This document shows positions 1 through 64,000 of a DNA stretch of 64,000 nucleotides, in pieces. The first letter of the stretch is position 1, and every line of letters starts with the position of its first letter. The DNA is from Geodermatophilus sp. DSM 45219 (lineage in GTDB: Bacteria > Actinomycetota > Actinomycetes > Mycobacteriales > Geodermatophilaceae). A model generated the notes under the pieces. The model saw nothing but the letters and a program-made list of their open reading frames with translations. It did not search any database and was not told where the DNA came from. The DNA lies in contig NZ_FNIQ01000003.1 in NCBI RefSeq assembly GCF_900104025.1, positions 1 through 64,000 of the forward strand, in the 5' to 3' direction. The position numbers were made by a program, and so were the translations under genes.

Positions 1-229
1 TCATCTTCGAGACGCGCATCATGCTGGCGACCTCGGCGACCGTCAGGAAGGTGACGGCGGCGCGGGGGGCGGGGACCGGCGGGCGGCCGACGGGCATGGC
101 GGCCGGGTGCTGCGGCGGGACCGGGCGGGCCATCGTGGCGGCCTGGATCGGCCGGCCGACGGGGCGCGGGCCGGGGACGCCCGGGCGGGCGTAGGCGGCG
201 GCGGGGATCGTGCGCTGCTGCATGGTCAT
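1..229 (-). CDS. Helix-turn-helix (excisionase/BldC-like) DNA-binding protein, C-terminus outside the window
   Basis: Only the first 76 codons are present. Residues 1-55 are a Pro/Ala/Arg-rich disordered leader. The last visible stretch (FLTVAEVASMMRVSKM) is the start of an excisionase/MerR-type helix-turn-helix of the kind that continues into TVYRLVHSGELPA-like sequence in relatives. ATG at 229 has GGAG 8 nt upstream; a second ATG at 223 is possible. It lies downstream of proC, as the small HTH gene Rv0500A does in M. tuberculosis, which supports the assignment. The 251 bp between it and proC is less GC-rich than its surroundings and probably holds its promoter and a long leader; I see no gene there. 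Its role is likely transcriptional regulation; targets are unknown. Confidence 0.8.
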   Translation of the reverse strand, partial: MTMQQRTIPAAAYARPGVPGPRPVGRPIQAATMARPVPPQHPAAMPVGRPPVPAPRAAVTFLTVAEVASMMRVSKM

Positions 230-480
230 CTCTTCATCTCCGGACCTAGCACGCGTCGGGCGTCGGCTTCCCCACCGACTACGGGGCACGCACGTGCTGA
301 TACAGAGAGTAGGGGGACCTGCGTGACAGAAGCGATGGAAGAAACGAACAGGGGGAACGGTCCGTCCTGGGCAGATCTGTACCTAAAGGCCCTCGTCGAC
401 ATGTCGTCGGGCGCGTCGTGGACGACACGTCCCGAATCGGTCACGGAAAGTCGATACGTCGACGCTCCGTCGCGATACCG

Positions 481-1305
481 TCACCGGTCCTGCGCGGCCC
501 GCCCCAGTTCCACCGAGCGAGCGTGCGCCGCCTCGATCGCCGCGATGAGCGCCGCCCGGACGCTGTGCCGCTCCAGCTCCCGGATGGCCGCGATCGTCGT
601 CCCGCCGGGGCTGGTGACCGCCTCGCGCAGCTGGACCGGGTGCTCGCCGGAGTCCCGCAGCATGACCGCCGAGCCCAGCGCGGTCTGCACGATCAGGTCG
701 GCGGCCAGGTCCCGCGGCAGGCCCAGCAGGATCCCGGCGTCGACCATCGCCTCCACCAGGTAGAAGAAGTAGGCCGGCCCGCTGCCCGACAGCGCCGTGA
801 CGGCGTCCTGCTGGGCCTCCGGCACCCGCCGCACCCGACCCACGGCGGCCAGCAGCGCCTCCGCCTCGTCGAGGTGCCCTTCGTCGGCGTGCGCCCCGGC
901 CGACAGCACGCTCATCCCCTCGTCGACCAGCGCCGGGGTGTTCGGCATGACCCGGACGACGGGGACCCCGTCGGGCAGCGCCGCCTCGATCGTCGAGGTG
1001 GGGACCCCGGCCGCCACCGACACGACCATGTGTCCGGCGTCCACCGAACCCGCCAGCAGCCCGAGCAGCGTGCCGATGTCCTGCGGCTTGACCGCGAGCA
1101 GCAGCACCCGCGCCCGCGCGGCGGCCTCGGCCAGGCCCACCACCGGGACGCCGTACCGCGAGGCCAGCTCGGCCGCCCGCTCGGGGTGGCGCTCGCAGAC
1201 CACGATCCCCTCCGGCCCGCTGCGGCGGACGAGCCCTGAGAGCAGCGCCTCGCCGATCTTCCCGCCGCCGACGATGGCCAGCCCGGACCGGCCGCCGGCG
1301 CTCAC
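481..1305 (-). CDS. proC: Pyrroline-5-carboxylate reductase
   Basis: Last step of proline synthesis: NAD(P)H reduction of 1-pyrroline-5-carboxylate to L-proline in the cytosol. The 274-residue product has the N-terminal Rossmann motif (IVGGGKIGEALLSG), the ALSGSGPAYFF segment and the C-terminal EAVTSPGGTT signature that binds substrate and helps dimerisation, at the family's usual length. GTG at 1305 is chosen because GGGAGG lies just upstream and the family starts about eight residues before the Rossmann strand; a longer in-frame extension to 1389 has no homology. The start overlaps the stop of the upstream fragment gene (GTGA), so translation is probably coupled. Confidence 0.95.
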   Translation of the reverse strand: MSAGGRSGLAIVGGGKIGEALLSGLVRRSGPEGIVVCERHPERAAELASRYGVPVVGLAEAAARARVLLLAVKPQDIGTLLGLLAGSVDAGHMVVSVAAGVPTSTIEAALPDGVPVVRVMPNTPALVDEGMSVLSAGAHADEGHLDEAEALLAAVGRVRRVPEAQQDAVTALSGSGPAYFFYLVEAMVDAGILLGLPRDLAADLIVQTALGSAVMLRDSGEHPVQLREAVTSPGGTTIAAIRELERHSVRAALIAAIEAAHARSVELGRAAQDR

Positions 1306-1595
1306 GACCTGCCTCCCGAGCGCAGGACGACCCGCACCCGGTACCCGCCGGCCACCAGCCGGCGCTGCTGCTCCCTGCGGACCTGCCACGGCATGACGTA
1401 CTCCCAGCTGTCGGGGTCCCGGTCGCTCCAGGCGGCACGCTCGCCCGCGATGGCGACCAGCCGCGGGTCGGTGGTGCCGACGGCCGCGGCCAGGTCGTCC
1501 ACCGCGGCAGGGGTGCCCTCGAGCGCCACCCCCAGCCCGGCGCCGGCCGCCCTGCGGGCCACCCCGGTCGCCGCGGCGCCGAGCAGGCGGCGCAC
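1302..1595 (-). pseudogene. Proline dehydrogenase-like C-terminal fragment, truncated at both ends
   Basis: The 97-residue frame resembles the last quarter of monofunctional proline dehydrogenase: TTDPRLVAIAGERAA, DSWEYVMPWQVRREQQ and LVAGGYRVRV correspond to the DPRxVAIA, DSYEYQMLYG and GYxVRVYVPYG blocks of the flavin barrel. The roughly 200 residues that form most of the barrel are missing, and so is the final segment after VRV. It cannot be a working flavoenzyme as seen. GTG at 1595 is the first plausible in-frame start but has no Shine-Dalgarno site. Its TGA overlaps the proC start (GTGA), so the junction has been kept even though the gene is eroded. Alternative: a short diverged protein of unrelated function. 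Confidence 0.5.
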
Positions 1596-1676
1596 GGGGG
1601 TGTGATCTGCGCGCGCACGGCCCGAACCTAGTGCTCGGCGGGTGTGTCCTCGCCGGGGCGGGGTAGCCGCCGCCAC

Positions 1677-2243
1677 ATGGCAGGAGAACTGGACGGGATG
1701 AGGGTGGCGGTCCTCGCGACCGACGGCGTCGAGCAGGTCGAGCTCGACCGGCCGTGGCAGGCGCTCGAGGAGGCCGGCGCGCTGCCGGAGCTCGTGTCGC
1801 TCGAGGCCGGGGAGATCACCGCCTACGACCACATCGACAAGGGCGGCAGCAGGAAGGTCGACGCGGTGGTCGGCTCGGCCGACCCCGACGACTACGGCGC
1901 GCTGGTGCTCCCCGGCGGCGTCATCAACGGCGACTTCGTGCGCGCCGACGCCGACGCGGTGGCCTTCGTCAAGGCGTTCTTCGAGGCGGGCAAGCCGGTG
2001 GCCGCGATCTGCCACGCCCCCTGGGTGCTGGCCGAGGCCGACGTCGTCCGCGGGCGCCGGATGACCTCCTGGCCGTCGCTGCAGACCGACCTGCGCAACG
2101 CCGGCGCGACGTGGGTCGACGAGGAGGTCGTCGTCGACGGCAACCTGGTCACCAGCCGCAAGCCCGACGACCTCGACGCGTTCGGCGCCGCGATCGTCGA
2201 GCAGTTCGCCGCGGCGGACACAGCGGAGGACGAGGAGAACTGA
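1677..2243 (+). CDS. DJ-1/PfpI family (type 1 glutamine amidotransferase-like) protein
   Basis: The 188-residue product belongs to the PfpI/Hsp31 branch of the DJ-1 superfamily. The opening (MRVAVLATDGVEQVEL) is the first beta strand, and the nucleophile elbow AAICHAPWVLAEA carries the conserved Cys-His pair. Members are glyoxalase/deglycase-like or protease-like stress proteins; the sequence alone does not decide which. ATG 1677 (MAGELDG) fits the family's usual N-terminus, although ATG 1698 is also possible. It is divergent from the proC pair and convergent with the membrane-protein gene downstream, with a hairpin between them. Confidence 0.85.
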   Translation: MAGELDGMRVAVLATDGVEQVELDRPWQALEEAGALPELVSLEAGEITAYDHIDKGGSRKVDAVVGSADPDDYGALVLPGGVINGDFVRADADAVAFVKAFFEAGKPVAAICHAPWVLAEADVVRGRRMTSWPSLQTDLRNAGATWVDEEVVVDGNLVTSRKPDDLDAFGAAIVEQFAAADTAEDEEN

Positions 2244-2250
2244 CGCGGGT

Positions 2251-2305
2251 GGCCCCTCTGCAGGGCCCCACCGCGAGCCTGCGAGTGACGGGGGCAGAGG
2301 GGTCC
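2251..2305. terminator. Bidirectional hairpin, repeat family copy A
   Basis: The arms GGCCCCTCTGC and GCAGAGGGGTCC pair almost perfectly around a loop region containing cgcGAGCctgcGAG. It lies between two convergent genes and matches seven other copies in the window, so it is both a likely terminator and a member of a dispersed repeat family. Confidence 0.75.
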
Positions 2306-2309
2306 TGTC

Positions 2310-3119
2310 TCAGCCCGTGGAGAGCAGGCCGGCGGCGGGCGCGATGGTGAGCAGCGTCCCGGCGAAGACGAGGACCGTCACCAGGCGCACGCCGGCCGGC
2401 TCCCGGTCCTGGCGCTGCCGCCACGCCGACACGCCACCGACCAGCCCGGCGACGGCGAGCGGGGCCAGCAGCACCGCCAGGTAGGGCAGCTGCTGCCACA
2501 GCACGGTGAACAGGAAGTAGATGCCGACGCCGGCGGCCAGCGCGAGGACCAGCTCGCCGCCGAAGCGCAGCCAGGCGAGGGCGCCCTCGCGAGGTGCCAG
2601 GCCCTCGTCCCCGAGCAACGGCGGGTCGTCGGTGCGGACGACGGGGATCGGGCCGGTCCGGGGCCCGGCGTCGGTCGACGCCGCATCGGCGCGGGGTGCC
2701 CGCTCCCGGGGCGCCCGCTCGCGCGCCGTCCCCTCCCGGGACCGGCGCTCCGGCGGGGCGTCACCGGACGCGGCGGCCGCACCGGGGACTCCGGGCTTGC
2801 GGGAGGGGCGCAGGCCGGGGATCGCCGCGGTCGAGGGCTCGGGCGCCCGGCGGGCCCGGCGGTCGGGGACCGGGGTGTGCGGGCCGGTGTCCCCGGCGCG
2901 GTCGCTGGCCCGCCGTCCGAACTCCGGCCGATCGGCCACGCGGCCGGTGTCGCCCGTGCCGCGCTGCCGGACGCCGGTGTCCTCCAGCTCGTCGCCCCGG
3001 CGGCGCCGGCCGCGGGTCGGCGACTCGACCCCCGCCTCGCGCAGGATGTCGGCCAGCGGCCGGCCGCCGGTCTCCGGGTCGCGGCGCCCCTCGCCGCGGC
3101 TGCCGGGCGGAGTGCTCAT
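2310..3119 (-). CDS. Membrane protein with long disordered N-terminus (Rv0497-like position)
   Basis: 269 residues. Residues 1-180 are charged and low in complexity (Arg, Glu, Pro, Asp), with no folded domain that I recognise apart from a conserved-looking start (RPLADILREAGVESPTRGRRRR). Three hydrophobic segments follow near residues 190-265, so the protein is anchored in the membrane with a long cytoplasmic tail. Its ATG overlaps the ppx stop (ATGA), giving coupled translation. The same pairing of an exopolyphosphatase gene with a proline-rich membrane protein exists in mycobacteria (Rv0496-Rv0497). Function unknown. Confidence 0.8.
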   Translation of the reverse strand: MSTPPGSRGEGRRDPETGGRPLADILREAGVESPTRGRRRRGDELEDTGVRQRGTGDTGRVADRPEFGRRASDRAGDTGPHTPVPDRRARRAPEPSTAAIPGLRPSRKPGVPGAAAASGDAPPERRSREGTARERAPRERAPRADAASTDAGPRTGPIPVVRTDDPPLLGDEGLAPREGALAWLRFGGELVLALAAGVGIYFLFTVLWQQLPYLAVLLAPLAVAGLVGGVSAWRQRQDREPAGVRLVTVLVFAGTLLTIAPAAGLLSTG

Positions 3120-4063
3120 CTCTCGTCCTCCAACGAGTCCAGTCGCCGGAGGATGACGCCCTCCCGCAGCGCCCACGGGCAGATCCGGACGGACGGTACG
3201 TCCAGCGCCCGCATCGCGGCCCGCGCCACGACGGCGCCCCCGGGGATCTGGTGCGCGCGGTCGGGCGACACGCCCTGCAGCTCGGCCAGCGCCGAGGACT
3301 CGATGCGGGCGACGAAGCCCAGCAGCTGCCCGAGCCCGTCGAGGGTCAGCTGCCGGGGCGCCCGCAGCCCCGCCGAGTACGGCGCGGCGCCGGTGAGCCG
3401 GGCCAGGGTCCGGAAGGTCTTGGAGGTGGCGGCCACGAGGTCCGGCGGCCCGCCGCCGAGCAGCTTCTTCGCCGCCGGCTTCAGCAGGTCCGCGGCGTGC
3501 TCGTCCAGCTCGGCGAGGGCCTCCAGGTCCGGGCGCCCGCCGGTGCGCGCCGCGGGCAGGAAGCGCCTGGTCATCCGGCCGGCCCCGAGCGGGAGCGACA
3601 GGGCGACGTCGGGGTCCTCGTCGAGCCCGCTGGCCAGCTCCAGCGACCCGCCGCCGATGTCGAGCACGAGCAGCCGCCCGGCGCTCCACCCGAACCACCG
3701 GCGGACGGCGAGGAAGGTCAGCCGCGCCTCCTCCTCGCCGCTGGTCACGTGCAGCTGCACGCCGGTCCGCTCCCGGACCCGCTCCAGCACCTCCAGGCCG
3801 TTGCGGGCCTCGCGGATGGCGGAGGTGACCAGGGCCAGCACCTCGTCGCAGCCCTGCTTCTCGGCCTGCTCGCACGCCTTGCGCACCGCCTTGAGCAGCG
3901 CCTTCTCGCCGTCCTTGGACAGCAGGTCGTCGTCGCCGACGTGCTCGGCCAGCCGCAGCAGCCACCGGTCGTCGTGCTGCGGCGTGGGATGGGCACCGCG
4001 GTGGGCGTCGACCACGAGCAGGTGCACGGTGTTCGAGCCGACGTCCAGCACCCCGAGCCTCAT
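3116..4063 (-). CDS. ppx: Ppx/GppA family exopolyphosphatase
   Basis: Hydrolyses terminal phosphate from polyphosphate (Ppx) or pppGpp (GppA); the short actinobacterial form (315 residues, no C-terminal HD domain) resembles M. tuberculosis Rv0496. Visible are the ASKHA phosphate-1 loop (LGVLDVGSNTVHLLV) and the phosphate-2 loop (LLVLDIGGGSLEL), plus a conserved IPGGAVVARAAMRALD stretch near the end. ATG 4063 follows a -10-like CAGACT by 6 nt with no Shine-Dalgarno site, suggesting a leaderless message. It is the first gene of a two-gene unit with the membrane protein, and is divergent from the cysteine-rich protein gene. Confidence 0.92.
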   Translation of the reverse strand: MRLGVLDVGSNTVHLLVVDAHRGAHPTPQHDDRWLLRLAEHVGDDDLLSKDGEKALLKAVRKACEQAEKQGCDEVLALVTSAIREARNGLEVLERVRERTGVQLHVTSGEEEARLTFLAVRRWFGWSAGRLLVLDIGGGSLELASGLDEDPDVALSLPLGAGRMTRRFLPAARTGGRPDLEALAELDEHAADLLKPAAKKLLGGGPPDLVAATSKTFRTLARLTGAAPYSAGLRAPRQLTLDGLGQLLGFVARIESSALAELQGVSPDRAHQIPGGAVVARAAMRALDVPSVRICPWALREGVILRRLDSLEDER

Positions 4064-4135
4064 GCGGTCAGTCTGCCGGTCGGCGTCCGCGCAGGTTGAT
4101 CCGGTGGGCGGCCCGGGGCCACCTAGGCTGGGGCG
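4064..4135. promoter_or_regulatory. Divergent promoter region, ppx and cysteine-rich protein
   Basis: Only 72 bp separate the two divergent starts. On the plus strand TAGGCT (4124-4129) ends 6 nt before GTG 4136. On the minus strand CAGACT (4075-4070) ends 6 nt before ATG 4063. Neither start has a Shine-Dalgarno site, so both transcripts are predicted to be leaderless. Confidence 0.6.
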
Positions 4136-4936
4136 GTGCACGACGTCCCGCCCGAGGTGCCGCTGGACTTCGCCCGGGAGTGGGTCGAGTTCCCCGACCC
4201 GGCCGATGCCGGGCACGTCGTCCGGGCCGACCTGACCTGGCTCGCGTCGGCCTGGACCTGCGTCTTCGGGCGGGGCTGCGCCGGCGTCGTCGAGGGCCGC
4301 CCGGACGACGGCTGCTGCTCCCACGGCGCCTTCTTCGCCGACGAGGACGACCTCGCCCGCGTCACCGCCGCGGTCGGCGACCTCACCGACGAGGACTGGC
4401 AGCTCGCCCCCGTCGGCCGCGGCGCCTGGACCGAGGAGGACGACAGCGACGAGGACGGCGGCGTCCGCTCGCTGCGCACCCGGCTGGTCGACGGTGCCTG
4501 CGTCTTCCTCAACCGGCCCGGTTTCGCCGGCGGCACCGGCTGCGCGCTGCACCGGATGGCGCTGCGGGAGGACCTGCACCCGCTGCTCACCAAGCCCGAC
4601 GTGTGCTGGCAGCTGCCGGTGCGGCGGGAGCAGGAGCAGGTCGAGCGCCCCGACGGCACGAAGGTCCTGGTGTCGAGCATCGGCGAGTTCGACCGCCGCG
4701 GGTGGGGCCCGGGCGGGCACGACCTGCACTGGTGGTGCACCGGCTCCCCGGCCGCGCACGTCTCCGCCGAGCCGCTGGTGGTCACCTACGCCGGGGAGCT
4801 CACCGCCCTCCTGGGGACGGCGGCCTACACGGAGCTGCGCCGGCTGACCGAGGAGCGGCTCGACCGTGGCCTGGTCGCCCCGCACCCGGCCAGCCCGCCA
4901 CCCGTGCCGGTGACGCTGCACCGCCGTCGTCCCTGA
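4136..4936 (+). CDS. Conserved cysteine-rich hypothetical protein (possible metal/cluster binding)
   Basis: 266 residues without signal peptide or membrane segments. Cysteines are grouped: [11 protein letters not shown] near residue 41, GCCSHGAFF near 59, and [18 protein letters not shown] near 122-140. This spacing resembles DUF3109/YkgJ-type proteins, which are thought to hold a zinc or iron-sulfur site. An acidic linker ([10 protein letters not shown]) separates the first and second halves, and a Trp-rich segment ([11 protein letters not shown]) follows. GTG 4136 is chosen because a TAGGCT -10 lies exactly 6 nt upstream. Family is conserved in actinobacteria as far as I recognise; its biochemical role is not known. 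Confidence 0.8.
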
Positions 4937-5028
4937 TCGGACACCCGTCCGGGGGTGCAGGAGCACCGGGCGGTCACCGCGCGCCACTACCCTTCCCCGG
5001 ACGGGACGACGAGCGGACGGCGGGGACT

Positions 5029-7203
5029 GTGACCGAGGAGCGCGCGACGGCGGGCGGTCCCCCGGCCGGGGGACGGACCGCGGACGGAGCCGCGCGGCCC
5101 GACAACGCCTTCCTCGCCCTGGTCCGCATCCCGGTGTTCCGCCGGCTGTGGGCCGCGATCACCGTCTCCAGCCTCGGTGACTGGCTGGGTCTGCTCGCCA
5201 CCACGGCGATGGCCCAGCAGCTCACCCGCGACGAGTCCCTCGCGGTGCAGGGCGCCGCCATCTCCGGCGTCATCCTCACCCGGCTGCTCCCCGACCTGCT
5301 GCTGGGCCCGCTGGCCGGGGCGCTGGCCGACAAGCTGGACCGGCGGACGACGGTCGTCGTCGGCGAGCTGCTGGCGCTGGCGCTCTACCTCTCCATCGCG
5401 GTCACCTACGAGCTGACCTGGCTCTACGTCGCCCAGTTCCTCGTCGAGGCGGTCGGGTTGTTCACCAACCCCGCCAAGCAGGCGATGTGGGTGTCGATCG
5501 TGCCCCGCGAGCGGCTGGCCGTGGCCAACCAGGTGTCGCTGTTCTCCGTCTACGGCGCCGTCCCGGTCGCCGCCCTGGTGTTCGCGCTGCTGTCGACGGC
5601 CAGCCGGCTGGTCGGCGAGGGCGACGGCAACGAGGCGCAGACGGCGATCGTCGTGGCGCTGGTGTTCAACGCCGGCAGCTTCGGGGTCAGCGCCGTGACC
5701 GTGCTGTTCTCCCGGCGGCTCATCCCGGGCACCCCGGTCGACCGGGACGGCGGGCAGCGCAACGTGTTCTCGCTGGTCGTGGAGGGCGTGTCCTTCCTGC
5801 GCGGCCAGCCGTTCATGCGGGCGCTCTACGTCGGCGTCATCGGCGCGTTCGGCGCGGGCGGGCTGACCGTCGGCGTCGCCCAGCTCTACGTGGCCACGCT
5901 GCGCGCCGGTGCCGCCGGGTACTCGGTGGTGTTCGGCGTGGTCTTCACCGGCCTGGCCATCGGCATGCTGGCCGGCCCGCGGATCCTGCCCACGGTGCCG
6001 CGGCGCAGCGTCTTCACCCACGCCATCGGCCTGGCCGGGATCGCGCTGCTGGTGATGTCGGTGCTGCGCGACTTCGTGCTGGCCACCGCCGCGGCGTTCT
6101 GCGTGGGCCTGTTCGCCGGCGTCAGCTGGATCATCGGCTACACGCTGATCGGCTACGAGGTGGAGGACCGGCTGCGCGGCCGCGTCTTCGCCTTCGTCAT
6201 CTCCTCGGTGCGCGTCGTCCTGCTGCTCGCGGTGGCGGTCGGCCCGGGGCTGGCCGGGCTGCTGGGCACCCACGACGTCCGCCTGGGCGACCTGGTGCTC
6301 ACCCTCACCGGCCCGGGCCTGACCCTGCTGGTCGGCGGCGTCATCGCCCTGCTGGTCAGCGCCTACGCCACCCGGCAGGTGGTGCCGGCCCGGTCCCGCA
6401 CCCGCGTGCGCGACGTGCTGAAGCTGCTGTGGGGCCGCTCCGACCTGTTCTCGGCGGCCTCCAGCGGGGTCGGGCTGTTCGTCGTGGTCGAGGGGGCCGA
6501 CCGCGAGCTCACCCAGCGCTACGCCGCCGACCTCGCCCGGGTCCTGCGGGAGGAGAGCGGCCGCCCGGTCGAGGTGACCTCCGAGCCGAGCGACACCCAG
6601 CTGGGCCGGCAGGTCCGCGGCCTGCTGTTCCCGTCCCCACCGGACCCGGGCAGCACCCGGCCGGGGCCGGTCGACGACAGCGGCAGCCCGATCGGCGCGC
6701 ACACCGCCGCGCTGCTGGCCGCCGCCGACCGCGCCCAGCACGTCGCCACCGTGATCCGCCCGGCCCTCGAGGACCGGCGGGTGGTGGTCAACACCCACTA
6801 CGTCGACACCTCGATCGCCTTCCACGGCGCCGGGCAGGGCCTCGACGGCGACCGCATCTTCCGGACGTCGCTCTGGGCCACCCGCGGGCTGCTCCCCGAC
6901 CTCACCGTCGTCGTCGACTCACCGGTCACCGCCGCACCCTCCGGAGCGGACCCGGAGGCGGTGCGCCGCGCGTTCCTCGGCCTGGCCGAGGCCGCCCCGG
7001 ACCGCTACGTCGTCGTCCCCGGCGAGTTGCTGGACCCCGCCACGGGTGGCGGGCTGGTCTCCCCCGTCGTCCGCCGGCGGCTGGCCACCCTGGTGGCCAC
7101 CCGGTACCCGGGCGCCGGGAGCGCCGAGGCTCCGGCCGGGCCCGCGACGCCGGGCGCGGGGTCCACCGCCGCCGCGGAACGGGCGGGCCGCTCCGTAGGC
7201 TGA
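5029..7203 (+). CDS. MFS transporter fused to a degenerate thymidylate-kinase-like domain
   Basis: 724 residues. Residues ~25-455 are a 12-segment major facilitator of the multidrug/macrolide-efflux type, beginning VFRRLWAAITVSSLGDWLG. Residues ~480-700 align with dTMP kinase. The kinase P-loop should read like EGxDGSGKST, but here it is EGADRELTQ, and the DRY motif of the second catalytic block is THYVDTSIAFHGAGQGLD. The nucleotide-binding and catalytic residues are therefore missing while the fold markers remain. GTG 5029 has GGGG 4 nt upstream, and TACCCT at 4988 could be its -10. Such fusions are annotated in actinobacteria as bifunctional MFS/dTMP kinase; here the kinase half is probably a ligand-binding or regulatory module. 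Confidence 0.88.
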   Translation: MTEERATAGGPPAGGRTADGAARPDNAFLALVRIPVFRRLWAAITVSSLGDWLGLLATTAMAQQLTRDESLAVQGAAISGVILTRLLPDLLLGPLAGALADKLDRRTTVVVGELLALALYLSIAVTYELTWLYVAQFLVEAVGLFTNPAKQAMWVSIVPRERLAVANQVSLFSVYGAVPVAALVFALLSTASRLVGEGDGNEAQTAIVVALVFNAGSFGVSAVTVLFSRRLIPGTPVDRDGGQRNVFSLVVEGVSFLRGQPFMRALYVGVIGAFGAGGLTVGVAQLYVATLRAGAAGYSVVFGVVFTGLAIGMLAGPRILPTVPRRSVFTHAIGLAGIALLVMSVLRDFVLATAAAFCVGLFAGVSWIIGYTLIGYEVEDRLRGRVFAFVISSVRVVLLLAVAVGPGLAGLLGTHDVRLGDLVLTLTGPGLTLLVGGVIALLVSAYATRQVVPARSRTRVRDVLKLLWGRSDLFSAASSGVGLFVVVEGADRELTQRYAADLARVLREESGRPVEVTSEPSDTQLGRQVRGLLFPSPPDPGSTRPGPVDDSGSPIGAHTAALLAAADRAQHVATVIRPALEDRRVVVNTHYVDTSIAFHGAGQGLDGDRIFRTSLWATRGLLPDLTVVVDSPVTAAPSGADPEAVRRAFLGLAEAAPDRYVVVPGELLDPATGGGLVSPVVRRRLATLVATRYPGAGSAEAPAGPATPGAGSTAAAERAGRSVG

Positions 7204-7207
7204 CCCG

Positions 7208-8074
7208 GTGACAGAGCTCGCGCGCTGGACGGCCGGGGACACCGAGGACGTCGTCTGCTGCCTGTGCCGGGTGCCCGGCACGCTGGTGCACGACCTCGCC
7301 CCCTTCGGGGTGGTCCGCTGCCCGCAGTGCGAGCTGGTGTTCGTCAGCCCGCGGCTGCGCCCCGAGGCCCTGCAGCGGCTCTACGACGACGCGGGCTACT
7401 TCGAGGGCGGGGTCTACGGCACCGCCGTGTCCCGCAGGGCCGCCGACTCCGACGACGGCGGCGGCGCCCCGTCCGCCGAGGGGCGGCTGTCCCCCGCGAT
7501 GCTGCTGCAGCGCACCTGGACCGCGGGCCGGCTCGCGCTCGTCGACCGCGAGCGCGGCGCCCCGGCGGGCGGGCGGCTGCTCGAGGTCGGCGCCGGCTAC
7601 GGCCTGTTCCTCGCCGCGGCGCGGTCCGCCGGCTGGACGACGTCGGGCGTCGAGCTCTCCCGCACCGGCGCGAAGCACGCGCAGGACACCCTGGGCCTGG
7701 ACGTCTTCTGCGGTCAGCTCGAGGATGCGCCGCTGGAGGCCGGCTTCGACGTCGTCTGCGCCTGGGACACCGTCGAGCACGTGCCCGACCCGCTGTCGTT
7801 CTGGCGGTCGGTGCGCTCGCTGGTCGCCGACGACGGCGTCGTGCTGTTCTCGACGCCCTACGTCTCCTCGCTGCCCGCGCGGCTGCTCGGCACCCGCTGG
7901 TGGACGCTCAAGCCGACCGAGCACATCTGGCACTTCACCCCGCGCACCCACGCGCTGCTGCTGGCCCGCGCCGGGCTGGCGCTCACCCGGGTGGTGCGCA
8001 GCCCGCTGGCGCCGGCCAACGCCGGGCGGCTGGACTCACTGGTCGGCGTCGCCCGCCCCATCCCGAACAGCTAG
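7208..8074 (+). CDS. Class I SAM-dependent methyltransferase with N-terminal zinc ribbon
   Basis: 288 residues. The N-terminus carries two Cys pairs (CCLCRVPG and CPQCEL, residues ~18-45), which form a zinc-ribbon-like knuckle. The methyltransferase fold follows: motif I LLEVGAGYGLFLAAAR near residue 122, an acidic residue ending strand 2, and CAWDTVEHVPDP (motif II/III). This layout is that of Methyltransf_23-type enzymes, often acting on sugars or polyketide-like metabolites; the acceptor is unknown. The start GTG 7208 lies 6 nt after TAGGCT, so it has its own leaderless promoter even though the MFS gene ends only 4 nt upstream. A short hairpin follows the stop. Confidence 0.88.
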   Translation: MTELARWTAGDTEDVVCCLCRVPGTLVHDLAPFGVVRCPQCELVFVSPRLRPEALQRLYDDAGYFEGGVYGTAVSRRAADSDDGGGAPSAEGRLSPAMLLQRTWTAGRLALVDRERGAPAGGRLLEVGAGYGLFLAAARSAGWTTSGVELSRTGAKHAQDTLGLDVFCGQLEDAPLEAGFDVVCAWDTVEHVPDPLSFWRSVRSLVADDGVVLFSTPYVSSLPARLLGTRWWTLKPTEHIWHFTPRTHALLLARAGLALTRVVRSPLAPANAGRLDSLVGVARPIPNS

Positions 8075-8129
8075 CCGACCCGTTCCCGGGGGGATGCGGG
8101 CCGGCGGCGTTCCCGCGGGGACGCCCCCT

Positions 8130-8148
8130 CGAGGCGCGAGCCGCCTCG
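8130..8148. terminator. Short hairpin after the methyltransferase gene
   Basis: CGAGGCG-cgagc-CGCCTCG is a perfect 7-bp stem with a 5-nt loop, between two convergent genes. The loop contains the same GAGC core as the window's larger hairpin family, so it may be a decayed relative. Confidence 0.5.
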
Positions 8149-8187
8149 GAACAGGTCGTCCGGCCCGACCGCGGCCTCTCCTGCGTG

Positions 8188-8676
8188 TCATCCGGCCGGT
8201 CGGCCCGGCACGGCGACGCGGAGGTCGAGGAGCTGCTGCGTGTGCCTGGGCAGGTGGTCCCCGGCGAGGCCGTCGACGAGGCCGGCCAGCGGCACCGGCT
8301 GGTCGACCAGCACCGCGCCGTTCGAGAGCAGCAGCGACGGCACGAGCACCGAGGTCGCCTCATCGCTCAGCTGGTCGGCGACGTCGCACAGGACGGCCCC
8401 CTGGTCCCGGACGTGCCGGATCAGGTCCGGCCTGCCCCGGTGCTCGCCGATGATCCGGCGGAGGTTCCACGGGTCGAGGGACATCCGGTTGTCGAAGGTC
8501 GGCCGCGAGCCGGAGGCGACTCCCAGTGCGACCGCCGCGATGCCCGCATCGACGCTGAGGACGTGCGCCAGGACCTGGTCGGCGTCCCACCCTCCGTCGT
8601 CGGCGTCGCCGAGGTCGGGGTGGGCGGCTGCGTCGAGCAGTCGGTCGTAGGCGCTGCGCAGTCCTGTCGTGTCCAT
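8188..8676 (-). CDS. DinB/maleylpyruvate isomerase-like hypothetical protein
   Basis: 162 residues. The N-terminal half (RSAYDRLLDAA, then WDADQVLAHVLSVDAGI) looks like the first two helices of the DinB/mycothiol-dependent four-helix bundle, where the conserved His near residue 38 would be the first metal ligand. The other two expected histidines are not obvious at the usual places (a His lies at HLPRH near residue 142), so metal binding is uncertain. ATG 8676 is the first start in the frame. It is transcribed separately, convergent with the methyltransferase gene. Assignment is tentative. Confidence 0.65.
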   Translation of the reverse strand: MDTTGLRSAYDRLLDAAAHPDLGDADDGGWDADQVLAHVLSVDAGIAAVALGVASGSRPTFDNRMSLDPWNLRRIIGEHRGRPDLIRHVRDQGAVLCDVADQLSDEATSVLVPSLLLSNGAVLVDQPVPLAGLVDGLAGDHLPRHTQQLLDLRVAVPGRPAG

Positions 8677-8764
8677 GGCGTACGTCCGCTCGGTCGTGTT
8701 CCGTCGATGGGGTCAGGTCGTGCCACAGCGCCGATCCGGTGGTCCGGTCGCGGCCGACGGACCC

Positions 8765-9118
8765 TCAGCCCGGATCCCGTTCCGGCGCCTCGGCGGCGCG
8801 CTTGACGGTCGCCAGTCGGCGGTCCCAGTCGCCGGCGAGCGCGGCCATCCAGCGCGCCGTCGCGTCCAGCGCCGCCGGCCGGACGGAGTACCGCACCTCG
8901 CGTCCGACCCGGCTGCCGGACACGAGCCCGGCGGCGTCCAGGACGGCGAGGTGCTTGACCACGGCCTGCCGGGAGACCGGGAGTCGTTCGGCCAGCGTGG
9001 TGGCGGTGGCCTCGCCGCGCGCGGCGAGCAGGTCCAGCAGCTCTCGTCGCGTCGGGTCGGCGAGCGCGGCGATGACGCCGTCGACGGCCGTGCCGGCGTC
9101 GCGCCGTTCGCCGGTCAT
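8765..9118 (-). CDS. ArsR-family winged-helix repressor
   Basis: 117 residues with the canonical ArsR/SmtB core: ADPTRRELLDLLAARGEATATTLA, recognition helix SRQAVVKHLAVLDAAGLV and the wing SRVGREVRYSV. No metal-binding CxC motif is present, so it probably does not sense metal; non-metal ArsR proteins of this type usually pair with an AHSA1/SRPBCC protein, as here. It starts 7 nt after the stop of the SRPBCC gene, so the two are one operon with the regulator second, the reverse of the usual order. Two matching palindromes upstream of the operon (9586-9636) are its likely operators. Confidence 0.9.
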   Translation of the reverse strand: MTGERRDAGTAVDGVIAALADPTRRELLDLLAARGEATATTLAERLPVSRQAVVKHLAVLDAAGLVSGSRVGREVRYSVRPAALDATARWMAALAGDWDRRLATVKRAAEAPERDPG

Positions 9119-9125
9119 GCGATGA

Positions 9126-9560
9126 CTACTCGGCGCGCGCCCTGAGCGCGTCGAGCACCTGGGGCCAGCCGCCGGCGTTGTCCTCGAGCGCTCGGCGGCG
9201 GAGCTCCTCGGACGCGGCCAGCGCAGCGAACCCGCTCTCGACGACCCGGAGCCGCGTCTTGTCGCCCTCCGGGGTCAACGTGAACTCGACGAGCGTGCTG
9301 TTGTCCGCCCGGAGCTCCTGTCCGGGGAACGCGCTCGCCCAGCGGTACGCCACGTACGTCGGCGGTTCCACCTTCTCCACGCGCACCGGGAAGTCGCCGT
9401 ACTGCGCGTTCGTCGCGACCATCGACTCCCCCTCCCTCGCCTCGGTGCCGGCCAGGTCGGCCTCCTCGGCCACCCAGAACCCGGGCCGGGTCACCAGCGA
9501 CCAGACACGCTCCAGTGGTGCGGCGATCAGGGTCTCTCGTTCGATCCGGTCTTCGCTCAT
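9126..9560 (-). CDS. SRPBCC (AHSA1-type) domain protein
   Basis: 144 residues forming a single START/Bet v1-like lipid- or ligand-binding fold: IERETLIAAPLERVWSLVT at the N-terminus, a central VEKVEPPTYVAYRWASAFPG, and TLTPEGDKTRLRVVESGF before the long C-terminal helix. AHSA1-type members bind hydrophobic ligands or act with partner proteins; no enzyme activity can be inferred. ATG 9560 has GGGAG upstream; the in-frame extension to 9644 runs through the operators and is not coding. First gene of the operon with the ArsR regulator. Confidence 0.9.
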   Translation of the reverse strand: MSEDRIERETLIAAPLERVWSLVTRPGFWVAEEADLAGTEAREGESMVATNAQYGDFPVRVEKVEPPTYVAYRWASAFPGQELRADNSTLVEFTLTPEGDKTRLRVVESGFAALAASEELRRRALEDNAGGWPQVLDALRARAE

Positions 9561-9585
9561 CGATGGTCTCCCTCTCCGTCGCCCC

Positions 9586-9636
9586 GTGCAACCAGAGAGT
9601 TGCACATACTTCACTGAGCCGCAACTCCGGAGTTGC
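9586..9636. promoter_or_regulatory. Two identical-half-site operators upstream of the SRPBCC-arsR operon
   Basis: Site 1 (9586-9605) is GTGCAAC-cagaga-GTTGCAC; site 2 (9621-9636) is GCAAC-tccgga-GTTGC. Both share GCAAC-N6-GTTGC, and their centres are 33 bp apart, close to three helical turns. They lie 26-76 nt upstream of the SRPBCC start. ArsR proteins bind such inverted repeats, so autoregulation is the natural inference. Confidence 0.7.
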
Positions 9637-9782
9637 ACGTCCACGTGGGCGCGCCCCGGCCGTCCGGACGCGCGTCCGCTCGGCAGGTCAGGGCACCGCG
9701 ACCCACCGGGGCTGCGGGATCGACACCTGGGCGCTGCGTCGGACCGAGGCCCGCGGCCGCTCCCCCACCGAGGATCCGGCCG

Positions 9783-10781
9783 TCACGCCGCCCGGTCGCC
9801 CTCCGCCGCCTGCACCGCGCGGCGGAACGTCTGCCGGTAGGCCCGTGGCGACACCCCGCGACGGCGGGTGAACTGCTCCCGGAAGCCGGCCGCGGTGCCG
9901 AAACCGACCAGCCGGGCGATCTCCTCGACCGGCGCGTCACTGTCCTCCAGCAGCGCCTCGGCGGCGGCCAGCCGCTGGGCGAGCAGCCAGGCGTGCGGCG
10001 TCGTCCCGGTGGTGGCCTTGAACCGCCGCGCGAAGGTGCGCGGGCTCATGAGAGCGCGGCGGGCCAGGACGTCGACGCGGATGTCGTCGGCGAGGTGGTG
10101 CTGGGCCCACTCCAGGACGGCGCCGAGCAGGTCGTCCTCGCACTCGGCGACGGGGGTGTCGATGAACTGCGCCTGACCGCCGTCGCGGTGCGGCGGCACC
10201 ACCATCTCCCGGGCCAGCGCGTTCGCCGCGGCCGCGCCCCACTCGCGGCGCACCAGGTACAGCAGGGTGTCCACGCCGGCCGCCGTCCCGGCGCCGGTGA
10301 TGATCCGGCCGTTGTCGACGTAGAGCACCGAGGGGTCGACCTGGACGGCGGGGAAGCGGGCGGCCAGCTCCCCGGCGTACTTCCAGTGCGTGGTGACGCG
10401 CCTGCCGTCGAGCAGCCCGGCCTCGGCGAGCACGAAGGCGCCCGTGCACTGGCTGATGATCGTGGCGCCTCGCGCGTGGGCCGCGCGCAGGGCGTCGAGC
10501 AACGCCGGCGAGGGCACGCGGTCGAACAGCTCCCACGCCGTGATCGAGACGATGTCGGAGTCGGCCAGCCGCTCGAGGCCGTGCTCCACCGTGATCGGGA
10601 TGCCGGTGTCGGTGCGCAGCACCCCGGGCGCCTCGCTGACCAGCGCGAAGTCGAAGCGGGGCAGCCCCATGGCGCGGCGGTCGTAGCCGAAGACCTCGGC
10701 ACACACCCCGAGCCCGAAGCTGCCGACCAGACCGTCGGCGACGACGACGCTGACGGTCAGCGGGCGACCGGTTCCTGCCAT
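9783..10781 (-). CDS. GlxA/FtrA-type transcriptional regulator (DJ-1/PfpI + AraC HTH)
   Basis: 332 residues. Residues 5-190 form a DJ-1/PfpI-like ligand-sensing domain with the nucleophile-elbow segment (IISQCTGAFVLAEAGLLDG), and residues ~225-320 form the AraC/XylS double helix-turn-helix (DVLARRALMSPRTFARRF, then IARLVGFGTAAGFREQF). Such GlxA-family proteins control amine, carnitine or cyanate catabolism in other bacteria, but no catabolic gene is adjacent here. ATG 10781 lies 6 nt after CATACT (10793-10788), a likely leaderless start. Three copies of TCCTGCCA in alternating orientation surround this promoter and suggest self-regulation. Confidence 0.92.
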   Translation of the reverse strand: MAGTGRPLTVSVVVADGLVGSFGLGVCAEVFGYDRRAMGLPRFDFALVSEAPGVLRTDTGIPITVEHGLERLADSDIVSITAWELFDRVPSPALLDALRAAHARGATIISQCTGAFVLAEAGLLDGRRVTTHWKYAGELAARFPAVQVDPSVLYVDNGRIITGAGTAAGVDTLLYLVRREWGAAAANALAREMVVPPHRDGGQAQFIDTPVAECEDDLLGAVLEWAQHHLADDIRVDVLARRALMSPRTFARRFKATTGTTPHAWLLAQRLAAAEALLEDSDAPVEEIARLVGFGTAAGFREQFTRRRGVSPRAYRQTFRRAVQAAEGDRAA

Positions 10782-10826
10782 GGCCGGAGTATGGCAGGAA
10801 AGTTGCGACGTGGGTCACTCCTGCCA
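10773..10826. promoter_or_regulatory. Triple TCCTGCCA half-sites at the GlxA promoter
   Basis: TCCTGCCA occurs at 10773-10780 (covering the start codon), in inverted form TGGCAGGA at 10792-10799 (touching the -10), and again as TCCTGCCA at 10819-10826. Exact repetition of an 8-mer three times in 54 bp marks a regulator binding region. The divergent small gene at 10863 lies just beyond. Confidence 0.6.
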
Positions 10827-10862
10827 CTCGTCGACCCGGCCGGCCGGGAGCAGGCTCACCAC

Positions 10863-11069
10863 ATGTTGCTGATCACCTGCCCCGTGACGAGGACCGACGA
10901 GCTGGTCGCCGACCGGCGCATCCGCTCGGTGGTCAACCACCCGACGCACATCGCGCTGCACGTGGAGTGCCCGTGCGGCAGCGTGCACGTCTACCGCACC
11001 GGACGCCGCTGGGCCGCCCGCCGGCCGGCCGCCGCCGCTCGACCTGCGCCGGAGCTCACACCCGCATAG
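10863..11069 (+). CDS. Small conserved Cys-motif hypothetical protein
   Basis: 68 residues. The visible core is LLITCPVTRTDELVADRRI, then HIALHVECPCGSVHVYRTGRRW: a single Cys, a CPC motif and a His within 50 residues, reminiscent of a small zinc knuckle. The tail is Ala/Pro-rich. The start ATG 10863 sits exactly 6 nt after a CAGGCT -10 hexamer, the same arrangement as many neighbours, which supports a real leaderless gene. It is divergent from the GlxA regulator and 10 nt before the DUF3072 gene, which has its own -10. Function unknown. Confidence 0.65.
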   Translation: MLLITCPVTRTDELVADRRIRSVVNHPTHIALHVECPCGSVHVYRTGRRWAARRPAAAARPAPELTPA

Positions 11070-11079
11070 ACTCGAACAC

Positions 11080-11289
11080 ATGAGCGAACCGACTGCCAAC
11101 GACGACCGCAGCGCCGAGAAGGACCCGTCGGACTGGGTGACCGGGGACGAGCCGGCCACCGGTGCGCAGAAGAGCTACCTGCACACGCTGGCCCGCGAGG
11201 CCGGCGAGGAGGTGCCCGACGACATCACCAAGGCCGACGCCTCGCGCAAGATCGACGAGCTGCAGGACGAGACCGGCCGGGGCCAGTAG
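11080..11289 (+). CDS. DUF3072 domain protein
   Basis: 69 residues. The DUF3072 core is ATGAQKSYLHTLAREAGEEVPDDITKADASRKIDELQ (given by its ends at residues ~26-62): a short helix-loop-helix with conserved TGAQ, LxTL and KxxASxxIDEL. N- and C-termini are polar and disordered. ATG 11080 follows TAGACT (11067-11072) by 7 nt, a predicted leaderless start. The family is widespread in actinobacteria and has no assigned function. Confidence 0.88.
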   Translation: MSEPTANDDRSAEKDPSDWVTGDEPATGAQKSYLHTLAREAGEEVPDDITKADASRKIDELQDETGRGQ

Positions 11290-11458
11290 CCCCGGCCGCA
11301 CCTGGCCGCGGTGACCGGCCGCAGCTGCCGGCGCGAGCCGCCCTGCGAGGTGCCTCGACGAGGAGGGGCCGGAGGCCGCCGCGAGGAGGGGCAGGAGGGG
11401 CTCAGCGCCGGCCGGGGACGGCACCTGGCGGCGGTGGAGGCCGATCAGCCGACCGTGT

Positions 11459-11512
11459 GGCCCCGTCCCGGGCCCCGCCCTGAGCCGGCGAAGGGTGGGG
11501 AGGACGGGGTCC
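11459..11512. terminator. Bidirectional hairpin, repeat family copy B
   Basis: Arms GGCCCCGTCC and GGACGGGGTCC around a tGAGCcggcG core, between the convergent DUF3072 and regX3 genes. The 170 bp before it (11290-11458) shows no gene. Confidence 0.75.
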
Positions 11513-11513
11513 T

Positions 11514-12194
11514 TCAGGCCTCGAGCTTGTAGCCCAGGCCGCGGACGGTGACGAGGTACTTGGGGTTGGCCGGGTCGGGCTCGATCTTGGCCCGCAGTCG
11601 CTTGACGTGGACGTCGAGGGTCTTGGTGTCGCCGACGTAGTCCGACCCCCACACCCGGTCGATGAGCTGGACCCGGGTGAGCACCCGCCCGGCGTTGCGC
11701 AGCAGCAACTCCAGCAGGTCGAACTCCTTGAGCGGCAGGGCGATCGGCTCGCCGTCCACCGAGACGACGTGCCGCTCGACGTCCATGCGCACCGGTCCGG
11801 CCTCCAGCGTGGACTCGGCCGGTGCCTCGACGTCGCCGCGGCGGCGCAGCACCGCGCGGATCCGGGCCACCAGCTCGCGCGCCGAGTAGGGCTTGGTCAC
11901 GTAGTCGTCCGCGCCCAGTTCCAGGCCGACGACCTTGTCCACCTCGGCGTCCTTGGCGGTCAGCATGATGATCGGGACGCCGCTGCGGGAGCGCAGCGCC
12001 CGGCAGACCTCGGTGCCGGGCAGCCCGGGCAGCATGAGGTCGAGGAGCACGACGTCGGCACCGCCGCGGTCGAACTCGGCCAGCGCCTCGGGACCGGTGG
12101 TGGCCACGACCGCGTCGAACCCCTCCTTCCGCAGCATGTAGGACAGCGCGTCGGAGAAGGACTCCTCGTCCTCCACGACCAGCACTCGGGTCAT
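11514..12194 (-). CDS. regX3: OmpR-family response regulator of the phosphate two-component system
   Basis: 226 residues: receiver domain (RVLVVEDEESFSDALSYML, phosphoacceptor Asp in VVLLDLMLPGLPG, signalling Lys in VTKPYS) followed by an OmpR/PhoB winged helix (FDLLELLLRNAGRVLTRVQL, VDVHVKRLRAKIEPDP-like end). Its start overlaps the stop of the sensor kinase gene, and phoU lies divergently beyond the kinase. This arrangement, plus gpmA next to phoU, is that of senX3-regX3 in mycobacteria, where RegX3 activates phosphate-scavenging genes. Product is cytoplasmic. Confidence 0.93.
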   Translation of the reverse strand: MTRVLVVEDEESFSDALSYMLRKEGFDAVVATTGPEALAEFDRGGADVVLLDLMLPGLPGTEVCRALRSRSGVPIIMLTAKDAEVDKVVGLELGADDYVTKPYSARELVARIRAVLRRRGDVEAPAESTLEAGPVRMDVERHVVSVDGEPIALPLKEFDLLELLLRNAGRVLTRVQLIDRVWGSDYVGDTKTLDVHVKRLRAKIEPDPANPKYLVTVRGLGYKLEA

Positions 12195-13435
12195 GACCGT
12201 CCCTTCGGGGCGTCAGCGGCGGGCGGGCCGCCTGCGAGGTCGTGATCGGCCGGCTCGTCGCCGGCGGATCCGGTGTCGGTGGCCGCGCGGTCGGCGGCGG
12301 CCAGCGGGATGCGCAGCGTGAAGGTGGACCCGAGGCCCTCCTCGCTCCAGACGCTGACCGAGCCGCCGTGGTTGGTGGCCACGTGCTTGACGATGGCCAG
12401 CCCCAGGCCGGTGCCGCCGGTGCGGCTGGCCCGTGACTGGTCGACGCGGTAGAAGCGCTCGAAGACCCGCGAGCGGTCCTCGCGCGGGATGCCGATGCCG
12501 CTGTCGGTCACCGTGATCTCCGCGAAGCCGGCGCGGGCGCGGGCGCCGACCGCGATCCGGGTCTGGTCCGGGCTGTAGGTCACGGCGTTGGCCAGCAGGT
12601 TGGTCACCGCGGTGGCCAGCTGGGACTCCACACCGCGGACGACCAGACCGCGCTCTCCGCCGGCGACGATGGTGACCTGCTTGGCGCTCGCGGCGAGCTT
12701 GGTGCGGTCCACCGCCTCGGCGATGACCGTGTCGACCTCCACCGGCACCAGCTCGGGCAGCGGTTCGCCGCCCTGCAGCCGGGACAGGTCGATGAGCTCG
12801 CGGACCAGGCGGGACAGCCGGTCGGCCTCGTGGGTCATCCGGCTGGCGAAACGGCGCACCGTCTCGGGGTCGTCGGCGGCGTCCTCGACGGCCTCGGCGA
12901 GCAGCGACAGCGCTCCGACGGGCGTCTTCAGCTCGTGGCCGACGTTGGCGACGAAGTCGCGCCGGACCGCCTCGACCCGGCGGGCCTCGGTCAGGTCCTG
13001 CAGCACCAGCGCCACCGGGGCGGTCCCCGGGCCCGGCCCGCCCTCCAGCCGGACGCCGAGCACACCCACCTGCCGCGGGCCGCCCCCCACGACCGACGCG
13101 GGGAGCGACACCTCGGCACGCCGCCGTCCGCCGTCCCGCGCCGTGCGGGCGAGCTCCAGCAGCTCGGGGACCAGCAGCCGGGTGTCGCGGACGATGCCCA
13201 GGCCGCGCGCGGCCGGGTTGGCCAGCAGCACCACGTCGTCGGGGTCGAGCAGGACGACGGCGGGGTCGATGAGGTCGAGCAGCCGGCGGGACAGGACCGC
13301 CTCGGGGGCCGAGCCGTCGGCCGGCACCGCCTGGTCGACGACCGGCCGCGGTCGCCGCCGGAGCAGGGCCGCGATCAGCACGCCGCCGACCACGCCGACG
13401 ACGAAGCCGGCCAGCAGGGCTACCGACGGGCTCAC
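12191..13435 (-). CDS. senX3: Sensor histidine kinase of the phosphate two-component system
   Basis: 414 residues: one N-terminal membrane segment (VALLAGFVVGVVGGVLIAAL), a PAS-like sensor (residues ~60-160), a HisKA helix with the phosphoaccepting His (VGHELKTPVGALSLL) and an HATPase with NLLANAVTYSPD, DSGIGIP and GTGLGLAIVKH. GTG 13435 is chosen over the longer frame to 13507 because TAGCAT (13448-13443) ends 7 nt upstream and the membrane segment follows immediately. The gene overlaps regX3 by 4 nt. SenX3 in mycobacteria works with PhoU and the Pst transporter as a phosphate sensor. Confidence 0.92.
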   Translation of the reverse strand: MSPSVALLAGFVVGVVGGVLIAALLRRRPRPVVDQAVPADGSAPEAVLSRRLLDLIDPAVVLLDPDDVVLLANPAARGLGIVRDTRLLVPELLELARTARDGGRRRAEVSLPASVVGGGPRQVGVLGVRLEGGPGPGTAPVALVLQDLTEARRVEAVRRDFVANVGHELKTPVGALSLLAEAVEDAADDPETVRRFASRMTHEADRLSRLVRELIDLSRLQGGEPLPELVPVEVDTVIAEAVDRTKLAASAKQVTIVAGGERGLVVRGVESQLATAVTNLLANAVTYSPDQTRIAVGARARAGFAEITVTDSGIGIPREDRSRVFERFYRVDQSRASRTGGTGLGLAIVKHVATNHGGSVSVWSEEGLGSTFTLRIPLAAADRAATDTGSAGDEPADHDLAGGPPAADAPKGRS

Positions 13436-13659
13436 GGGGGCGATGCTAGGCCGCTCCCATCGGGCCGGATCCCCCGTGTGGGTGACCGCGGCACGCCGAA
13501 CGGGCACTGTTCACGTTCCCGTGCCCGCCCGTTCACCGCCTGGCACGGGAAGGGTCGACGGACGCACCTACCCTCGTGGTCCTGAGAACGTTGGGTCCTC
13601 GAGACGCGGGTACCCGGAGTGTCGAGCCAGGGACGGCCCGGCCGACGAGGAGGACGACG

Positions 13660-14319
13660 GTGCGCCAGCACTACCACGAGGAACTCGACGACATCAACAC
13701 CTGCCTGGTCGAGATGGCGAACTCGGTCGGGTCGGCCATGAGCAAGGCGACGACCGCGCTGCTGGACGCCGACATCGAGCTCGCCAACCTGGTCATCGAG
13801 GGCGACGACCGCATCGACGCCACGCGGGAGAGCATCGAGCAGCGCTGCTTCAACATGCTGGCCCGGCAGGCGCCGGTCGCCACGGACCTGCGCACCATCA
13901 CCGCGGCCATGCGGATCATCAGCGACCTCGAGCGGATGGGCGATCTCGCCGTCCACGTGGCCAAGCTGGCCCGGATGCGCTTCCCGGAGCACGCCGTCCC
14001 GCAGGAGCTGCGGCCGATCTTCCTCGAGGCCGGCCACGTCGCCGAGAGCCTGGTCAGCCAGACGGCCACGGTCATCGCCAAGCTCGACGTCGAGGCCGCC
14101 GCGGCACTGGAGGCCGAGGACGACCTGATGGACCAGCTGCACCGGCAGCTGTTCAGCGAGCTGCTCAGCAAGGACTGGCCGCACGGCATGGAGGCGGCCA
14201 TCGACATCACCCTGCTCGGCCGCTACTACGAGCGCTTCGCCGACCACGCGGTCAGCGTCGCCCGCCGGGTCGTCTACCTGGTCACCGGCGAGCGCGAGAT
14301 GCACGCCACGGCCAACTGA
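13660..14319 (+). CDS. phoU: Phosphate signalling protein PhoU
   Basis: 219 residues in two repeated three-helix bundles, each with the PhoU metal-site pattern (ITAAMRIISDLERMGDLAVHVA and ITLLGRYYERFADHAVSVARRV). PhoU couples the Pst transporter to the SenX3-type kinase and keeps the regulon off when phosphate is plentiful. GTG 13660 has a strong GAGGAGG upstream. TACCCT at 13568-13573 is a possible -10, giving a leader of about 80 nt. It is divergent from senX3, so the shared 220 bp carries both promoters. Confidence 0.94.
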   Translation: MRQHYHEELDDINTCLVEMANSVGSAMSKATTALLDADIELANLVIEGDDRIDATRESIEQRCFNMLARQAPVATDLRTITAAMRIISDLERMGDLAVHVAKLARMRFPEHAVPQELRPIFLEAGHVAESLVSQTATVIAKLDVEAAAALEAEDDLMDQLHRQLFSELLSKDWPHGMEAAIDITLLGRYYERFADHAVSVARRVVYLVTGEREMHATAN

Positions 14320-14329
14320 CCCGTTGAAC

Positions 14330-14383
14330 GGCCCCGTCCGGAGGCTCGCCCCGAGCGTGCGAGGGGTGAGGGGGACGGGGTCC
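14330..14383. terminator. Bidirectional hairpin, repeat family copy C
   Basis: Arms GGCCCCGTCC and GGACGGGGTCC with ccGAGCgtgcGAG between them, located between the convergent phoU and gpmA genes. Confidence 0.78.
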
Positions 14384-14388
14384 TTCGA

Positions 14389-15162
14389 CTACTTCTTCCC
14401 CTGGTTCTTGACGGCCTCGATGGCCGCGGCCGCGGCCTCGGGGTCGAGGTACTCGCCGCCGGGCTTGGTCGGGCGCAGGTCGTCGTCCAGGTCGTAGCGC
14501 AGCGGGACGCCGGTCGGGATGTTGAGCCCGACGACCTCGTCCTCCCCCATGCCGTCCAGGTGCTTCACCAGGGCCCGCAGGCTGTTGCCGTGGGCGGCGA
14601 CGAGCACGGTCAGGCCGGCGCGCAGGTCCGGCACGATCTCGTCGTACCAGTACGGCAGCATCCGGACGACGACGTCGGCCAGGCACTCGGTCTGCGGGCG
14701 CACCTCCGGCGGCAGCACCGCGTAGCGGGCGTCGCCGTCCTGGGAGTACTCGCTGCCGGCCTCGATGGGCGGCGGCGGGGTGCTGTAGGAGCGCCGCCAG
14801 GTGGTGAACTGCTCCTCGCCGTACTCGGCGAGCGTGGCGGCCTTGTCCTTGCCCTGCAGCGCGCCGTAGTGCCGCTCGTTGAGCCGCCACGACCGCTTGA
14901 CCGGGATCCACTGCCGGTCCGCGGCCGCCAGCGCCAGCTCGGCGGTGCTGATCGCCCGCTTGAGCACCGAGGTGTGCACGACGTGCGGCAGCAGACCGTG
15001 CTCGGCGAGGAGCTCACCACCGCGGGCGGCCTCGCCGCGGCCCTTCTCCGACAGCGGCACGTCCACCCAGCCGGTGAACAGGTTGGCCTTGTTCCACTCG
15101 CTCTCGCCGTGGCGGAGCAGCACGAGCGTGCCGGGGCGGGTCTGGGGCGAGGACGTCGTCAC
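14389..15162 (-). CDS. gpmA: 2,3-bisphosphoglycerate-dependent phosphoglycerate mutase
   Basis: Interconverts 3- and 2-phosphoglycerate in glycolysis and gluconeogenesis, using a phosphohistidine intermediate. The 257-residue product has [12 protein letters not shown] (catalytic His near residue 18), the [11 protein letters not shown] loop that closes over the active site, and [17 protein letters not shown] with the second catalytic His. GTG 15162 follows CAGGAT by 6 nt, so the message is predicted leaderless. The C-terminus ends in a lysine-rich tail. Neighbour to phoU/senX3 as gpm1 is in mycobacteria. Confidence 0.96.
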
Positions 15163-15197
15163 ACCGCCATCCTGCCCGACCGGTGCGGTGAGGGAAC

Positions 15198-15251
15198 GGC
15201 CTCCCTGCAGAGTCCCTGCGCGAGCCGGCGAGCGGTGCAGGTCGGGAGGTC
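15198..15251. terminator. Hairpin, repeat family copy D (imperfect)
   Basis: GGCCTCCCTGCAG pairs with GTGCAGgtcGGGAGGTC with a 3-nt bulge; the interior has cgcGAGCcggcGAG. It lies just after the small membrane-protein gene and upstream of gpmA, so it would stop minus-strand transcripts entering gpmA. Confidence 0.6.
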
Positions 15252-15253
15252 GG

Positions 15254-15556
15254 TCACCCGGCGAGCAGCGGCCACAGCAGCCAGGCCTCGAAGGCCGCCG
15301 GTGGGAGCAGGCCGGCGAGCAGCCACGGGCTGCGGACGGGGCGGTCGACGCCCCAGCGCAGCGCGGCGACCGCCGCCACGCTGCAGCCGATGCCGGCGGT
15401 CAGCCAGAGCAGCGTGCCGGCCACGTCGACGACGAGGAGCTGGGCGAAGGTCAGCCGCACCGCGCACAGCAGCAGCGGGTACACCAGCGCGGTCGCGCCG
15501 ACCAGGCCGACGAGCGCCCGGACCTGACGCTGCTGCTGCCCGGGCTCCTCCTGCAC
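15254..15556 (-). CDS. Small integral membrane protein
   Basis: 100 residues with three or four hydrophobic segments ([59 protein letters not shown]) and a short charged N-terminus. No family recognised. GTG 15556 is selected because TAGCGT (15569-15564) ends 7 nt upstream, the spacing seen at leaderless starts throughout this region; an alternative GTG at 15562 overlaps that hexamer. It sits 40 nt after the DHA2 transporter gene in the same direction but probably has its own promoter. Confidence 0.7.
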
Positions 15557-15596
15557 CGCCGCCACGCTAACCGCCCCCGCGACCGCGGGCCCGTCC

Positions 15597-17147
15597 TCAG
15601 CGCCCGGCCGTGGTCCTGCGCCCCGGCAGCCACACCAGGACCACGACGGCGGCCAGCGCGGTCGCCAGCGCCGTCCCCAGGGCGGTGAGGTGCATCGCCG
15701 CCACGAACGCCTCCTCGGCCCGGGCGACCAGGCCGGCCGCCGCCGGGTCACCGGCCTGCTGCACCGCGGCGAGGGTGGCGACGATGGAGGTGCTGGCCTC
15801 CTCGCGGGCACCGGCCGGCAGCGCGTCGACGGCGTCCCCCAGCTGCGCGGCGTAGGCGTTGGCCAGCAGCGAGCCGAGGATCGCCACCCCGAGGGCGCCG
15901 CCGACCTGCCGCACCGAGTTGTTCACCGCCGCGCCCGCGCCGGCCTTGTGGCGCGGCACCACCGACATGATCGACTCGGTCGTCGGGGCCATGACCGCGC
16001 CCATGCCCAGGCCCTGCACCGACAGGATCGCCAGCAGCAGCCACGGCGACGACGTCGTGTCCAGCAGCTGGAAGCCGCAGACCGCCGCCGTGAGCAGCCC
16101 GAACCCGGTGCCGACGACGGCCTTGGGGCCGAACCGCTCGGCCAGCCGCGAGCTGCCCGGCGCCATCACCGCCATGCCCACGGCCATCGGGACCAGCGCC
16201 GCGCCACTGGCCAGCGGCCCGTACCCGAGCACGCCCTGCAGGTAGTAGACGAGGTAGAACGTCGCGCCCATCAGCGCGAAGAAGTTCAGGCCCAGGGCGG
16301 CCGCGGCAGCGGAGAAGGCCGGGTTGCCGAACAGCGTCACGTCGAGCGCCGGGTGGGCCGAGCGGCGCTGCAGCCAGACGAAGAGCACCAGCAGCGCCAA
16401 GCCGCCGAGCAGCGGCACGAGGACGCCGGGCGACGTCCAGCCGGCGCCCGAGCCGCCGTGGATGATCCCGTAGACCAGCCCGGCCAGCGCCACGATGGAC
16501 AGCAGGACCCCGGGGACGTCGAGCCGCCCGGGCGAGGGGTCGCGCGACTCGGGGACGACGAGCAGCGTCGCGACGATGCCGAGGACCGCGACCGGCACCG
16601 CGATGAGGAAGATCGCGCCCCACCAGAAGTGCTCGAGCACCGCCCCGCTGGCCAGCGGCCCGCCGGCGACGGCGATGCCCGCGGTGCCGGCCCACACGCC
16701 GATCGCCCGGCCGCGCTCGCCCGGCGGGAAGACGTTGGTGATGACGGCGAGGGTCGTCGGCTGGACGGCGGCCCCGCCGATGCCCATGACCGCCCGCCAG
16801 GCGATCAGCTCGCCGGGGCTGCTGCTGAACGCGCCGAGCAGCGAGCCGGCCGTGTAGACCGTCAGCCCGATGAGCAGGACCCTGCGGCGGCCGATGCGGT
16901 CACCGATGACGCCCCAGGAGAACAGCAGGCCGGCGAAGACGAGGATGTAGGCGTCGATCGCCCACTGCAGCTCGCTCTGGCTGGCGCCCAGGTCGCGCTG
17001 CAGCGTGGGGATGGCGACGTTGAGGGTCGTGTTGCCCATGATCACCACGAGCAGGCAGACCGTCATGGTGGCCAGCACCCACCAGCGGCGGGCGTGGCCG
17101 GGCCGCTCCTCGGCGGCCTCGGGGAGCGACCGGTCGGTCGCCGTCAC
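15597..17147 (-). CDS. DHA2-family (EmrB/QacA-type, 14-TM) MFS efflux transporter
   Basis: 516 residues with about 14 membrane segments. Motif A is visible as GVIGDRIGRRRVLLIG, the antiporter motif C region as GGPLASGAVLE, and DHA2-specific LNVAIPTLQRDLGASQSELQWAIDAY lies in the first segments. Members export drugs, dyes or metabolites by proton antiport; substrate is unknown. GTG 17147 overlaps the stop of the YbjN-like gene (GTGA), so it is translated with mshA-linked genes. In mycobacteria the gene at this place between gpm and the YbjN gene also encodes a transporter, but of another family. Confidence 0.9.
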   Translation of the reverse strand: MTATDRSLPEAAEERPGHARRWWVLATMTVCLLVVIMGNTTLNVAIPTLQRDLGASQSELQWAIDAYILVFAGLLFSWGVIGDRIGRRRVLLIGLTVYTAGSLLGAFSSSPGELIAWRAVMGIGGAAVQPTTLAVITNVFPPGERGRAIGVWAGTAGIAVAGGPLASGAVLEHFWWGAIFLIAVPVAVLGIVATLLVVPESRDPSPGRLDVPGVLLSIVALAGLVYGIIHGGSGAGWTSPGVLVPLLGGLALLVLFVWLQRRSAHPALDVTLFGNPAFSAAAAALGLNFFALMGATFYLVYYLQGVLGYGPLASGAALVPMAVGMAVMAPGSSRLAERFGPKAVVGTGFGLLTAAVCGFQLLDTTSSPWLLLAILSVQGLGMGAVMAPTTESIMSVVPRHKAGAGAAVNNSVRQVGGALGVAILGSLLANAYAAQLGDAVDALPAGAREEASTSIVATLAAVQQAGDPAAAGLVARAEEAFVAAMHLTALGTALATALAAVVVLVWLPGRRTTAGR

Positions 17148-17686
17148 GCCCCGCCGTCCGGGGCGCCGGTGGCGCGGGACCTCCGGGCCGGGTCGACGAA
17201 GTCGGCGAACGCCTCCAGGTTGCGCAGCGACTCCCCGCGCTTGACCCGCCACTCCCACTCGCGCCGGATCGAGGTGCCGAAGCCGATCTCCAGCATCGTG
17301 TTGAAGTGGTCGTCGGCGTAGCTGAGCACCGCGCCGAGGATGCGGTCGAGCTCCTCGGGGGTGACCGCGGCGTGCGGCAGCCGGCCGGTCAGGTAGACGT
17401 CACCGACGCTGTCGATCGAGTACGCGACGCCGTACATCCGGGCGTTGTGCTGCAGCAGGTACGTCCAGAGCTGCTCGCGGTTCTCGTCGGGCTGGCGGCA
17501 GACGAAGGCCTCCACCCGCAGCGCGTGCTCCCCGACGATCAGCCCGCACACGGTCTTGAGCTTCTGGGTGCCGGGCAGGTCGACCAGCCAGCGGCCGGGG
17601 GCGGGGTGCTCGTGCACCAGCTCGCTGTCGCGCAGCGTCTGCTCGATGACCGCGTCGAGCTCCTCGACGCCCCGCCGTCCGCTCAC
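17144..17686 (-). CDS. YbjN-domain (type III secretion chaperone-like) protein
   Basis: 180 residues. The YbjN/T3SS-chaperone-like fold spans residues ~20-150: WLVDLPGTQKLKTVCGLIV, then LRVEAFVCRQPDENREQLW and DVYLTGRLPHAAVTPEELDRILG. In actinobacteria this gene follows mshA (Rv0487 after Rv0486), as it does here with 52 nt between them. Function is not established; the conserved linkage suggests a link to mycothiol metabolism or simply old synteny. GTG 17686 has GGGGAACAGG directly upstream and excludes a 43-residue Arg-rich extension. Confidence 0.88.
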   Translation of the reverse strand: MSGRRGVEELDAVIEQTLRDSELVHEHPAPGRWLVDLPGTQKLKTVCGLIVGEHALRVEAFVCRQPDENREQLWTYLLQHNARMYGVAYSIDSVGDVYLTGRLPHAAVTPEELDRILGAVLSYADDHFNTMLEIGFGTSIRREWEWRVKRGESLRNLEAFADFVDPARRSRATGAPDGGA

Positions 17687-17738
17687 CCTGTTCCCCGTTC
17701 GCTCCCGCCCGGCGGAGCAGGCACGACGACCGAGCCGC

Positions 17739-19079
17739 TCACCGGGCGACCTGGGCGCCCAGCGCCCGCGCCGCACCCGTCGCCCACGCCGGGCGGAGCA
17801 GCGTGCCCGCGACACCGGCGGCCATCTCCTCCGCGGCGGCGGCGTAGGCCGCGACCAGGCTGTCGACGGTGCGCTCCCAGGAGAAGGCCCCGGCGTGCCG
17901 CCGCGCCCCGGCCGAGAGCAGTTCGCGACGGGCCAGCACCGCGCGGAAGGCGGCGGCGTAGCCGGCGGGGTCGCGGCCCTCGACCAGCACGCCCGAGACG
18001 CCGTCCCGGACGGCGGTGCGCAGGCCCCCGACGGCGGCCGCGACGACCGGCGCCCCGCAGGCCTGTGCCTCCAGGGCGACCAGGCCGAAGGACTCGTTGT
18101 GGCTGGGGACGACGGCGACGTCGGCGGCGCGGTAGTGCTCGGCGAGCAGGTCGGCGTGCACCGGCGGCAGGAAGCGGACCAGGTCGGCGATGCCCAGCTC
18201 CGCGGCCAGCTGCTCCAGCTGGCGGGGCGCCTCCAGGCCGGTGCCGCTCGGGGCGCCGACGACGTGCACCTGCAGCCGCGCGCGCAGCGCCGGGTCGTCG
18301 GCGAGCATCCGCGCGGCGGCCTCGAGCAGCAGGTCGGGGGCCTTGAGCGGCTGGATGCGGCCGACGAAGAGCAGCACGACGGCGTCCTCGGGCACCCCCA
18401 GCCGGCGGCGGGCCGCCGTCCGGTCGCCGGGGGTGAAGCGGTCGAGGTCCACGCCGGGCGGGACGACGAGGGTGCGCCGCGGGTCGGCGCCGTAGTGGTC
18501 GACCAGCTGGCGGGCCTCGTCGTCGGTGTTGGCCACCAGCCGGTCGGCCTCGGCCACGACCTGCTCCTCGCCGATCACCCGGGCGCGCGGCTCGGGCCGG
18601 TCGCCCGCGGCCAGGGCGGCGTTCTTCACCTTGGCGAGGGTGTGCGCGGTGTGGATCAGCGGCACGCTCCACCGGTCGCGGGCGAGCCACCCGACCTGGC
18701 CGGACAGCCAGTAGTGCGAGTGGACGACGTCGTAGTGGCCCGGCTCGTGCTGCGCCTCCTCGCGCAGGACGGCGGCGGTGAAGGCGCACAGCTGGGCCGG
18801 CAGCTCCTCCTTGCCCAGGCCCTCGAACGGCCCGGCGCTGACGTGCCGCACGGTGACCCCGGGGACCATCTCGACCACGGGCGGCAGGTCGCTGGAGGTG
18901 GCGCGGGTGAACACGTCCACGGCGATGCCGCGGTCGGCCAGCCGCCGGGACACCTCGACGACGTAGACGTTCAGGCCGCCGGCGTCACCGGCGCCGGGCT
19001 GGTCGAGCGGGCTGGTGTGCACGGAGAGGGTGGCGACCCGCCGGGGCACGGCCGAGCGGGGACGACGGCGAGCGGCCAC
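17739..19079 (-). CDS. mshA: D-inositol-3-phosphate glycosyltransferase, mycothiol synthesis
   Basis: First committed step of mycothiol synthesis: transfers GlcNAc from UDP-GlcNAc to 1L-myo-inositol-1-phosphate. The 446-residue GT-B protein shows the MshA N-terminus ([19 protein letters not shown]), [29 protein letters not shown] and the C-terminal nucleotide-sugar site [22 protein letters not shown] 19079 has GGGAGG 6-7 nt upstream. The gene is divergent from the SDR gene; a CAGACT hexamer at 19138-19133 is a plausible -10. Presence of mshA indicates mycothiol as the main thiol. Confidence 0.95.
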
Positions 19080-19160
19080 CCGCGACCTCCCGCCTCGCTC
19101 CAGGGCGCCGGGAGGCACCCGCTCGACTTCGCAGTCTGCAACAACGCCAGGATGGGTCTC

Positions 19161-19943
19161 ATGCCCGGTCCCTCGTCCCAGTCTCTCCCCGTTCCCGCAG
19201 GTGCGCCCGGTGCGGGGCGGGTCGCGGTGGTCACCGGCGCCTCCAGCGGCATCGGTGCGGCGACCGCGACCCGCCTGGCCGCCGATGGCTTCGACGTCGT
19301 CCTCGGTGCCCGGCGGATGGACCGGCTGACCGAGCTGGCCGCCACCATCGGCGCCCGCGCGCTGCCGCTGGACATCACCGACGCCGACTCGGTGGCGGCG
19401 TTCGCCGGCGCCCTGGACCGGGTCGACGTGCTGGTCAACAACGCGGGCGGGGCCTTCGACGCGAGCCCCGTGGCCGAGGCGGACCTGGACTCCTGGGCGC
19501 GCACCTACGAGGTCAACGTGCTGGGCACCGTCCGGCTGACCAAGGCGCTGCTGCCCAGGTTGATCGCGTCGGGCGCCGGTGACCTGCTGTTCGTCGGGTC
19601 GACCGCGGGGTTGATCAGCTACGAGGGCGGCGCTTCCTACACCGCGGCCAAGCACGGCGTGCACACGCTGGCCGAGACGCTGCGGCTGGAGCTGTTCGAC
19701 CAGCCGGTGCGGGTCATCGAGATCGCGCCCGGGATGGTGAAGACCGAGGAGTTCACCCTCAAGCGGGTCCAGGACCGGGAGCGGGCGGAGGCGGTCTACC
19801 GCGGGGTGCGCGAGCCGCTGGTCGCCGAGGACATCGCCGACTGCATCGCCTGGACGCTCACCCGCCCGCACCACGTCAACATCGACCTGATGGTCGTCCG
19901 CCCGCGGGCGCAGGCCGCCCAGCACAAGGTGCACCGCGAGTAG
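19161..19943 (+). CDS. Short-chain dehydrogenase/reductase (YdfG-like)
   Basis: 260 residues, classical [19 protein letters not shown] (cofactor loop), [19 protein letters not shown] and the catalytic YTAAK (Tyr-x3-Lys) near residue 170, preceded by the Ser in [13 protein letters not shown]. An Arg pair after strand 2 (GARRMDRL) favours NADP. The family acts on small hydroxy acids such as serine or 3-hydroxy acids; substrate unproven. ATG 19161 lies 7 nt after CAGGAT, and AGGA also lies in Shine-Dalgarno position; ATG 19152 in the same frame overlaps the hexamer and is less likely. Confidence 0.9.
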
Positions 19944-19945
19944 GA

Positions 19946-19987
19946 GGACCCCTTCCTCCCCACCCCCCGCGAGCCCGGGAGGGGGCC
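19946..19987. terminator. Hairpin, repeat family copy E
   Basis: GGACCCCTTCC pairs with GGGAGGGGGCC around cgcGAGCc. It begins three bases after the SDR stop codon and ends about 10 bp before the truncated acetyltransferase gene. Confidence 0.6.
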
Positions 19988-19997
19988 GGTCGGGGCG

Positions 19998-20426
19998 GTG
20001 GTGGGCGCAGGCCGCACGTACGCCCACCCGGAGGGCCTCTCCCCGGAGGACGCGCGGCCGCTCTGGACGGAGCGGCCGCCGGGACGGACGGTCGTCGCGG
20101 TGGACGGCGGGACGGTGCTCGGCAGCGCGGGGATGTGCCCGAACCGGCCCGGTCGCGGCCCGCACGTCGCGACCGCGAGCTTCCTGGTCGACCCGGCCGC
20201 GCAGGGGCGCGGCGTGGGCCGGGCGCTGGGCGAGCACGTCGTCGGCTGGGCCCGCAGCGCCGGCTACCGCGGCATCCGGTTCACCGCCGTCGTGGAGACC
20301 GACACCCCGGCTGTCTCCCTGTGGCGGTCACTCGGGTTCGTCGTCATCGGCACGGTGCCCGGTGCGTTCGACCACCCCGAGCACGGCTTCGTCGGCCTGC
20401 ACGTGGTGTTCCGCGACCTCACCTGA
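19998..20426 (+). CDS. GNAT acetyltransferase missing its N-terminal strand and helix
   Basis: 142 residues. From [11 protein letters not shown] onward the sequence follows a common actinobacterial GNAT family: [17 protein letters not shown], the acetyl-CoA loop [13 protein letters not shown] (R/Q-x-x-G-x-G/A), and [18 protein letters not shown]. Relatives begin about 25 residues earlier with the first strand (IRPAT-like) and FREIVAAG before ETYAYP. Here the corresponding DNA is replaced by hairpin copy E, and the only starts are tandem GTG codons at 19998 and 20001. The product would lack beta-1 and most of alpha-1, so it may be inactive. The 3' end overlaps an opposing hypothetical gene. 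Confidence 0.7.
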
Positions 20427-20870
20427 CCACCCGGTGCCGGTGGTTCTCGCGGGTTGCCAGCGCTGCAGGACCAGCAACGGACGAGGAACGCCGGCGGTGC
20501 GGCCGCGCCACCACCCCTCGACGACGGTCCGGCCACGACCGGACGCCTCCTCCGTGGCGGCGACCGCGGTGACCGTGTCCCGGACGAGTGTCAACCGGCG
20601 CTCCCCAGGACGGCGGTAGGCCAGCAGCTCCCAGTGCTCGCGGGCGCAACGGCCGTCCCAGTCGAGGGCGTGCACACCCTGGATCCGCACACCGGTGTCG
20701 TCCATCCCCATCGAGACGGCGACGTCCTGACCGGGCAATCGCGCCACGTGCCGTGCCAGCACGTCCTCTGCCAGGCCGGCCGCCTCACGGTGCAGGGCGC
20801 CGAGCTCCTCGCCGTCCCCCGGCGACGCCGTCGTCCACCAGGACCACCGGCCGGACTGGCTGGATCTCAC
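20328..20870 (-). CDS. Hypothetical protein downstream of murB
   Basis: 180 residues, no recognised domain. The start GTG 20870 lies 6 nt after the murB stop, consistent with a coupled downstream gene. The middle (DTGVRIQGVHALDWDGR, then WELLAYRRPGERRLTLVRDTVTAV) has a normal residue mix for a folded protein; the C-terminus is polar. The last 99 bp overlap the 3' end of the GNAT gene on the other strand, which is unusual and lowers confidence in either the end of this gene or the gene itself. Confidence 0.5.
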   Translation of the reverse strand: MRSSQSGRWSWWTTASPGDGEELGALHREAAGLAEDVLARHVARLPGQDVAVSMGMDDTGVRIQGVHALDWDGRCAREHWELLAYRRPGERRLTLVRDTVTAVAATEEASGRGRTVVEGWWRGRTAGVPRPLLVLQRWQPARTTGTGWSGEVAEHHVQADEAVLGVVERTGHRADDDEPE

Positions 20871-20876
20871 CGGCCG

Positions 20877-21884
20877 TCAGGGACGGATCGCGGTGGGCTC
20901 GCGCTCCAGGGTCACACCGAAACGCTCCTGCACCGCAGCGATGATCTTCTCGGAGAAGGCGAGCAGCTCCTCGGCGGTCGCGCCGGGCTCGGTGGTCAGC
21001 GCGAGGCTGTGGCGGGGCGACGTCCCCACCCGGCCGTCACGCGTGCCGCGGCCGAAGCCGGCGTGCTGCACCAGCCAGGCGGCGCTGAGCTTGACCGTGC
21101 CGTCGCCGGCGGGCCAGCTCGGGCAGCCCTCGACCGCCCGCTGCGCCGGGACGACCGGGTTGGTGAAGAACGAGCCCGCGCTGCGGCTGGTGGGATCGGC
21201 GAGGTCCCAGACCATGCCCTTGCCGCGGCGGAGTTCCAGCACCGCAGCGCGCACGTCGGCCAGCGGGGCCCGCTCCCCCAGCTCGACGCCGAGGGTGCGC
21301 GCCAGCTCGGCGTAGCCCACGGGCCGGGACAGGTCACCCGGCTCGAGGTCGAACGAGACGGTCAGGACGACGAACCGGCCGGCCTCGCGCTTGAGTCGGC
21401 TGTCCCGGTAGGCGAACCCGCAGTCCTCCGGGGTGAGCACCTGCTCGGCCGACTCCACCCGGTCCCACACGCGCACCGCGGCGATGACCTGGCCGACCTC
21501 CTGGCCGTAGGCGCCGACGTTCTGCACCGGCGTCGCCCCGGTCGAGCCCGGGATGCCGGACATCGCCTCCATGCCGGCCAGCCGCTGCTCGACGGTGTGC
21601 GCGACCAGGTCGTCCCAGGGCTCGCCGGCCTGCACGACCAGCCGGCCGCCGTCCCGCTCGACACCCCGGCTGCGGACGACGACCACGTCCCCGGGCCAGC
21701 CGTCGTCCGGGGCGATCAGGTTGGAGCCGCCGCCGAGGACCAGCAGCGGGCGCCCCGCGGCGTCGGCCTCGCGGACGGCGGAGACCAGTTCCGCGGCGTC
21801 GGAGACCTCGACCAGCCGGTCGATCGGACCGCCCACGCCGAGGGTCGTCAGCTCCGCGAGGCGGGCGTTCCGTCGGACCTGCAC
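20877..21884 (-). CDS. murB: UDP-N-acetylenolpyruvoylglucosamine reductase
   Basis: Second step of peptidoglycan precursor synthesis: NADPH- and FAD-dependent reduction of UDP-GlcNAc-enolpyruvate to UDP-MurNAc. The 335-residue protein shows the FAD-binding strand LGGGSNLIAPDDGWPG, the AMSGIPGSTGATPVQNVGAYGQEV loop (named by its ends), the YRDSRLK arginine region and the catalytic-Ser segment SRSAGSFFTNPVV near residue 230. GTG 21884 follows TAGCGT by exactly 6 nt (leaderless). It diverges from a methyltransferase gene with only 34 bp between starts. Confidence 0.96.
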   Translation of the reverse strand: MQVRRNARLAELTTLGVGGPIDRLVEVSDAAELVSAVREADAAGRPLLVLGGGSNLIAPDDGWPGDVVVVRSRGVERDGGRLVVQAGEPWDDLVAHTVEQRLAGMEAMSGIPGSTGATPVQNVGAYGQEVGQVIAAVRVWDRVESAEQVLTPEDCGFAYRDSRLKREAGRFVVLTVSFDLEPGDLSRPVGYAELARTLGVELGERAPLADVRAAVLELRRGKGMVWDLADPTSRSAGSFFTNPVVPAQRAVEGCPSWPAGDGTVKLSAAWLVQHAGFGRGTRDGRVGTSPRHSLALTTEPGATAEELLAFSEKIIAAVQERFGVTLEREPTAIRP

Positions 21885-21918
21885 GGCACCACGCTAACCG
21901 CGACTACGCTCTGGACCG
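21885..21918. promoter_or_regulatory. Compact divergent promoter, murB and methyltransferase
   Basis: TAGCGT on the minus strand (21896-21891) serves murB and TACGCT on the plus strand (21905-21910) serves the methyltransferase. The two -10 elements are only 8 bp apart, so RNA polymerase cannot occupy both at once. Confidence 0.6.
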
Positions 21919-22791
21919 GTGAGCGAGGCAGGAGGCCGACCCGGGAGAGGCGAGGACCACAAGCGCCGGGCCAGCCTCCCGAAGAAGGCCAACCCCCGCC
22001 TGGCCGCCGGCCGGGCCCGCGCCCTGGGACTGCCGACCCGCGGTACCACCAACGCCAACCGGCTGCGCCGGGTCGACCGCTGGCTGATGGCCACGCAGCT
22101 GCCCCGGCTGCGCGACGCCGCCCGCCCGCTCGTCGTCGACCTGGGCTACGGCTCGTCGGCGGTCACCACGCTGGAGCTGGCCGACCGGCTGGGCCCGGAG
22201 GTGCACGGCCTCGAGGTGGTCGGCCTGGAGATCGACCCCGAGCGGGTGACCGCCGTCGCCGCCGACCGCGACCCGCCGCGCGTCGACTTCCGCGTGGGCG
22301 GCTTCGAGCTGGCCGGCCTGCGCCCGGTGCTGGTGCGCGCGTTCAACGTGCTGCGCCAGTACGACGAGGAGTCCGCCGCCCGGGCCTGGCAGACGATGTG
22401 CGCCGCGCTCGGGCCCGGTGGGCTGGTGGTCGAGGGCACCTGCGACGAGTGGGGACGGCGCTCGGCCTGGGTGGCGCTGGACGCCGACGGGCCGCTCACG
22501 CTGACGCTGTCCGCCCGGGTGGCCGACCTCGACCGGCCCTCGGACCTGGCCGAACGGCTGCCCAAGGCGCTGATCCACCAGAACGTCCCCGGCCAGCCGG
22601 TGCACGGGTTCCTGCAGGCGCTCGACACGGCGTGGGCCTCCGCGGCGGGGCTGTCGACCTTCGGCCCGCGCCAGCGCTGGACCGCCGCGGTCGAGGCGCT
22701 GGCCGAGCAGGGCTGGCCGTTCGTCGGCTCCAGCCGCCGGTGGCGGCACGGCGAGGTCACGGTGCGCTGGTCCGCCGTCGCCCCGGTCTGA
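21919..22791 (+). CDS. Class I SAM-dependent methyltransferase, murB-linked family
   Basis: 290 residues. A basic N-terminus (HKRRASLPKKANPRLAAGRARAL) precedes the Rossmann core with motif I VVDLGYGSSAVTTLELA, the acidic ribose-binding residue in VGLEIDPERV and motif IV-like VLRQYDEESAARAW. The C-terminal half includes a segment rich in conserved hydrophobics ending FGPRQRWTAAVEALAEQGW. It is conserved beside murB in several actinobacteria as far as I know; the acceptor is unknown. GTG 21919 lies 8 nt after TACGCT. Confidence 0.85.
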   Translation: MSEAGGRPGRGEDHKRRASLPKKANPRLAAGRARALGLPTRGTTNANRLRRVDRWLMATQLPRLRDAARPLVVDLGYGSSAVTTLELADRLGPEVHGLEVVGLEIDPERVTAVAADRDPPRVDFRVGGFELAGLRPVLVRAFNVLRQYDEESAARAWQTMCAALGPGGLVVEGTCDEWGRRSAWVALDADGPLTLTLSARVADLDRPSDLAERLPKALIHQNVPGQPVHGFLQALDTAWASAAGLSTFGPRQRWTAAVEALAEQGWPFVGSSRRWRHGEVTVRWSAVAPV

Positions 22792-22859
22792 GGCGTCCCC
22801 GGGGGAACGGCTCGCCGGTCGGGGAGGATGGCCGCTGTGCGCCCCGCCCCGATGACCCG

Positions 22860-23723
22860 ATGAGCCGCCGCAGGCAGGCCGGGCAGGTGGTCCCGCCCGG
22901 TCCCACGCCCGTCGCCGGCGGCACCGCCGAGCTGCTGGGGGACGCCGACCGCGACGGCTCCTGGGTGCTCGTGGTCGACGGGACGCCGCAGTCGCACGTC
23001 GACCTCGAGGACCCCACCCACCTGGAGTTCGAGTACGTGCGCCGGATGGGCCACGTGCTCGACCTCGCCGCCGAGGAGGGCCGGCCGATCGACGTCGTGC
23101 ACCTCGGCGGCGGCGCGCTGACCCTGCCCCGCTACGTCGCTGCCACGCGCCCCGGCTCGCGGCAGCGGGTCGTCGAGCTCGACGGGCCGCTGACCGAGCT
23201 GGTCCGCGCCCACCTGCCGCTGCCGCGCGACGCCCGGGTCCGGGTGCGCGCCGCCGACGCCCGTGCCGGACTCGCGGCCCTGCCGCCGGGCAGCGCCGAC
23301 GCGGTCGTCAGTGACGTCTTCGCCGGGGCCCGCACCCCCGCGCACCTGACCAGCGCCGAGTACGCCCAGGAGGCGCACCGGGTGCTGCGGCCCGGCGGTG
23401 CGTTCGTGGTGAACGTCGCCGACGGCCCGCCGCTGCGCTTCGCCCGCACCCAGGTCGCCACGCTGCGCGCCGTCTTCCGGCAGGTGTGCCTGCTGGCCGA
23501 GCCGGGCACGCTGCGCGGCCGCCGGTTCGGCAACCTGGTCGCGGTCGCCTCGGACGCCGAGCTGCCGATCGCCGCGCTGGTGCGCCGCTGTGCCGCCGAC
23601 CCGATGCCCAGCCGGGTGGTCGAGGGCGACGACCTCGACCGGTTCGCCGGCAGGGCGCAGCCGGTGCACGACGCGGACGCGGTCGCCTCGCCCGAGCCGC
23701 CGGAGGGCGTCTTCGCGCGCTGA
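22860..23723 (+). CDS. Spermidine-synthase-like (fused-MFS/spermidine synthase family) protein
   Basis: 287 residues. The polyamine-synthase fold is recognisable from SHVDLEDPTHLEFEYVRRM (substrate loop), VVHLGGGALTLPRY (motif I), RVVELDGPL and VVSDVFAGARTPAHLTSAEY (the catalytic Asp region). Such actinobacterial proteins lack clear polyamine partners, and many are of unproven function. ATG 22860 is used; a GAGGAT hexamer 7 nt before GTG 22837 suggests a transcript start there, with a 9-codon leader frame that ends in TGA overlapping this ATG. Confidence 0.85.
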   Translation: MSRRRQAGQVVPPGPTPVAGGTAELLGDADRDGSWVLVVDGTPQSHVDLEDPTHLEFEYVRRMGHVLDLAAEEGRPIDVVHLGGGALTLPRYVAATRPGSRQRVVELDGPLTELVRAHLPLPRDARVRVRAADARAGLAALPPGSADAVVSDVFAGARTPAHLTSAEYAQEAHRVLRPGGAFVVNVADGPPLRFARTQVATLRAVFRQVCLLAEPGTLRGRRFGNLVAVASDAELPIAALVRRCAADPMPSRVVEGDDLDRFAGRAQPVHDADAVASPEPPEGVFAR

Positions 23724-23762
23724 GCCCGGGCACCGGCCCGCCGCCGACCGTAGGGTCGGGGC

Positions 23763-23969
23763 ATGACCCCACCTGCGCGCATGCCCCTCCGCCGCGACAC
23801 GCGTCACAAGGTGGTCGCCGGCGTCTGCGCGGGGCTGGCCCGGCGCTTCGGCATCTCGCGGAACGGCCTGCGCCTGGCCTTCGTGCTCTCCTGCATCCTG
23901 CCAGGCCCGCAGTTCATCGCCTACATCGTGCTGTGGATCGTCATCCCGAAGGACACCCGGGGCTGGTGA
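23763..23969 (+). CDS. PspC-domain membrane protein
   Basis: 68 residues made almost entirely of a PspC domain: HKVVAGVCAGLARRFGISRNGLRLAFVL then a second hydrophobic segment FIAYIVLWIVIPKD. PspC proteins sit in the inner membrane and take part in envelope-stress signalling; this one has no extra sensor domain. ATG 23763 lies exactly 6 nt after TAGGGT (23751-23756), a leaderless start. It converges on the DUF2516 gene with 13 bp between them. Confidence 0.9.
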   Translation: MTPPARMPLRRDTRHKVVAGVCAGLARRFGISRNGLRLAFVLSCILPGPQFIAYIVLWIVIPKDTRGW

Positions 23970-23982
23970 CCGCCCCGGCCGG

Positions 23983-24273
23983 TCACCAGCTGTTGCCGCC
24001 CCGGCTCAGCCCGCGGACGGCGGGCCGGACGTCGACCAGGTAGACGATCGCGGCGATGACGGCCGGCAGGCCCAGGAAGCTCAGCGGCGTCCGGGTCAGG
24101 AAGATGACGAGCACGGCGAGGCCGAGGATGGCCGCCCAGCCCGGCTTGGTCAGCTTGCCGGCGGCGACGTAGCCGGCGGCGGGCCGGACCAGCGCGTCGA
24201 CGAACGCCCACAGGGTGAGCGCCAGGGCCGCCCAGAACAGCACGGCGTACACGGCGGCCTGGAAGGTCCACAT
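23983..24273 (-). CDS. DUF2516 membrane protein
   Basis: 96 residues with three hydrophobic segments: AAVYAVLFWAALALTLWAFVDAL, WAAILGLAVLVIFLTR and LGLPAVIAAIVYLVDVRP, with the DUF2516 DALVRPAAGYVAAGKLTKPGW loop (ends given). In mycobacteria the homologous gene (Rv0476) follows hbhA (Rv0475), exactly as here. ATG 24273 follows TACCCT by 7 nt, so it has its own leaderless promoter between it and hbhA. Function unknown. Confidence 0.9.
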   Translation of the reverse strand: MWTFQAAVYAVLFWAALALTLWAFVDALVRPAAGYVAAGKLTKPGWAAILGLAVLVIFLTRTPLSFLGLPAVIAAIVYLVDVRPAVRGLSRGGNSW

Positions 24274-24345
24274 GCCCCGCAGGGTACTCGTCGGGGGCCT
24301 CCCGACCATGCTCGCCGAACCCTTCTGAGGGGGTCCGGACACGGC

Positions 24346-24381
24346 AGGGCCCCGGAGCGCTGCACGCAGCTCCGGGGCCCT
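24346..24381. terminator. Perfect 13-bp hairpin downstream of the HbhA-like gene
   Basis: AGGGCCCCGGAGC and GCTCCGGGGCCCT form a perfect 13-bp stem with a 10-nt loop. It lies between the HbhA-like gene and the DUF2516 gene on the same strand, and is the strongest simple hairpin in the window. Confidence 0.8.
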
Positions 24382-24391
24382 GGGACCAGGT

Positions 24392-24447
24392 GGCCTCCCT
24401 GCGGGGTCCCGCCGCGGGCTCGCGAGCCGCGGGGGGCAGGGGTGTCC
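24392..24447. terminator. Hairpin, repeat family copy F
   Basis: GGCCTCCCTGC pairs with GCAGGGGTGTCC around gggctcgcGAGCcgcg, just after the HbhA-like stop codon and before the perfect 13-bp hairpin. Confidence 0.65.
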
Positions 24448-24450
24448 TTC

Positions 24451-25176
24451 TCAGTCGTCGCGCTTGGTGGCGCGGGAGACCCGCGCCGAGGTGCCGGCCC
24501 TGGCCGACGTCCGGGCCGCGGTGGTCTTCTTGGCGGCCGGACGCTTCTTCGCCGGAGCCGGCGCCGGCTCCTCGCCCGCCTCCAGCGTGGCCTTGGCCTG
24601 GTCCGCGGCCTCGTGCGTGGCCTCCTCGGCCCGGTCGATGGCCTTCTCGGCCTTCGCCGCGGTCTTCTGCGCGATCGAGGTGACCTCGTTGGACGCCTCG
24701 GCGACGGCCTCGGCGCTGTCCTCGAGCACCTCCTCGAGGGCGTCCTCGACGGCGTCCACCGCGCGCTCGGCGCGGCCGACGACCTTGCGGACGACGGGCT
24801 GGCGGCGCAGCTCCTCGACGACCTCGGCGCCGCGGACGGCGAGGGTCTCGATGGTGGCGACCGTCTGGGTGCGGGCGGTGCTCACCAGGCCGGCCACGGT
24901 GCCGGCGACCGCCTCGGGGTGGACGGCGGAGGCGACGTGCTGGGCCTGCGCACGGGCCGCGCGCACGGCCTCCTCGGCGCGGGTGCGGGCTTCCTTGGTG
25001 GCCAGGTCGACCTGCACCTGGGCCTCGCCGGGCAGCGCCTCGGCGCGCGAGCGGAGCGTGCCGACGACGGCGCGGGCGCGCTCGACGGCCAGGTCACCGG
25101 CGCCGACGGCGGCCAGCAGGACCTGCTTGTTCTGGAGGGCGACGGTCTCGCCGTACTCCTTCAGCGTGTTCTTCAT
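24451..25176 (-). CDS. hbhA: Heparin-binding-hemagglutinin-like coiled-coil protein
   Basis: 241 residues. The N-terminal LLAAVGAGDLAVERARAVVGTL is the HbhA signature; long Ala/Glu/Arg helices follow (residues ~30-205, heptad-like coiled coil). The C-terminus is a Lys/Ala/Arg tail (KKRPAAKKTTAARTS) that in mycobacterial HbhA binds sulfated sugars and anionic surfaces. No signal peptide is visible, as in HbhA. Its start overlaps the HTH gene by 4 nt, the same order as Rv0474-Rv0475. In a soil organism adhesion to hosts is unlikely; a structural or membrane-associated role is more plausible. Confidence 0.88.
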   Translation of the reverse strand: MKNTLKEYGETVALQNKQVLLAAVGAGDLAVERARAVVGTLRSRAEALPGEAQVQVDLATKEARTRAEEAVRAARAQAQHVASAVHPEAVAGTVAGLVSTARTQTVATIETLAVRGAEVVEELRRQPVVRKVVGRAERAVDAVEDALEEVLEDSAEAVAEASNEVTSIAQKTAAKAEKAIDRAEEATHEAADQAKATLEAGEEPAPAPAKKRPAAKKTTAARTSARAGTSARVSRATKRDD

Positions 25177-25685
25177 GCCGATTCCTTCGTGGGGCGGGAC
25201 GGGGCGGGGTCGGACGGGGCGGCCGGTGCGGGGGTGTGCACGGCGTGCTCCCGGACGTAGGTCTCGTACAGCTCGAGCAGCACCGCCTTGTGCCGCTCGG
25301 ACAGCGACGCGTCGGCGCGGATGGCCGCGACGGTGTCGGGGTTGCCCGAGCGGCGGTCGAGGATGCCGGCCTGCTCGTAGAGCGTCTCGGCCGAGATCTT
25401 CAGGCCCTTGGCGATCGCGGCCAGGATCTCCGCCGACGGCTTGCGCAGCCCTCGCTCGACCTGGGAGAGGTACGGGTTGCTCACCCCGGCCGTGCGGGCG
25501 AGCTCCCGGAGGGACACCCGGGCGGCGTTGCGCTGGTCGCGGATGAACTCGCCCACCTGCGACCCGGTCGCCGCGACCTTGGAGCGCTCGGCGGCCACCG
25601 TGTCCACGACACTGCCGGCGAGGTGGTCGACCGCCTCGCGGACGGTGGTCACCTGCTCGCGGACGAAGTCGCCGGGGTTCTGCAC
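25173..25685 (-). CDS. XRE-family HTH regulator (Rv0474-like)
   Basis: 170 residues. The HTH_3 domain sits at residues ~52-110: IRDQRNAARVSLRELARTAGVSNPYLSQVERGLRKPSAEIL (ends given), followed by ALKISAETLYEQAGI-like helices. N- and C-terminal flanks are helical and Pro/Ala-rich. GTG 25685 follows TAGCGT (25697-25692) by 6 nt. It overlaps hbhA, and as in mycobacteria is the likely regulator of that pair. Confidence 0.9.
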   Translation of the reverse strand: MQNPGDFVREQVTTVREAVDHLAGSVVDTVAAERSKVAATGSQVGEFIRDQRNAARVSLRELARTAGVSNPYLSQVERGLRKPSAEILAAIAKGLKISAETLYEQAGILDRRSGNPDTVAAIRADASLSERHKAVLLELYETYVREHAVHTPAPAAPSDPAPSRPTKESA

Positions 25686-25772
25686 GTCCTCACGCTAGGC
25701 CCGGGTGCTAGCTCCTGCAAGCGGAGGAGCTGGCGCCCGGGCGTGAGGCCTCTCACACCCGGACCGTTCGGC

Positions 25773-26717
25773 TCAACCCGTCAGCGCGGCCGCCGGGCGG
25801 ACCTCGCCGACCACGCCGTCCCCGCCCGGGACCGGGGTCTGCGCCCAGGGCGCCAGCTGCCCAGCGGGCACCCCGAGGCGCAGCAGCCCGGCGCACAGCG
25901 CGGGCGTGCGACCGCGGTCGCCGCCGTCGTCCAGCTTCAGCGCCACCGCGCCGCGGCCGGGGACGGCGGCGACGTGCACGCCGTCCGCCCCGCCCTTGAC
26001 CAGCAGGCCCGGGACGGCACGCATGAGATCGGTGTCCTCGCGGCCGGTGCCGGCCACGGACCAGGGGTGCGCCCGCATCGCGTCGGCCACCAACCGGTCG
26101 CGCGTGCCGGGCGCGGCCTCGACGAGCGAGGCCACGCCGCGGGCCAGGCCGGCGAGCGGGAGCGCGTGCTGCGGGGCGCCGCAGCCGTCGACGACCACGG
26201 CGGACACCGGCGCGCCCGCGGCCTCGCCGAGCCGGGCCTCGACCGCCTGCTGCAGCGGGTGCGCCCGGTCGAGGTAGCCCCCGGTCGGCCAGCCGGCGGC
26301 GACGCAGGCCGACAGCATCGCGGCGTGCTTGCCCGAGCAGTTCATCGCCAGCCGCTCCGGGGCCCGTCCGGCGGCCAGCCAGGCCGCGCGGGTCGCCTCG
26401 TGCGAGGGCAACGCGGGCGGGCAGCCGAGGTCGCCGGGCGTCAGGTCCGCGGCGGCGAGCATGCCGGCGACCAGCTCGCGGTGGCCGTCCTCGCCGGAGT
26501 GCGAGCCGGCGCCGATGGCCAGCTCGTCGTCGGAGCGCGGCGTCCAGCCGGCGGCCAGCAGCGCGGTGGCCTGCACCGGCTTGTTCGCCGACCGCGGCAG
26601 CACCGGCCGGTCGACGTCCCCCACCGCGTGCAGCACGGCGCCGTCGGGGCCGACGACGACCAGCGACCCGCGGTGCACCGACTCCAGGAAGCCCGAGCGC
26701 CACACCTCGACCAGCAC
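25773..26717 (-). CDS. Asparaginase (type II-like family PF06089)
   Basis: 314 residues. Hydrolyses L-asparagine to aspartate and ammonia if active. The family's LVEVWRSGFLESVHRGSLVVV opening (ends given), IGAGSHSGEDGHRELVAGML, MNCSGKHAAMLSACVAAGW and VDGCGAPQHALPL are all present. GTG 26717 matches the usual N-terminus, but no clear Shine-Dalgarno site precedes it. It is 35 nt after the RsiG gene in the same direction, probably part of the fur-ygfZ-rsiG unit. Confidence 0.9.
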   Translation of the reverse strand: MLVEVWRSGFLESVHRGSLVVVGPDGAVLHAVGDVDRPVLPRSANKPVQATALLAAGWTPRSDDELAIGAGSHSGEDGHRELVAGMLAAADLTPGDLGCPPALPSHEATRAAWLAAGRAPERLAMNCSGKHAAMLSACVAAGWPTGGYLDRAHPLQQAVEARLGEAAGAPVSAVVVDGCGAPQHALPLAGLARGVASLVEAAPGTRDRLVADAMRAHPWSVAGTGREDTDLMRAVPGLLVKGGADGVHVAAVPGRGAVALKLDDGGDRGRTPALCAGLLRLGVPAGQLAPWAQTPVPGGDGVVGEVRPAAALTG

Positions 26718-26752
26718 CGGGTTGTCCGGCCACGGTGACGCACTGTCCTCGT

Positions 26753-27313
26753 TCAGTGCCTACCCTCGTCGGCGAGCAGGGCGGCGACGTCGGCCTCGCC
26801 GTTGCGGTACCGGCGGCCGAGCTCGGCGGCCAGCCCGTCCATCACCTGCTGCACGCCGCGGCGGCGCTCGGACAGCGACACCTCGGCGGCGGCCAGCGAG
26901 CGCGCGGCCTGCTCCAGGTCGGCGTCGGACAGCTCGGGCACGTCGGAGAGGTCCACCCCGCGGGTCAGCGAGTTGACCCAGCTCTCGTACTCCTCGGGCG
27001 CGGCCGGCTGCACGGTCTGGTGCCGGCCGAGGCCGTGCGCGGGACCGCGGCCCTTCTCGGCGAGGATCTCCGGGAGCAGGTCGACCAGCGACCGGCCGTC
27101 GTGCTCGGCGCGGCGCTGCAGTTCGCGGCGCACGATGTCCAGCCGGCCCTGCAGCAGCCGCCGCGTGTAGGAGAGGTTGACCTCCTCCTGCTCGGCCCGG
27201 CGGCGCAGCGTGCGGACCTCGGCCATCGAGCGCTGCACCGCGGCGTCGAGGAAGCCGGGGTCGAGCAGGGCGTCGACGGCGGCGCCGCCGGCGCGGGTCG
27301 GTTCCGGGGTCAC
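26753..27313 (-). CDS. rsiG: RsiG-type c-di-GMP-binding anti-sigma factor
   Basis: 186 residues, mostly two long antiparallel helices. The c-di-GMP-binding signature E-x3-S-x2-R-x3-Q-x3-D occurs twice: E44, S48, R51, Q55, D59 and E144, S148, R151, Q155, D159. This double motif is the hallmark of RsiG, which in Streptomyces sequesters sigma-WhiG when loaded with c-di-GMP. Older annotations call the family aerial mycelium formation protein. The central Pro-rich linker (HQTVQPAAPEEYESW) separates the helices. GTG 27313 has GGAGG 7 nt upstream and lies 28 nt after ygfZ. No sigma gene is in the window, so the partner (WhiG/FliA-like) must be elsewhere. Confidence 0.92.
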   Translation of the reverse strand: MTPEPTRAGGAAVDALLDPGFLDAAVQRSMAEVRTLRRRAEQEEVNLSYTRRLLQGRLDIVRRELQRRAEHDGRSLVDLLPEILAEKGRGPAHGLGRHQTVQPAAPEEYESWVNSLTRGVDLSDVPELSDADLEQAARSLAAAEVSLSERRRGVQQVMDGLAAELGRRYRNGEADVAALLADEGRH

Positions 27314-27341
27314 GAGCGGGCCTCCACCTGGGGTCGTGCGG

Positions 27342-28448
27342 TCACCGGGGGATGGTCCCAGACCGCACGGCCTGGACCCGTTCCCGCGCCGCAGCGACCG
27401 TGTCGTCGAGCGCGGCCGGCGCGTCGTCGGGGTCGATCGCGGCGCGGCCGCCGGCCACGGTCAGCTCGGCGTCCATCGCCACCGACTGCTTGACCAGCGC
27501 CAGGGCGACGACGCCGAGCTCGTGGTGGCGGACGACCGAGCCGACCCGGCCGACCTCGCGGGCACCGGCGAGCACCGGGGCCCCCGCCCCGGGGAGCTGC
27601 TCGGTCGACCCGTCGAGGTGCAGCAGCACGAGTCGCCGCGGCGGGCGGCCGAGGTTGTGCACCCGCGCGACGGTCTCCTGGCCGCGGTAGCAGCCCTTGG
27701 CGAGGTGCACGGCGCTGGTCAGCCAGCCGGTCTCGTTGGGGATGGTGCGGTGGTCGGTGTCGACGCCCAGGCGTGGACGGCGGGCCTCGACCCGCAGCGC
27801 CTCGTACGCGTCGACGCCGGCGGGGGTCGCCCCCGCGCCCAGCAGCGCCTCGGCGCGGGCGGCGAGCTCCGCGCGCGGCACCAGCAGGTCGACGACGGGG
27901 GCGCCGTCCCCGATCGGGGGCATCCGGCGCACCCACCCGCCGCCGTCCAGGGCGAGCACCGCGTACGGCGCGGCGGGCACCGGCAGGCCGGCGGCGGTGA
28001 GCACGGCGTCGGCGCGCGGGCCGACGAGCGACAGCAGCGCCCACGCGTCGGTGACCAGCGCGGGCTCGACGCGGAGCATGAAGCGCATCCGCTCCAGGTA
28101 CGTCTGCAGGGCCGCGCCGGTGCCCGGCTCGACGTCGACCCAGGTGGTGCCGGCCAGCTCGGCGAGCACGAGGTGGTGCTCGACGTGCCCGTTCGGCGAC
28201 AGCTCGAGCGCCTCGGCGCCCGCGCCGTCGCCGAGCTGCTCGAGGTGCTGGGTCAGCAGGCTGTGCAGCCAGGTCAGCCGGTCCGCACCGGGGACGACGA
28301 GCACGTCGCGGTCGCTGCGGTCGACCAGGCCGGCGCCCTCGGCGAGGTCGCGCTGCTCGCGCAGGGGGCTGCCGAAGTGGGCGGGGACGGACCCGTCCTC
28401 CACGGCGACGGCACCCGGGTGCGACAGCAGGGGGCTGGGGTGGGACAT
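27342..28448 (-). CDS. ygfZ: YgfZ/GcvT-family folate-dependent Fe-S maintenance protein
   Basis: 368 residues. The diagnostic KGCYRGQE motif is at residues ~225-240 (LAKGCYRGQETVARVHN), with its conserved Cys; upstream lies the GcvT-like folate-binding fold (LVDRSDRDVLVVPGADRLTWLHSLLTQ, ends given). YgfZ proteins use tetrahydrofolate to help build or repair certain iron-sulfur enzymes. The ATG overlaps the fur stop by one base (TGATG), so translation is coupled to the Fur-family regulator, a plausible iron link. Confidence 0.93.
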   Translation of the reverse strand: MSHPSPLLSHPGAVAVEDGSVPAHFGSPLREQRDLAEGAGLVDRSDRDVLVVPGADRLTWLHSLLTQHLEQLGDGAGAEALELSPNGHVEHHLVLAELAGTTWVDVEPGTGAALQTYLERMRFMLRVEPALVTDAWALLSLVGPRADAVLTAAGLPVPAAPYAVLALDGGGWVRRMPPIGDGAPVVDLLVPRAELAARAEALLGAGATPAGVDAYEALRVEARRPRLGVDTDHRTIPNETGWLTSAVHLAKGCYRGQETVARVHNLGRPPRRLVLLHLDGSTEQLPGAGAPVLAGAREVGRVGSVVRHHELGVVALALVKQSVAMDAELTVAGGRAAIDPDDAPAALDDTVAAARERVQAVRSGTIPR

Positions 28449-28912
28449 CAGGACTCCGATCCGGCTCGTTCGCGGCACGCGCGGCACGTCCCCGACAGCG
28501 CGACGTGCCCCACGTCCAGCTGGAAACCGAGGTCGGCCGCCAGACGTTCCGCGGCGCCGTCGAGGAGTGCGGGGTCGGCCGAGGAGATCTCGCCGCAGCT
28601 GGCGCAGACCACGTGCAGGTGCGGGTGCTCGGCGGCGTGGTAGACCGGCGCGCCCTTGCCGAGGTGGGTGTGCCACACCAGCCCGAGCCGCTCCAGCAGC
28701 TCCAGGTTGCGGTAGACCGTCGAGGTGTCCGGTGCCGCGCCGTCGGGCCCGGCCTCCTCCCGCAGCCGGGTGGCGATCGCCTCCGGGGTGGCGTGCTCGA
28801 GCGCGGCGACCGCGCCCAGCACCCGCTGGCGCTGGGTGGTCAGCCGCAGCCCGCGGGAGCGCAGCCGCTCGGCGAGCGGTGCGGTGTCCTCGGGCGGGTG
28901 CGGGTGGGGCAC
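28448..28912 (-). CDS. Fur-family metalloregulator
   Basis: 154 residues: winged helix (GLRLTTQRQRVLGAVAAL, TVYRNLELLERLGLV) followed by the Fur dimerisation domain with the HxHxxC site (HPHLHVVCASCGEI) and a second CxxC (CRACRE) for structural zinc. Either Fur or Zur is possible; the sequence does not separate them. GTG 28912 follows TAGGCT (28925-28920) by 7 nt, so the message is probably leaderless. The first three bases of that hexamer are the stop codon of the upstream gene. Likely first gene of fur-ygfZ-rsiG-asparaginase. Confidence 0.92.
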   Translation of the reverse strand: MPHPHPPEDTAPLAERLRSRGLRLTTQRQRVLGAVAALEHATPEAIATRLREEAGPDGAAPDTSTVYRNLELLERLGLVWHTHLGKGAPVYHAAEHPHLHVVCASCGEISSADPALLDGAAERLAADLGFQLDVGHVALSGTCRACRERAGSES

Positions 28913-28922
28913 GCCGTCGAGC

Positions 28923-29810
28923 CTAGGCCCGGGCGAGGGCGCGGAGATCACCGAGCAGGTCGGCGTACCCGGCCACCGGGACGCCGTCCACCGTGGCACC
29001 CGGGCGGCCGGTGACGCCGTCGACCGCGCCGGCCGCGGTGGCCGCGTCGAGCACCCGGGCGTCGACCTGCGGGTCCAGCAACGCGGCGAGCCGGTCGGCG
29101 TGCGCGGGGGTCAGCAGGGCCAGGCCGGCGACCAGCCCGGCGCAGCCCCAGTTCGACGTCCCGGCGACGACGAGGGCGTCCACCGGCACCCGGCAGGCGA
29201 TCCGGTCCCCGTGGGCGATGCAGGCGGCCACGACGTCGGCCGGCACGTTGCCCATGCCGATCTCGTTGCCGCCGTCGCCGACCGCCCCGGTCACGAGGCC
29301 GGGCAGCGCGAACGCCGCGTGCAGCGGCGCGGTGGAGCCGGTGACGTCGACACCGCGCATGGTCAGCACCCGGCCGTCGGCGGCCGGGCCGAGCCGCTCG
29401 ACCGCGACCAGGTGCGACAGCCCCAGCGCCGCCACGCGGTCCCGCACCTGCCCGGCGTCCGCCGCGACCGGCAGCACCTCGAGCCGGCCGGCGCCGAGCA
29501 CCGCCAGGCACGCGGCGGTCACCTCCGCGCACGGCTCGTCGGTGAGCACCACCGGCTGGGCACCGACCGCGGCCAGCGCGGCGGCCAGGACGGCGACGCC
29601 GACCGGGCCGTCGGTCTCGGCCGCCGGGTCGGGGGCCCAGGCGATGTGCACACCGGTCACCAGGCCGACCCGGCTCCCGGCCCGCCCGGCGGCGGCCAGC
29701 TCCCCGGCCAGGCGGGCGAACTGCCCCGGGACGGCGGCAGCCAGCCCGGTGACCTCGCGGGCGCCGGGACGCAGCAAAGCGCGTTCGACCGCGGCGAGCG
29801 CCGCAGTCAC
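28923..29810 (-). CDS. D-glutamate cyclase-like (DUF4392) protein
   Basis: 295 residues. The D-glutamate cyclase signature AVGDGGNEIGMGNVP is intact near residue 175, with ACRVPVDALVVAGTSNWGCAG following. Family members convert D-glutamate to 5-oxo-D-proline. The GTG start overlaps the murL stop (GTGA), so it is made together with the enzymes that install D-Glu in peptidoglycan. That context suggests removal of free D-glutamate or turnover of wall-derived D-Glu; activity itself is inferred from the motif. Confidence 0.85.
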   Translation of the reverse strand: MTAALAAVERALLRPGAREVTGLAAAVPGQFARLAGELAAAGRAGSRVGLVTGVHIAWAPDPAAETDGPVGVAVLAAALAAVGAQPVVLTDEPCAEVTAACLAVLGAGRLEVLPVAADAGQVRDRVAALGLSHLVAVERLGPAADGRVLTMRGVDVTGSTAPLHAAFALPGLVTGAVGDGGNEIGMGNVPADVVAACIAHGDRIACRVPVDALVVAGTSNWGCAGLVAGLALLTPAHADRLAALLDPQVDARVLDAATAAGAVDGVTGRPGATVDGVPVAGYADLLGDLRALARA

Positions 29811-31147
29811 CGGACGGGCGGGCGGGCCTCCGCGAGCACCCGCTGCAGCGAGGCGAGGTACCGGTCGGGCACCGAGTGCTGCCCGCGCGGCGGCAGGAAG
29901 CCCTCGACGGTGGCGCCGGTGACGGCGGCGAAGGACGCCGCCTCCTGCCCCAGCGCCCGCACGACGGCGTGGTCGCCCCAGGCCGCGCTGCTGGCGAGGT
30001 GCGCCATCGCCGCGGCGCTCTCGGCCCGCTCCCCCACGCAGTCGAACGGCTTCTCGGTCGCCCACAGCTTCCGGAAGCCGTCGGCGAGGGAGAGGTCGGT
30101 CAGCGGGTCGCCGCCGAACATCCCCAGCGCCTCGGCCGGGGTCAGGAAGACCGCGAAGCACAGGAAGGTGAACAGGCACTTGTCGCAGTGCAGGCACCAG
30201 CGCTGGGTGGCCTCGCCGCCCATGTGGGCCTGCGTGTACGAGCGGTTGCAGCTGAGGATCTCCCCGCGCAGCTCCGGCAGGTCCGCCACCGCGGCCACCG
30301 TCGCCAGCTCCGAGAGCTGCCGGGTCAGGCTGAAGTAGCCGACGCCCACCTCGGCGGCCGCGGCGGCGAACAGCCGCTCGAACTCGTAGGACTTCGAGTA
30401 CTGGTGGTTCACCCGGGCGCCGTTGACCGTCAGCGTCTCCTCGTCGGCGGAGCGCTCGTTGGCGAACACCACCGGGTCGAACCCGCCGAGGACGGCGACC
30501 AGCGTCGAGATCGCCGAGTTGATCGCGGTGACCGGCACGTGCCCGTTCAGGCCCCCGGCCCGCGTGCGCTCCGCGAGCAGCGGGTCCAGCCGGCGCCGGA
30601 CGCCGATCAGCGAGACCCCCGCGGCGCGGGCGACGTCGCGCTGGGCGTCGGTCGGGTTGACCGCCAGCGCGGTGGCCGGGGTGACGACGACCAGCGCCAG
30701 CGCGGAGTCCTTGCCGCCGCCGACCGGGAGCAGCGCCTCGCGTCCGCCGCCGTCCACCGGCGCGGGGAGGTCGTCGGTGAGCTCCCTGTCCTCGATCGTG
30801 GCGTCGAAGGCGACCTCGTGCGGCACCGGCAGCCGGTTGACCGCGGCGAACTCGCCCAGCCCGTGCGTGTAGGCGGCCTCGGCGACGGCGGCCTGGGCCT
30901 TGGTGACCGGCCGCTGCACGACGACGCGGCCCGGCGCCCGCAGCTTGTAGTAGCTGGTGCCCATGACCAGGTGCACCAGGTCCAGCGCCGCGTCGACCCG
31001 CGCCGGGTCCGCGCCGGCGAGCAGCTCCGTGTCGAGGGTGAGCCGCTCGGTGAACTCGTCGCCGGCCAGCCGGTAGGTGAAGGCGGCCTCGCCGGTGGTC
31101 GGGTCGAGCGAGCGGCCGGCGACGACGAAGGCGTCCTGCTCAGACAC
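29807..31147 (-). CDS. murL: UDP-MurNAc-L-Ala-L-Glu epimerase
   Basis: MurL epimerises the terminal L-Glu of UDP-MurNAc-L-Ala-L-Glu to D-Glu, using ATP. The 446-residue product has the family's PP-loop-like LLPVGGGKDSALALVV, the NARVNHQYSKSYEFE region and the cysteine cluster RWCLHCDKCLFTFLCF near residue 335. GTG 31147 is chosen because GGAG lies 6 nt upstream and it overlaps murD2 by only 8 nt; ATG 31180 would overlap by 41. Together with MurD2 upstream it replaces the classical MurI/MurD route. Confidence 0.9.
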   Translation of the reverse strand: MSEQDAFVVAGRSLDPTTGEAAFTYRLAGDEFTERLTLDTELLAGADPARVDAALDLVHLVMGTSYYKLRAPGRVVVQRPVTKAQAAVAEAAYTHGLGEFAAVNRLPVPHEVAFDATIEDRELTDDLPAPVDGGGREALLPVGGGKDSALALVVVTPATALAVNPTDAQRDVARAAGVSLIGVRRRLDPLLAERTRAGGLNGHVPVTAINSAISTLVAVLGGFDPVVFANERSADEETLTVNGARVNHQYSKSYEFERLFAAAAAEVGVGYFSLTRQLSELATVAAVADLPELRGEILSCNRSYTQAHMGGEATQRWCLHCDKCLFTFLCFAVFLTPAEALGMFGGDPLTDLSLADGFRKLWATEKPFDCVGERAESAAAMAHLASSAAWGDHAVVRALGQEAASFAAVTGATVEGFLPPRGQHSVPDRYLASLQRVLAEARPPVR

Positions 31148-32468
31148 GCTGGGCTCCGGCGTCGAGGAGGATCTGCTCATAGGTCCGTGCCAACTCCTCG
31201 TAGTTGCGGAAGCGGTTGTAGCTCGGCGCGCCGGGCGAGAGCAGGACCAGCCCGCCCGGGCGGGCGGTGCGCAGCGCCTCGGCCACGGCGTCGGCGAGCG
31301 AGCCGGTCTCGGTGACCGGTGCCTCGACGCCGGCGGCGGCCGCGGCGGCGCGCAGGTCGGCGGCGAGCCGGGCGCCGGTGTCCGGGACGGTCAGCACCTG
31401 CACCGACCCGCCCCGGGCGACGACGGCGGCGGCCAGGTCGGTGTAGTCCAGGCCGCGGTCCTGCCCCCCGGCGATCAGCGTGACCTGCTGCCCGGCGAAG
31501 GCGTCGATGGCCGCCCGCACCGAGACCGGGGTGGTGCTCAGCGTGTCGTCGACGAACGTGACGCCGTCCCGCGTGGCCACCGGGTAGAGCCGGTGCGGCA
31601 GCGCCCGGAAGTCCGCGACCGCGGCCCGGACGGCCTCGGCGGACCGGTCGAGGTCCACGCCCATCCGGACGCACGCGGCCAGCGCGACGTGCACGTTGGC
31701 GACGTTGTGCACGCCGGCCAGCCGCTCCGGGCGGAAGCCGGCCAGCCGCGCCTCGGGGACGACGTCGGCCGGGTCGACCAGCACCTCCGGGTCCAGGTGC
31801 CGCTCGACGATCGACCGGGCCTGCGGGCCGACGACGACGGTGCCCGGGCCGCACGCGGCGAACACGTGCAGCTTGTCGCGGTAGTAGGTGTCGACGTCGC
31901 CGTGCCAGTCCAGGTGCTCGGGCGCCAGCGAGGTGACCGCGCCCCAGCCGGACCAGCCCTCGACCGCGGCCGCCTGGTAGCTGGAGACCTCGATGACCAG
32001 CGAGGTCCCGTCTCCGACGGCGTCGTCGAGCAGGACGTCGAGCAGCGGGGTGCCGATGTTGCCGGCGTGCACGGCCGGGCGGCCGGCGGCCTCGAGCACC
32101 GCGGCGGCCAGCGCGCTGGTCGTGCTCTTCCCCTTGGTCCCGGTGACGCAGAGCGTGGGCACGTCGCGGGCGGCGAACTCGGCCAGCGCCACGCCGGTGC
32201 CGGAGGTCAGCGTGGTCCGGGCCGCGAGCGCGCGGGCGTCCTCGCGGTAGGGGCTGATGCCCGGCGAGCGGAACACCAGGTCGCAGCCGGCCAGCGCGGC
32301 GACGTCCGTGCCGGCCGGCACGCCGTCGGGGAGGTCTGCCGGCGGGACGGCGTCCACGACCTCGACCCCGGCCGCGCCGGCGGCCAGCGCGGCCCGGACG
32401 GCGGCGCGCCCCTCGCGGCCGTACCCCCAGACGCCGACCCGGCGCCCGGCCATCTCGGCGAGCCTCAC
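31140..32468 (-). CDS. murD2: UDP-N-acetylmuramoyl-L-alanine--L-glutamate ligase
   Basis: ATP-dependent Mur ligase that adds L-Glu (not D-Glu) to UDP-MurNAc-L-Ala. The 442-residue product has the N-terminal Rossmann strand GRRVGVWGYGREGRAA, the Mur P-loop VTGTKGKSTTSALAA, EVSSYQAAAV, LAPEHLDWHGDVDTYYRDKL (ends) and VFVDDTLSTTP-type motif. Linkage to murL distinguishes it from ordinary MurD. GTG 32468 gives the usual VRLAEMAGRRV start; ATG 32453 is an alternative. TACAGT upstream followed by a 13-codon frame that ends on the start codon suggests a coupled mini-leader. Confidence 0.9.
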   Translation of the reverse strand: MRLAEMAGRRVGVWGYGREGRAAVRAALAAGAAGVEVVDAVPPADLPDGVPAGTDVAALAGCDLVFRSPGISPYREDARALAARTTLTSGTGVALAEFAARDVPTLCVTGTKGKSTTSALAAAVLEAAGRPAVHAGNIGTPLLDVLLDDAVGDGTSLVIEVSSYQAAAVEGWSGWGAVTSLAPEHLDWHGDVDTYYRDKLHVFAACGPGTVVVGPQARSIVERHLDPEVLVDPADVVPEARLAGFRPERLAGVHNVANVHVALAACVRMGVDLDRSAEAVRAAVADFRALPHRLYPVATRDGVTFVDDTLSTTPVSVRAAIDAFAGQQVTLIAGGQDRGLDYTDLAAAVVARGGSVQVLTVPDTGARLAADLRAAAAAAGVEAPVTETGSLADAVAEALRTARPGGLVLLSPGAPSYNRFRNYEELARTYEQILLDAGAQRV

Positions 32469-32562
32469 CGGCCGCCCCCGGACGGCGGTGCAGGGCGGGC
32501 GGTCACGGCGTCCACTGTACGGAGGGCGGGCCCACCGGACGGCGTGCGCGGCCGGTCGCCGG

Positions 32563-32637
32563 TAGGGTCCTGGGACAGGTGCGCCGGGAAGTCTGGTCGG
32601 CAACGTCTCTGCCGTCCCCTCACCCCGGAGCCGCCCC
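32563..32637 (+). ncRNA. Structured nhaA leader RNA with promoter (candidate cation-sensing riboswitch)
   Basis: TAGGGT (32563-32568) is a likely -10, placing the transcript start near 32575. From there the RNA can fold as a closed three-way junction: GGTG (32578-32581) with CACC (32621-32624), enclosing hairpin CCGG-gaagt-CTGG and hairpin CGGCA-acgtctc-TGCCG. The closing strand CACC ends 2 nt before the Shine-Dalgarno GGAG (32627-32630), so folding could control access to it. nhaA leaders in other bacteria include Li+/Na+ riboswitch classes; I cannot match this one to a known consensus. Confidence 0.5.
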
Positions 32638-34011
32638 GTGAGCCCCTCCACCCGCACCCCCCTCCTCGGCCGGGGCTCCTGGTCGGAGACCAGCCGGATC
32701 GCCGACATCCTCCGCAAGGAGACCGTCGGCGGGGCGCTCCTCCTGGTGGCGGCGGCCATCGCGCTGGTGTGGGCCAACTCCCCCTGGGGTGGCGCGTACG
32801 AGACCCTGCGCGACACCGAGGTCGGCCCGGCGGCGCTCCACCTCGACCTGTCGCTGGGTACCTGGGCGGCCGACGGCCTGCTGGCTGTCTTCTTCTTCGT
32901 CGCCGGGCTGGAGCTCAAGCGCGAGTTCGTCGCCGGCGACCTGCGCGACCCGCGCCGCGCGGCGCTGCCGATCGCCGCGGCGGTGGGCGGCATGGCCGTG
33001 CCGGCCCTGTTCTTCGTGCTGGTGAACCTCGGCCGGGACGACGGCGCGCTGCGCGGGTGGGCGATCCCGTCGGCGACCGACATCGCCTTCGCCCTCGCCG
33101 TCCTGGCGGTCATCAGCACGCACCTACCGGCGGCGCTGCGCACCTTCCTGCTCACCCTCGCCGTGGTCGACGACCTGCTGGCGATCGTGGTGATCGCGGT
33201 CTTCTACACCGACGACTTCTCGCTGACCGCCCTGCTGCTGTCCTTCCTGCCGCTGGCGGTGTTCGGGTTGCTCGTGCAGAGGCGGATCCGGTCCTGGTGG
33301 CTGCTGCTGCCGCTCGCGGCGGTCACCTGGGTGCTCATGCACGAGTCCGGGGTGCACGCCACCGTCGCCGGCGTGCTGCTGGCGTTCACCGTCCCGGTGG
33401 TGCGCAGCGAGGCCGCGGGCGGCCCGGACGCCGGCCCGGGCCTGGCCGAGCACTTCGAGCACCGCATCCGGCCGATCTCGGCCGGCATCGCGGTGCCGGT
33501 GTTCGCGTTCTTCTCCGCCGGCGTCGCGGTCGGCGGGCTCTCCGGGCTCACCGAGTCGGTCACCGACAGCGTCGCCGTCGGCATCACCGTCGGGCTGGTG
33601 CTCGGCAAGGCGATCGGCATCACCGGGGCCACCTGGCTGGTGTCCCGCTTCACCCGCGCGGAGCTCGACGAGAGCCTCGGCTGGCCCGACGTCCTCGGGC
33701 TCGCCCTGCTCGGGGGCATCGGGTTCACCGTCTCGCTGCTGATCACCGAGCTGGCCTTCGGCATGGGCACCGAGACCTACGACCACGCCAAGGTCGGCAT
33801 CCTCACCGGCACCCTGCTGGCCGCGCTGGTGGCCACCGTCGTGCTGCGGCTGCGCAACCGCCGCTACCGGCGGATCTACGAGGAGGAGCGGGCCGACTTC
33901 GACCAGGACGGCGTCCCGGACGTCTACCAGCGCGAGACCGTCGACGACCGCGCCGACCACCGGCTGGACCGGGACGGCACACGCCCCCCCGGCGGTTCCG
34001 CCGACGGCTGA
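32638..34011 (+). CDS. nhaA: Na+/H+ antiporter NhaA
   Basis: Sodium/proton antiporter of the inner membrane that exports Na+ (or Li+) for pH and salt homeostasis. 457 residues with about 12 segments; the ion-binding Asp pair is visible in [18 protein letters not shown], the [14 protein letters not shown] segment precedes it, and [15 protein letters not shown] is the conserved late segment. A charged C-terminal tail ([16 protein letters not shown]...) extends about 50 residues past the last segment. GTG 32638 follows GGAG by 7 nt. The leader upstream is probably regulatory. Confidence 0.95.
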
Positions 34012-34331
34012 ACTACTGCGTTGCCGAGTCCCCGGACGCGACGTACCGTCGACGTACGCGAGAGAGGAGGTGGTCCGAACAATTGAATTCTTATCGGACT
34101 CGTGAGGTGGCTGTCCGCTAGCCGCCGTCCAGATGGGCCGCCCGTTCGGAGTGGAATCCGAACGGTGGCACGATCGCCCGTCCGTCGTACGGCGGCGAGC
34201 GAGAACCGGACAGTCACCCGACCCCCGGGCCGCCGACATTTGTCCAGTCGGCCCACGTGCAGCCCCTGGCCCCGCCAGGCAGGTCGCCGTGGAGCAGCCC
34301 GGGGGTTGTCCGTTCTCCGGGGAGGTCCACG
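34012..34331 (+). other. Intergenic region with AT-rich conserved-looking patch, repeat and perfect hairpin
   Basis: 320 bp without a conventional gene. Three signals stand out. CGACGTAC is repeated directly at 34039-34046 and 34050-34057. AGGAGG at 34065-34070 precedes an AT-rich patch (34078-34098) that is far below local GC; it could code for a 12-residue peptide from TTG 34084 (LNSYRTREVAVR, stop TAG) or an 11-residue one from GTG. A perfect 9-bp hairpin follows: CCGTTCGGA (34142-34150), 6-nt loop, TCCGAACGG (34157-34165). A leader-peptide/attenuator layout is possible; the hairpin may equally be the nhaA terminator. Confidence 0.45.
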
Positions 34332-35033
34332 GTGCCCGCCGGCCACTCGGTCGAGACCGACCCCTCCCCCGGCGCCTGGGTCGCCGCCGCGCTGCGCCGC
34401 GACCGCTCCGTCGCCTCCCTCGTCCCCCCGGTCTTCGCCGCCTACGCCCGGGTCCTGCACCCCGCCGTGCGCTACGCCGGGGACGACGACGTCGACGTCC
34501 GCTGGGACGAGGTCGCGGCCCACAACGGGACCACCGCCCATCGGCTGATGCAGTGGCCGGCCCTCACCGGCTCGTGGGAGCACGTCGGCGAGGAGGACCA
34601 GCCCGGCGTCTGGAACGACCACCCCGCCGAGGGTCACCTCCCCGCGCACGTCGCCCGCACGCTGGCCGGGCTGCTCGCCGGGTGGACGGCGACGCCGCAG
34701 GAGTGCTGGTTCGGCTGGTGCGACGACGGCTCCCCCGACCGCCCGCACCTGTCACTGCCCAGGTGCGACGTCCTGCTGCGCTCCGGGCCGGTCGAGCTGG
34801 CCTCGGCCAACTTCGCCCCCGAGCCGCAGGAGCAGAGCGCGGCGGTGTGGTGGCCGGCCGACCGCGCCTGGCTCGTCGCCACCGGCCCCACGCTGATGAG
34901 CACCTACGTCGGCGGGCCGGCCGGTGCGGTGGACGCGCTGCTGGCCTCCCTGCTCGAGGTCCACCCGGCGTCCCCCGGCGACCCCGTGGGCTTCGACGCC
35001 GACCGGGTCAACCCCGCGCCGTCGCGCTTCTGA
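34332..35033 (+). CDS. Conserved hypothetical protein
   Basis: 233 residues, soluble, no signal peptide. It is rich in Trp (SWEHVGEEDQPGVWND, QECWFGWCDD, AAVWWPADRAWLVATG) and acidic residues. I recognise a family of similar-length actinobacterial proteins with the LxSGPxxxA...WWPxDRAW pattern and no assigned function. GTG 34332 has GGGGAGG 6 nt upstream. It converges on the DUF885 gene with hairpin copy G between. Confidence 0.8.
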   Translation: MPAGHSVETDPSPGAWVAAALRRDRSVASLVPPVFAAYARVLHPAVRYAGDDDVDVRWDEVAAHNGTTAHRLMQWPALTGSWEHVGEEDQPGVWNDHPAEGHLPAHVARTLAGLLAGWTATPQECWFGWCDDGSPDRPHLSLPRCDVLLRSGPVELASANFAPEPQEQSAAVWWPADRAWLVATGPTLMSTYVGGPAGAVDALLASLLEVHPASPGDPVGFDADRVNPAPSRF

Positions 35034-35037
35034 AAGA

Positions 35038-35093
35038 GGACCCCTCTGCCCCCCACGCCTCGCGAGCTCGGCGCGGGTCCCTGCAGAGGGGCC
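35038..35093. terminator. Bidirectional hairpin, repeat family copy G
   Basis: GGACCCCTCTGC and GCAGAGGGGCC pair over 11 positions around cgcGAGCtcggcG, between two convergent genes. It is the same subtype as copy A but in the opposite orientation. Confidence 0.78.
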
Positions 35094-35118
35094 GCCCCGG
35101 TACGCCACGGGTCCTCTC

Positions 35119-36810
35119 TCAGAGGACGGCGAGCTCCGCGGCGAGGTCGTCGAGGCCCAGCGAGCCCTGGGAGAGAGCCGCCATGTGCCAGGCCCGGCGG
35201 TCGAACGCCGCACCCCGGGCCCGCTCGGCGGCCGCCCGGCCCTCGCGCCAGGCGCGCTCCCCGAGCTTGTAGCTGATCGCCTGGCCCGGCAGCCCCAGGT
35301 AGCGGACCAGCTCGCTGTCGAGGAACGCCGGGGTCGCGCCGCTGTGCTCGCCGAGGAAGGCCCGCCCGAGCTCCGGCGTCCACGGCCGGCCGCGGGAGCC
35401 GGCCAGCGCGCCCTCGGCGTCGTCCGGGACGGGCAGCCCCAGGTGCATGCCGATGTCGATGACCACCCGCACCGCCCGCAGTTGCTGCGCGTCCAGGTAG
35501 CCCAGCCGCGTGCCCGGGTCGGCGAAGTGGCCCAGCTCGTCCATCAGCCGCTCGGCGTACAGCGCCCAGCCCTCGACGTTGGCGCCGACCGAGCCCAGCG
35601 ACGTCTGGTAGGTCGACAGCTGCCCGGAGACGTAGGCCCACTGGGCCAGCTGCAGGTGGTGGCCCGGGACGCCCTCGTGGTACCAGATCGAGGTCAGGTC
35701 CCAGAGCGGGAAGCGCTCTCGGCCCAGCGTGGGCAGCCAGGTCCGGCCCGGGCGGGAGAGGTCCTGCGAGGGGCGGGTGTAGTACGGCGCGGCGGCGCTC
35801 CCGGGCGGCGCGATCATCGCCTCGACCCGGCGCACCGGCTCGGCGAGGTCGAAGTGCACGCCGTCGAGCGCGGTGATCGCCTCGTCCATCATCGACTGCA
35901 GCCGCGCGCGGATCGCCTCCTCGCCCTCGACCGCGGGACCGTGCACGTCCAGCCAGCGCATCGCCTCCATCGGCGTCGCACCGGCCAGCACCCGCTCGGC
36001 CTCGGCCCGCTGCTCGGCGAGGATCCGCCGGTGCTCGGCCCAGCCCCAGCCGTAGGCCTCCTCCAGGCCGTCGCCGGCACCGAGGTCCGAGCCGGTCCAC
36101 CGCCGGGCGGCCAGCGCGTACCGGTCGCGGCCCACGGCGTCCGGCGTCCCCTCCGCCTGCGGCAGGTAGCCGTCGCGGAGGAAGTCCCGGACCTCGGCCA
36201 CCGCCGCGTCGGCGGCGCGCGCGGCGTCGTCCAGCTCGCCGCGCAGCGCCTCCGGGCCGCGGGCGGCGAACGAGCCGTAGAACGGCCCGGCCAGCCACTC
36301 GCCGAGCTGCTCCACCACGGTCGACACCTGGCGCGGCGCGACCAGCAGGCCCCGGCGGGCGCCCTCCTCGAGCGACGCGCGGAAGCCGCGGTGCGCCTCC
36401 GGCACCCGGGCCATCCGCCGGGCGACGACGGCCCAGTCCTCCTCCGACGCCGTCGGCATGAGCAGGAACACCTGGCGGATCGAGTGCACCGGGCTGGAGA
36501 GGTTGGACAGCGCCCGCAGGCCCTCGCCGGCCTCGTGCGCGGCCAGCTCCGCGCCCAGCCGCTCGCGCAGCAGCCGGGCGCAGCGGCGCTCGACCGGGTC
36601 GTCGTCCAGCGACGGGTCGGCCGCCAGCACCCGGTCGAGCCCGGCGAGGGTGTCGCGGGCCAGCTGCGCCTCGGCCTCGAGCCCGGCCGGGCTGACGTCG
36701 GGCAGCCGGTCGTCGCCGGGGCGGGTGCCCAGTGAGGTGGCGACGATCGGGTCGAGGTCGCAGACCGCGTCGACGTACGCGTCGGCCACCTGCCGGGGCG
36801 TGCTGCTCAC
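35119..36810 (-). CDS. DUF885 family metallopeptidase-like protein
   Basis: 563 residues. The zinc-binding region WYHEGVPGHHLQLAQW (residues ~370-390) is the DUF885 counterpart of HExxH, with a downstream NVEGWALYAERLMDELG providing the glutamate ligand. The N-terminus (PRQVADAYVDAVCDLDPIVATSLG) and the C-terminal SYKLGERAWREGR are typical. The family is related to M32/M3-like peptidases, substrates unknown. No signal peptide, so cytosolic. GTG 36810 overlaps the stop of the nitrobindin-like gene (GTGA). Confidence 0.92.
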   Translation of the reverse strand: MSSTPRQVADAYVDAVCDLDPIVATSLGTRPGDDRLPDVSPAGLEAEAQLARDTLAGLDRVLAADPSLDDDPVERRCARLLRERLGAELAAHEAGEGLRALSNLSSPVHSIRQVFLLMPTASEEDWAVVARRMARVPEAHRGFRASLEEGARRGLLVAPRQVSTVVEQLGEWLAGPFYGSFAARGPEALRGELDDAARAADAAVAEVRDFLRDGYLPQAEGTPDAVGRDRYALAARRWTGSDLGAGDGLEEAYGWGWAEHRRILAEQRAEAERVLAGATPMEAMRWLDVHGPAVEGEEAIRARLQSMMDEAITALDGVHFDLAEPVRRVEAMIAPPGSAAAPYYTRPSQDLSRPGRTWLPTLGRERFPLWDLTSIWYHEGVPGHHLQLAQWAYVSGQLSTYQTSLGSVGANVEGWALYAERLMDELGHFADPGTRLGYLDAQQLRAVRVVIDIGMHLGLPVPDDAEGALAGSRGRPWTPELGRAFLGEHSGATPAFLDSELVRYLGLPGQAISYKLGERAWREGRAAAERARGAAFDRRAWHMAALSQGSLGLDDLAAELAVL

Positions 36811-37352
36811 CGCAGCCGCTCCAGGCGGGCGGACATCGTGGGACGCAGCGGCCCGTCGGCGCCCGCACGGTCGATCGCGTACATGAGCGCGCCCTCGACG
36901 ATGCCGTACAACCGGACGGCGCGGGACACCTCCGGGGCATCCGGCGTCCGGGCCAGGACGTCGCTGGTCAGCTCCCAGCTGGTCGTCGTCCGGGCCGTGC
37001 CGACGTAGAGCTCGACCAGCCCGTCGGGGCTGGTGACCAGCAGCTCGACGTCGTCCCCGCCGCGCGGCCGCCAGAACCCGGACTCCCGCACGGCGGGCCC
37101 GACGACCTGCCCGTCGTCGGTGAGCCGCCAGGTGCGCGAGTCGTAGGCGAGGAAGCCGCGGCCGTCGTGGCTGAACCGGACCCACTGGCCGAACCGGTGG
37201 TCCCCCGCAGGCCCGGCGGCCTGCCCCTCGCCGTGCCACTCGCCCAGCAGCGGCAGGACGGCCAGCAGCTCCTCGGACACGTCCGGGCCGGAGCGGACGT
37301 CGACGGTGTCGGGGACCGGCAGCACGGTACCGCCGCTCGCGGACTCGGTCAT
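36807..37352 (-). CDS. Nitrobindin-like (FABP-type beta-barrel) protein, heme ligand apparently absent
   Basis: 181 residues. The nitrobindin barrel starts with LLGEWHGEGQ (GxWxGxG) and runs through FGQWVRFSHDGRGFLAYDSR, VRESGFWRPRG and RLYGIVEGALMYAID. In heme-binding nitrobindins the proximal His lies in the last strand (xxHLSAxLxR); here that stretch reads LRPTMSARLERLR with no histidine, so heme binding is doubtful. Its start overlaps the stop of a 34-codon gene upstream, and its stop overlaps DUF885, giving a three-gene coupled unit. Confidence 0.85.
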   Translation of the reverse strand: MTESASGGTVLPVPDTVDVRSGPDVSEELLAVLPLLGEWHGEGQAAGPAGDHRFGQWVRFSHDGRGFLAYDSRTWRLTDDGQVVGPAVRESGFWRPRGGDDVELLVTSPDGLVELYVGTARTTTSWELTSDVLARTPDAPEVSRAVRLYGIVEGALMYAIDRAGADGPLRPTMSARLERLR

Positions 37353-37453
37353 CGGCGCGCCCCCCCGGGACGACGGGCGAGCCGGGCGGCGCCGTACCCG
37401 CAACCGAGCGCCGCGAGCGACGTCAGGGCGACGAGGACCCAGGCAGAGACCAT
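37349..37453 (-). CDS. 34-residue single-pass membrane peptide
   Basis: A short frame with one hydrophobic segment (AWVLVALTSLAALGCGYGA) and a basic tail (RLARRPGGARR), a classic small membrane peptide with the positive side inside. The ATG lies 7 nt after TACGGT (37466-37461), the leaderless arrangement of this region, and the TGA overlaps the nitrobindin-like ATG. These two independent signals support translation. Too short for any homology call. Confidence 0.55.
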   Translation of the reverse strand: MVSAWVLVALTSLAALGCGYGAARLARRPGGARR

Positions 37454-37491
37454 GCGCTCCACCGTAGGGCCGGCTGGTGACGTGCCGGAAC

Positions 37492-37545
37492 GGCCCCGTC
37501 CAGGGCCCCCTCCTGAGCGTGCGGAGGACGGGGAGGACGGGGTCC
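37492..37545. terminator. Hairpin, repeat family copy H
   Basis: GGCCCCGTCC and GGACGGGGTCC around ctGAGCgtgcGgag, nearly identical in arms to copies B and C. It follows the epimerase stop codon and would protect the downstream minus-strand unit. Confidence 0.78.
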
Positions 37546-37549
37546 TCCC

Positions 37550-38479
37550 TCAGGCGGTCGCCGGCACCGCACCGGCGGTGGCCGCGACCACCTCGTCCCA
37601 GGGCGTGGGGGTGAGCCCGAACGCGGCGGTCGTGGCCGACGCGTCGGTGACGTAGGGCCGGTCGAACTGGTGCCGGACGTCGACGACCTCGCGCACCATC
37701 GGCGAGACCAGGCCGACGGCACGCAGCACCGGCCACGGGACACCGCGCACCCGGGCCGGCGGCCCCCCGACCGCGGCGGCCAGGTCGGTCAGCGCCCGCC
37801 GCTGCGAGCGGGGAGGTGCGCTGGGCACGTGCCAGGCCCTGCCCCAGGCCCGCTCGTCGGTCGCCAGGGCGGCCAGCGTCGAGGCGACGTCCGGCAGGTA
37901 CGCCCAGCTGCGCGGGACGTCGGGGTCGCCGACCACCCACGCGGTCCGCCCCCGGCGCAGGGTCGGCAGCTGCCGGACCAGGTGCGAGTGCGCGGCCGGG
38001 ACCTGCGGGCCCACGAAGTCCGCGGCGCGCGCCTCGGTCACCCGCACCCGGCCGGCCTCGTGCGCGGCCAGCGCGTCGGCCCACATCCCGATCCGGATCC
38101 GCCCCTTGAGGTCCGTCGCGGCCAGCGGGGTGTCCGGTGACATGGGGCCGGTCGGGCTCCCGTAGACGTAGAGGTTGCCCATGGTGACCAGCACCGCGCC
38201 GGTCCGCTCGGCCGCGGTGAGCAGCGCGGCGGCCACCGGCGGCCAGTCGGTCGCCCAGCGGTGGTAGGCGGGGTTGACGGCGTTGTACAGCGCGTCGGCC
38301 CCCTGCGCCGCGGCGGCGAGGGCACCGGCGTCGGCGGCGTCCACCCGCCGGTGCTCGACCGCGTCGGTCGACACCCCGCCGCTGCGCGAGAGCACCCGCA
38401 CCCGGTGTCCCCGGCCGGCGAGCAGGCCGGCGGTGGTCGTCCCGACGGGGCCCTTGCCCACGATCACGTGCAGTGCCAT
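37550..38479 (-). CDS. NAD-dependent epimerase/dehydratase-type (extended SDR) protein
   Basis: 309 residues. Atypical extended SDR: cofactor loop IVGKGPVGTTTAGLLAGRGH (GxGxVG), ALYNAVNPAYHRWATDWPP, VTMGNLYVYG. The active-site Tyr lies in NLYVYGSPTG without the usual YxxxK spacing, so it may be an atypical reductase or a NmrA-like binder. ATG 38479 has AGGAGG 5-6 nt upstream. It is divergent from a TetR regulator and shares two palindromic operators with it, so it is probably the regulated target. Confidence 0.88.
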   Translation of the reverse strand: MALHVIVGKGPVGTTTAGLLAGRGHRVRVLSRSGGVSTDAVEHRRVDAADAGALAAAAQGADALYNAVNPAYHRWATDWPPVAAALLTAAERTGAVLVTMGNLYVYGSPTGPMSPDTPLAATDLKGRIRIGMWADALAAHEAGRVRVTEARAADFVGPQVPAAHSHLVRQLPTLRRGRTAWVVGDPDVPRSWAYLPDVASTLAALATDERAWGRAWHVPSAPPRSQRRALTDLAAAVGGPPARVRGVPWPVLRAVGLVSPMVREVVDVRHQFDRPYVTDASATTAAFGLTPTPWDEVVAATAGAVPATA

Positions 38480-38498
38480 GGCTCCTCCTGGAGTATTT

Positions 38499-38515
38499 CG
38501 AGAGCACCGCTCTCG
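38499..38515. promoter_or_regulatory. TetR operator 1 (epimerase side)
   Basis: CGAGAGC-acc-GCTCTCG, a perfect 7-3-7 inverted repeat. It lies just downstream of the predicted epimerase transcript start (minus-strand -35 TTGACG 38554-38549, 17-bp spacer, -10 GAGCGT 38531-38526). Confidence 0.75.
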
Positions 38516-38551
38516 GATGCGGACGACGCTCGCACGGATGACGAGCACCGT

Positions 38552-38569
38552 CAAGAGCAGTGCTCTCGG
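38552..38569. promoter_or_regulatory. TetR operator 2 (shared)
   Basis: CAAGAGC-agt-GCTCTCGG, nearly identical to operator 1, with centres 53 bp apart (about five helical turns). It overlaps the epimerase -35 and abuts the tetR -35 (TTGCGT 38570-38575, 17-bp spacer, CACCAT 38593-38598, then 6 nt to GTG 38605). Confidence 0.75.
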
Positions 38570-38604
38570 TTGCGTACACCGCTCACCGTGGGCACCATCG
38601 GGAC

Positions 38605-39288
38605 GTGCCGACCTCCGTACGCGAGCGCGTCCGCGCCGAGCTGACCGCCGAGATCACCGCCGCTGCCCGCCGGCAGCTGGCCGAGGTGGGCGCGGCCGGT
38701 CTCTCGCTGCGGGCCGTCGCGCGGGAGCTGGGCATGGCCTCCTCGGCGGTCTACCGCTACTTCCCCAGCCGCGACTCCCTGCTCACCCGCCTGATCACCG
38801 ACGGCTACGACGCCCTCGGGGCGGCCGCGGAGGACGCCGACGACCCGGCCGCGCCCCCGCGGGAGCGCTGGCTGGCAGTGTGCCGCGCGGTCCGGTCGTG
38901 GGCGCGGGCGCACCCGCACGAGTACGCGCTCCTCTACGGCTCCCCCGTGCCCGGCTACGCGGCGCCGCGCGACACCGTCCCGGCCGCGGCGCGCGTCGGC
39001 GTGGTCCTGGGCCGGGTCCTCGGTGACGCGGCCCGCTCCGGCACGCTGCCGGCCACGGCCGGCGACCACCGCGACCCCGAGCTGGTGAGCGACGAGACGG
39101 CCGCCGTCCTCGGCGGGGAGCACCCCGCCCTGGACGACGCCGTGCGACTGCGGGCGCTGCTGGCCTGGAGCGCGCTGTACGGGACGATCAGCTTCGAGCT
39201 CTTCGGCCACCTCGTCGGGTCGGTCGCGGACACCGACCGCTGGTTCGAGGTCGCGATGGGCGAGCTCGTCGGGCTGGTCGGTCTCTGA
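38605..39288 (+). CDS. TetR-family repressor
   Basis: 227 residues. N-terminal TetR HTH: ITAAARRQLAEVGAAGLSLRAVARELGMASSAVYRYFPSRDSLLTRL (residues ~14-60, ends given). The C-terminal ligand domain resembles TetR_C_13-like WHG domains (WARAHPHEYALLYGSPVPGY, LRALLAWSALYGTISFELFGHL). GTG 38605 starts just after the promoter described, and 6 nt after CACCAT. Two matching palindromes in the divergent region make it the likely repressor of itself and the epimerase gene. Confidence 0.93.
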   Translation: MPTSVRERVRAELTAEITAAARRQLAEVGAAGLSLRAVARELGMASSAVYRYFPSRDSLLTRLITDGYDALGAAAEDADDPAAPPRERWLAVCRAVRSWARAHPHEYALLYGSPVPGYAAPRDTVPAAARVGVVLGRVLGDAARSGTLPATAGDHRDPELVSDETAAVLGGEHPALDDAVRLRALLAWSALYGTISFELFGHLVGSVADTDRWFEVAMGELVGLVGL

Positions 39289-39289
39289 C

Positions 39290-41383
39290 GTGCCCTTCAC
39301 CGGCAGCCACCCGGCCGCGGTCCTCCCCCTGCTGCGCACACCGCTGCCCACCTCGGCGCTGGTCGCCGGCAGCATCGCGCCCGACGTGCCCTACTACCTG
39401 CCGTTCGAGCTGCCGTGGGGGACGCACACGGCCCTGGCGGTCGTCACGGTCGACCTGCTGGTCGCCGCGCTGACCTGGGCGCTGTGGCACGCCCTGCTGG
39501 CGCCCGCGGCGGTGTCCGCGGCACCGGCCGGGGTCCGCGGCCGGCTGGCGGGAGTCCCGCTGGGGCTGCGCCGCCGGTTGCGGTCGGTCCGCGCCGGGGT
39601 CCTGATCACGGCCGCCCTGGTCGTCGGCGCGGCGGTCCACGTGCTCATCGACGAGTTCACCCACCGCGGCCGCTGGGGCGCCGAGAACCTCGCCGTCCTG
39701 GCCGGGGACTGGGGGCCGCTGCCCGCCGTCCGCTGGCTGGACTACGCCGGCACCGTCCTCGGCGGAGCGGTGCTGCTGGCCTGGCTGGCCCTCTGGTGGC
39801 GGCGCACCCGCGCCGTCCCCGCGCCGGCCCGGCCGCGCTGGTGGCTGCCGTGGGCGGGGCTCGTCGCCGCCGGGCTCGTCGGCGGGCTGAGCGCGGTCGG
39901 AGGGGCGCCGGACCTGCGCTCGGCCGCCGTGGCAGCGGCGTTCCGCGGCGGCGGCGTGGTGCTGGCGGCCGCCGTCGTCCTGGCCCTGGCCGACCGCGCC
40001 CGCCGCGATCGGCGGCCGGCCGGTGCCGATGGGCGACGTGACGGTCGAGTCGCACCCCCGATGGGGCAGTCTGGCGGACCGGAACGGTGCCAGGCGGAGG
40101 GGAGGCGGCAGTCCGTGGACGACGGCGAGGAGGGCGCGGTGCGCTCCGACGTGGAGACGCTGCTCTCCCGCACGCTGGCCCGCTACGAGCGCGTGCTGGC
40201 CAACGTCGCCGACGGCATCTACGGCCTCGACGCGTCCGGGCGCGTGGAGTTCGTCAACCCGGCCGCGGAGCGCATCACCGGCCACCCGGCGGAGGGGCAG
40301 CTCGGGCACGACCAGCATGCGGTGATCCACGGTCGCCGGCCCGACGGGTCGCCGTACCCGAAGGAGGAGTGCCCGGTCTGGCACGCCCTGCAGACCGGCC
40401 GGACGGTCGCCGCCGACTCCGAGGTCTTCTGGCGCCGCGACGGCAGCCCGGTGCCGGTCGAGCTGATCGCCGTCCCGACGGTCGAGGACGGCGCGGTGAC
40501 CGGTGTGGTGGTCTCCTTCCGCGACCTGACCGACCGGCTGGCCGCCCGGCGCCAGGCCGCCGAACTGCGCCGGCTGACCGAGCGGGCCGCGGCGCAGCGG
40601 GCGCTGTCGGACCGGCTGCAGCGGGCGCTGCTGACCCCGCCGCCGGAGCCGGACCACCTGCAGGTCGCCGTCCGGTACCGCCCGGCCGCCCACGAGGCGT
40701 GGGTCGGCGGTGACTGGTACGACGCGTTCCTGCAGCCCGACGGCGCGACGATGCTCGTCATCGGCGACGTCGTGGGCCACGACAGCGACGCCGCGGCGGC
40801 CATGGGCCAGCTGCGCGGCCTGCTGCGGGCGCTGGCCTACGACAACGACGAGCCCCCGGCGGCGACGCTGACCCGCGCCGAGCACGCCGCCCGCGGACTG
40901 GCGGTCAGCACGCTGGCGACCGTGGTGCTGGCCCGCATCGAGCGCCACCCGGACGTGCCCGTCACCGGCACCCGCGTGCTGCGGTGGAGCAACGCCGGCC
41001 ACCTGCCGCCGGTGGTGCTGGCCGCGGACGGCACCACGACGCTGCTGGAGACCCGCCCTGACCTGATGCTCGGCGTCGACCCCGACGCGCCGCGCGCCGA
41101 CCACACCACCGAGCTCGCCGACGGCTCGACCCTGCTGCTGGTCACCGACGGGCTGGTCGAGCGCCGGGACTCCGACCTGGACGCGGGCCTGGACGCGATG
41201 CGGGAGGCGCTGCGCGACCTCGGCGAGACGCCGCTCGAGGAGCTCTGCGACACCCTGCTGACCCGGATGCTGCCGGTGGACGGGGCGGACGACGTCGCGA
41301 TCGTCGCCGTCCGCGCCCATCCCGAGGACCGCCCGCGACCGCCCGAGGCCGGCCCCAACCGGCTGCCACCCGGCGTCGACTGA
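39290..41383 (+). CDS. In-frame fusion: DUF4184 membrane domain + PAS + PP2C (SpoIIE) phosphatase
   Basis: One open frame of 697 residues. Residues 1-245 are a DUF4184 membrane protein (FTGSHPAAVLPLLRTPLPTSALVAGSIAPDVPYYL opening, ends given; HVLIDEFTHRGRWG) with six or so segments. Residues ~245-275 are a low-complexity linker. Residues ~285-395 are a PAS domain (VLANVADGIYGLDASGRVEFVNPAAERITG) and ~430-640 a SpoIIE-type phosphatase (WVGGDWYDAFLQPDG, VIGDVVGHDSDAAAAMGQLRG, LVTDGLVERR). A strong GGGAGG precedes GTG 40115, so a separate 422-residue phosphatase could also be made. The GTG start is one base after the tetR stop. Confidence 0.8.
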   Translation: MPFTGSHPAAVLPLLRTPLPTSALVAGSIAPDVPYYLPFELPWGTHTALAVVTVDLLVAALTWALWHALLAPAAVSAAPAGVRGRLAGVPLGLRRRLRSVRAGVLITAALVVGAAVHVLIDEFTHRGRWGAENLAVLAGDWGPLPAVRWLDYAGTVLGGAVLLAWLALWWRRTRAVPAPARPRWWLPWAGLVAAGLVGGLSAVGGAPDLRSAAVAAAFRGGGVVLAAAVVLALADRARRDRRPAGADGRRDGRVAPPMGQSGGPERCQAEGRRQSVDDGEEGAVRSDVETLLSRTLARYERVLANVADGIYGLDASGRVEFVNPAAERITGHPAEGQLGHDQHAVIHGRRPDGSPYPKEECPVWHALQTGRTVAADSEVFWRRDGSPVPVELIAVPTVEDGAVTGVVVSFRDLTDRLAARRQAAELRRLTERAAAQRALSDRLQRALLTPPPEPDHLQVAVRYRPAAHEAWVGGDWYDAFLQPDGATMLVIGDVVGHDSDAAAAMGQLRGLLRALAYDNDEPPAATLTRAEHAARGLAVSTLATVVLARIERHPDVPVTGTRVLRWSNAGHLPPVVLAADGTTTLLETRPDLMLGVDPDAPRADHTTELADGSTLLLVTDGLVERRDSDLDAGLDAMREALRDLGETPLEELCDTLLTRMLPVDGADDVAIVAVRAHPEDRPRPPEAGPNRLPPGVD

Positions 41384-41400
41384 ACCCGGACGGCACGACG

Positions 41401-41426
41401 CCCGTCCCGGCGGGAGCGGGGACGGG
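41401..41426. terminator. Hairpin between the PP2C fusion and ribB
   Basis: CCCGTCCC pairs with GGGACGGG (8 bp) between two convergent genes. It is shorter than the main repeat family but shares the GTCC...GAGC...GGAC pattern. Confidence 0.6.
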
Positions 41427-41454
41427 TGCTGCGGCGGTCCCGACGGTCACGCGG

Positions 41455-42153
41455 TCATCCGCGGCCCGGTCCGGCTGCGGGCACGGTGCCGCCGGCCGTG
41501 GAGCCCGGAGCCCGGTCGGTCGGCCCGAGCAACTGCGCGATCGCCAGCACGGGCAGGGCGTGTCGCTCGGCGAGCGCACAGATCTCGTCGAAGCGCATGA
41601 GGTCCCCGCCGTCCTGCACCAGCTCGCCGATGACGGCCACCGGCGGCAGTCCCGCCCGAGTGCACAGCTCCACCGCGGCCTCGGTGTGTCCGGGCCGCTC
41701 GGCGACACCACCGGGCCGGGCGCGCAGCGGGAGCACGTGCCCCGGGCGCACGAGGTCGGCCGGTCCGCTCGCCGGATCGGCCAGTACGCGAGCCGTACGA
41801 GCCCGGTCGGCCGCACTGATCCCGGTGCCCACGCCCTCGCGGGCGTCGACGGAGACGGTGTAGGCGGTCCCCAGGGCGTCCTCGTTGGTCTCGACCATGA
41901 GGGGCAGCCGCAGGCGGTCGGCGAGCTCACCGGTGAGGGGGACGCACAGGTAGCCCGACGTGTGCCGGACCGTCCAGGCGACCCACTCCGGACTCGCGAG
42001 CGCGGCGGCGAGGACCACGTCGCCCTCGTTCTCCCGTCCCTCGTCGTCGACCACGAGGACGGGGCGCCCTGCGCGCAAGGCGGTCACCGCCTCCGCCACG
42101 GTCGACAGCCGGCTCGCGGACACGGCACGACCGAGTGGTGCATCGATATTCAT
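41455..42153 (-). CDS. ribB: 3,4-dihydroxy-2-butanone-4-phosphate synthase
   Basis: Riboflavin pathway: converts ribulose 5-phosphate to 3,4-dihydroxy-2-butanone 4-phosphate plus formate. The 232-residue product has [17 protein letters not shown] (metal-binding acidic loop), [14 protein letters not shown] and [24 protein letters not shown] (ends given). No GTP cyclohydrolase II domain follows, so it is the short RibB form rather than RibBA. ATG 42153 begins the conserved part; the frame upstream to 42201 uses rare codons and is not coding. It follows the catabolic cluster by 112 bp and shows no FMN riboswitch. Confidence 0.92.
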
Positions 42154-42265
42154 CAGTAGCCCATTCACCCAAGAGAACGCGAGTATCGCACCCGTGCCCA
42201 CAGGCCGGACCGGGACCCGGCGCGTGCGGCTCCCGGGATCGACCGGCTGAGGGGGACCGCCCCGG

Positions 42266-43996
42266 CTACCGCACCGGCACGACGTCGGGGGCGCCCAGAC
42301 GAGCCGCGTCCGCCGTCTCGTCGTCAGGCTGCTGCTGCGCCTCGACCTCGGCGGCGACGCGGGCGCGGTAGTGCCGCACCTCCGACTCCTCGTGATCGCT
42401 GCTCCACCCGAGGAGCGGTGCCATGAGCCGGGCGACGACGGGGGCCGCAGCCACCCCGCGGTCCCAGGTCTCGATCGAGGCGCGGGTGCGGCGGGTGAGG
42501 ACGTCGTCCAGGTGGCGGGCGCCCTCGTGGGTCACCGCGTAGACCGCCTCGACCTGCAGGTAGTCGTCGGCGCCGGGCAGCGGCTGGGCCAGCGAGGGGT
42601 CGGCGTCGAGCAGGGCCAGGACCTCGTGGACCAGGGTGCCGTGGCGGCGGAGCAGGTGCTCGATCCGCGCCGCGTGCAGACCGCTGCGCTCGGCCAGCAG
42701 CCGGCGCTGGTTCCACAGCGCCGCGAAACCCTCCGCGCCCACCAGCGGGACGTCCTCGGTCACCGACGCCGGCACCTTCTCGTCGAGCGCCCGCACCGCC
42801 TCGTCCACGGCGTCGCGCGCCATGACCCGGTAGGTCGTGTACTTGCCGCCGGCGACCACCACGAGCCCGGGCACCGGGTGGGCGACCGTGTGTTCCCGCG
42901 ACAGCTTGCTCGTCACGTCGCTCTCACCGGACAGCAACGGCCGCAGCCCGGCGTAGACGCCCTCCACGTCCTCGGGGCGCAGCGGCTGGGACAGCACCCG
43001 GTTGGCCTGCTCGAGCAGGTAGCCGACGTCGCGGGCCGAGACCGCTGGATGGCTCTTGTCGAGGTGCCAGTCGGTGTCGGTGGTGCCGATGATCCAGTGC
43101 CGCCCCCACGGGATGACGAACAGGACGCTGGTCGCCGTACGCAGGATCAGCCCCGTCGAGCTGTGGATCCGGTCGCGGGGGATGACCAGGTGCACCCCCT
43201 TCGAGGCCCGCACCTGGAACTGGCCGCGGGTGGCGGCCAACGCCTGGGTGTCGTCGGTCCACACCCCGGTGGCGTTGACCACCTGCCGTGCCCGGACCCG
43301 GACGTCGCGACCGGTCTCCAGGTCGCGGACCACGGCCCCGGTCACGCGCTCGCCCTGGCGCAGCAGCTCGACGACGCGTGCCCGGTTGGCGCAGAGGGCA
43401 CCGTGAGCGGCGGCCGTGCGGGCGATGGCCATGGTGTGACGGGCGTCGTCGACCTGCGCGTCCCAGTACTGCACCGCGCCGACGAGCGCGTCGGGCCGCA
43501 GCGCGGGCGCCTCGCGCAGGGCCGCTCGCCGGGAGAGGTGACGGTGCCGCGGGAGCCCGCGGGCGGCGCCGGAGAGCAGCGACATCGTGTCGTAGAGGGT
43601 CACCCCGGCGCCCACGTAGCCGCGCTCCCACACCCGGTGCTGCAGCGGGTAGAGGAAGGGCACCGGGCGCACGAGGTGGGGGGCCAGGCGGCGCAGCAGC
43701 AGCGAGCGCTCCGCGAGCGCCTCGGCGACCAGGCCGAAGTCCAGCATCTCCAGGTAGCGCAGGCCGCCGTGGACGAGCTTGCTGCTGCGGCTGCTGGTGC
43801 CGCTGGCCCAGTCGCGGCCTTCGACCAGGCCGGTCCGCAACCCGCGGGTCACCGCGTCGAGGGCCGCGCCGCAGCCGACCACTCCCCCGCCGATCACCAG
43901 CACGTCGAGCTCGCTGTCCGCCAGGCCCGCGAGCGCCGCGTCCCGCGCCGCCGGGGAGAGGGCGCCCCGCGCCGATCCGGTGGGTGGTGCGGTCAC
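42266..43996 (-). CDS. GlpD-like FAD-dependent glycerol/polyol-phosphate dehydrogenase (second copy)
   Basis: 576 residues. FAD-binding LDVLVIGGGVVGCGAALDAVTRGL, then the GlpD block TSSRSSKLVHGGLRYLE and PFLYPLQHRVWERGYVGAGVTLYD, with GKYTTYRVMARDAVDEAV near the C-terminal domain. The enzyme would oxidise sn-glycerol 3-phosphate or a related alditol phosphate and pass electrons to the quinone pool. The same operon has another GlpD-like gene only about 30-35% alike by eye, so the two likely have different substrates. It is the last gene of the 15-gene cluster; GTG 43996 overlaps the HAD gene stop. Confidence 0.88.
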   Translation of the reverse strand: MTAPPTGSARGALSPAARDAALAGLADSELDVLVIGGGVVGCGAALDAVTRGLRTGLVEGRDWASGTSSRSSKLVHGGLRYLEMLDFGLVAEALAERSLLLRRLAPHLVRPVPFLYPLQHRVWERGYVGAGVTLYDTMSLLSGAARGLPRHRHLSRRAALREAPALRPDALVGAVQYWDAQVDDARHTMAIARTAAAHGALCANRARVVELLRQGERVTGAVVRDLETGRDVRVRARQVVNATGVWTDDTQALAATRGQFQVRASKGVHLVIPRDRIHSSTGLILRTATSVLFVIPWGRHWIIGTTDTDWHLDKSHPAVSARDVGYLLEQANRVLSQPLRPEDVEGVYAGLRPLLSGESDVTSKLSREHTVAHPVPGLVVVAGGKYTTYRVMARDAVDEAVRALDEKVPASVTEDVPLVGAEGFAALWNQRRLLAERSGLHAARIEHLLRRHGTLVHEVLALLDADPSLAQPLPGADDYLQVEAVYAVTHEGARHLDDVLTRRTRASIETWDRGVAAAPVVARLMAPLLGWSSDHEESEVRHYRARVAAEVEAQQQPDDETADAARLGAPDVVPVR

Positions 43997-44841
43997 CGTC
44001 CCCACCCGCCCGGCGGTAGCAGCTGGTCGACGCGCTCCAGGACGAAGGTGGGCCGGCGGTCGGGCGGGGCCGCCGCCACGGCCTCGCGCGTGCTCTCCCC
44101 CGTGAGCACCAGGGCGGAGTCGACCCCGGCATCGAGGGCCATCGCGATGTCGGTGTGCAGCCGGTCGCCGACCATGATGCAGTCCGGCGCGGCCAGTCCC
44201 AGGGCGTCGAGCGCGGTCTCGAGCATGAGGCGGTCCGGCTTGCCGACGTTGACCTCGCACCGCACCCCGGTGCTCGCCTCGATGGCGGCGGTGATGGCGG
44301 CCGCGTCCGGCTCCCCCCGCCCGACGCCGGTGGGGCAGTACGCGTCCGGGTTCGTGGTGACCAGCCGGGCGCGGCCGTGGGGCCACAGCGCGTCGAAGGC
44401 GATCTGCAGCTTGCGGTAGTCGAACGTGCGGTCGTAGCTGGCCACCACGACGTCGATCTCGTCGGGCTCCTCGGTGAGACGCAGGCCCGCCCGTTCCAGC
44501 GACCGTCGCAGCGGTTCCTCGCCGATGACGAAGATGCCGGCACCGGGGGCGTTGCCCACCAGCCAGGCGGTCATCGTGACCACCGTGTTCACGATGTGCG
44601 AGACCGGTGTCGGGAGGCCGAGCCGCTCGAGCTTCGCGGCGTACATCTCCGGGTCCCGGGTGGGGTTGTTGGACAGGAAGAGGGTCTGCCGCCCGAGCTC
44701 GCGCAGCCGGGTGACCAGCTCGGACGCCCCGGGCAGGAGTTCGTCACCCAGGTAGATCGTGCCGTCGAGGTCGAACAGGTAGCCCTCGTAGACCCGCGTC
44801 GGCGCGTCCGACGGCGCCACCGCGGCCGGGCCGCTGCTCAC
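43993..44841 (-). CDS. HAD-IIA family phosphatase
   Basis: 282 residues with all HAD-IIA motifs: YLFDLDGTIYLGDELLPGA (catalytic Asp pair), LFLSNNPTRDPEMYAAKL, NVGKPDRLMLETALDALGL and IMVGDRLHTDIAMALDAGVDSALVLTG (ends given). The family includes 4-nitrophenylphosphatase/NagD enzymes and the mycobacterial glycerol-3-phosphate phosphatase Rv1692. In this glycerol-phosphate-rich operon a polyol- or glycerol-phosphate phosphatase is the best guess. Both ends overlap neighbours by 4 nt. Confidence 0.9.
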   Translation of the reverse strand: MSSGPAAVAPSDAPTRVYEGYLFDLDGTIYLGDELLPGASELVTRLRELGRQTLFLSNNPTRDPEMYAAKLERLGLPTPVSHIVNTVVTMTAWLVGNAPGAGIFVIGEEPLRRSLERAGLRLTEEPDEIDVVVASYDRTFDYRKLQIAFDALWPHGRARLVTTNPDAYCPTGVGRGEPDAAAITAAIEASTGVRCEVNVGKPDRLMLETALDALGLAAPDCIMVGDRLHTDIAMALDAGVDSALVLTGESTREAVAAAPPDRRPTFVLERVDQLLPPGGWGR

Positions 44842-46352
44842 GGTCGCACCGCACCGGCCAGCCGCGGGAACAGCTCGCGCAGCGCCGGGTAGAGATCGCG
44901 GTACACCTCGTAGAGGCGGTCGTACTCCTCGGTGACCCGGGGATCGGGGGTGAAGCGGCGCGCGGTGCCGCTCATCGCGGTGGCCGCGTCGGGGATCGAC
45001 GGGTACAGCCCCGTCGCGGCGGCGGCGAGCATGCCGGCTCCCAGGCACGTGCTCTCCGGCTCCCGGACGACGACGACGTCGCGACGCATGACGTCGGCGA
45101 GGATCTGGCACCAGACCGCGCTGCGTGAGCCGCCGCCCAACGCCAGCACCTCCTCGATCGGCTTCTCGAGCACCTGCTCGGCTCCGGAGGTGAGCAGCCG
45201 CTGCTCGTAGGCGATGCTCTCCAGGAGCGCCCGGTAGACGTGCGACTTCCCGTGGGCGCCGGTGAGCCCGAGCAGTACCCCGCGGGCGTGGTGGTCCCAG
45301 TAGGGGGTCAGGGCGCCGGTCCAGTACGGGAGGACCAGCAACCCCTCGGCTCCGGGCGGGAGCTGTGCCGCCGCGGTCTCGAGGACCTGCTCCGGGGAGA
45401 GCTCGAGCCCCAGCGCCCGGGTGTCGACCCCGGAGAACTTCTCCACGAACCACTTGAGGTTGTGCGTCCCGCCCCCGATGAAGGTCTCCAGCGTGTAGGC
45501 GCCCGGCACCGCGGCCGCCAGCGTCCGGTACTCCCGCCCGTAGGAGTAGGTCTCGCTGTACGTCCCGGACACGACCCCCGTGCCCAGGTTGAGGTAGGCC
45601 CGCCCGGGCTCGGTGATGCCGGCGCCGAGCTGGGCGGACTGGCCGTCGCCGACACCGGCGACGACGGGCAGCGCGGGCGGCAGGCCGAGTCGCTGCGCCA
45701 CGTCGTCGGTGACGCTGCCGAGGACCGCACCGGGAGGGTGCAGTGCGCACAGCTGTGACCGGTCGAGGCCGACCTCGGCGAGCAGCCCGTCGTCGTAGTC
45801 GAACGTCGTCATGTCGACGAGGCCGAGGGGGTCGGCGCTGGCCCACGACGTGGCCCACGTCCCGGTGAGCCGGTGGACCAGGAACGCCTGGACGTCGACG
45901 ACCTTGCCGGTGCGCTGCAGGGTCTCGGGCTCGTGACGGGCCAGCCAGAGCAGCTTGTACCAGGCCGGCGTGGGGTTCGGCGGCTTGCCCGTGATGCGGT
46001 GCACCTCGGGGGTGCCGCGGCTCTCGACCTCCTCGACGGCCCGGCCGTCCATCCAGAGCATCGCCGGCCGGAGCGGCTTGCCGAGCCGGTCGAGGCAGGC
46101 GAAGGTCTCCCGCTGGTGGGTCACGCAGAGCGCGGCGATGCGGGACCCGTCGACGGTCTGGACCACCCGGCGGACCGCCGCGGAGGTGGCCGCCCACCAG
46201 TCCTCGGCGTTCTGCTCGCCCCAGCCCGGCCGCTGCTGCACCAGCTCGAAGTCGGCCCTCGCCTGGGCGACGGCCAGGCCTCCGGCGTCCCACACCACGG
46301 CCTTGGCCGCGGTGGTGGAGCAGTCCACCCCGATCACGTAGTCGCGGGTCAT
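44838..46352 (-). CDS. FGGY-family carbohydrate kinase (xylulokinase-like)
   Basis: 504 residues. ATPase core: YVIGVDCSTTAAKAVVWD (phosphate-1), ALCVTHQRETFACLD, MLWMDGRAVEEVE, LNLGTGVVSGTYSETY and EVLALGGGSRSAVWCQILADVM (adenosine motif, ends given). Closest to xylulokinase/erythritol-kinase-like FGGY members; the sugar or polyol is unknown. It differs clearly from the GlpK in the same operon, so two kinases with different substrates are encoded. The start overlaps the upstream stop (ATGA). Confidence 0.9.
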   Translation of the reverse strand: MTRDYVIGVDCSTTAAKAVVWDAGGLAVAQARADFELVQQRPGWGEQNAEDWWAATSAAVRRVVQTVDGSRIAALCVTHQRETFACLDRLGKPLRPAMLWMDGRAVEEVESRGTPEVHRITGKPPNPTPAWYKLLWLARHEPETLQRTGKVVDVQAFLVHRLTGTWATSWASADPLGLVDMTTFDYDDGLLAEVGLDRSQLCALHPPGAVLGSVTDDVAQRLGLPPALPVVAGVGDGQSAQLGAGITEPGRAYLNLGTGVVSGTYSETYSYGREYRTLAAAVPGAYTLETFIGGGTHNLKWFVEKFSGVDTRALGLELSPEQVLETAAAQLPPGAEGLLVLPYWTGALTPYWDHHARGVLLGLTGAHGKSHVYRALLESIAYEQRLLTSGAEQVLEKPIEEVLALGGGSRSAVWCQILADVMRRDVVVVREPESTCLGAGMLAAAATGLYPSIPDAATAMSGTARRFTPDPRVTEEYDRLYEVYRDLYPALRELFPRLAGAVRP

Positions 46353-47800
46353 CGGACGCCCGGCCTCGCGCCGGTGGCGGCCCGGTCGGCCCGGACCAGC
46401 ACCTCCGCCGCGTCGTCCGCGCCCCACCACCCCAGCGCGACGAGCAGGTCCACGACCGTCGAGCGGTTGCGCATCAGCGCGCAGTTGGCGACGGCCCAGT
46501 GCGCCAGCGCCGGGTCGACGGACGGATCGAGATCCGCGAGGAGCGCGGCCGCACCGGCGGCCCGCAGCTGTGCGGCGATGTCCGCGCTGGGGCGCAGCAG
46601 GCGGCGCAGCTCGGGCTCGACCCGGCCCCAGTCCGCGACGGCGGCCTCGACGGCCGGCCGGTGCGCCGCCCAGGTGGCGAGCTTGCGGGAGTAGTCGCTC
46701 CAGCACTCCGCCGTCACCTGGCTGCCCAGGTGCCCGAACGCCGACTCCACCCGTGCGCGGGCCACGTCGGAATCGGGGATGCGCACGGCCGGCGCTCCCT
46801 GGGCCATCCGGTCGAAGAGCAGCTCCCACGCCGCGGCCGCGATGACGGCGGCGGCGCCCACCTGCGCCCCGTGCAGGCCCATCGGCAGACCGTGCTCGCC
46901 GTGGTGCAGGTCGAGCATGTGGCTGACCAGGTGCTCGACGCCGGACAGGACGGCGGTGGTGCCCGAGACGCCGGTGGCGATGCCGCGGACGGCGAGTGCC
47001 CAGGTCAACCGCTCGACGGCCGCCGGGTCGGCGACCGCCACCCCCGGCGCCCACTCGTCGATGTCGGCGCCGACGGCGTCCAGCAGCTGGGTGGGGGCGG
47101 GGTGGAAGGTCGGGTCCACCTGCAGCAGCGCGCCCAGGCGCCAGTCGGCCGGCGCCGTGAACATCGAGGTGATCTCACCGAAGCCCGCCCGGTTCATGCG
47201 GGCCGGCGCCTCGCTGATCGTCTCGACGTCCGCGATGACCACGTCGGGCCAGCGGGAGGCGATCGTGCGCTTGACCCCCGCCCGGAGCACCACCGACACG
47301 TCGTCGGTGAAGCCGTCGACGGAGGCGGCGGTCTGGACCGCGGCGTGGGGGACCCCGCCGGCGTTGACGGAGGCCACCTTGCCGATGTCGGTGACGGTCC
47401 CTCCCCCGACGGAGACGATCGCATCGACCCCCTGCGCCGCGCGGGACGCCGTGTCGAGGGCCGCCTCGTCGGCGTGCAGGACCGGGTGCTCGTCGGTGAG
47501 CACCTCCGTGCGCACGTCGAAGCGCTGCTCCAGGGACGTGCGGACGGCGGTCTTGAGGTCGTCGCCGAGGCGCTGGATCGGGGTGGCGTCCACCAGCAGC
47601 AGCACGGTGGGTCGGCGGCCGTCGGTCGCCGGCCGGTCGTCGAGCAGGCCGGCGACGGCGTCGGCGACCCGGCCGATCCGGTCGCGGCCGAGCAGCACGG
47701 CGGAAATGCCGCAGGGCACCAGGGTGCGGTCGGGATCGGCGGCTGCCAGGTGGTCCTGGACCGCGCCGAGGTCCCCGAGCGGGAACACAGCTGTCGTCAT
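46349..47800 (-). CDS. sn-glycerol-1-phosphate dehydrogenase-like (AraM/EgsA type) protein
   Basis: 483 residues, longer than most AraM proteins (~400). NAD(P)-binding IVSVGGGTVTDIGKVAS, the TAASVDGFTDDVSVVLRAGVKR loop (ends given) and the metal-binding HMLDLHHGEHGLPMGLHGAQVG are visible. EgsA reduces dihydroxyacetone phosphate to glycerol-1-phosphate; AraM-like members in sugar operons may use other polyol phosphates. Here it sits among kinases and GlpD enzymes, so it may recycle or produce an alditol phosphate. Its ends overlap the neighbouring genes. Confidence 0.87.
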   Translation of the reverse strand: MTTAVFPLGDLGAVQDHLAAADPDRTLVPCGISAVLLGRDRIGRVADAVAGLLDDRPATDGRRPTVLLLVDATPIQRLGDDLKTAVRTSLEQRFDVRTEVLTDEHPVLHADEAALDTASRAAQGVDAIVSVGGGTVTDIGKVASVNAGGVPHAAVQTAASVDGFTDDVSVVLRAGVKRTIASRWPDVVIADVETISEAPARMNRAGFGEITSMFTAPADWRLGALLQVDPTFHPAPTQLLDAVGADIDEWAPGVAVADPAAVERLTWALAVRGIATGVSGTTAVLSGVEHLVSHMLDLHHGEHGLPMGLHGAQVGAAAVIAAAAWELLFDRMAQGAPAVRIPDSDVARARVESAFGHLGSQVTAECWSDYSRKLATWAAHRPAVEAAVADWGRVEPELRRLLRPSADIAAQLRAAGAAALLADLDPSVDPALAHWAVANCALMRNRSTVVDLLVALGWWGADDAAEVLVRADRAATGARPGVR

Positions 47801-48660
47801 GACACTCCTTGCTGCACGGGCAGGGCCGCTCCGGTGCGGACGGCCGGTCGGGGGAGGTCGGGCGCGGCCTCGCGGGCCCGGTCGAGCAGGTCGCCGGGGA
47901 CGGCAGCGGGGTGCAGGTCCAGCCGGCGGCCCAGTGCCGCGAGGACGGCGGAGCGCACCTCCTCGACGCGCACGCCGGGCGCGACGTCGGTGACCGCTCC
48001 GGCGGTGCGCGCGTCGACGGTCAGGCCGAGTGCCCGGTAGGTCGCCTCGACCACCCGGCGGACCGGCTCGGCGTCGGTCACCAGCAGCACCGCACCGAGG
48101 AACCACCCACCGCGGACCACCCGCTGGGCGGTCCCGGCCAGCTTGACCCGGCCCCCGGCGTTGACGCTGAACCGGCCGGGGCAGTACTCGTCGGCCACCG
48201 GTCCGACCGCTGCCGCGACCCCCACGGTGGCCAGGGCCTCGACGAGGACCTCGGCGAGCTCCACGAACCGTCGGGTGACGCCACCCCGGGGTTCGTCCTC
48301 GGCCACCACCAGGTCCAGGCACAGGGCGCCCTCGTGGTAGACCGCGGCGCGGCCGCCGGGTGCACGCACCACCGGGGCGAACCCGTGCGCGGCGCTGACC
48401 TCGGTGGCCGCGCCGAAGCCGGGGCTCAGCGTGTCGCGCCGGCTGAAGGCCGTGGCGGGCGCCGGCCGGTAGAGCCGCAGCCACCCGCCGGTGCCCTGCG
48501 CGGCGACCTGCCGGAGCAGGGCCGGACCGATGCCCACGTCCACCGCGGGAGGGGCACCGTCCGGACCGGTGAGCACGCGTACCCCGCCGGTCGAGGGCGC
48601 CAGCGTGCTCGCGGCTGCGCGCCGGTCGCCGGGGTCGCCCACGCGGCTCGTCGGTGCCAC
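47797..48660 (-). CDS. Lipoate-protein ligase family protein
   Basis: 287 residues. The LplA/LipM fold is shown by VVRAPGGRAAVYHEGALCLDLV (the RxxGGxxVxH motif), PVADEYCPGRFSVNAGGRVKLAGTAQRV (catalytic Lys in VKLAGTAQ) and a C-terminal helical part. It would attach lipoate or octanoate to the lysine of the free-standing lipoyl protein encoded in the same operon, making the dehydrogenase complex self-sufficient. GTG 48660 lies 5 nt after the E2-domain stop. Confidence 0.88.
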   Translation of the reverse strand: MAPTSRVGDPGDRRAAASTLAPSTGGVRVLTGPDGAPPAVDVGIGPALLRQVAAQGTGGWLRLYRPAPATAFSRRDTLSPGFGAATEVSAAHGFAPVVRAPGGRAAVYHEGALCLDLVVAEDEPRGGVTRRFVELAEVLVEALATVGVAAAVGPVADEYCPGRFSVNAGGRVKLAGTAQRVVRGGWFLGAVLLVTDAEPVRRVVEATYRALGLTVDARTAGAVTDVAPGVRVEEVRSAVLAALGRRLDLHPAAVPGDLLDRAREAAPDLPRPAVRTGAALPVQQGVS

Positions 48661-48665
48661 CGCGC

Positions 48666-49352
48666 TCAGTCCTGCGTCCCGGCGGTCTCGAGCTCCTGGC
48701 GCAGCCGCGCGAGCATGCCGGCGCCCGTGGCGCCGTCGACCGCCCGGTGGTCGCAGGTGAGCGTCAGCTCGGCGACGGGCCGCACCGTCACCTGCCCGTC
48801 GCGGACGACCGGGCGCTCGATGGTGGAGCCCACGGCCAGGATGCCCACCTGGGGCGGGTTGAGGATCGCGTCGAACCGGTCGATGCCCAGCATCCCGAGG
48901 TTGGACACGGTGAACGTGCCGCCCTGGATGTCGGCCATGGACAGCCGGCCGGCCCGCGCCCGCGTCACGACGTCCTTGCGGCGCTCGCCGACCTCGGCCA
49001 GCGAGAGGGACTCCACGCCGTGGACGACCGGCACGGTCAGGCCCGCGTCGGTGGCCACCGCCAGCCCCAGGTTGACCGCGTCGTGCAGCGTGACGGTCTC
49101 GTCGGCGAAGTGGGCGTTGAGGCCGGGCGAGGCCTGCAGCGCCCGGGCGGTGCCCAGCAGCAGTGCGTCGGTGACCGTCGCCCCGGGGACCCGCCGGCCG
49201 ACGGTCAGGGCGGTCGCCATGTCGACCGCCACCGTCAGGTGGAAGACCGGCGCGGCCCAGGCCTCGACCATGCGGCGCGCGGCGACGCGGCGGATGCCCT
49301 TCAGCGGCACGGTCCTGACCCCGGCGGCGAGGACCTCCTCGGTCCCGGTCAC
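48666..49352 (-). CDS. Stand-alone 2-oxoacid/acetoin dehydrogenase E2 catalytic (acyltransferase) domain
   Basis: 228 residues containing only the E2 catalytic domain: VPLKGIRRVAARRMVEAWAAPVFHLTVAVD (entry), FTVSNLGMLGIDRFDAILNPPQVGILAVG (ends) and the active site TCDHRAVDGA with His202 and Asp206. There is no lipoyl domain and no peripheral-subunit-binding domain, which normally occupy the first 150-200 residues of an E2. The lipoyl domain is encoded separately four genes upstream (53447-53692). GTG 49352 overlaps the aldolase stop. Confidence 0.92.
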   Translation of the reverse strand: MTGTEEVLAAGVRTVPLKGIRRVAARRMVEAWAAPVFHLTVAVDMATALTVGRRVPGATVTDALLLGTARALQASPGLNAHFADETVTLHDAVNLGLAVATDAGLTVPVVHGVESLSLAEVGERRKDVVTRARAGRLSMADIQGGTFTVSNLGMLGIDRFDAILNPPQVGILAVGSTIERPVVRDGQVTVRPVAELTLTCDHRAVDGATGAGMLARLRQELETAGTQD

Positions 49353-50236
49353 CGGGTCGCCGCTGCCAGCTCGTGCGGCGCCTCGACGGCGGAGGGATCC
49401 GCAGCTCCTGCGCAGCCGTAGAGCCGCATCTTGGCGATCGTCGCCTCGGTCATGAGCTCCCGGCCGCGTTGCATCGCCTCCTCGAGCTGGCGGTCGCCCT
49501 GGGCCCAGGTGGACTCGATGCCCTGGCGGAACGCCTTGCGGAGATCGGTGTCGGCGTTGAGCTTGTGCACGCCGTTGGCCACCGCGGTGCGGACGTCGTC
49601 GTCGGGGACGCCGGAGGCGCCGTGCAGCACGAGGGGGACGGGCACGACGGCGCGGATCTCCCTGATGCGCTCGACGGCGAGCGGCGCGGGTTCGGCCAGC
49701 GGCACGCCGTGCACCACGCCGACGGAGATCGCCAGGGTGTCCACACCGGTCTCGGCCACGAAGCGTTCGGCCTCGGCGACGTCGGTGTAGTAGGCGGCCC
49801 AGTCGACCGGTTCGTCGGCGTCCGGGATGCGGCCGAGCTCGGCCTCCACCGGCAGCCCGAACTCGTGGGCGATCTCGACGATGCGGCGCGTGGTGCGGAT
49901 GTTCTCCTCGAAGGGCAGGTGCGCCCCGTCGTACATCACCGAGTCGAACCCCAGCCGGATCGCCTCGATCACCTCGGCGTAGGAGCCGTGGTCGAGGTGG
50001 ATGACGTAGCGGGCCGAGGACTCCTCGGCGTTGCGCCGGGTCATCTCCAGCGCCTTGCGCAGGCCCATGTGCGGGATGATCGCCCGGCCGACCTGCAGGA
50101 ACACCGGCGCCTGCGCCCGTTCCGCGGCCTGGAGCAGTGCCTGGGTCGTCTCGTCGTTGTGCATGTTGAAGGCCCCGACGGCGTAGCCGCCCCGACGGGC
50201 GTCCTCCACGAGTTGGCGGGGGTCGGCGGTGCTCAC
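49349..50236 (-). CDS. Class II (zinc) fructose/ketose-bisphosphate aldolase family
   Basis: 295 residues. The fold and zinc ligands are visible: YVIHLDHGSYAEVIEAIRLGFDSVMYDGAHL (ends; His83 and Asp region), SVGVVHGVPLAEP and LVLHGASGVPDDDV. It belongs to the FbaA/GatY/KbaY group that cleaves ketose 1,6-bisphosphates or 1-phosphates to dihydroxyacetone phosphate and an aldehyde. In this operon it would act on the product of the kinases and GlpD enzymes. GTG 50236 overlaps the GlpK stop. Confidence 0.9.
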   Translation of the reverse strand: MSTADPRQLVEDARRGGYAVGAFNMHNDETTQALLQAAERAQAPVFLQVGRAIIPHMGLRKALEMTRRNAEESSARYVIHLDHGSYAEVIEAIRLGFDSVMYDGAHLPFEENIRTTRRIVEIAHEFGLPVEAELGRIPDADEPVDWAAYYTDVAEAERFVAETGVDTLAISVGVVHGVPLAEPAPLAVERIREIRAVVPVPLVLHGASGVPDDDVRTAVANGVHKLNADTDLRKAFRQGIESTWAQGDRQLEEAMQRGRELMTEATIAKMRLYGCAGAADPSAVEAPHELAAATR

Positions 50237-51768
50237 GATGCGGGTCCTCTCGGTGGGGCGGGATCGGGCAGGGGGGAGCTGCGATCGGGGTCGGTCAGGG
50301 TCCGGCGGACGGCGTCCTGCCAGCCGGCGTAGAGCTCCGTGCGCCGTTCGGCACCGGGACCGGGGTCGAAGGCGCGGTCGAGCACCCAGCCGGTGGAGAC
50401 GTCCGACGGCCCGCTCCACAGACCGGCGGCGATGCCGGCCACGAAGGCCGCGCCGAGCGCGGTGCGCTCCAGCTCGCGTGGCCGCCGGATCTGCAGGCCG
50501 GTGAGGTCGGCCAGGAACTGGCACAGCAGGTCGTTGCGGGCAGCGCCCCCGTCGACCTTCAGGTCGGTGACCGGCATCCCGCCGCGCGCGAGCGCGTGCA
50601 CGTTGTCGACCGTCTGGTACACCAACGACTCGAGCGCCGCGCGGACCAGGTGCGGCCTGGTGGTCTCCAGGGTCATGCCGACGACGGACGCGCGGGCCCG
50701 CCGGTCCCAGTGGGGGGCGCAGAGGCCGCCGAAGCCCGGCACGAAGTAGACGCCGCCGGTGTCGGGGACCGTGGCGGCCACCGCCTCCACGTCCTCCTCG
50801 GGCCCGAGCAGCTGCACGTTCTCGCGCAGCCACTGCAGCGTCTGACCGCTGTGGAAGACGACGCCCTCCAGCTCGTAGTCGGTGCCGCCCTGCACCGTCC
50901 ACCCCACGCTGCTCGTGAGACCGTCGACGAGCACCGGCTTCGGTCCGGAGTTGACGGTCAGCACGCCGGCCGTGCCGAACGTGTTCTTGGCCTCGCCCTC
51001 GCCGAAGCAGGCCTGACCGAACATGCCGGCCTGCTGGTCGGCGAGGACCGCCCGGATCGGGATCCCCCCGGGCAGCACGTCGTCGGAGAGGACGCCGAAC
51101 CCGGCGTCCGACGCGACCGCGTCGGGGAACAGCTCCAGCGGGATGTCGAGCAGCCGGCACAGCTCCTCGTCCCAGGCGAGGGCGTCGAGGTTGAACAGCG
51201 CCGTCCGGGACGCGCACGAGTGGTCGGTCAGGTGGGAGCGGCCCCCGGTGAGGTTCCACACCAGCCAGCAGTCGATCGTCCCGCACACCAGCTCGCCGGC
51301 CTCGGCCCGCGCACGGGCCCCGGGCACCTCGTCCAGGAGCCAGGCGATCTTCGCGGCCGAGAAGAAGGAGTCGTTGCGCAGGCCGGTCCGCCGGCGGAAC
51401 AGCTCGTCGTACCCCTCGGCCTGCCAGCGCGCGACGATGTCGTCGGTCTGCGCCGAGATCCACACGATCGCGTTGTGCACCGGTTCGCCGGTCCGGCGGT
51501 CCCAGATCAGCACGGTCTCCCGGTGGCTGGTGACCGCGCACGCGACCACGTCCCGCGGCCCGGCTCCGGCCGAGTGCACGGCCCGCTGCACCGTCTCCAG
51601 CTGCCTCCGCCACAGGTCCACGGGGTCGAGCTCCACCCAGCCGGGCCGGGGGCGGATCCACGGCACCGGCGCGCGGGCCTCCTGCACCACCGCGCCGGAG
51701 CCGTCGACCAGGACCGACCGGGCACTGCTCGAGCCCTCGTCGAGCGCGAGCACGTACGGACCCGGCAT
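50233..51768 (-). CDS. glpK: Glycerol kinase-like FGGY kinase
   Basis: 511 residues with the GlpK pattern: YVLALDEGSSSARSVLVD, VTSHRETVLIWDRRTGEPVHNAIVW (ends), CGTIDCWLVWNLTGG, GVYFVPGFGGLCAPHWD and LKVDGGAARNDLLCQFLADL. It phosphorylates glycerol or a close analogue at the terminal hydroxyl. The ATG lies 3 nt after the GlpD-like stop, so the two are co-translated as in many glycerol operons. The transporter in the cluster is of the ABC sugar type rather than GlpF, which suggests a substrate other than plain glycerol. Confidence 0.88.
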   Translation of the reverse strand: MPGPYVLALDEGSSSARSVLVDGSGAVVQEARAPVPWIRPRPGWVELDPVDLWRRQLETVQRAVHSAGAGPRDVVACAVTSHRETVLIWDRRTGEPVHNAIVWISAQTDDIVARWQAEGYDELFRRRTGLRNDSFFSAAKIAWLLDEVPGARARAEAGELVCGTIDCWLVWNLTGGRSHLTDHSCASRTALFNLDALAWDEELCRLLDIPLELFPDAVASDAGFGVLSDDVLPGGIPIRAVLADQQAGMFGQACFGEGEAKNTFGTAGVLTVNSGPKPVLVDGLTSSVGWTVQGGTDYELEGVVFHSGQTLQWLRENVQLLGPEEDVEAVAATVPDTGGVYFVPGFGGLCAPHWDRRARASVVGMTLETTRPHLVRAALESLVYQTVDNVHALARGGMPVTDLKVDGGAARNDLLCQFLADLTGLQIRRPRELERTALGAAFVAGIAAGLWSGPSDVSTGWVLDRAFDPGPGAERRTELYAGWQDAVRRTLTDPDRSSPLPDPAPPRGPAS

Positions 51769-51771
51769 GGC

Positions 51772-53442
51772 TCACCGCTCCTTCGCCGGCGCGCCGGCGC
51801 CGAAGGTGGCCGAGCGGGGACCGGACTCGTCGGGAACGGCGAGCCGCTCCAGCCAGGTGCGGTACCCGGCGATCTCGGCCGCGCGGCGGTCGTCGTCCCA
51901 GCCCAGGTGGTCGCCGAGCACCCCGGCGGCCTCCTCCACGACCTCGAGACCGTGGCCCGGCTCGAAGGCCAGCAGCACCCGCCGCGCGAGCACGTCGGTC
52001 AGCGTGACCGCGAGGTCCTCCTCCACGGCCAGGACCAGCTCGGCCGCCAGCAGGCCGCTCGGCTCGTGCACCACCGCGGCCCACGCGGGGTTCCGCGCGG
52101 CCAGCTCCTGCACCCGGCCGGCCCGGCTGCCGTAGAAGCGGGCCAGCCGCTGCACGGTGGCCTCCGGCAGCGGGACCTGCGTCTCCGCCCCACCGGCCTG
52201 CCGGGCCCCGGGCAGCGGCCGGGACTTCGTGGGACACGGAGGCGCCGTGCGCCCGAGCCGGCGGAACACGTCGTCGACCGCGTCCTGGGCCAGCTGGCGG
52301 TAGGTCGTGAGCTTGCCGCCCACGACGGTCACCAGGCCGGGCAGCCCGGTGTCGGCGTGGTCGTGGAGCACGTGCGACCGGGTGACCGAGGACTCGGCCT
52401 TGTCCGGCACGTACGGGAGCGGCCGGACGCCGCTGTAGGTGTAGAGGACGTGGTCGGGGGTGAGGGCGGCGCCGGGGACCAGCGCGTTGACCTCCTCGAG
52501 GAGGTACTCCTCCTCACCGATGTCGCACCGGGCCTCGGACGGGTCCTGCTCGAACCGGATGTCCGTGGTCCCGATGAGGTACCGCCCGAGCCAGGGGATG
52601 ACCAGGACCAGGCGGCCGTCGCGCTGCGACTCGTAGTAGACGACGTCCTCCGGGGCTCCGGGGAACGGGTCGACGACGAGGTGGCTGCCCTTGGTGCCCC
52701 CGTTGAGCCGGGGTTGCCCCCGGTCGGTGCCGGACAGCACGCGGTCGATCCAGGGGCCGGCGACGTTGTAGACCACCGACCCGCGGACCTCGTGCGCGGC
52801 GCCGCTCAGCACGTCGGTGCAGCGGACGCCGACGACCCGCCCGTCCTCGACGAGGGGTGCGTCCACGCGCGTGTGCGTGCGGATCTCGGCCCCGTTGTCG
52901 CGGGCGTCCACGGCGAGCTCGACGCAGAGGCGTTCGGCCAGCTCGACCTGCCCGTCGTAGAACAGGGCCGCCCCCGTCATCCCCTCGGTCGCCATCCCCG
53001 TGAAGCGCTCGCGGGCCTCCTGCGCCGAGAGGATGCGGTGCCGCGGCGGCGACTTGTCCCACGACAGGACGTCGTAGGTGATCATCCCGAGGCGGACCAG
53101 CCAGCGCGGACGGGTGTTGCGCCGGTAGAACGGCATCATCAGCGGCACCGGCCGCACCAGGTGCGGGGCGAGCCGGAACAGCCGTTCCCGCTCGCGGAGG
53201 GACTCCCGCACCAGCCGGACGTCGTACTGCTCCAGGTAGCGGAGACCGCCGTGCACCAGCCGCCCCGACCAGGCGGACACGCCGCTGCAGACGTCCTCCT
53301 GCTCCAGCAGCACGACCCGCAGCCCGCGCAGGGCGGCGTCCTGGGCGATGCCGACCCCGTTGATGCCCGCTCCCACGACGACGAGGTCGTAGGAGCCGTC
53401 GTCCCGAGACCTGACCCCACCCGTGGAACCCGCGCGCGACAC
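51772..53442 (-). CDS. glpD: GlpD-like FAD-dependent glycerol-3-phosphate/polyol-phosphate dehydrogenase
   Basis: 556 residues. FAD site YDLVVVGAGINGVGIAQDAALRGL, SGVSAWSGRLVHGGLRYLEQYD, PLMMPFYRRNTRPRWLVRLGM and GKLTTYRQLAQDAVDDVF. Residues after ~380 form the C-terminal helical domain. It oxidises sn-glycerol 3-phosphate or an alditol phosphate to the keto form, feeding electrons to the membrane. GTG 53442 lies 4 nt after the lipoyl gene stop and gives a short lead of 15 residues before the FAD strand. Confidence 0.9.
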   Translation of the reverse strand: MSRAGSTGGVRSRDDGSYDLVVVGAGINGVGIAQDAALRGLRVVLLEQEDVCSGVSAWSGRLVHGGLRYLEQYDVRLVRESLRERERLFRLAPHLVRPVPLMMPFYRRNTRPRWLVRLGMITYDVLSWDKSPPRHRILSAQEARERFTGMATEGMTGAALFYDGQVELAERLCVELAVDARDNGAEIRTHTRVDAPLVEDGRVVGVRCTDVLSGAAHEVRGSVVYNVAGPWIDRVLSGTDRGQPRLNGGTKGSHLVVDPFPGAPEDVVYYESQRDGRLVLVIPWLGRYLIGTTDIRFEQDPSEARCDIGEEEYLLEEVNALVPGAALTPDHVLYTYSGVRPLPYVPDKAESSVTRSHVLHDHADTGLPGLVTVVGGKLTTYRQLAQDAVDDVFRRLGRTAPPCPTKSRPLPGARQAGGAETQVPLPEATVQRLARFYGSRAGRVQELAARNPAWAAVVHEPSGLLAAELVLAVEEDLAVTLTDVLARRVLLAFEPGHGLEVVEEAAGVLGDHLGWDDDRRAAEIAGYRTWLERLAVPDESGPRSATFGAGAPAKER

Positions 53443-53446
53443 CGGA

Positions 53447-53692
53447 CTACTCCGCGGTGTCGATGACGGCCACCGGCGTGCGCACCTCGACGGTGTCGCC
53501 CTCCGGCACCAGGATCTCGACCAGCGTCCCGGCGGCCGGGGCCTCGAGCGTCTCGGTGACCTTCTCGGCCTCGATGTCGGCGAGTGCCTCGTCCTCGGCG
53601 ACGCTGTCACCGATGGACTTGAGCCAGGCGGTGATCGTCCCCTCGCTCATGCCCATGCCCCACTGCGGCAGGAGAACCTCGACGCGTGCCAT
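53447..53692 (-). CDS. Free-standing lipoyl domain protein (E2 swinging arm)
   Basis: 81 residues that are exactly one biotinyl/lipoyl domain: VEVLLPQWGMGMSEGTITAWL opening (ends), DIEAEKVTETLEAP with the lipoylated Lys44, and APAAGTLVEILVPEGDTV. It lacks any E2 catalytic or E1/E3-binding domain. The catalytic half of E2 is a separate gene in the same operon, so lipoyl transfer must happen between proteins. A lipoate ligase is also encoded. ATG 53692 has GAGGAAG upstream. Confidence 0.93.
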   Translation of the reverse strand: MARVEVLLPQWGMGMSEGTITAWLKSIGDSVAEDEALADIEAEKVTETLEAPAAGTLVEILVPEGDTVEVRTPVAVIDTAE

Positions 53693-53776
53693 GACTTCCT
53701 CTTCTCGGTCGGTCGTGCGGATGTCGGTCCGGCCGGCGCTGGGGGCACGGGGACCGTGGAGCTCGGTGCGGAGGTC

Positions 53777-54838
53777 TCAGCGCGGGGCGAGCCGGGCGGA
53801 CTCCGTGCGGGCCATGGAGTCGGCGAGGTCGGGCTCCGGCAGGTCGAGGACCCGGCGGACGGCGGCCTCGATGCTGGAACGGTTGGGGTACATCTGCTTC
53901 TCGAGCGCCGGGCTGAACGGGATCTGCATGTCGGGGGTGGTCACCCGCACGATCGGCCGGGTGAGCGAGTCGAAGGCGTGCTCGGCCACGATCGCGGCGA
54001 TCTCGCTCGCGGCACCGCAGGTCCGGTGCGCCGGGTCGGCGATGACCAGCCGCCCGGTGCGGCGGACCGAGGCGAAGATGCCCTCGACGTCCAGGGGCAC
54101 CAGGGTGCGGGGGTCGAAGACCTCGACCGAGATCCCCTCCGCCTGGAGCTTGTCGGCAGCTGCGGCCGCCTCGACGACCGCGTTGGAGATGGCGACGACC
54201 GTGACGTCGTCGCCCTCCCGCACCGTGCGCCCGACACCGAAGGGGATCCGGTACTCCTCCTCGGGGACCTCCTCCTTCATGCCCCACAGCAGGCAGGCCT
54301 CGAAGGTCAGCACGGGGTCGTCGGAGTCGACCGCGGTGCGCAGCAGGCCCTTGGCGTCGGCCGGGCTGGCCGGGACGGCGACCTTCAGGCCGGGGACGTT
54401 CATGAACATCGGGTAGGGCCGGTCGGAGTGGTGCGCGCCGGTGTTCAGCCCGTAGAACATCGCCGACCGGAACACCACCGGCATCGAGGCCTGGCCACCG
54501 AACATGTACCGGTTCTTGGCGACCTGGTTCACGAACTGGTCCATGGCCATGTAGAGGAAGCTCGAGTACGACAGGTCCACGATCGGGCGCAGCCCGGTCA
54601 TCGCCGCGCCGGCGGCCGCCCCCACGATGACCTCCTCGGAGATGGGGGTGTTGCGGATGCGGTTGCGGCCGTAGCGCTGCAGGAAGTCGCCCTCGGCGGC
54701 GCGCGACTTCCCGGACCCGCCCGTCGTCCCGTAGACGTTGGCCTCGACGTCCTCGCCGATGATGACCACCCGCTCGTCGGCGTCCATCGCCTCGCGCTGG
54801 GCGGCGCCGATCGCGCCGAGGTAGCTCATGACGGTCAT
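53777..54838 (-). CDS. 2-oxoacid/acetoin dehydrogenase E1 beta subunit
   Basis: 353 residues; transketolase-like pyrimidine domain (IIGEDVEANVYGTTGGSGKSR, TPISEEVIVGAAAGAAMTGLRPIVDL, ends given) and the C-terminal domain with VFDPRTLVPLDVEGI and PDMQIPFSPALEKQMYP. It forms the alpha2beta2 E1 with the upstream gene and decarboxylates a 2-oxoacid, or cleaves acetoin, onto thiamine diphosphate. The start overlaps the E1 alpha stop by 4 nt, so subunits are made in equal amounts. Confidence 0.93.
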   Translation of the reverse strand: MTVMSYLGAIGAAQREAMDADERVVIIGEDVEANVYGTTGGSGKSRAAEGDFLQRYGRNRIRNTPISEEVIVGAAAGAAMTGLRPIVDLSYSSFLYMAMDQFVNQVAKNRYMFGGQASMPVVFRSAMFYGLNTGAHHSDRPYPMFMNVPGLKVAVPASPADAKGLLRTAVDSDDPVLTFEACLLWGMKEEVPEEEYRIPFGVGRTVREGDDVTVVAISNAVVEAAAAADKLQAEGISVEVFDPRTLVPLDVEGIFASVRRTGRLVIADPAHRTCGAASEIAAIVAEHAFDSLTRPIVRVTTPDMQIPFSPALEKQMYPNRSSIEAAVRRVLDLPEPDLADSMARTESARLAPR

Positions 54839-55830
54839 CGCTGCGCTCCTGCCAGGGTGTCGGTGTAGAGGTCCTCGAAGGCGACGGACGGGTCGGGGAA
54901 CGGGCTCTCGTCGGTGAACCGGACGGCCTCGTCGACCTCCGCGAGGACCTCCTGCTCCAGCGCGTCGAGCTCGTCGTCCGTGGCCACGCCGCGCCGGCTC
55001 AGCTCCGCGCGGAACAGCACGATCGGATCGAGCTCCAGCCACCGCTTCTTCTCCTCAGCGTCGCGGTAGTCCACGCCGAGCCGTAGTCCCTCGGAGTGCT
55101 CGTTGAAGCGGTAGGTGACGACCTCGACCAGCGTGGGTCCCTCTCCGCGCCGCGCGCGCCCGACCGCCGTGGACACGGCGTCGTGGACGGCGAGGACGTC
55201 CTGGCCGTTCTCCACCCGGACACCGGCGATGCCGAACCCGGCTGCCCGGTCGGCGATCACCCCCGAGGTGACCGTGTGCGCCGGGGTCGAGAGGGCGTAC
55301 TGGTTGTTCTCGCAGAGGAAGACGACCGGCAGCCCCCAGATCCCGGCCATGTTCATCGCCTCGTAGAGGCAGCCCTGGTTGGCCGCCCCGTCGCCGAAGA
55401 AGGCCAGGGCGACCCGCCCGTTGCCGAGGACCTTCGCCGACAGGGCCGCCCCCGTGGCGATGGGGATCGACGAGCCGACGATGCCGGACTCGCCGAGGCT
55501 GCCGACGGCGAAGTCGGCCAGGTGCAGCGAGCCGCCCTTGCCCTTGCAGACGCCGGTGGCCTTGCCCACGAGTTCGGCCATCAGGGGACCGAGCGGGGCC
55601 CCCTTGCCGATCGGGTGGCCGTGGCTGCGGTGGTTCCCGGTCATGTAGTCGTGGACGTCCAGCGCCATGCAGGAGCCGACGACCTGGGCCTCCTGGCCGA
55701 TGCTCGTGTGCACCGTCCCGGGGATCTGGCCGCGCTTGACCATCTTCGACGCGCGCTCGTCGAAACGGCGGATGCGGAGCATCCTGCGCTGCATCTCCAG
55801 CAGCGTCGCGTCCTCAGGGGGGTTGCTCAT
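54835..55830 (-). CDS. 2-oxoacid/acetoin dehydrogenase E1 alpha subunit
   Basis: 331 residues. Thiamine-diphosphate binding motif GDGAANQGCLYEAMNMAGIWGLPVVFLCENN (GDG ... NN, ends given), the phosphate loop SHGHPIGKGAP and KGKGGSLHLADF, and an E1 alpha start (RMLRIRRFDERASKMVKRGQIPG). Length and motifs place it in the AcoA/acetoin-type branch as much as in the BCDH/PDH branch. It carries no E3-binding extension. ATG 55830 lies 80 nt downstream of the permease gene stop in transcription order. Confidence 0.93.
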   Translation of the reverse strand: MSNPPEDATLLEMQRRMLRIRRFDERASKMVKRGQIPGTVHTSIGQEAQVVGSCMALDVHDYMTGNHRSHGHPIGKGAPLGPLMAELVGKATGVCKGKGGSLHLADFAVGSLGESGIVGSSIPIATGAALSAKVLGNGRVALAFFGDGAANQGCLYEAMNMAGIWGLPVVFLCENNQYALSTPAHTVTSGVIADRAAGFGIAGVRVENGQDVLAVHDAVSTAVGRARRGEGPTLVEVVTYRFNEHSEGLRLGVDYRDAEEKKRWLELDPIVLFRAELSRRGVATDDELDALEQEVLAEVDEAVRFTDESPFPDPSVAFEDLYTDTLAGAQR

Positions 55831-55910
55831 TCCGGCTGTCTCCAGGGGGTCGAACGGGCAGGACGGGATCCCAGGTCCGGTGCGGACGTGGGTCGTGGAC
55901 GGGGAGGAGG

Positions 55911-56939
55911 TCAGGCTCGTTTCTTGATGCCGGCCCGGTCGGTGAGGACGGCGGCGAGGATGACGACGCCGATGACGACGGCCTGCAGGTTCGGGTTGAT
56001 GCCGAGCAGGGCCAGCCCGTTGTTGAGCACCCCGATGATCAGCAGGCCGACGAAGGCCCCGCCCATGGAGCCGACGCCGCCGGCCAGGCTCGCGCCACCG
56101 ATGACGACCACGGCGATGACGATGAGCAGGTAGTTGGCCCCGGCCGTCGGCTGGGCGGAGTCGAGCCGGCTGATGTTGATCCACCCGGCGACCGCCGCCA
56201 GCGCCCCGGCGATGACGTAGACCATGGTCTTGGCCTGGCGCACCGGGAGGCCGGACAGCCGCGCGACCTCCTCGTTGCCGCCGATCGCGTACAGCGCCCG
56301 CCCACCCGGTCGATAGCGCAGCCAGAAGCCGAGGACGAGGAAGATCGCCACCAGCAGCAGTCCCTGCAGCGGGATGCCCAGGACGTCGGCGGAGGTCAGG
56401 TTCCCGAACCAGCTCGGGAAGTTGTTGATCGTGCTGCCCTGGGTGATGTACAGCGCCAGGCCGGTGCACGCCGACATCGTCGCCAGCGTGGCGACGAAGG
56501 GCTGCACCCGGCCGTAGGTGGCCAGCAGCCCGTTGACCAGCCCGACGAAGGCCCCCAGCAGCAGGCCGGCCACGAGGGCCAGGCCGAAGGGGATCTCGTG
56601 CACCCGGTACAGCCAGGCCGTGAACATCATGGTGAGCGCCATGTTCGCGGCCACCGAGAGGTCGATGCCGCCGATGAGGATCACCAGGGCCGCGCCGGCA
56701 GCCAGGATGCCGTAGTCGGAGATCTGGCTGATCAGGTTGGTGAGGTTCCGCTGGGTGAAGAAGAACTCCGACAGGAACGACATGGCGATCACCATCACCA
56801 CCAGCCCGCCGAGGGGCCCGCCGATGCTCTGGAGCCGGGTCCGGGCCACGCCGGCCAGCTGGCGCAGTCCGGAGCCGGAGGAGCCGCGGGACTCGGTGTC
56901 GGGGGGCGCCGTCGCCGGGTCCTGGTGGGTGCTGCTCAT
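55911..56939 (-). CDS. Ribose-type ABC transporter permease
   Basis: 342 residues, BPD_transp_2 (RbsC) family. A 30-residue polar N-terminus is followed by about 9-10 membrane segments; signature elements are LIGGIDLSVAANMALT, LATMSACTGLALYITQG, AIGGNEEVARLSGLPVRQ (EAA-like coupling loop) and VVIGGASLAGGVGSMGGAFVG. It would form the channel with the RbsA-type ATPase and the lipoprotein. Carries sugars or polyols; specificity is set by the binding protein. Confidence 0.92.
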   Translation of the reverse strand: MSSTHQDPATAPPDTESRGSSGSGLRQLAGVARTRLQSIGGPLGGLVVMVIAMSFLSEFFFTQRNLTNLISQISDYGILAAGAALVILIGGIDLSVAANMALTMMFTAWLYRVHEIPFGLALVAGLLLGAFVGLVNGLLATYGRVQPFVATLATMSACTGLALYITQGSTINNFPSWFGNLTSADVLGIPLQGLLLVAIFLVLGFWLRYRPGGRALYAIGGNEEVARLSGLPVRQAKTMVYVIAGALAAVAGWINISRLDSAQPTAGANYLLIVIAVVVIGGASLAGGVGSMGGAFVGLLIIGVLNNGLALLGINPNLQAVVIGVVILAAVLTDRAGIKKRA

Positions 56940-57010
56940 GGTGGGGCTCCCTCCCCGGGGTGGCCGGGTGTCGTTGGAGGTGTCGTGCCGGGGGACGACG
57001 TGGAACCGGC

Positions 57011-58537
57011 TCACGACGACGCCTGCGGGACGGCGAGCTGCATGACGGTCTCGGAGTCGGCCTGCGCGCGGTCGAGGACGTCGCGCTGCCTGCCCCCGGA
57101 CATCACCAGGACCCGGTGGGAGAGCCCGAGCACCTCCTCGAGCTCCGAGGAGACGACGACCACCGCCACGCCGGAGGCGGCCAGGCGCCGGACGATCTCG
57201 TAGATCGCCATCTTGGCGCCGACGTCCACGCCCCGGGTGGGCTCGTCGAGGATCAGCACCTTCGGTGTCCTGACCAGCCACTTCGCCAGCAGCACCTTCT
57301 GCTGGTTGCCGCCGGAGAGGCCGACCGAGGGGATGTCGAGCGAGCCCCGGATGTCGAACTCCGTACGGCTCTTCGCTGCGATCCGCGCGATCTTCGAGCG
57401 GGTGACCAGGCCGCGCCGCCCGAGCGACTTCTCCCAGGGCGTGCAGATGTTCTCGGCGCTGCTGCGGCCGAGCAGCAGGCCCTGCCCCTTGCGGTCCTCG
57501 GGGACCATCACGATGCCGGCGGCGATCGCGTCGGTGGGCCGCTTGAGCGACACCACCTCGCCGTCGACGAGGACCTCGCCCCGGTCGAACCTGTCCACCC
57601 CGGCGATCGCGCGGACCACCTCGGTGCGGCCGGCTCCGACCAGTCCGGCGATCCCCAGGATCTCGCCCTCGCCCACGCTGAAGGAGACGCCCTCGAAGGC
57701 GTCGGCGCGGGCCAGCCCGCGGACCTCCAGGACCACCCGGTCGCGGGCCGGCTCGGGCGCGTGGTGCTCGAACGTGAAGTCCCGGCCGACCATCGCCCTG
57801 ACCAGGTCGTCCTGCGGCACCCGGCCGGACTGCCACGCCTGGACGAGCCGGCCGTCGCGCAGGCAGACGATCTGCTGGGCGACCTCGCGGACCTCCTCGA
57901 GGCGGTGGGAGATGTAGACGACGCCCACGCCCTGGCTGCGCAGGACCTCGATCCTGCCGAGCACCTTGTCGGTCTCGTGTGCGGTGAGGGAGGCGGAGGG
58001 CTCGTCGAAGATGACGTAGCGGGGCTTCCGGGAGATCGCCTTGGCGATCTCGATGCCCTGCTGGGTCGCCATCGACAGCCCCCGGACCGGTCGCCGCGGG
58101 TCCAGGTCGATGCCGAGGACCTCCAGGGCGGCCGCCGCCTCGCGGTTCATCCGCGCGGTGTCCACCCGGCCGCCGCTGGTCGGCAGCCGTCCCAGGAAGA
58201 TGTTCTCCGCCACCGAGAGGGCCGGGACCATCCGGATCTCCTGGTGGATGAGCGCCACGCCGCGCTCCAGGGCGTCGTGCGGCGAGTGGGGCCGGTACGC
58301 CTCACCGTCCAGCGTCATCGAGCCGGAGTCCGGGATGACGATGCCCGCGAGGATCGAGGAGAGCGTCGACTTCCCGGCCCCGTTCTCGCCGATGAGGCCG
58401 AGGACCTCGCCGGCCGCCACGCTGAGGCTGACGGACTTCAGGACCGTCACCCCGGCGTAGGACTTCACGAGATCGGTACAGGCGAGGGCCCTGCTGTCGC
58501 TCCGCGACGAGACCGGGGCCGGGTCGTCGACTGCCAT
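57011..58537 (-). CDS. Ribose-type ABC transporter ATPase with two cassettes
   Basis: 508 residues. First cassette: Walker A LIGENGAGKSTLSSILAG, Walker B VIFDEPSASLTAHE. Second cassette: degenerate Walker A GLVGAGRTEVVRAIAG, signature LSGGNQQKVLLAKWL and Walker B LILDEPTRGVDVGAKM, exactly the RbsA/MglA layout in which one site is degenerate. It lies between the permease and binding-protein genes, 71 and 39 nt from them. Confidence 0.94.
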   Translation of the reverse strand: MAVDDPAPVSSRSDSRALACTDLVKSYAGVTVLKSVSLSVAAGEVLGLIGENGAGKSTLSSILAGIVIPDSGSMTLDGEAYRPHSPHDALERGVALIHQEIRMVPALSVAENIFLGRLPTSGGRVDTARMNREAAAALEVLGIDLDPRRPVRGLSMATQQGIEIAKAISRKPRYVIFDEPSASLTAHETDKVLGRIEVLRSQGVGVVYISHRLEEVREVAQQIVCLRDGRLVQAWQSGRVPQDDLVRAMVGRDFTFEHHAPEPARDRVVLEVRGLARADAFEGVSFSVGEGEILGIAGLVGAGRTEVVRAIAGVDRFDRGEVLVDGEVVSLKRPTDAIAAGIVMVPEDRKGQGLLLGRSSAENICTPWEKSLGRRGLVTRSKIARIAAKSRTEFDIRGSLDIPSVGLSGGNQQKVLLAKWLVRTPKVLILDEPTRGVDVGAKMAIYEIVRRLAASGVAVVVVSSELEEVLGLSHRVLVMSGGRQRDVLDRAQADSETVMQLAVPQASS

Positions 58538-58576
58538 GTCTCTCCTCCGCTGGTGCTCGATCGTCCGGGGCGGCTG

Positions 58577-59566
58577 CTAGACGTTCGGCCCGTAGAACTG
58601 GACCGGGTCGACCTCGCTGACGTTCTCCTGGGTCACCAGCACCGTGTCCTGGTACTGCAGCTCGGGGAGCTCCTCGCCGTTGGCGGCCGCGATCGCGTCA
58701 CGGACGGCCAGCTGGCCCATGACGTAGGGCACCTGGGCCTGCGTCGCGTCGGTCAGCCCGTCCTCGATGGCCTGGACCATGGTCGGGAACCCGTCGATGC
58801 CCACGGAGAAGATGTCGCGGCCGGCGTCCTGGGCGGCCTTGGCGGCGCCCAGGGCCATCGCGTCGCTCTCCCCGAAGATGGCGCTCATCTGGGGGTTGGC
58901 CTGGAGCATGTTCTGGGCCGCGTTGTAGCCCTCGGTCTCGTCCCAGTTGGCCGCCTGCTCGGCGACGACCTCGATGCCCGGGTTGGCGTCGATCGCGTTC
59001 TGGCAGCCCTCGCTGCGCTGCAGCTCGGCCGTGGAGCCGAGGACGCCCCGCAGGATGCCGATCTGCCCCGTGCCACCCATCTGCTCGAACATCCAGGTGC
59101 ACAGGTCCTCGGCCGCCTTGACGCTGTCCGTGGCGATGTAGGTGGCCAGCTCGCCCTCGTCGCCCTCCGGCTTCTGGTCGACGGCGATGACCGGGATGTC
59201 CGCCTGGTTCGCGGCCCGGACCCCGGCCGCGGCCGCGGTGGCGTCCTGCGCCGTGAAGATCAGCGCGTCCACGCCCTGGGTGATCAGGTTGTTGACCTGG
59301 TTCACCTGCTGCGTCGAGTTGTTGTCCGCGGAGAGCAGGATGATCTCGACGCCCTCCTCCGCGGCGGCGGCCTCGATGCCGTCGGCCTCGGCGATGTAGA
59401 AGAGCGACTTCTGGTCGGCGATCGAGACCCCGATGCGGAGCGGCTCGCCGCCGCCGTCTCCACCGCCGCCTCCGCCGCCGGAGTCGCCGCCGCCACAGGC
59501 GGTGGCCAGGGTCGCGACGACCGCGGTCGTGACCGCCGCGCGGGTGATCCGAGTAGAGCGCCTCAC
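58577..59566 (-). CDS. Ribose/polyol-type ABC substrate-binding lipoprotein
   Basis: 329 residues. Signal peptide VRRSTRITRAAVTTAVVATLATACG with lipobox LATAC (Cys24), then a Gly-rich tether (GGGDSGGGGGGGDGGGE) that would span to the domain. The Peripla_BP_4 fold follows (RIGVSIADQKSLFYIAEADG, DALIFTAQDATAAAAGV, ILRGVLGSTAELQRSEG, GIDGFPTMVQAIEDG). Its pocket residues cannot be assigned to a sugar by eye. It is the first gene of the operon, and GTG 59566 follows a predicted operator region. Confidence 0.94.
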   Translation of the reverse strand: MRRSTRITRAAVTTAVVATLATACGGGDSGGGGGGGDGGGEPLRIGVSIADQKSLFYIAEADGIEAAAAEEGVEIILLSADNNSTQQVNQVNNLITQGVDALIFTAQDATAAAAGVRAANQADIPVIAVDQKPEGDEGELATYIATDSVKAAEDLCTWMFEQMGGTGQIGILRGVLGSTAELQRSEGCQNAIDANPGIEVVAEQAANWDETEGYNAAQNMLQANPQMSAIFGESDAMALGAAKAAQDAGRDIFSVGIDGFPTMVQAIEDGLTDATQAQVPYVMGQLAVRDAIAAANGEELPELQYQDTVLVTQENVSEVDPVQFYGPNV

Positions 59567-59600
59567 GGTGTGCCGTCCCCTCCGCCCTTCGCTGGGCGAT

Positions 59601-59660
59601 GCATGTTTATGCTAGGCTTGCAGCTGCATTCACGTTAGGAGTGGCGTGGACCACTGTCAA
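59601..59660 (-). promoter_or_regulatory. Promoter and two palindromes driving the 15-gene operon
   Basis: Reading the minus strand: -35 TTGACA (59660-59655), 17-bp spacer, -10 TAACGT (59637-59632), start near 59625. The perfect palindrome TGCAGCTGCA (59619-59628) covers the start, and GCATgtttATGC (59601-59612) lies just downstream. Both are well placed for repression by the divergent SorC-type regulator. Confidence 0.65.
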
Positions 59661-59707
59661 TGGGTCGTGTCACGCTTCTACCGATCGCACCGAGGGGGAC
59701 GGCGAGG

Positions 59708-60679
59708 ATGGCCGGTCGCGGCGACCTTGATCAGCAGCGGCTCACGACCAAGGTCGCGTGGCTGTACCACAACCGGCACCTGCGCCAGCGGGACATCGCC
59801 GAGCGCCTCGGCATCTCGCAGTCCCGGGTGTCCCGCCTGCTGGACCTCGCCGTCTCGACCGGGATCGTCCAGACGACCGTCGTCGCACCGCCCGGCCTGC
59901 ACGCGGAGGTCGAGGAGGAGCTGGAGCAGCGCTACGGACTGCGGGAGGCGCACGTCTTCGACGTGGCGGTGGGGCCGGGTGACGACGAGGGCCACCTGAT
60001 CGGCTCCCTGGGCCAGCTGGTGGCCAGCCGCCTCCAGGCGCACCCGCTCGAGGCCGAGGTCATCGGGTTGACCTCGTGGAGCCGGTCGCTGCGCGCCACG
60101 GTCGCGGGCCTGCACCGGATCCAGGGGTCGGTCGGCTGCGTCGTCGAGATGCTGGGCGACGTCGGGCCGGTGACGCTGCAGCACGAGGCCGCCGACGCGA
60201 CCCGCCAGCTGGCACAGCTGACGGGAGCCGAGCCGCTGTTCCTGCGCATCCCCGGCGTGGTCCCCAACGTGCAGGTGCGCGACACCCTGCTGACCTACGA
60301 CCCGGACGCGCGGCGGGCCCTGGAGCTGCTGGACCGGCTGGACATGGCGCTGGTCGGGATCGGGACGTGCGAGATCGTCCCGCCCCTGGTGGCGGGCGAG
60401 AACTTCTTCACGGACGAGCAGTTCCAGCGGGCCGTCGAGCTGGGTGCCGTCGGGCAGGTCAACCTGCGCTTCATCGCCGAGGACGGGTCCCCGATCGAGT
60501 CCGAGCTGGACGAGCTGGTGGTCGGCGTCACCCTCGAACAGCTCCGCCGCGCCGACCGGGTGCTCGCCGTCGCCGGCGGGCCCAGCAAGTACCTCGCGAT
60601 CCGGGCCGCACTGCTCGGCGGGTGGGTCAACACCCTGGTCACCGACCTGTCGACGGCCGAGCACCTGATCGCTCGCTGA
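59708..60679 (+). CDS. SorC/DeoR-type sugar-binding transcriptional regulator
   Basis: 323 residues. N-terminal HTH at residues ~14-50 (WLYHNRHLRQRDIAERLGISQSRVSRLLDLA, ends given), then the SorC sugar-phosphate-binding domain of residues ~60-320 (EEELEQRYGLREAHVFDVAV, IGIGTCEIVPPLVAGENFF, VAGGPSKYLAIRAALLGGWVNTLVTD ends). Members sense sugar or polyol phosphates; EryD of erythritol operons is one. ATG 59708 is preceded by GGGGGACGGCGAGG. Divergent from the operon and likely its repressor; the ligand may be one of the phosphorylated intermediates. Confidence 0.9.
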   Translation: MAGRGDLDQQRLTTKVAWLYHNRHLRQRDIAERLGISQSRVSRLLDLAVSTGIVQTTVVAPPGLHAEVEEELEQRYGLREAHVFDVAVGPGDDEGHLIGSLGQLVASRLQAHPLEAEVIGLTSWSRSLRATVAGLHRIQGSVGCVVEMLGDVGPVTLQHEAADATRQLAQLTGAEPLFLRIPGVVPNVQVRDTLLTYDPDARRALELLDRLDMALVGIGTCEIVPPLVAGENFFTDEQFQRAVELGAVGQVNLRFIAEDGSPIESELDELVVGVTLEQLRRADRVLAVAGGPSKYLAIRAALLGGWVNTLVTDLSTAEHLIAR

Positions 60680-60742
60680 GAGCTGCCCCCCCGGCGGAGG
60701 GGTGCCGGGACCCCCTGGCGCCGTCCCGACACGGCGGCGGGG

Positions 60743-60801
60743 TTGACACGTGAGGTGCGTCACGACAGGCTGCGGGAGAATCACCACAGTCTGAATATTC
60801 A
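60743..60801 (+). promoter_or_regulatory. Promoter with two operator candidates before the epoxide hydrolase gene
   Basis: -35 TTGACA (60743-60748), 17-bp spacer, -10 CAGGCT (60766-60771). The spacer contains the perfect inverted repeat CGTGA-ggtgcg-TCACG (60749-60764). Just past the predicted start lies the AT-rich palindrome TGAATATTCA (60792-60801). The first site would block polymerase, the second is placed for roadblock repression or activation. Confidence 0.65.
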
Positions 60802-60870
60802 CCCACAGCGTCCGCGACGAGCCGGCGAGCGCACGCTCCGGCGGCGGAGCGGACCGGCGAGGAGGCTCAC

Positions 60871-62112
60871 GTGACGGCGACCGGCGACCACCAGGTGGAG
60901 GAGTTCACCATCGCCGTCGAGCAGGAGAAGCTCGACGACATGTACGAGCGGCTGCGCCGCACCCGGTTCCCCCAGGACTTCGCGAACGACGACTGGCGCT
61001 ACGGCTACAACGGTGACTACCACCGCCAGCTGGTCGAGTACTGGATCGAGGAGTACGACTGGCGCGACGTCGAGCGGCGGATGAACGAGCTGCCCCACTT
61101 CAAGACGACGCTCATGGGCGTGCCCCTCCACTTCATCCACGTCAGGGGCAAGGGGCCCAACCCCATGCCGCTGCTGCTGCACCACGGCTGGCCCTGGACG
61201 TTCTGGGACGTGCGGAAGGTGATCGGGCCGCTCACCGACCCGGCGCGGTACGGCGGCGATCCGGCCGACCCCTTCGACGTCGTCCTCATCTCCCTCCCCG
61301 GCTACGGCTTCTCGTCCCCCCTGACGGAGCCCGGGTGGAACTGGTGGCGCACCGCGGACCTCGAGAACGCCCTGATGAAGGACGTGCTCGGCTACGAGAA
61401 GTACGCGACGGCCGGTGGCGACTGGGGCGCCCTGGTGGCCCAGCAGCACGGCCACAAGTACGAGCAGGACGTCTACGGCGTCTACACCCACTTCCCGGCG
61501 CAGATGAGCCACTACCTGGCCGACCACCCCGACGCGCCGCCCGGGATCGCGTACGACCCGGTCCTCGGGCTCCCGGACGCCGGCGAGTACGGCGCCGACG
61601 AGGAGGGCTGGTTCGAGCGCGGGAAGCTGTTCGTGCAGCAGGAGAGCGGCTACGGGGAGATCCAGCTGACCAAGCCGCAGACGCTCGCGGCCCTGGTGAC
61701 CGACTCCCCGGCCGGTCAGCTGGCGTGGATCACCGAGAAGCGCTACTTCTGGGGCCTCGAGGAGCGCGGCGTCGGCACCGAGCCCTTCGAGCGGGTGTGG
61801 CCGAAGGAGGACCTGGTCACGACGGCCGCCGTCTACTTCCTGACCGAGACCGGTGGCACCTCCTCCCGGTACTACTGGGAGTGCCGCGGCAACCCGTGGA
61901 AGCCCTCGCACGCCAACTTCCCGGTGGTCGGAGCCCCCACGGCCGTCAGCATCTACCCGGGCGAGATCTACAAGCCCCCGCGGGCGTGGACCGAGAAGTA
62001 CTTCAACCTCCAGCAGTACCGGGTCCACGACGACGGAGGGCACTTCGCGCCGCTGGAGGTCCCCGACACCTACGTCGACGACGTGGCGACCTTCTTCCGC
62101 CGGTTCCGCTGA
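60871..62112 (+). CDS. Epoxide hydrolase (alpha/beta hydrolase, EHN domain)
   Basis: 413 residues. N-terminal EHN lid (EEFTIAVEQEKLDDMYERLRRTRFP, ends), oxyanion motif LLLHHGWPWTFWD, and nucleophile elbow ATAGGDWGALVAQQHG with the Asp. The C-terminal His is in HDDGGHFAPLEVPDTY. These are the marks of microsomal-type epoxide hydrolases, which open epoxides to diols; juvenile-hormone- or limonene-like roles are all possible. GTG 60871 has GGAGG 6 nt upstream. It stands 117 nt before the BKACE gene and is probably co-transcribed. Confidence 0.92.
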   Translation: MTATGDHQVEEFTIAVEQEKLDDMYERLRRTRFPQDFANDDWRYGYNGDYHRQLVEYWIEEYDWRDVERRMNELPHFKTTLMGVPLHFIHVRGKGPNPMPLLLHHGWPWTFWDVRKVIGPLTDPARYGGDPADPFDVVLISLPGYGFSSPLTEPGWNWWRTADLENALMKDVLGYEKYATAGGDWGALVAQQHGHKYEQDVYGVYTHFPAQMSHYLADHPDAPPGIAYDPVLGLPDAGEYGADEEGWFERGKLFVQQESGYGEIQLTKPQTLAALVTDSPAGQLAWITEKRYFWGLEERGVGTEPFERVWPKEDLVTTAAVYFLTETGGTSSRYYWECRGNPWKPSHANFPVVGAPTAVSIYPGEIYKPPRAWTEKYFNLQQYRVHDDGGHFAPLEVPDTYVDDVATFFRRFR

Positions 62113-62229
62113 CCCGCGCGTCGCTGGAACGGGACCTGCCCGGACCCCACCTGCGTCCGGGCAGGTCCCTGCCCTCGACCCCTGCCACCGCCTCGTCGCC
62201 GAGGCACCACCGACCAGAGGGAGAACACC

Positions 62230-63177
62230 GTGGCCACTGCGCTGGACAAGTACGCCGACATGAAGCCGACCTGGGACCACCCGGTCGTCATCGAGTCGCA
62301 CATCAACGGCATCCGGACCAAGGAGATGAACCCGAACACGCCGATCTCCTACGACGAGATCGCCGATGACGCCATCCGCTGCTGGGAAGCCGGTGCCGGG
62401 GCCATCCACGCCCACAACACCAGTTTCGACCTGCTCGGCGCGAACGCGCACAAGGACTACATGCGCACCTGGGGCAAGGTGCTGGAGAAGCACCCCGACA
62501 TCACGTGGTACCCCACCACCTGCAACAACCTCCGGCTGCTCCCGGACGAGAACGGGCTCGAGCACGTACCCCTGCTGTACGACGACGCGAACGTGCGGAT
62601 CGGTTGCGTCGACACGGGCCTGACCCTGTTCGCCACGGAGGTCGACGAGGAGGGCTACCTCTCGGGTCCGGAGTTCGGCTTCAACTACCGACGTGTCGCC
62701 AGCCAGGTGCGCATGTTCCGGGAACGCGAGCTGGCCATGGTCTTCGGCGTCTACGAGCCAGGGCACCTCCGCCACGCCCTGCACTACGTGAACAACGGCC
62801 TCTCCACACCCGGCTCCATGTGGGACTTCTACCTGATCGGCGACTACGGCCTCACCGCCATGGAACCCATCGGCACCAACGGCATGAAGCCGAGTCTCGA
62901 GAGCCTCTACTACTACCTGACCATGATCGAGTCCGCCGCGGTCCAGCACCCCTGGTACATCTCCATCTGGGGGCAGGGGGCGCTCGACGACACCGGCATC
63001 CTCCGCCGCGCCATCGAGCTCGGAGGGCACGTCAAGACCGGGCTGGAGCTCTTCTACGACCCCGATCGCAACCCCACCAACCTCGAGCTCCTCCAGCAGT
63101 GCCAGGAGATCGCCCGCGAGGTCGGCAGGCCCATCGCGACGCACGCCGAGGCGAGGGCGCTCTACAACATCAGGTGA
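62230..63177 (+). CDS. BKACE-family beta-keto acid cleavage enzyme
   Basis: 315 residues. BKACE (DUF849) enzymes take a beta-keto acid and acetyl-CoA to acetoacetate plus a new CoA ester. Family marks are GAGAIHAHNTS (metal-binding His pair), ISYDEIADDAIRCWEAGAG and the C-terminal IATHAEARALYNI. The substrate pocket cannot be assigned by eye. Context with an epoxide hydrolase suggests degradation of an epoxide- or diol-derived acid. GTG 62230 has GAGGGAG upstream. Confidence 0.88.
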   Translation: MATALDKYADMKPTWDHPVVIESHINGIRTKEMNPNTPISYDEIADDAIRCWEAGAGAIHAHNTSFDLLGANAHKDYMRTWGKVLEKHPDITWYPTTCNNLRLLPDENGLEHVPLLYDDANVRIGCVDTGLTLFATEVDEEGYLSGPEFGFNYRRVASQVRMFRERELAMVFGVYEPGHLRHALHYVNNGLSTPGSMWDFYLIGDYGLTAMEPIGTNGMKPSLESLYYYLTMIESAAVQHPWYISIWGQGALDDTGILRRAIELGGHVKTGLELFYDPDRNPTNLELLQQCQEIAREVGRPIATHAEARALYNIR

Positions 63178-63905
63178 GGTCGCGACCGACCCCCTGGTCG
63201 CCCGTGCGGCCGCGTCCCGACTCCCCCGTCGCGCCGGCTCGCGTCCCGGCGCGAGTCGGGTCAGGCGTGTCCTCGCTGCCAGCAACGGGGAGCCGGGCGG
63301 GCGGTGGTGCGCGGGTCCTGCGCGAGCGCTGCCGACCGCGGACGACCGCGCACGAGCGGCTGCGCGGAGGGACTGCCGAGGGCACCGGGGCCCGGAGTCC
63401 GACCGAGGTGATCGTCGAGGACGACGCTGTCCGCGCGGTGGAGCGGGCCCTCGGCATCAACGCCGGCTCCGTCCGAGCCGACCGGCACGCCTCGGGAGCC
63501 CGGGAGGAGGAGGGTGCCGCGCCCGCCGGGCCGACCAGCTCGCCCGTCGACGGCGAGGCCCTCGGGCGCTCCCGCTGCGGGCCGGCCTCCGAGCTGCACC
63601 TGGCCGCCGACGGCCACGGGCTGCCGAAGGCCCATCCGGCTCGCCGCCGGACAGGCCGGGGACCGCCCGCAGCCGCCGTCACCCGCGGACCCCGTGGAGG
63701 TGGCTCGCGTCGGACCCGGGCGCTCTCGGCAGCGCCCGGAGCCGGGCCATCCTGATCGTCGCCACCGTCGTCCTCCAGCTCCGCGCGGACCCCCGGGACG
63801 GGCCCGAGCCGAGGTGGACCGCCTCCCGACATCGGCCCGCCCGGGCGGTGCGCACCGACCCGTGAGCGGGCAGCTATTCAGGCCTCGAATGCACCAGCGT
63901 GACCC
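63178..63905. other. Gene-poor stretch without a supported gene
   Basis: About 730 bp after the BKACE gene. Long frames exist on both strands, but their translations are Arg/Pro/Gly/Ala-rich shadows with no start-site signal or recognised domain. A plus-strand patch (EVIVEDDAVRAVERALGI at about 63407-63460) is the only protein-like run, possibly a remnant. I see no repeat, tRNA or hairpin of note. Confidence 0.5.
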
Positions 63906-63999
63906 TTGACACAGTTGCGGGCCGACCTCACACTCCTCGTGATGTCGATGCGCTAGTCGAATCAATATTCATCAGCTCTCAGACGAGGAGACCTCGATG
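63906..63999 (+). promoter_or_regulatory. Promoter and start of a gene that leaves the window
   Basis: TTGACA (63906-63911), 17-bp spacer and CACACT (63929-63934) form a plausible promoter. An AT-rich stretch TCAATATTCATCAG follows (63962-63975), then GAGGAG (63985-63990) placed 6 nt before ATG 63997. A plus-strand gene therefore starts at 63997; only its first codon is visible. Confidence 0.55.
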
Positions 64000-64000
64000 T

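Follow-up and report, generated by a model that had tools for sequence, protein, structure and literature searches.

The window, a 64,000-nt stretch of the Geodermatophilus sp. DSM 45219 genome, carries a run of fifteen minus-strand genes between positions 42266 and 59566. All fifteen families named in the original prediction were recovered by Pfam and NCBIfam scans, and the tight packing described there is confirmed, with gaps between neighbours, in the order below, of 39, 71, 80, -4, 84, 37, 3, -4, -4, 5, -4, -4, 17 and -4 nt (six 4-nt overlaps, and a largest gap of 84 nt). That extent holds for this run, while a RibB gene and an operon encoding an epoxide hydrolase, a BKACE-fold enzyme and an M20 protein had been overlooked. 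The features of the window are:

58577..59566, minus strand: RbsB-like lipoprotein, substrate-binding protein (SBP; PF13407, 1.7e-56; 14 of 26 organisms)
57011..58537, minus strand: RbsA/AraG-like sugar ABC ATPase (PF00005)
55911..56939, minus strand: RbsC-like permease (PF02653)
54835..55830, minus strand: E1 alpha, ThDP dehydrogenase of acetoin/pyruvate type (PF00676, 4.3e-78)
53777..54838, minus strand: E1 beta (PF02779/PF02780)
53447..53692, minus strand: free-standing lipoyl carrier protein, 81 aa (PF00364, 1.7e-18)
51772..53409, minus strand: GlpD1, FAD polyol-phosphate dehydrogenase (PF01266 and PF16901)
50233..51768, minus strand: FGGY1, GlpK-like kinase
49349..50236, minus strand: class II (FBA-type) ketose-phosphate aldolase (PF01116, 4e-83; nearest solved chains 8q57 and 8q58)
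48666..49352, minus strand: E2 catalytic domain alone (PF00198, 4.4e-65, the sole family match)
47797..48660, minus strand: LplA/LipM-like lipoate or octanoate transferase (PF21948, 6.8e-13)
46349..47800, minus strand: EgsA/AraM-like glycerol-1-P-type dehydrogenase, 483 aa (PF13685; 9h4x, 99 bits)
44838..46352, minus strand: FGGY2, XylB-like kinase
43993..44820, minus strand: HAD-IIA phosphatase, phosphoglycolate/pyridoxal-P phosphatase-like
42266..43996, minus strand: GlpD2, co-directional, outside the conserved unit (PF01266 and PF16901)
41455..42201, minus strand: RibB (DHBP synthase), stand-alone (PF00926, 8.9e-76)
59660..60679, plus strand: SorC/DeoR-family sugar-binding regulator, divergent (PF04198, 1.6e-46)
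60871..62112, plus strand: EHN, microsomal-type epoxide hydrolase, second operon (PF06441; 5f4z, 260 bits)
62230..63177, plus strand: BKACE-fold enzyme, second operon (PF05853, 4.9e-46)

RibB is the sixteenth co-directional gene, 64 nt behind GlpD2, and a full RibBA is encoded elsewhere in the same genome. A pattern scan for sigma-70 promoters and terminators, of little weight at a G+C content of 75%, gave no promoter-like site and a single weak minus-strand terminator-like site, within the start of RibB; the total number of such sites equalled the shuffled expectation. Across SorC, the locus extends past the end of the window to approximately contig position 70385, EHN and BKACE being followed by SBP3, two permeases and an ABC gene (a second importer), and an M20 dipeptidase. 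This second operon belongs to the same locus. The PF06441 domain is present in EHN, and HGWP, GGDWG and GGHF, which we take to be functional motifs of epoxide hydrolases, are found in 11/11 rows (10 distinct genes). The scheme proposed below offers no evident part for BKACE or M20, which counts against it.

Catalytic motifs, counted over rows (of which L036 and L047 are one genome), are mostly intact. E1alpha retains GDGA.NQG and ENN in 25/25 rows, and E1beta TPISE in 23/25, the remaining two having TPIAE; the lipoyl lysine of the carrier protein (24/24), the DHRxxDG of E2 (16/16), the histidine motifs of EgsA (22/22) and the D.DGT of the HAD protein (13/14) are similarly kept. Among 26 aldolase rows, H.DHG is present in 25, HG.SG[VI] in 21 and N[AGV]DT[DE] in 23. 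Among NCBIfam models and PDB chains, E1 matches pyruvate/2-oxoacid dehydrogenases best, with the NCBIfam scores under the cut-offs (TIGR03182, 319 against 394; NF006667, 290 against 321). FGGY1 misses the GlpK equivalog TIGR01311 (536 bits against 590), which two other genes of the genome pass, and passes the broader GlpK subfamily model NF000756 (549 against 498). GlpD1 is a near miss to NF008899 (356.5 bits, cut-off 360), and EgsA falls well under NF002022, for glycerol-1-phosphate dehydrogenase (107 bits, cut-off 413). The aldolase misses the class II FBA equivalogs TIGR01859 (258 against 343) and NF009497 (260 against 423) and passes subfamily TIGR00167 (238.5 against 215.6). The phosphatase passes TIGR01460 (120.5 bits, cut-off 100); FGGY2 scores higher with XylB (TIGR01312, 290 bits, under the cut-off of 380) than with LsrK (188 bits), and the regulator scores 88 bits with the LsrR model. 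The lipoyl protein matches best the acetoin-dehydrogenase E2 model, at 77 bits against a cut-off of 307. Pfam finds neither a lipoyl nor an E3-binding domain in the 228-aa E2 protein, nor an E3 in any gene of the block that was scanned.

Comparison between genomes shows that the block is one unit, not a chance pile, with GlpD2 excluded from it. Fourteen genes (the fifteen less GlpD2) lie with SorC in the same order in three Nakamurella genomes and one MAG (L045). GlpD2 and RibB are local, each found in 1/26 organisms; GlpD2 has relatives at 72-73% in two genomes of the same genus. Rearranged versions occur in Arthrobacter/Pseudarthrobacter, Rubrobacter, Shinella, Aureimonas and other alphaproteobacteria. 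The steady core, found in both Actinomycetota and Pseudomonadota, consists of E1alpha, E1beta, the free lipoyl protein and the class II aldolase with EgsA-FGGY2, while GlpD1/FGGY1, E2, LplA/LipA and the HAD gene are frequent yet replaceable. In the stretches read around a cluster-type E1, EgsA and FGGY2 are present in 23 of 24 organisms, and the aldolase also in 23 of 24 (in G1157 the contig stops first); hence the modules of this core are not independent of each other in relatives, and the proposal of a single catabolic unit joining polyol import, kinase and dehydrogenase genes to an E1/lipoyl/E2 complex is supported. The exception, counting against the explanation preferred below, is N. leprariae (L056), where EgsA-FGGY2 is absent from the 20.8 kb read. 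The association does not depend solely on the aldolase as a seed: of eight other genomes, reached through E1alpha or E2 instead, all of which were opened (G115, G132, G139, G196, G218, G323, G1106 and G1157), six have enough contig, and in 6/6 the aldolase lies by the E1-lipoyl pair or in the same operon. The same holds for 3/3 plasmids (E1alpha identity 76-80%).

Other parts of the original prediction fare less well. GlpD1/FGGY1 is a semi-independent module. The two genes occur in 15 and 12 of the 26 organisms, whereas EgsA-FGGY2 occurs in 23; in Pseudarthrobacter they stand behind their own SorC at the opposite end of the locus, and at several loci of alphaproteobacteria they did not appear in the portions read. 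E2 is optional: no E2 gene turned up close to E1 at seven loci of alphaproteobacteria and two of Rubrobacter; this leaves CoA transfer at these nine loci without explanation, a further point against the preferred explanation.

In a quick tree, the cluster E1s (23 rows, 22 distinct) form a single clade with an SH-aLRT of 99, nested inside E1-lipoyl systems and adjoining these and then, apparently, the acetoin-operon E1s, with an SH-aLRT of 92 at the fork toward the acetoin rows. Many positions conserved in acetoin-type E1s are altered. Two sister E1-lipoyl sets (L090 and L092) are accompanied by genes for SDR and amidohydrolase proteins, and L090 by MR_MLE as well; one sister pair adjoins a PQQ dehydrogenase. 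Counting against the preferred explanation, a Thermus row annotated acoA groups with the PDH-labelled row, far from both cluster and DXR-II-linked E1s, and the latter fall outside the cluster clade.

DXR-II (DRL), which interconverts MEP and 1-deoxyxylulose-5-P (DXP), was met with E1alpha-E1beta-E2 at 11 loci, with SorC between in two, and upstream of EgsA in L049/L050. Across 10 genomes or records, chosen mostly for holding the cluster, 7/10 DRL matches have an E1 pair within approximately 10 kb. These operons, hosted by Shinella, a plasmid of S. meliloti Rm41, Rhizobium, Nitratireductor, Pseudoroseomonas, Rubrobacter and Pseudarthrobacter, were met beside the cluster or in the same genomes, and are contiguous with its locus in G196. 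They are the clearest analogue of the cluster E1 system, placing E1/E2 beside an MEP/DXP-interconverting enzyme, in most cases alongside a sugar importer or SorC and in some with GlpD/FGGY, and differ in having full-length E2 and no EgsA, and in lacking an FBA-type aldolase in the fetched stretches, except at L057, where the aldolase accompanies a DXR-II-type E1 instead, contrary to the preferred explanation. By analogy, they suggest that methylerythritol may be catabolised; we found no account that treats these operons as one system. Thr at 229 in B. abortus numbering, the mark of DXR-II (PMC3847144), is present as DG[ST]KTM in 14/16 DRL matches (L143 and L146 lack the motif), and two DRLs align over nearly their full length to Brucella DXR-II (3upl). 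A precedent for linking E1 to DXP comes from a report in which suppressor mutants of E. coli aceE supply DXP (PMC3424233). DRL is absent from the window genome, G115, G132 and G139, a point against the preferred explanation, so that DXP is here only a putative product.

The explanation we prefer, tentatively and with somewhat less than even confidence, is that the locus moves horizontally and serves the catabolism of a few related polyols, branched or deoxy and akin to methylerythritol, with their ketol split by a ThDP/lipoyl system. It draws on the gene set, its conserved association, the motifs and the tree; we infer the substrate, the order of steps and, purely from family membership, an alpha-ketol as the substrate of E1. 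Epoxide hydrolase would convert epoxides to vicinal diols or polyols, the Rbs-type importer would take up the polyol, and the FGGY kinases would phosphorylate it. EgsA and GlpD1 would oxidise the carbon adjoining the phosphate, the two families possibly serving opposite configurations because of their specificities, EgsA being of the glycerol-1-P- and GlpD of the glycerol-3-P-dehydrogenase type. E1 would then cut the phosphorylated alpha-ketol, the acyl half passing to the free lipoyl carrier, charged by LplA/LipA, and through E2 to CoA, as in acetoin dehydrogenase, giving acyl-CoA and an aldehyde or triose-P, while the aldolase would serve a ketose-1-phosphate branch to DHAP.

Alternatively, E1, lipoyl protein and E2 could form an ordinary dehydrogenase complex acting on a 2-oxoacid that arises lower in the pathway, as the best matches of E1 suggest and as the genes beside L090 and L092, which could yield 2-oxo acids, would allow. 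However, no recognised enzyme of the set turns a polyol phosphate into a 2-oxoacid, the tree places E1 closer to the E1s of acetoin operons than to the sole PDH-labelled row, and the DXR-II-E1-E2 operons suggest a ketol. Because of the tree and the DXR-II link, a 2-oxoacid, one of the substrates originally proposed, is less likely than an alpha-ketol as E1 substrate, and we regard this reading as fairly unlikely. It is unlikely, too, that the superlocus effects the complete catabolism of C5 isoprenoid-type polyols, i.e. 2-C-methylerythritol, its stereoisomers and epoxide precursors such as isoprene epoxydiols. Here epoxide hydrolases would give 2-methyltetrols, and the kinases with EgsA/GlpD, or DXR-II running backwards, 1-deoxyketose-type alpha-ketol phosphates; the acetoin-dehydrogenase-like E1 and free carrier would then reverse DXP-synthase chemistry to acetyl-CoA and triose phosphate, and the native role of DXR-II would be catabolic in bacteria already holding DXR-I.

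That the aldolase instead releases an aldehyde such as glycolaldehyde or lactaldehyde, which E1 and the free lipoyl protein oxidise to an acyl thioester as a ThDP/lipoate aldehyde dehydrogenase, would fit the near-constant presence of the aldolase, the dispensable E2 and the PQQ dehydrogenase beside a sister pair. We consider it quite unlikely, as the DXR-II-E1 operons, L057 excepted, lack this aldolase in the fetched stretches and we know of no E1 with free aldehydes as its main substrate. Distinctly improbable is a variant erythritol/threitol pathway, in which FGGY1 and GlpD1 act as EryA and EryB to make a tetrulose phosphate, from which E1 removes C2 as glycolyl-CoA; the importer, kinase, GlpD and regulator match the Ery layout given in the original prediction, and FGGY1 is GlpK-like yet under the equivalog cut-off, but GlpD1/FGGY1 lies outside the steady core and no Ery-type isomerase or epimerase appears among the matches of the general Pfam scan of the locus. 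That a glycerol-type operon is by chance transcribed together with an acetoin-type dehydrogenase is largely refuted and very improbable; GlpD1/FGGY1 does stand apart in some genomes, but the E1-lipoyl-aldolase-EgsA-FGGY2 set is kept in two phyla despite rearranged order, and the whole block is present in all three of the 145 other relatives with a close E2. A route in which RibB turns ribulose-5-P into 3,4-dihydroxy-2-butanone-4-P, an acetoin analogue, for E1/E2 to split into acetyl-CoA and glycolaldehyde-P would suit the RibB gene behind GlpD2 and the full RibBA elsewhere in the genome, but RibB, found in a single organism, cannot account for the conserved unit, making this highly improbable.

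If the preferred explanation is true, it represents an undescribed mode of polyol breakdown, common to two phyla and at times on plasmids, in which a phosphorylated ketol is split to acyl-CoA by a ThDP/lipoyl system centred on a free-standing carrier. The retention of DXR-II beside DXR-I in many bacteria would become testable, and the cluster supplies concrete genes, hosts and substrates for assay.

Literature searches aimed at the cluster found no described pathway with the full set, as originally supposed. Ery operons share the Rbs-type ABC, FGGY kinase, GlpD-like dehydrogenase and SorC regulator with the cluster, which has no recognised Ery-type isomerase, an aldolase and E1/lipoyl proteins instead, and EgsA-FGGY2 as its core pair. 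The Lsr autoinducer-2 pathway, ending in DHAP and acetyl-CoA, has a similar importer, an FGGY kinase and an LsrR/DeoR-type regulator; by contrast, no LsrF or LsrG was recognised in the cluster, and FGGY2 is closer to XylB than to LsrK by score. B. subtilis araL-araM likewise has a HAD-IIA phosphatase and an EgsA/AraM-type dehydrogenase near a sugar kinase, but is not known to have an E1 complex or an FBA-type aldolase. The acetoin dehydrogenase complex (AcoAB, E2 and E3) is, of the named groups, apparently the one closest in the tree to the cluster E1s, which form a clade of their own, and provides the highest-scoring model for the lipoyl protein. It differs in that the cluster has its lipoyl domain and E2 core on separate genes, with E2 often absent and no E3-binding domain recognised; the genes scanned include neither an E2 carrying a lipoyl domain nor an E3, and no acetoin or butanediol genes, and E1 positions are altered. 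The cluster looks like an apparently undescribed route for a small sugar alcohol, in which a relative of that complex helps to cut the carbon chain.

The original prediction's block of 15 minus-strand genes at 42266-59566 is borne out by Pfam and NCBIfam families, with intergenic spacing of -4 to +84 nt in a window of 74.8% G+C. The features considered here, those of the block being assigned by family searches, are:

within 42266-59566, minus strand: Rbs-type importer, comprising substrate-binding protein (SBP), ABC and permease
within 42266-59566, minus strand: ThDP dehydrogenase subunits E1alpha and E1beta, and an 81-aa lipoyl protein (LIP)
within 42266-59566, minus strand: FAD dehydrogenase GlpD1, GlpK-like kinase FGGY1 and class II FBA-type aldolase (FBA)
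within 42266-59566, minus strand: bare E2 core, LplA/LipM-like transferase and EgsA/AraM-like dehydrogenase
within 42266-59566, minus strand: XylB-like kinase FGGY2, HAD-IIA phosphatase and FAD dehydrogenase GlpD2
41455-42201: stand-alone RibB, 64 nt behind the 15-gene block
plus strand of the window: SorC-type regulator, epoxide hydrolase (EHN) and BKACE-fold protein
60871-63177: EHN-BKACE part of a second operon
63997-70385 of contig C6 (locus L064), outside the window: remainder of the second operon, namely substrate-binding protein SBP3, permease, ABC ATPase, permease and M20 dipeptidase

For the comparison of gene content, 18 loci were obtained by scanning genome contigs with an aldolase alignment and E1- and E2-seeded loci were added, giving 26 organisms, compared at identity thresholds of our own choice. 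Genome G323 (65% E1alpha) was excluded as its contig stops just behind the lipoyl gene, as was G1015, which has the same coordinates as locus L040. E1alpha, E1beta and LIP are each present in 24 organisms, EgsA and FGGY2 in 23, and FBA in 25, partly by construction given the 18 aldolase-seeded loci. GlpD1, E2, LplA and M20 occur in 15 each, SBP, ABC and permease in 14 each, HAD in 13, FGGY1 in 12, BKACE in 11, EHN and SBP3 in ten each, LipA and DRL (DXR-II, which interconverts MEP and DXP) in five each, and GlpD2 and RibB in one each; another alpha/beta hydrolase replaces EHN in four (ABHrub in three, ABH305 in one). Gene absences are weak in loci L042, L046, L056 and L133, where the stretches stop at contig or flank ends; EgsA-FGGY2 was not found in the 20.8 kb read of L056 (N. 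leprariae).

The order of these genes differs from lineage to lineage. In Pseudarthrobacter it is SBP-ABC-PERM-EgsA-FGGY2-HAD-E1a-E1b-LIP-FBA-E2, followed by M20-PERM-ABC-PERM-SBP3-EHN-BKACE, then SorC, then GlpD1-FGGY1-LplA-LipA. Seven alphaproteobacterial loci read EgsA-FGGY2-SorC-E1a-E1b-LIP-FBA-LplA, and Rubrobacter has E1a-E1b-LIP-SBP-ABC-PERM-GlpD1-FGGY1-FBA with M20, BKACE, aquaporin, ABH, FGGY2 and EgsA around it. Because the content is kept despite rearrangement, across two phyla, these comparisons of sequence provide strong evidence that the conserved locus would serve one function. A counter-example is L057 (Rhodobacter), which combines an FBA-family aldolase with a DXR-II-type E1 and a GlpD1 fragment, the extracted aldolase lacking all three aldolase motifs.

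The second operon, which runs beyond the window to contig position ~70385 and includes a beta-Ala-His-dipeptidase-like M20 gene, is kept together with the main polyol locus as EHN-BKACE-SBP3-PERM-ABC-PERM-M20. EHN (81-87% identity) and BKACE (78-91%) are among the best-conserved proteins of the locus, and in Nakamurella and Arthrobacter-type hosts the two show 81-91% identity. The BKACE-fold protein (62230-63177) may be a second epoxide-opening enzyme, at low scores: its best solved match is a cis-epoxysuccinate hydrolase at 49 bits, barely over a KCE chain at 45 bits, and its best NCBIfam model, KCE, scores 73 bits against a cut-off of 382.

Conservation of the predicted fifteen-gene order extends to 14 genes: SBP to HAD stand in identical order, with SorC beside SBP, in three genomes of one genus, Nakamurella (G115, G132 and G139), and neither GlpD2 nor RibB has a match there in the 2-3.9 kb behind HAD. 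Among 146 genomes including its own, a close copy of the E2 is found only in its own and these three (66-67%), the next match by E-value having 44% identity. An E1alpha of at least 65% identity turned up in 4 of the 396 genomes sampled from the phylum (its own, G196, G218 and G323), in 4 of 295 from the family to which a Pseudarthrobacter host belongs (two being seeds known beforehand), and in 2 of 397 from the Aureimonas order, both seeds; among 644 plasmid records with any match, 3 also carry it. As the unit is rare, scattered and also plasmid-borne (in Shinella and Rubrobacter), this suggests horizontal transfer.

The relationships of the E1 subunits were studied using a quick maximum-likelihood tree of concatenated E1alpha and E1beta (48 rows, 47 different; no bootstrap), for which the software issued a long-branch warning (L039 with L105). 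The 23 cluster rows form a single clade (SH-aLRT 99), nested in a wider group of 29 rows, most of them E1-lipoyl systems (SH-aLRT 99). E1s of acetoin/butanediol operons are the next branch, at an open fork (SH-aLRT 92), while the sole PDH-labelled row, L105, and the Thermus row annotated acoA, L104, are distant. E1s adjacent to DXR-II do not join the cluster clade: six group together (100), and L091 sits on a branch with weak placement. At many sites that acetoin-type and DXR-II-type E1s alike conserve, the cluster E1 is altered, for instance A-N to E114-S115 in alpha and Q to H136 in beta, which fits a different substrate.

Even with an E-value limit of 10, nine loci (seven alphaproteobacterial, two from Rubrobacter) gave no E2 near E1, implying that the constant partner of E1 is the free lipoyl carrier, which recalls GcvH, rather than E2. 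The lipoyl lysine is present in all 24 rows, of which a too-narrow regular expression had matched 16. Sister sets of E1alpha, E1beta and free lipoyl protein, with no E2 seen nearby, adjoin a PQQ dehydrogenase and SDRs (L060), a luciferase-like monooxygenase (L089), SDR and amidohydrolase genes (L090 and L092, the former also MR_MLE) or a GntR regulator (L093), and make up a broader family of E1 systems with free carriers.

A DRL gene (PF21135) lies upstream of EgsA-FGGY2 in L049 and L050. DRL with a separate E1a-E1b-E2 set occurs in 11 loci, a count that is not a rate as most were reached via E1: Shinella, S. meliloti Rm41, Rhizobium L51/94, Nitratireductor, Pseudoroseomonas, Rhodobacter L057 (with an FBA of the cluster family), G413, Pseudarthrobacter GA104, G218 and two in G196. 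One G196 locus is contiguous with the polyol locus, and a SorC gene stands between DRL and E1 in G218 and one G196 locus. The loci with DRL near an acetoin-dehydrogenase-like E1 are L049, L050, L057, L062, L063, L066, L091, L099, L106, L135, L142, L144 and L147, and some DRL/E1 loci hold glucitol-type PTS or ABC importers. A PF21135 search of ten genomes or records, mostly cluster hosts, gave ten matches, seven with an E1 pair within ~10 kb. The window genome, unlike 7 of 10 others under the same search, has no DRL match, and none was found in G115, G132 or G139.

The motif DG[ST]KTM is present in 14 of 16 DRLs; by the available text of PMC3847144 its threonine, T229, never varies in DXR-II and is substituted in the families DLO1 and DLO2, and the stem 'catabol' does not appear in that text. 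Aligned to the solved Brucella DXR-II, the Shinella DRL scores 705 bits and that of L049 505 bits. It makes sense that DXR-II with E1-E2 would convert MEP to DXP and then to acetyl-CoA and glyceraldehyde-3-phosphate, and these loci are a candidate methylerythritol catabolic operon. In the available part of PMC3424233, DXP in E. coli is reported to be supplied by mutant forms of PDH E1 (aceE) and RibB, which makes an E1-DXP reaction plausible. For E1 of the window genome no claim is made that DXP is the substrate, as that genome is without DRL and the DXR-II-linked E1s are outside the cluster clade.

RibB as a general source of the E1 substrate was dropped, being present in 1 of 26 organisms, and it is possible that it links ribulose-5-phosphate to the pathway. 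The window genome also holds a full RibBA (contig C7), and the window RibB shares at most 59% identity with RibB domains elsewhere in the genus. A third RibB-like frame (L035 9599-10960, contig C11) looks degenerate: it lacks the RENEGD-like acidic motif, and its GTP cyclohydrolase portion is incomplete. A RibD-type gene lies directly behind the N. endophytica cluster on the opposite strand (L036 17507-18880); a riboflavin gene at the same border is perhaps chance.

An argument against a bisphosphate substrate, from the missing C-terminal basic residue (C6-phosphate binding) of the aldolase, was abandoned; the residue is absent from the window and Nakamurella rows and present (AGK or AGR) in most others.

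Tentatively, the locus is best read as catabolising small branched or deoxy polyols, including C-C cleavage by aldolase and E1/lipoyl. Epoxide hydrolysis would precede import, the FGGY enzymes would phosphorylate the polyol, and EgsA and GlpD1, from families of opposite glycerol-phosphate stereochemistry, would oxidise the position next to the phosphate. The class II aldolase would then cut a C-C bond, as would E1/lipoyl acting on an alpha-ketol. Rival explanations are a 2-oxoacid substrate of E1, aldehyde oxidation, and a variant of erythritol catabolism.

The original prediction knew of no described pathway with the full set, and open-licence PMC literature, which leaves subscription papers and preprints outside, yielded none. 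Each enzyme family is already known; what appear undescribed within that literature are their combination, the DXR-II-E1 pairing, and the free-carrier E1 in a polyol locus.
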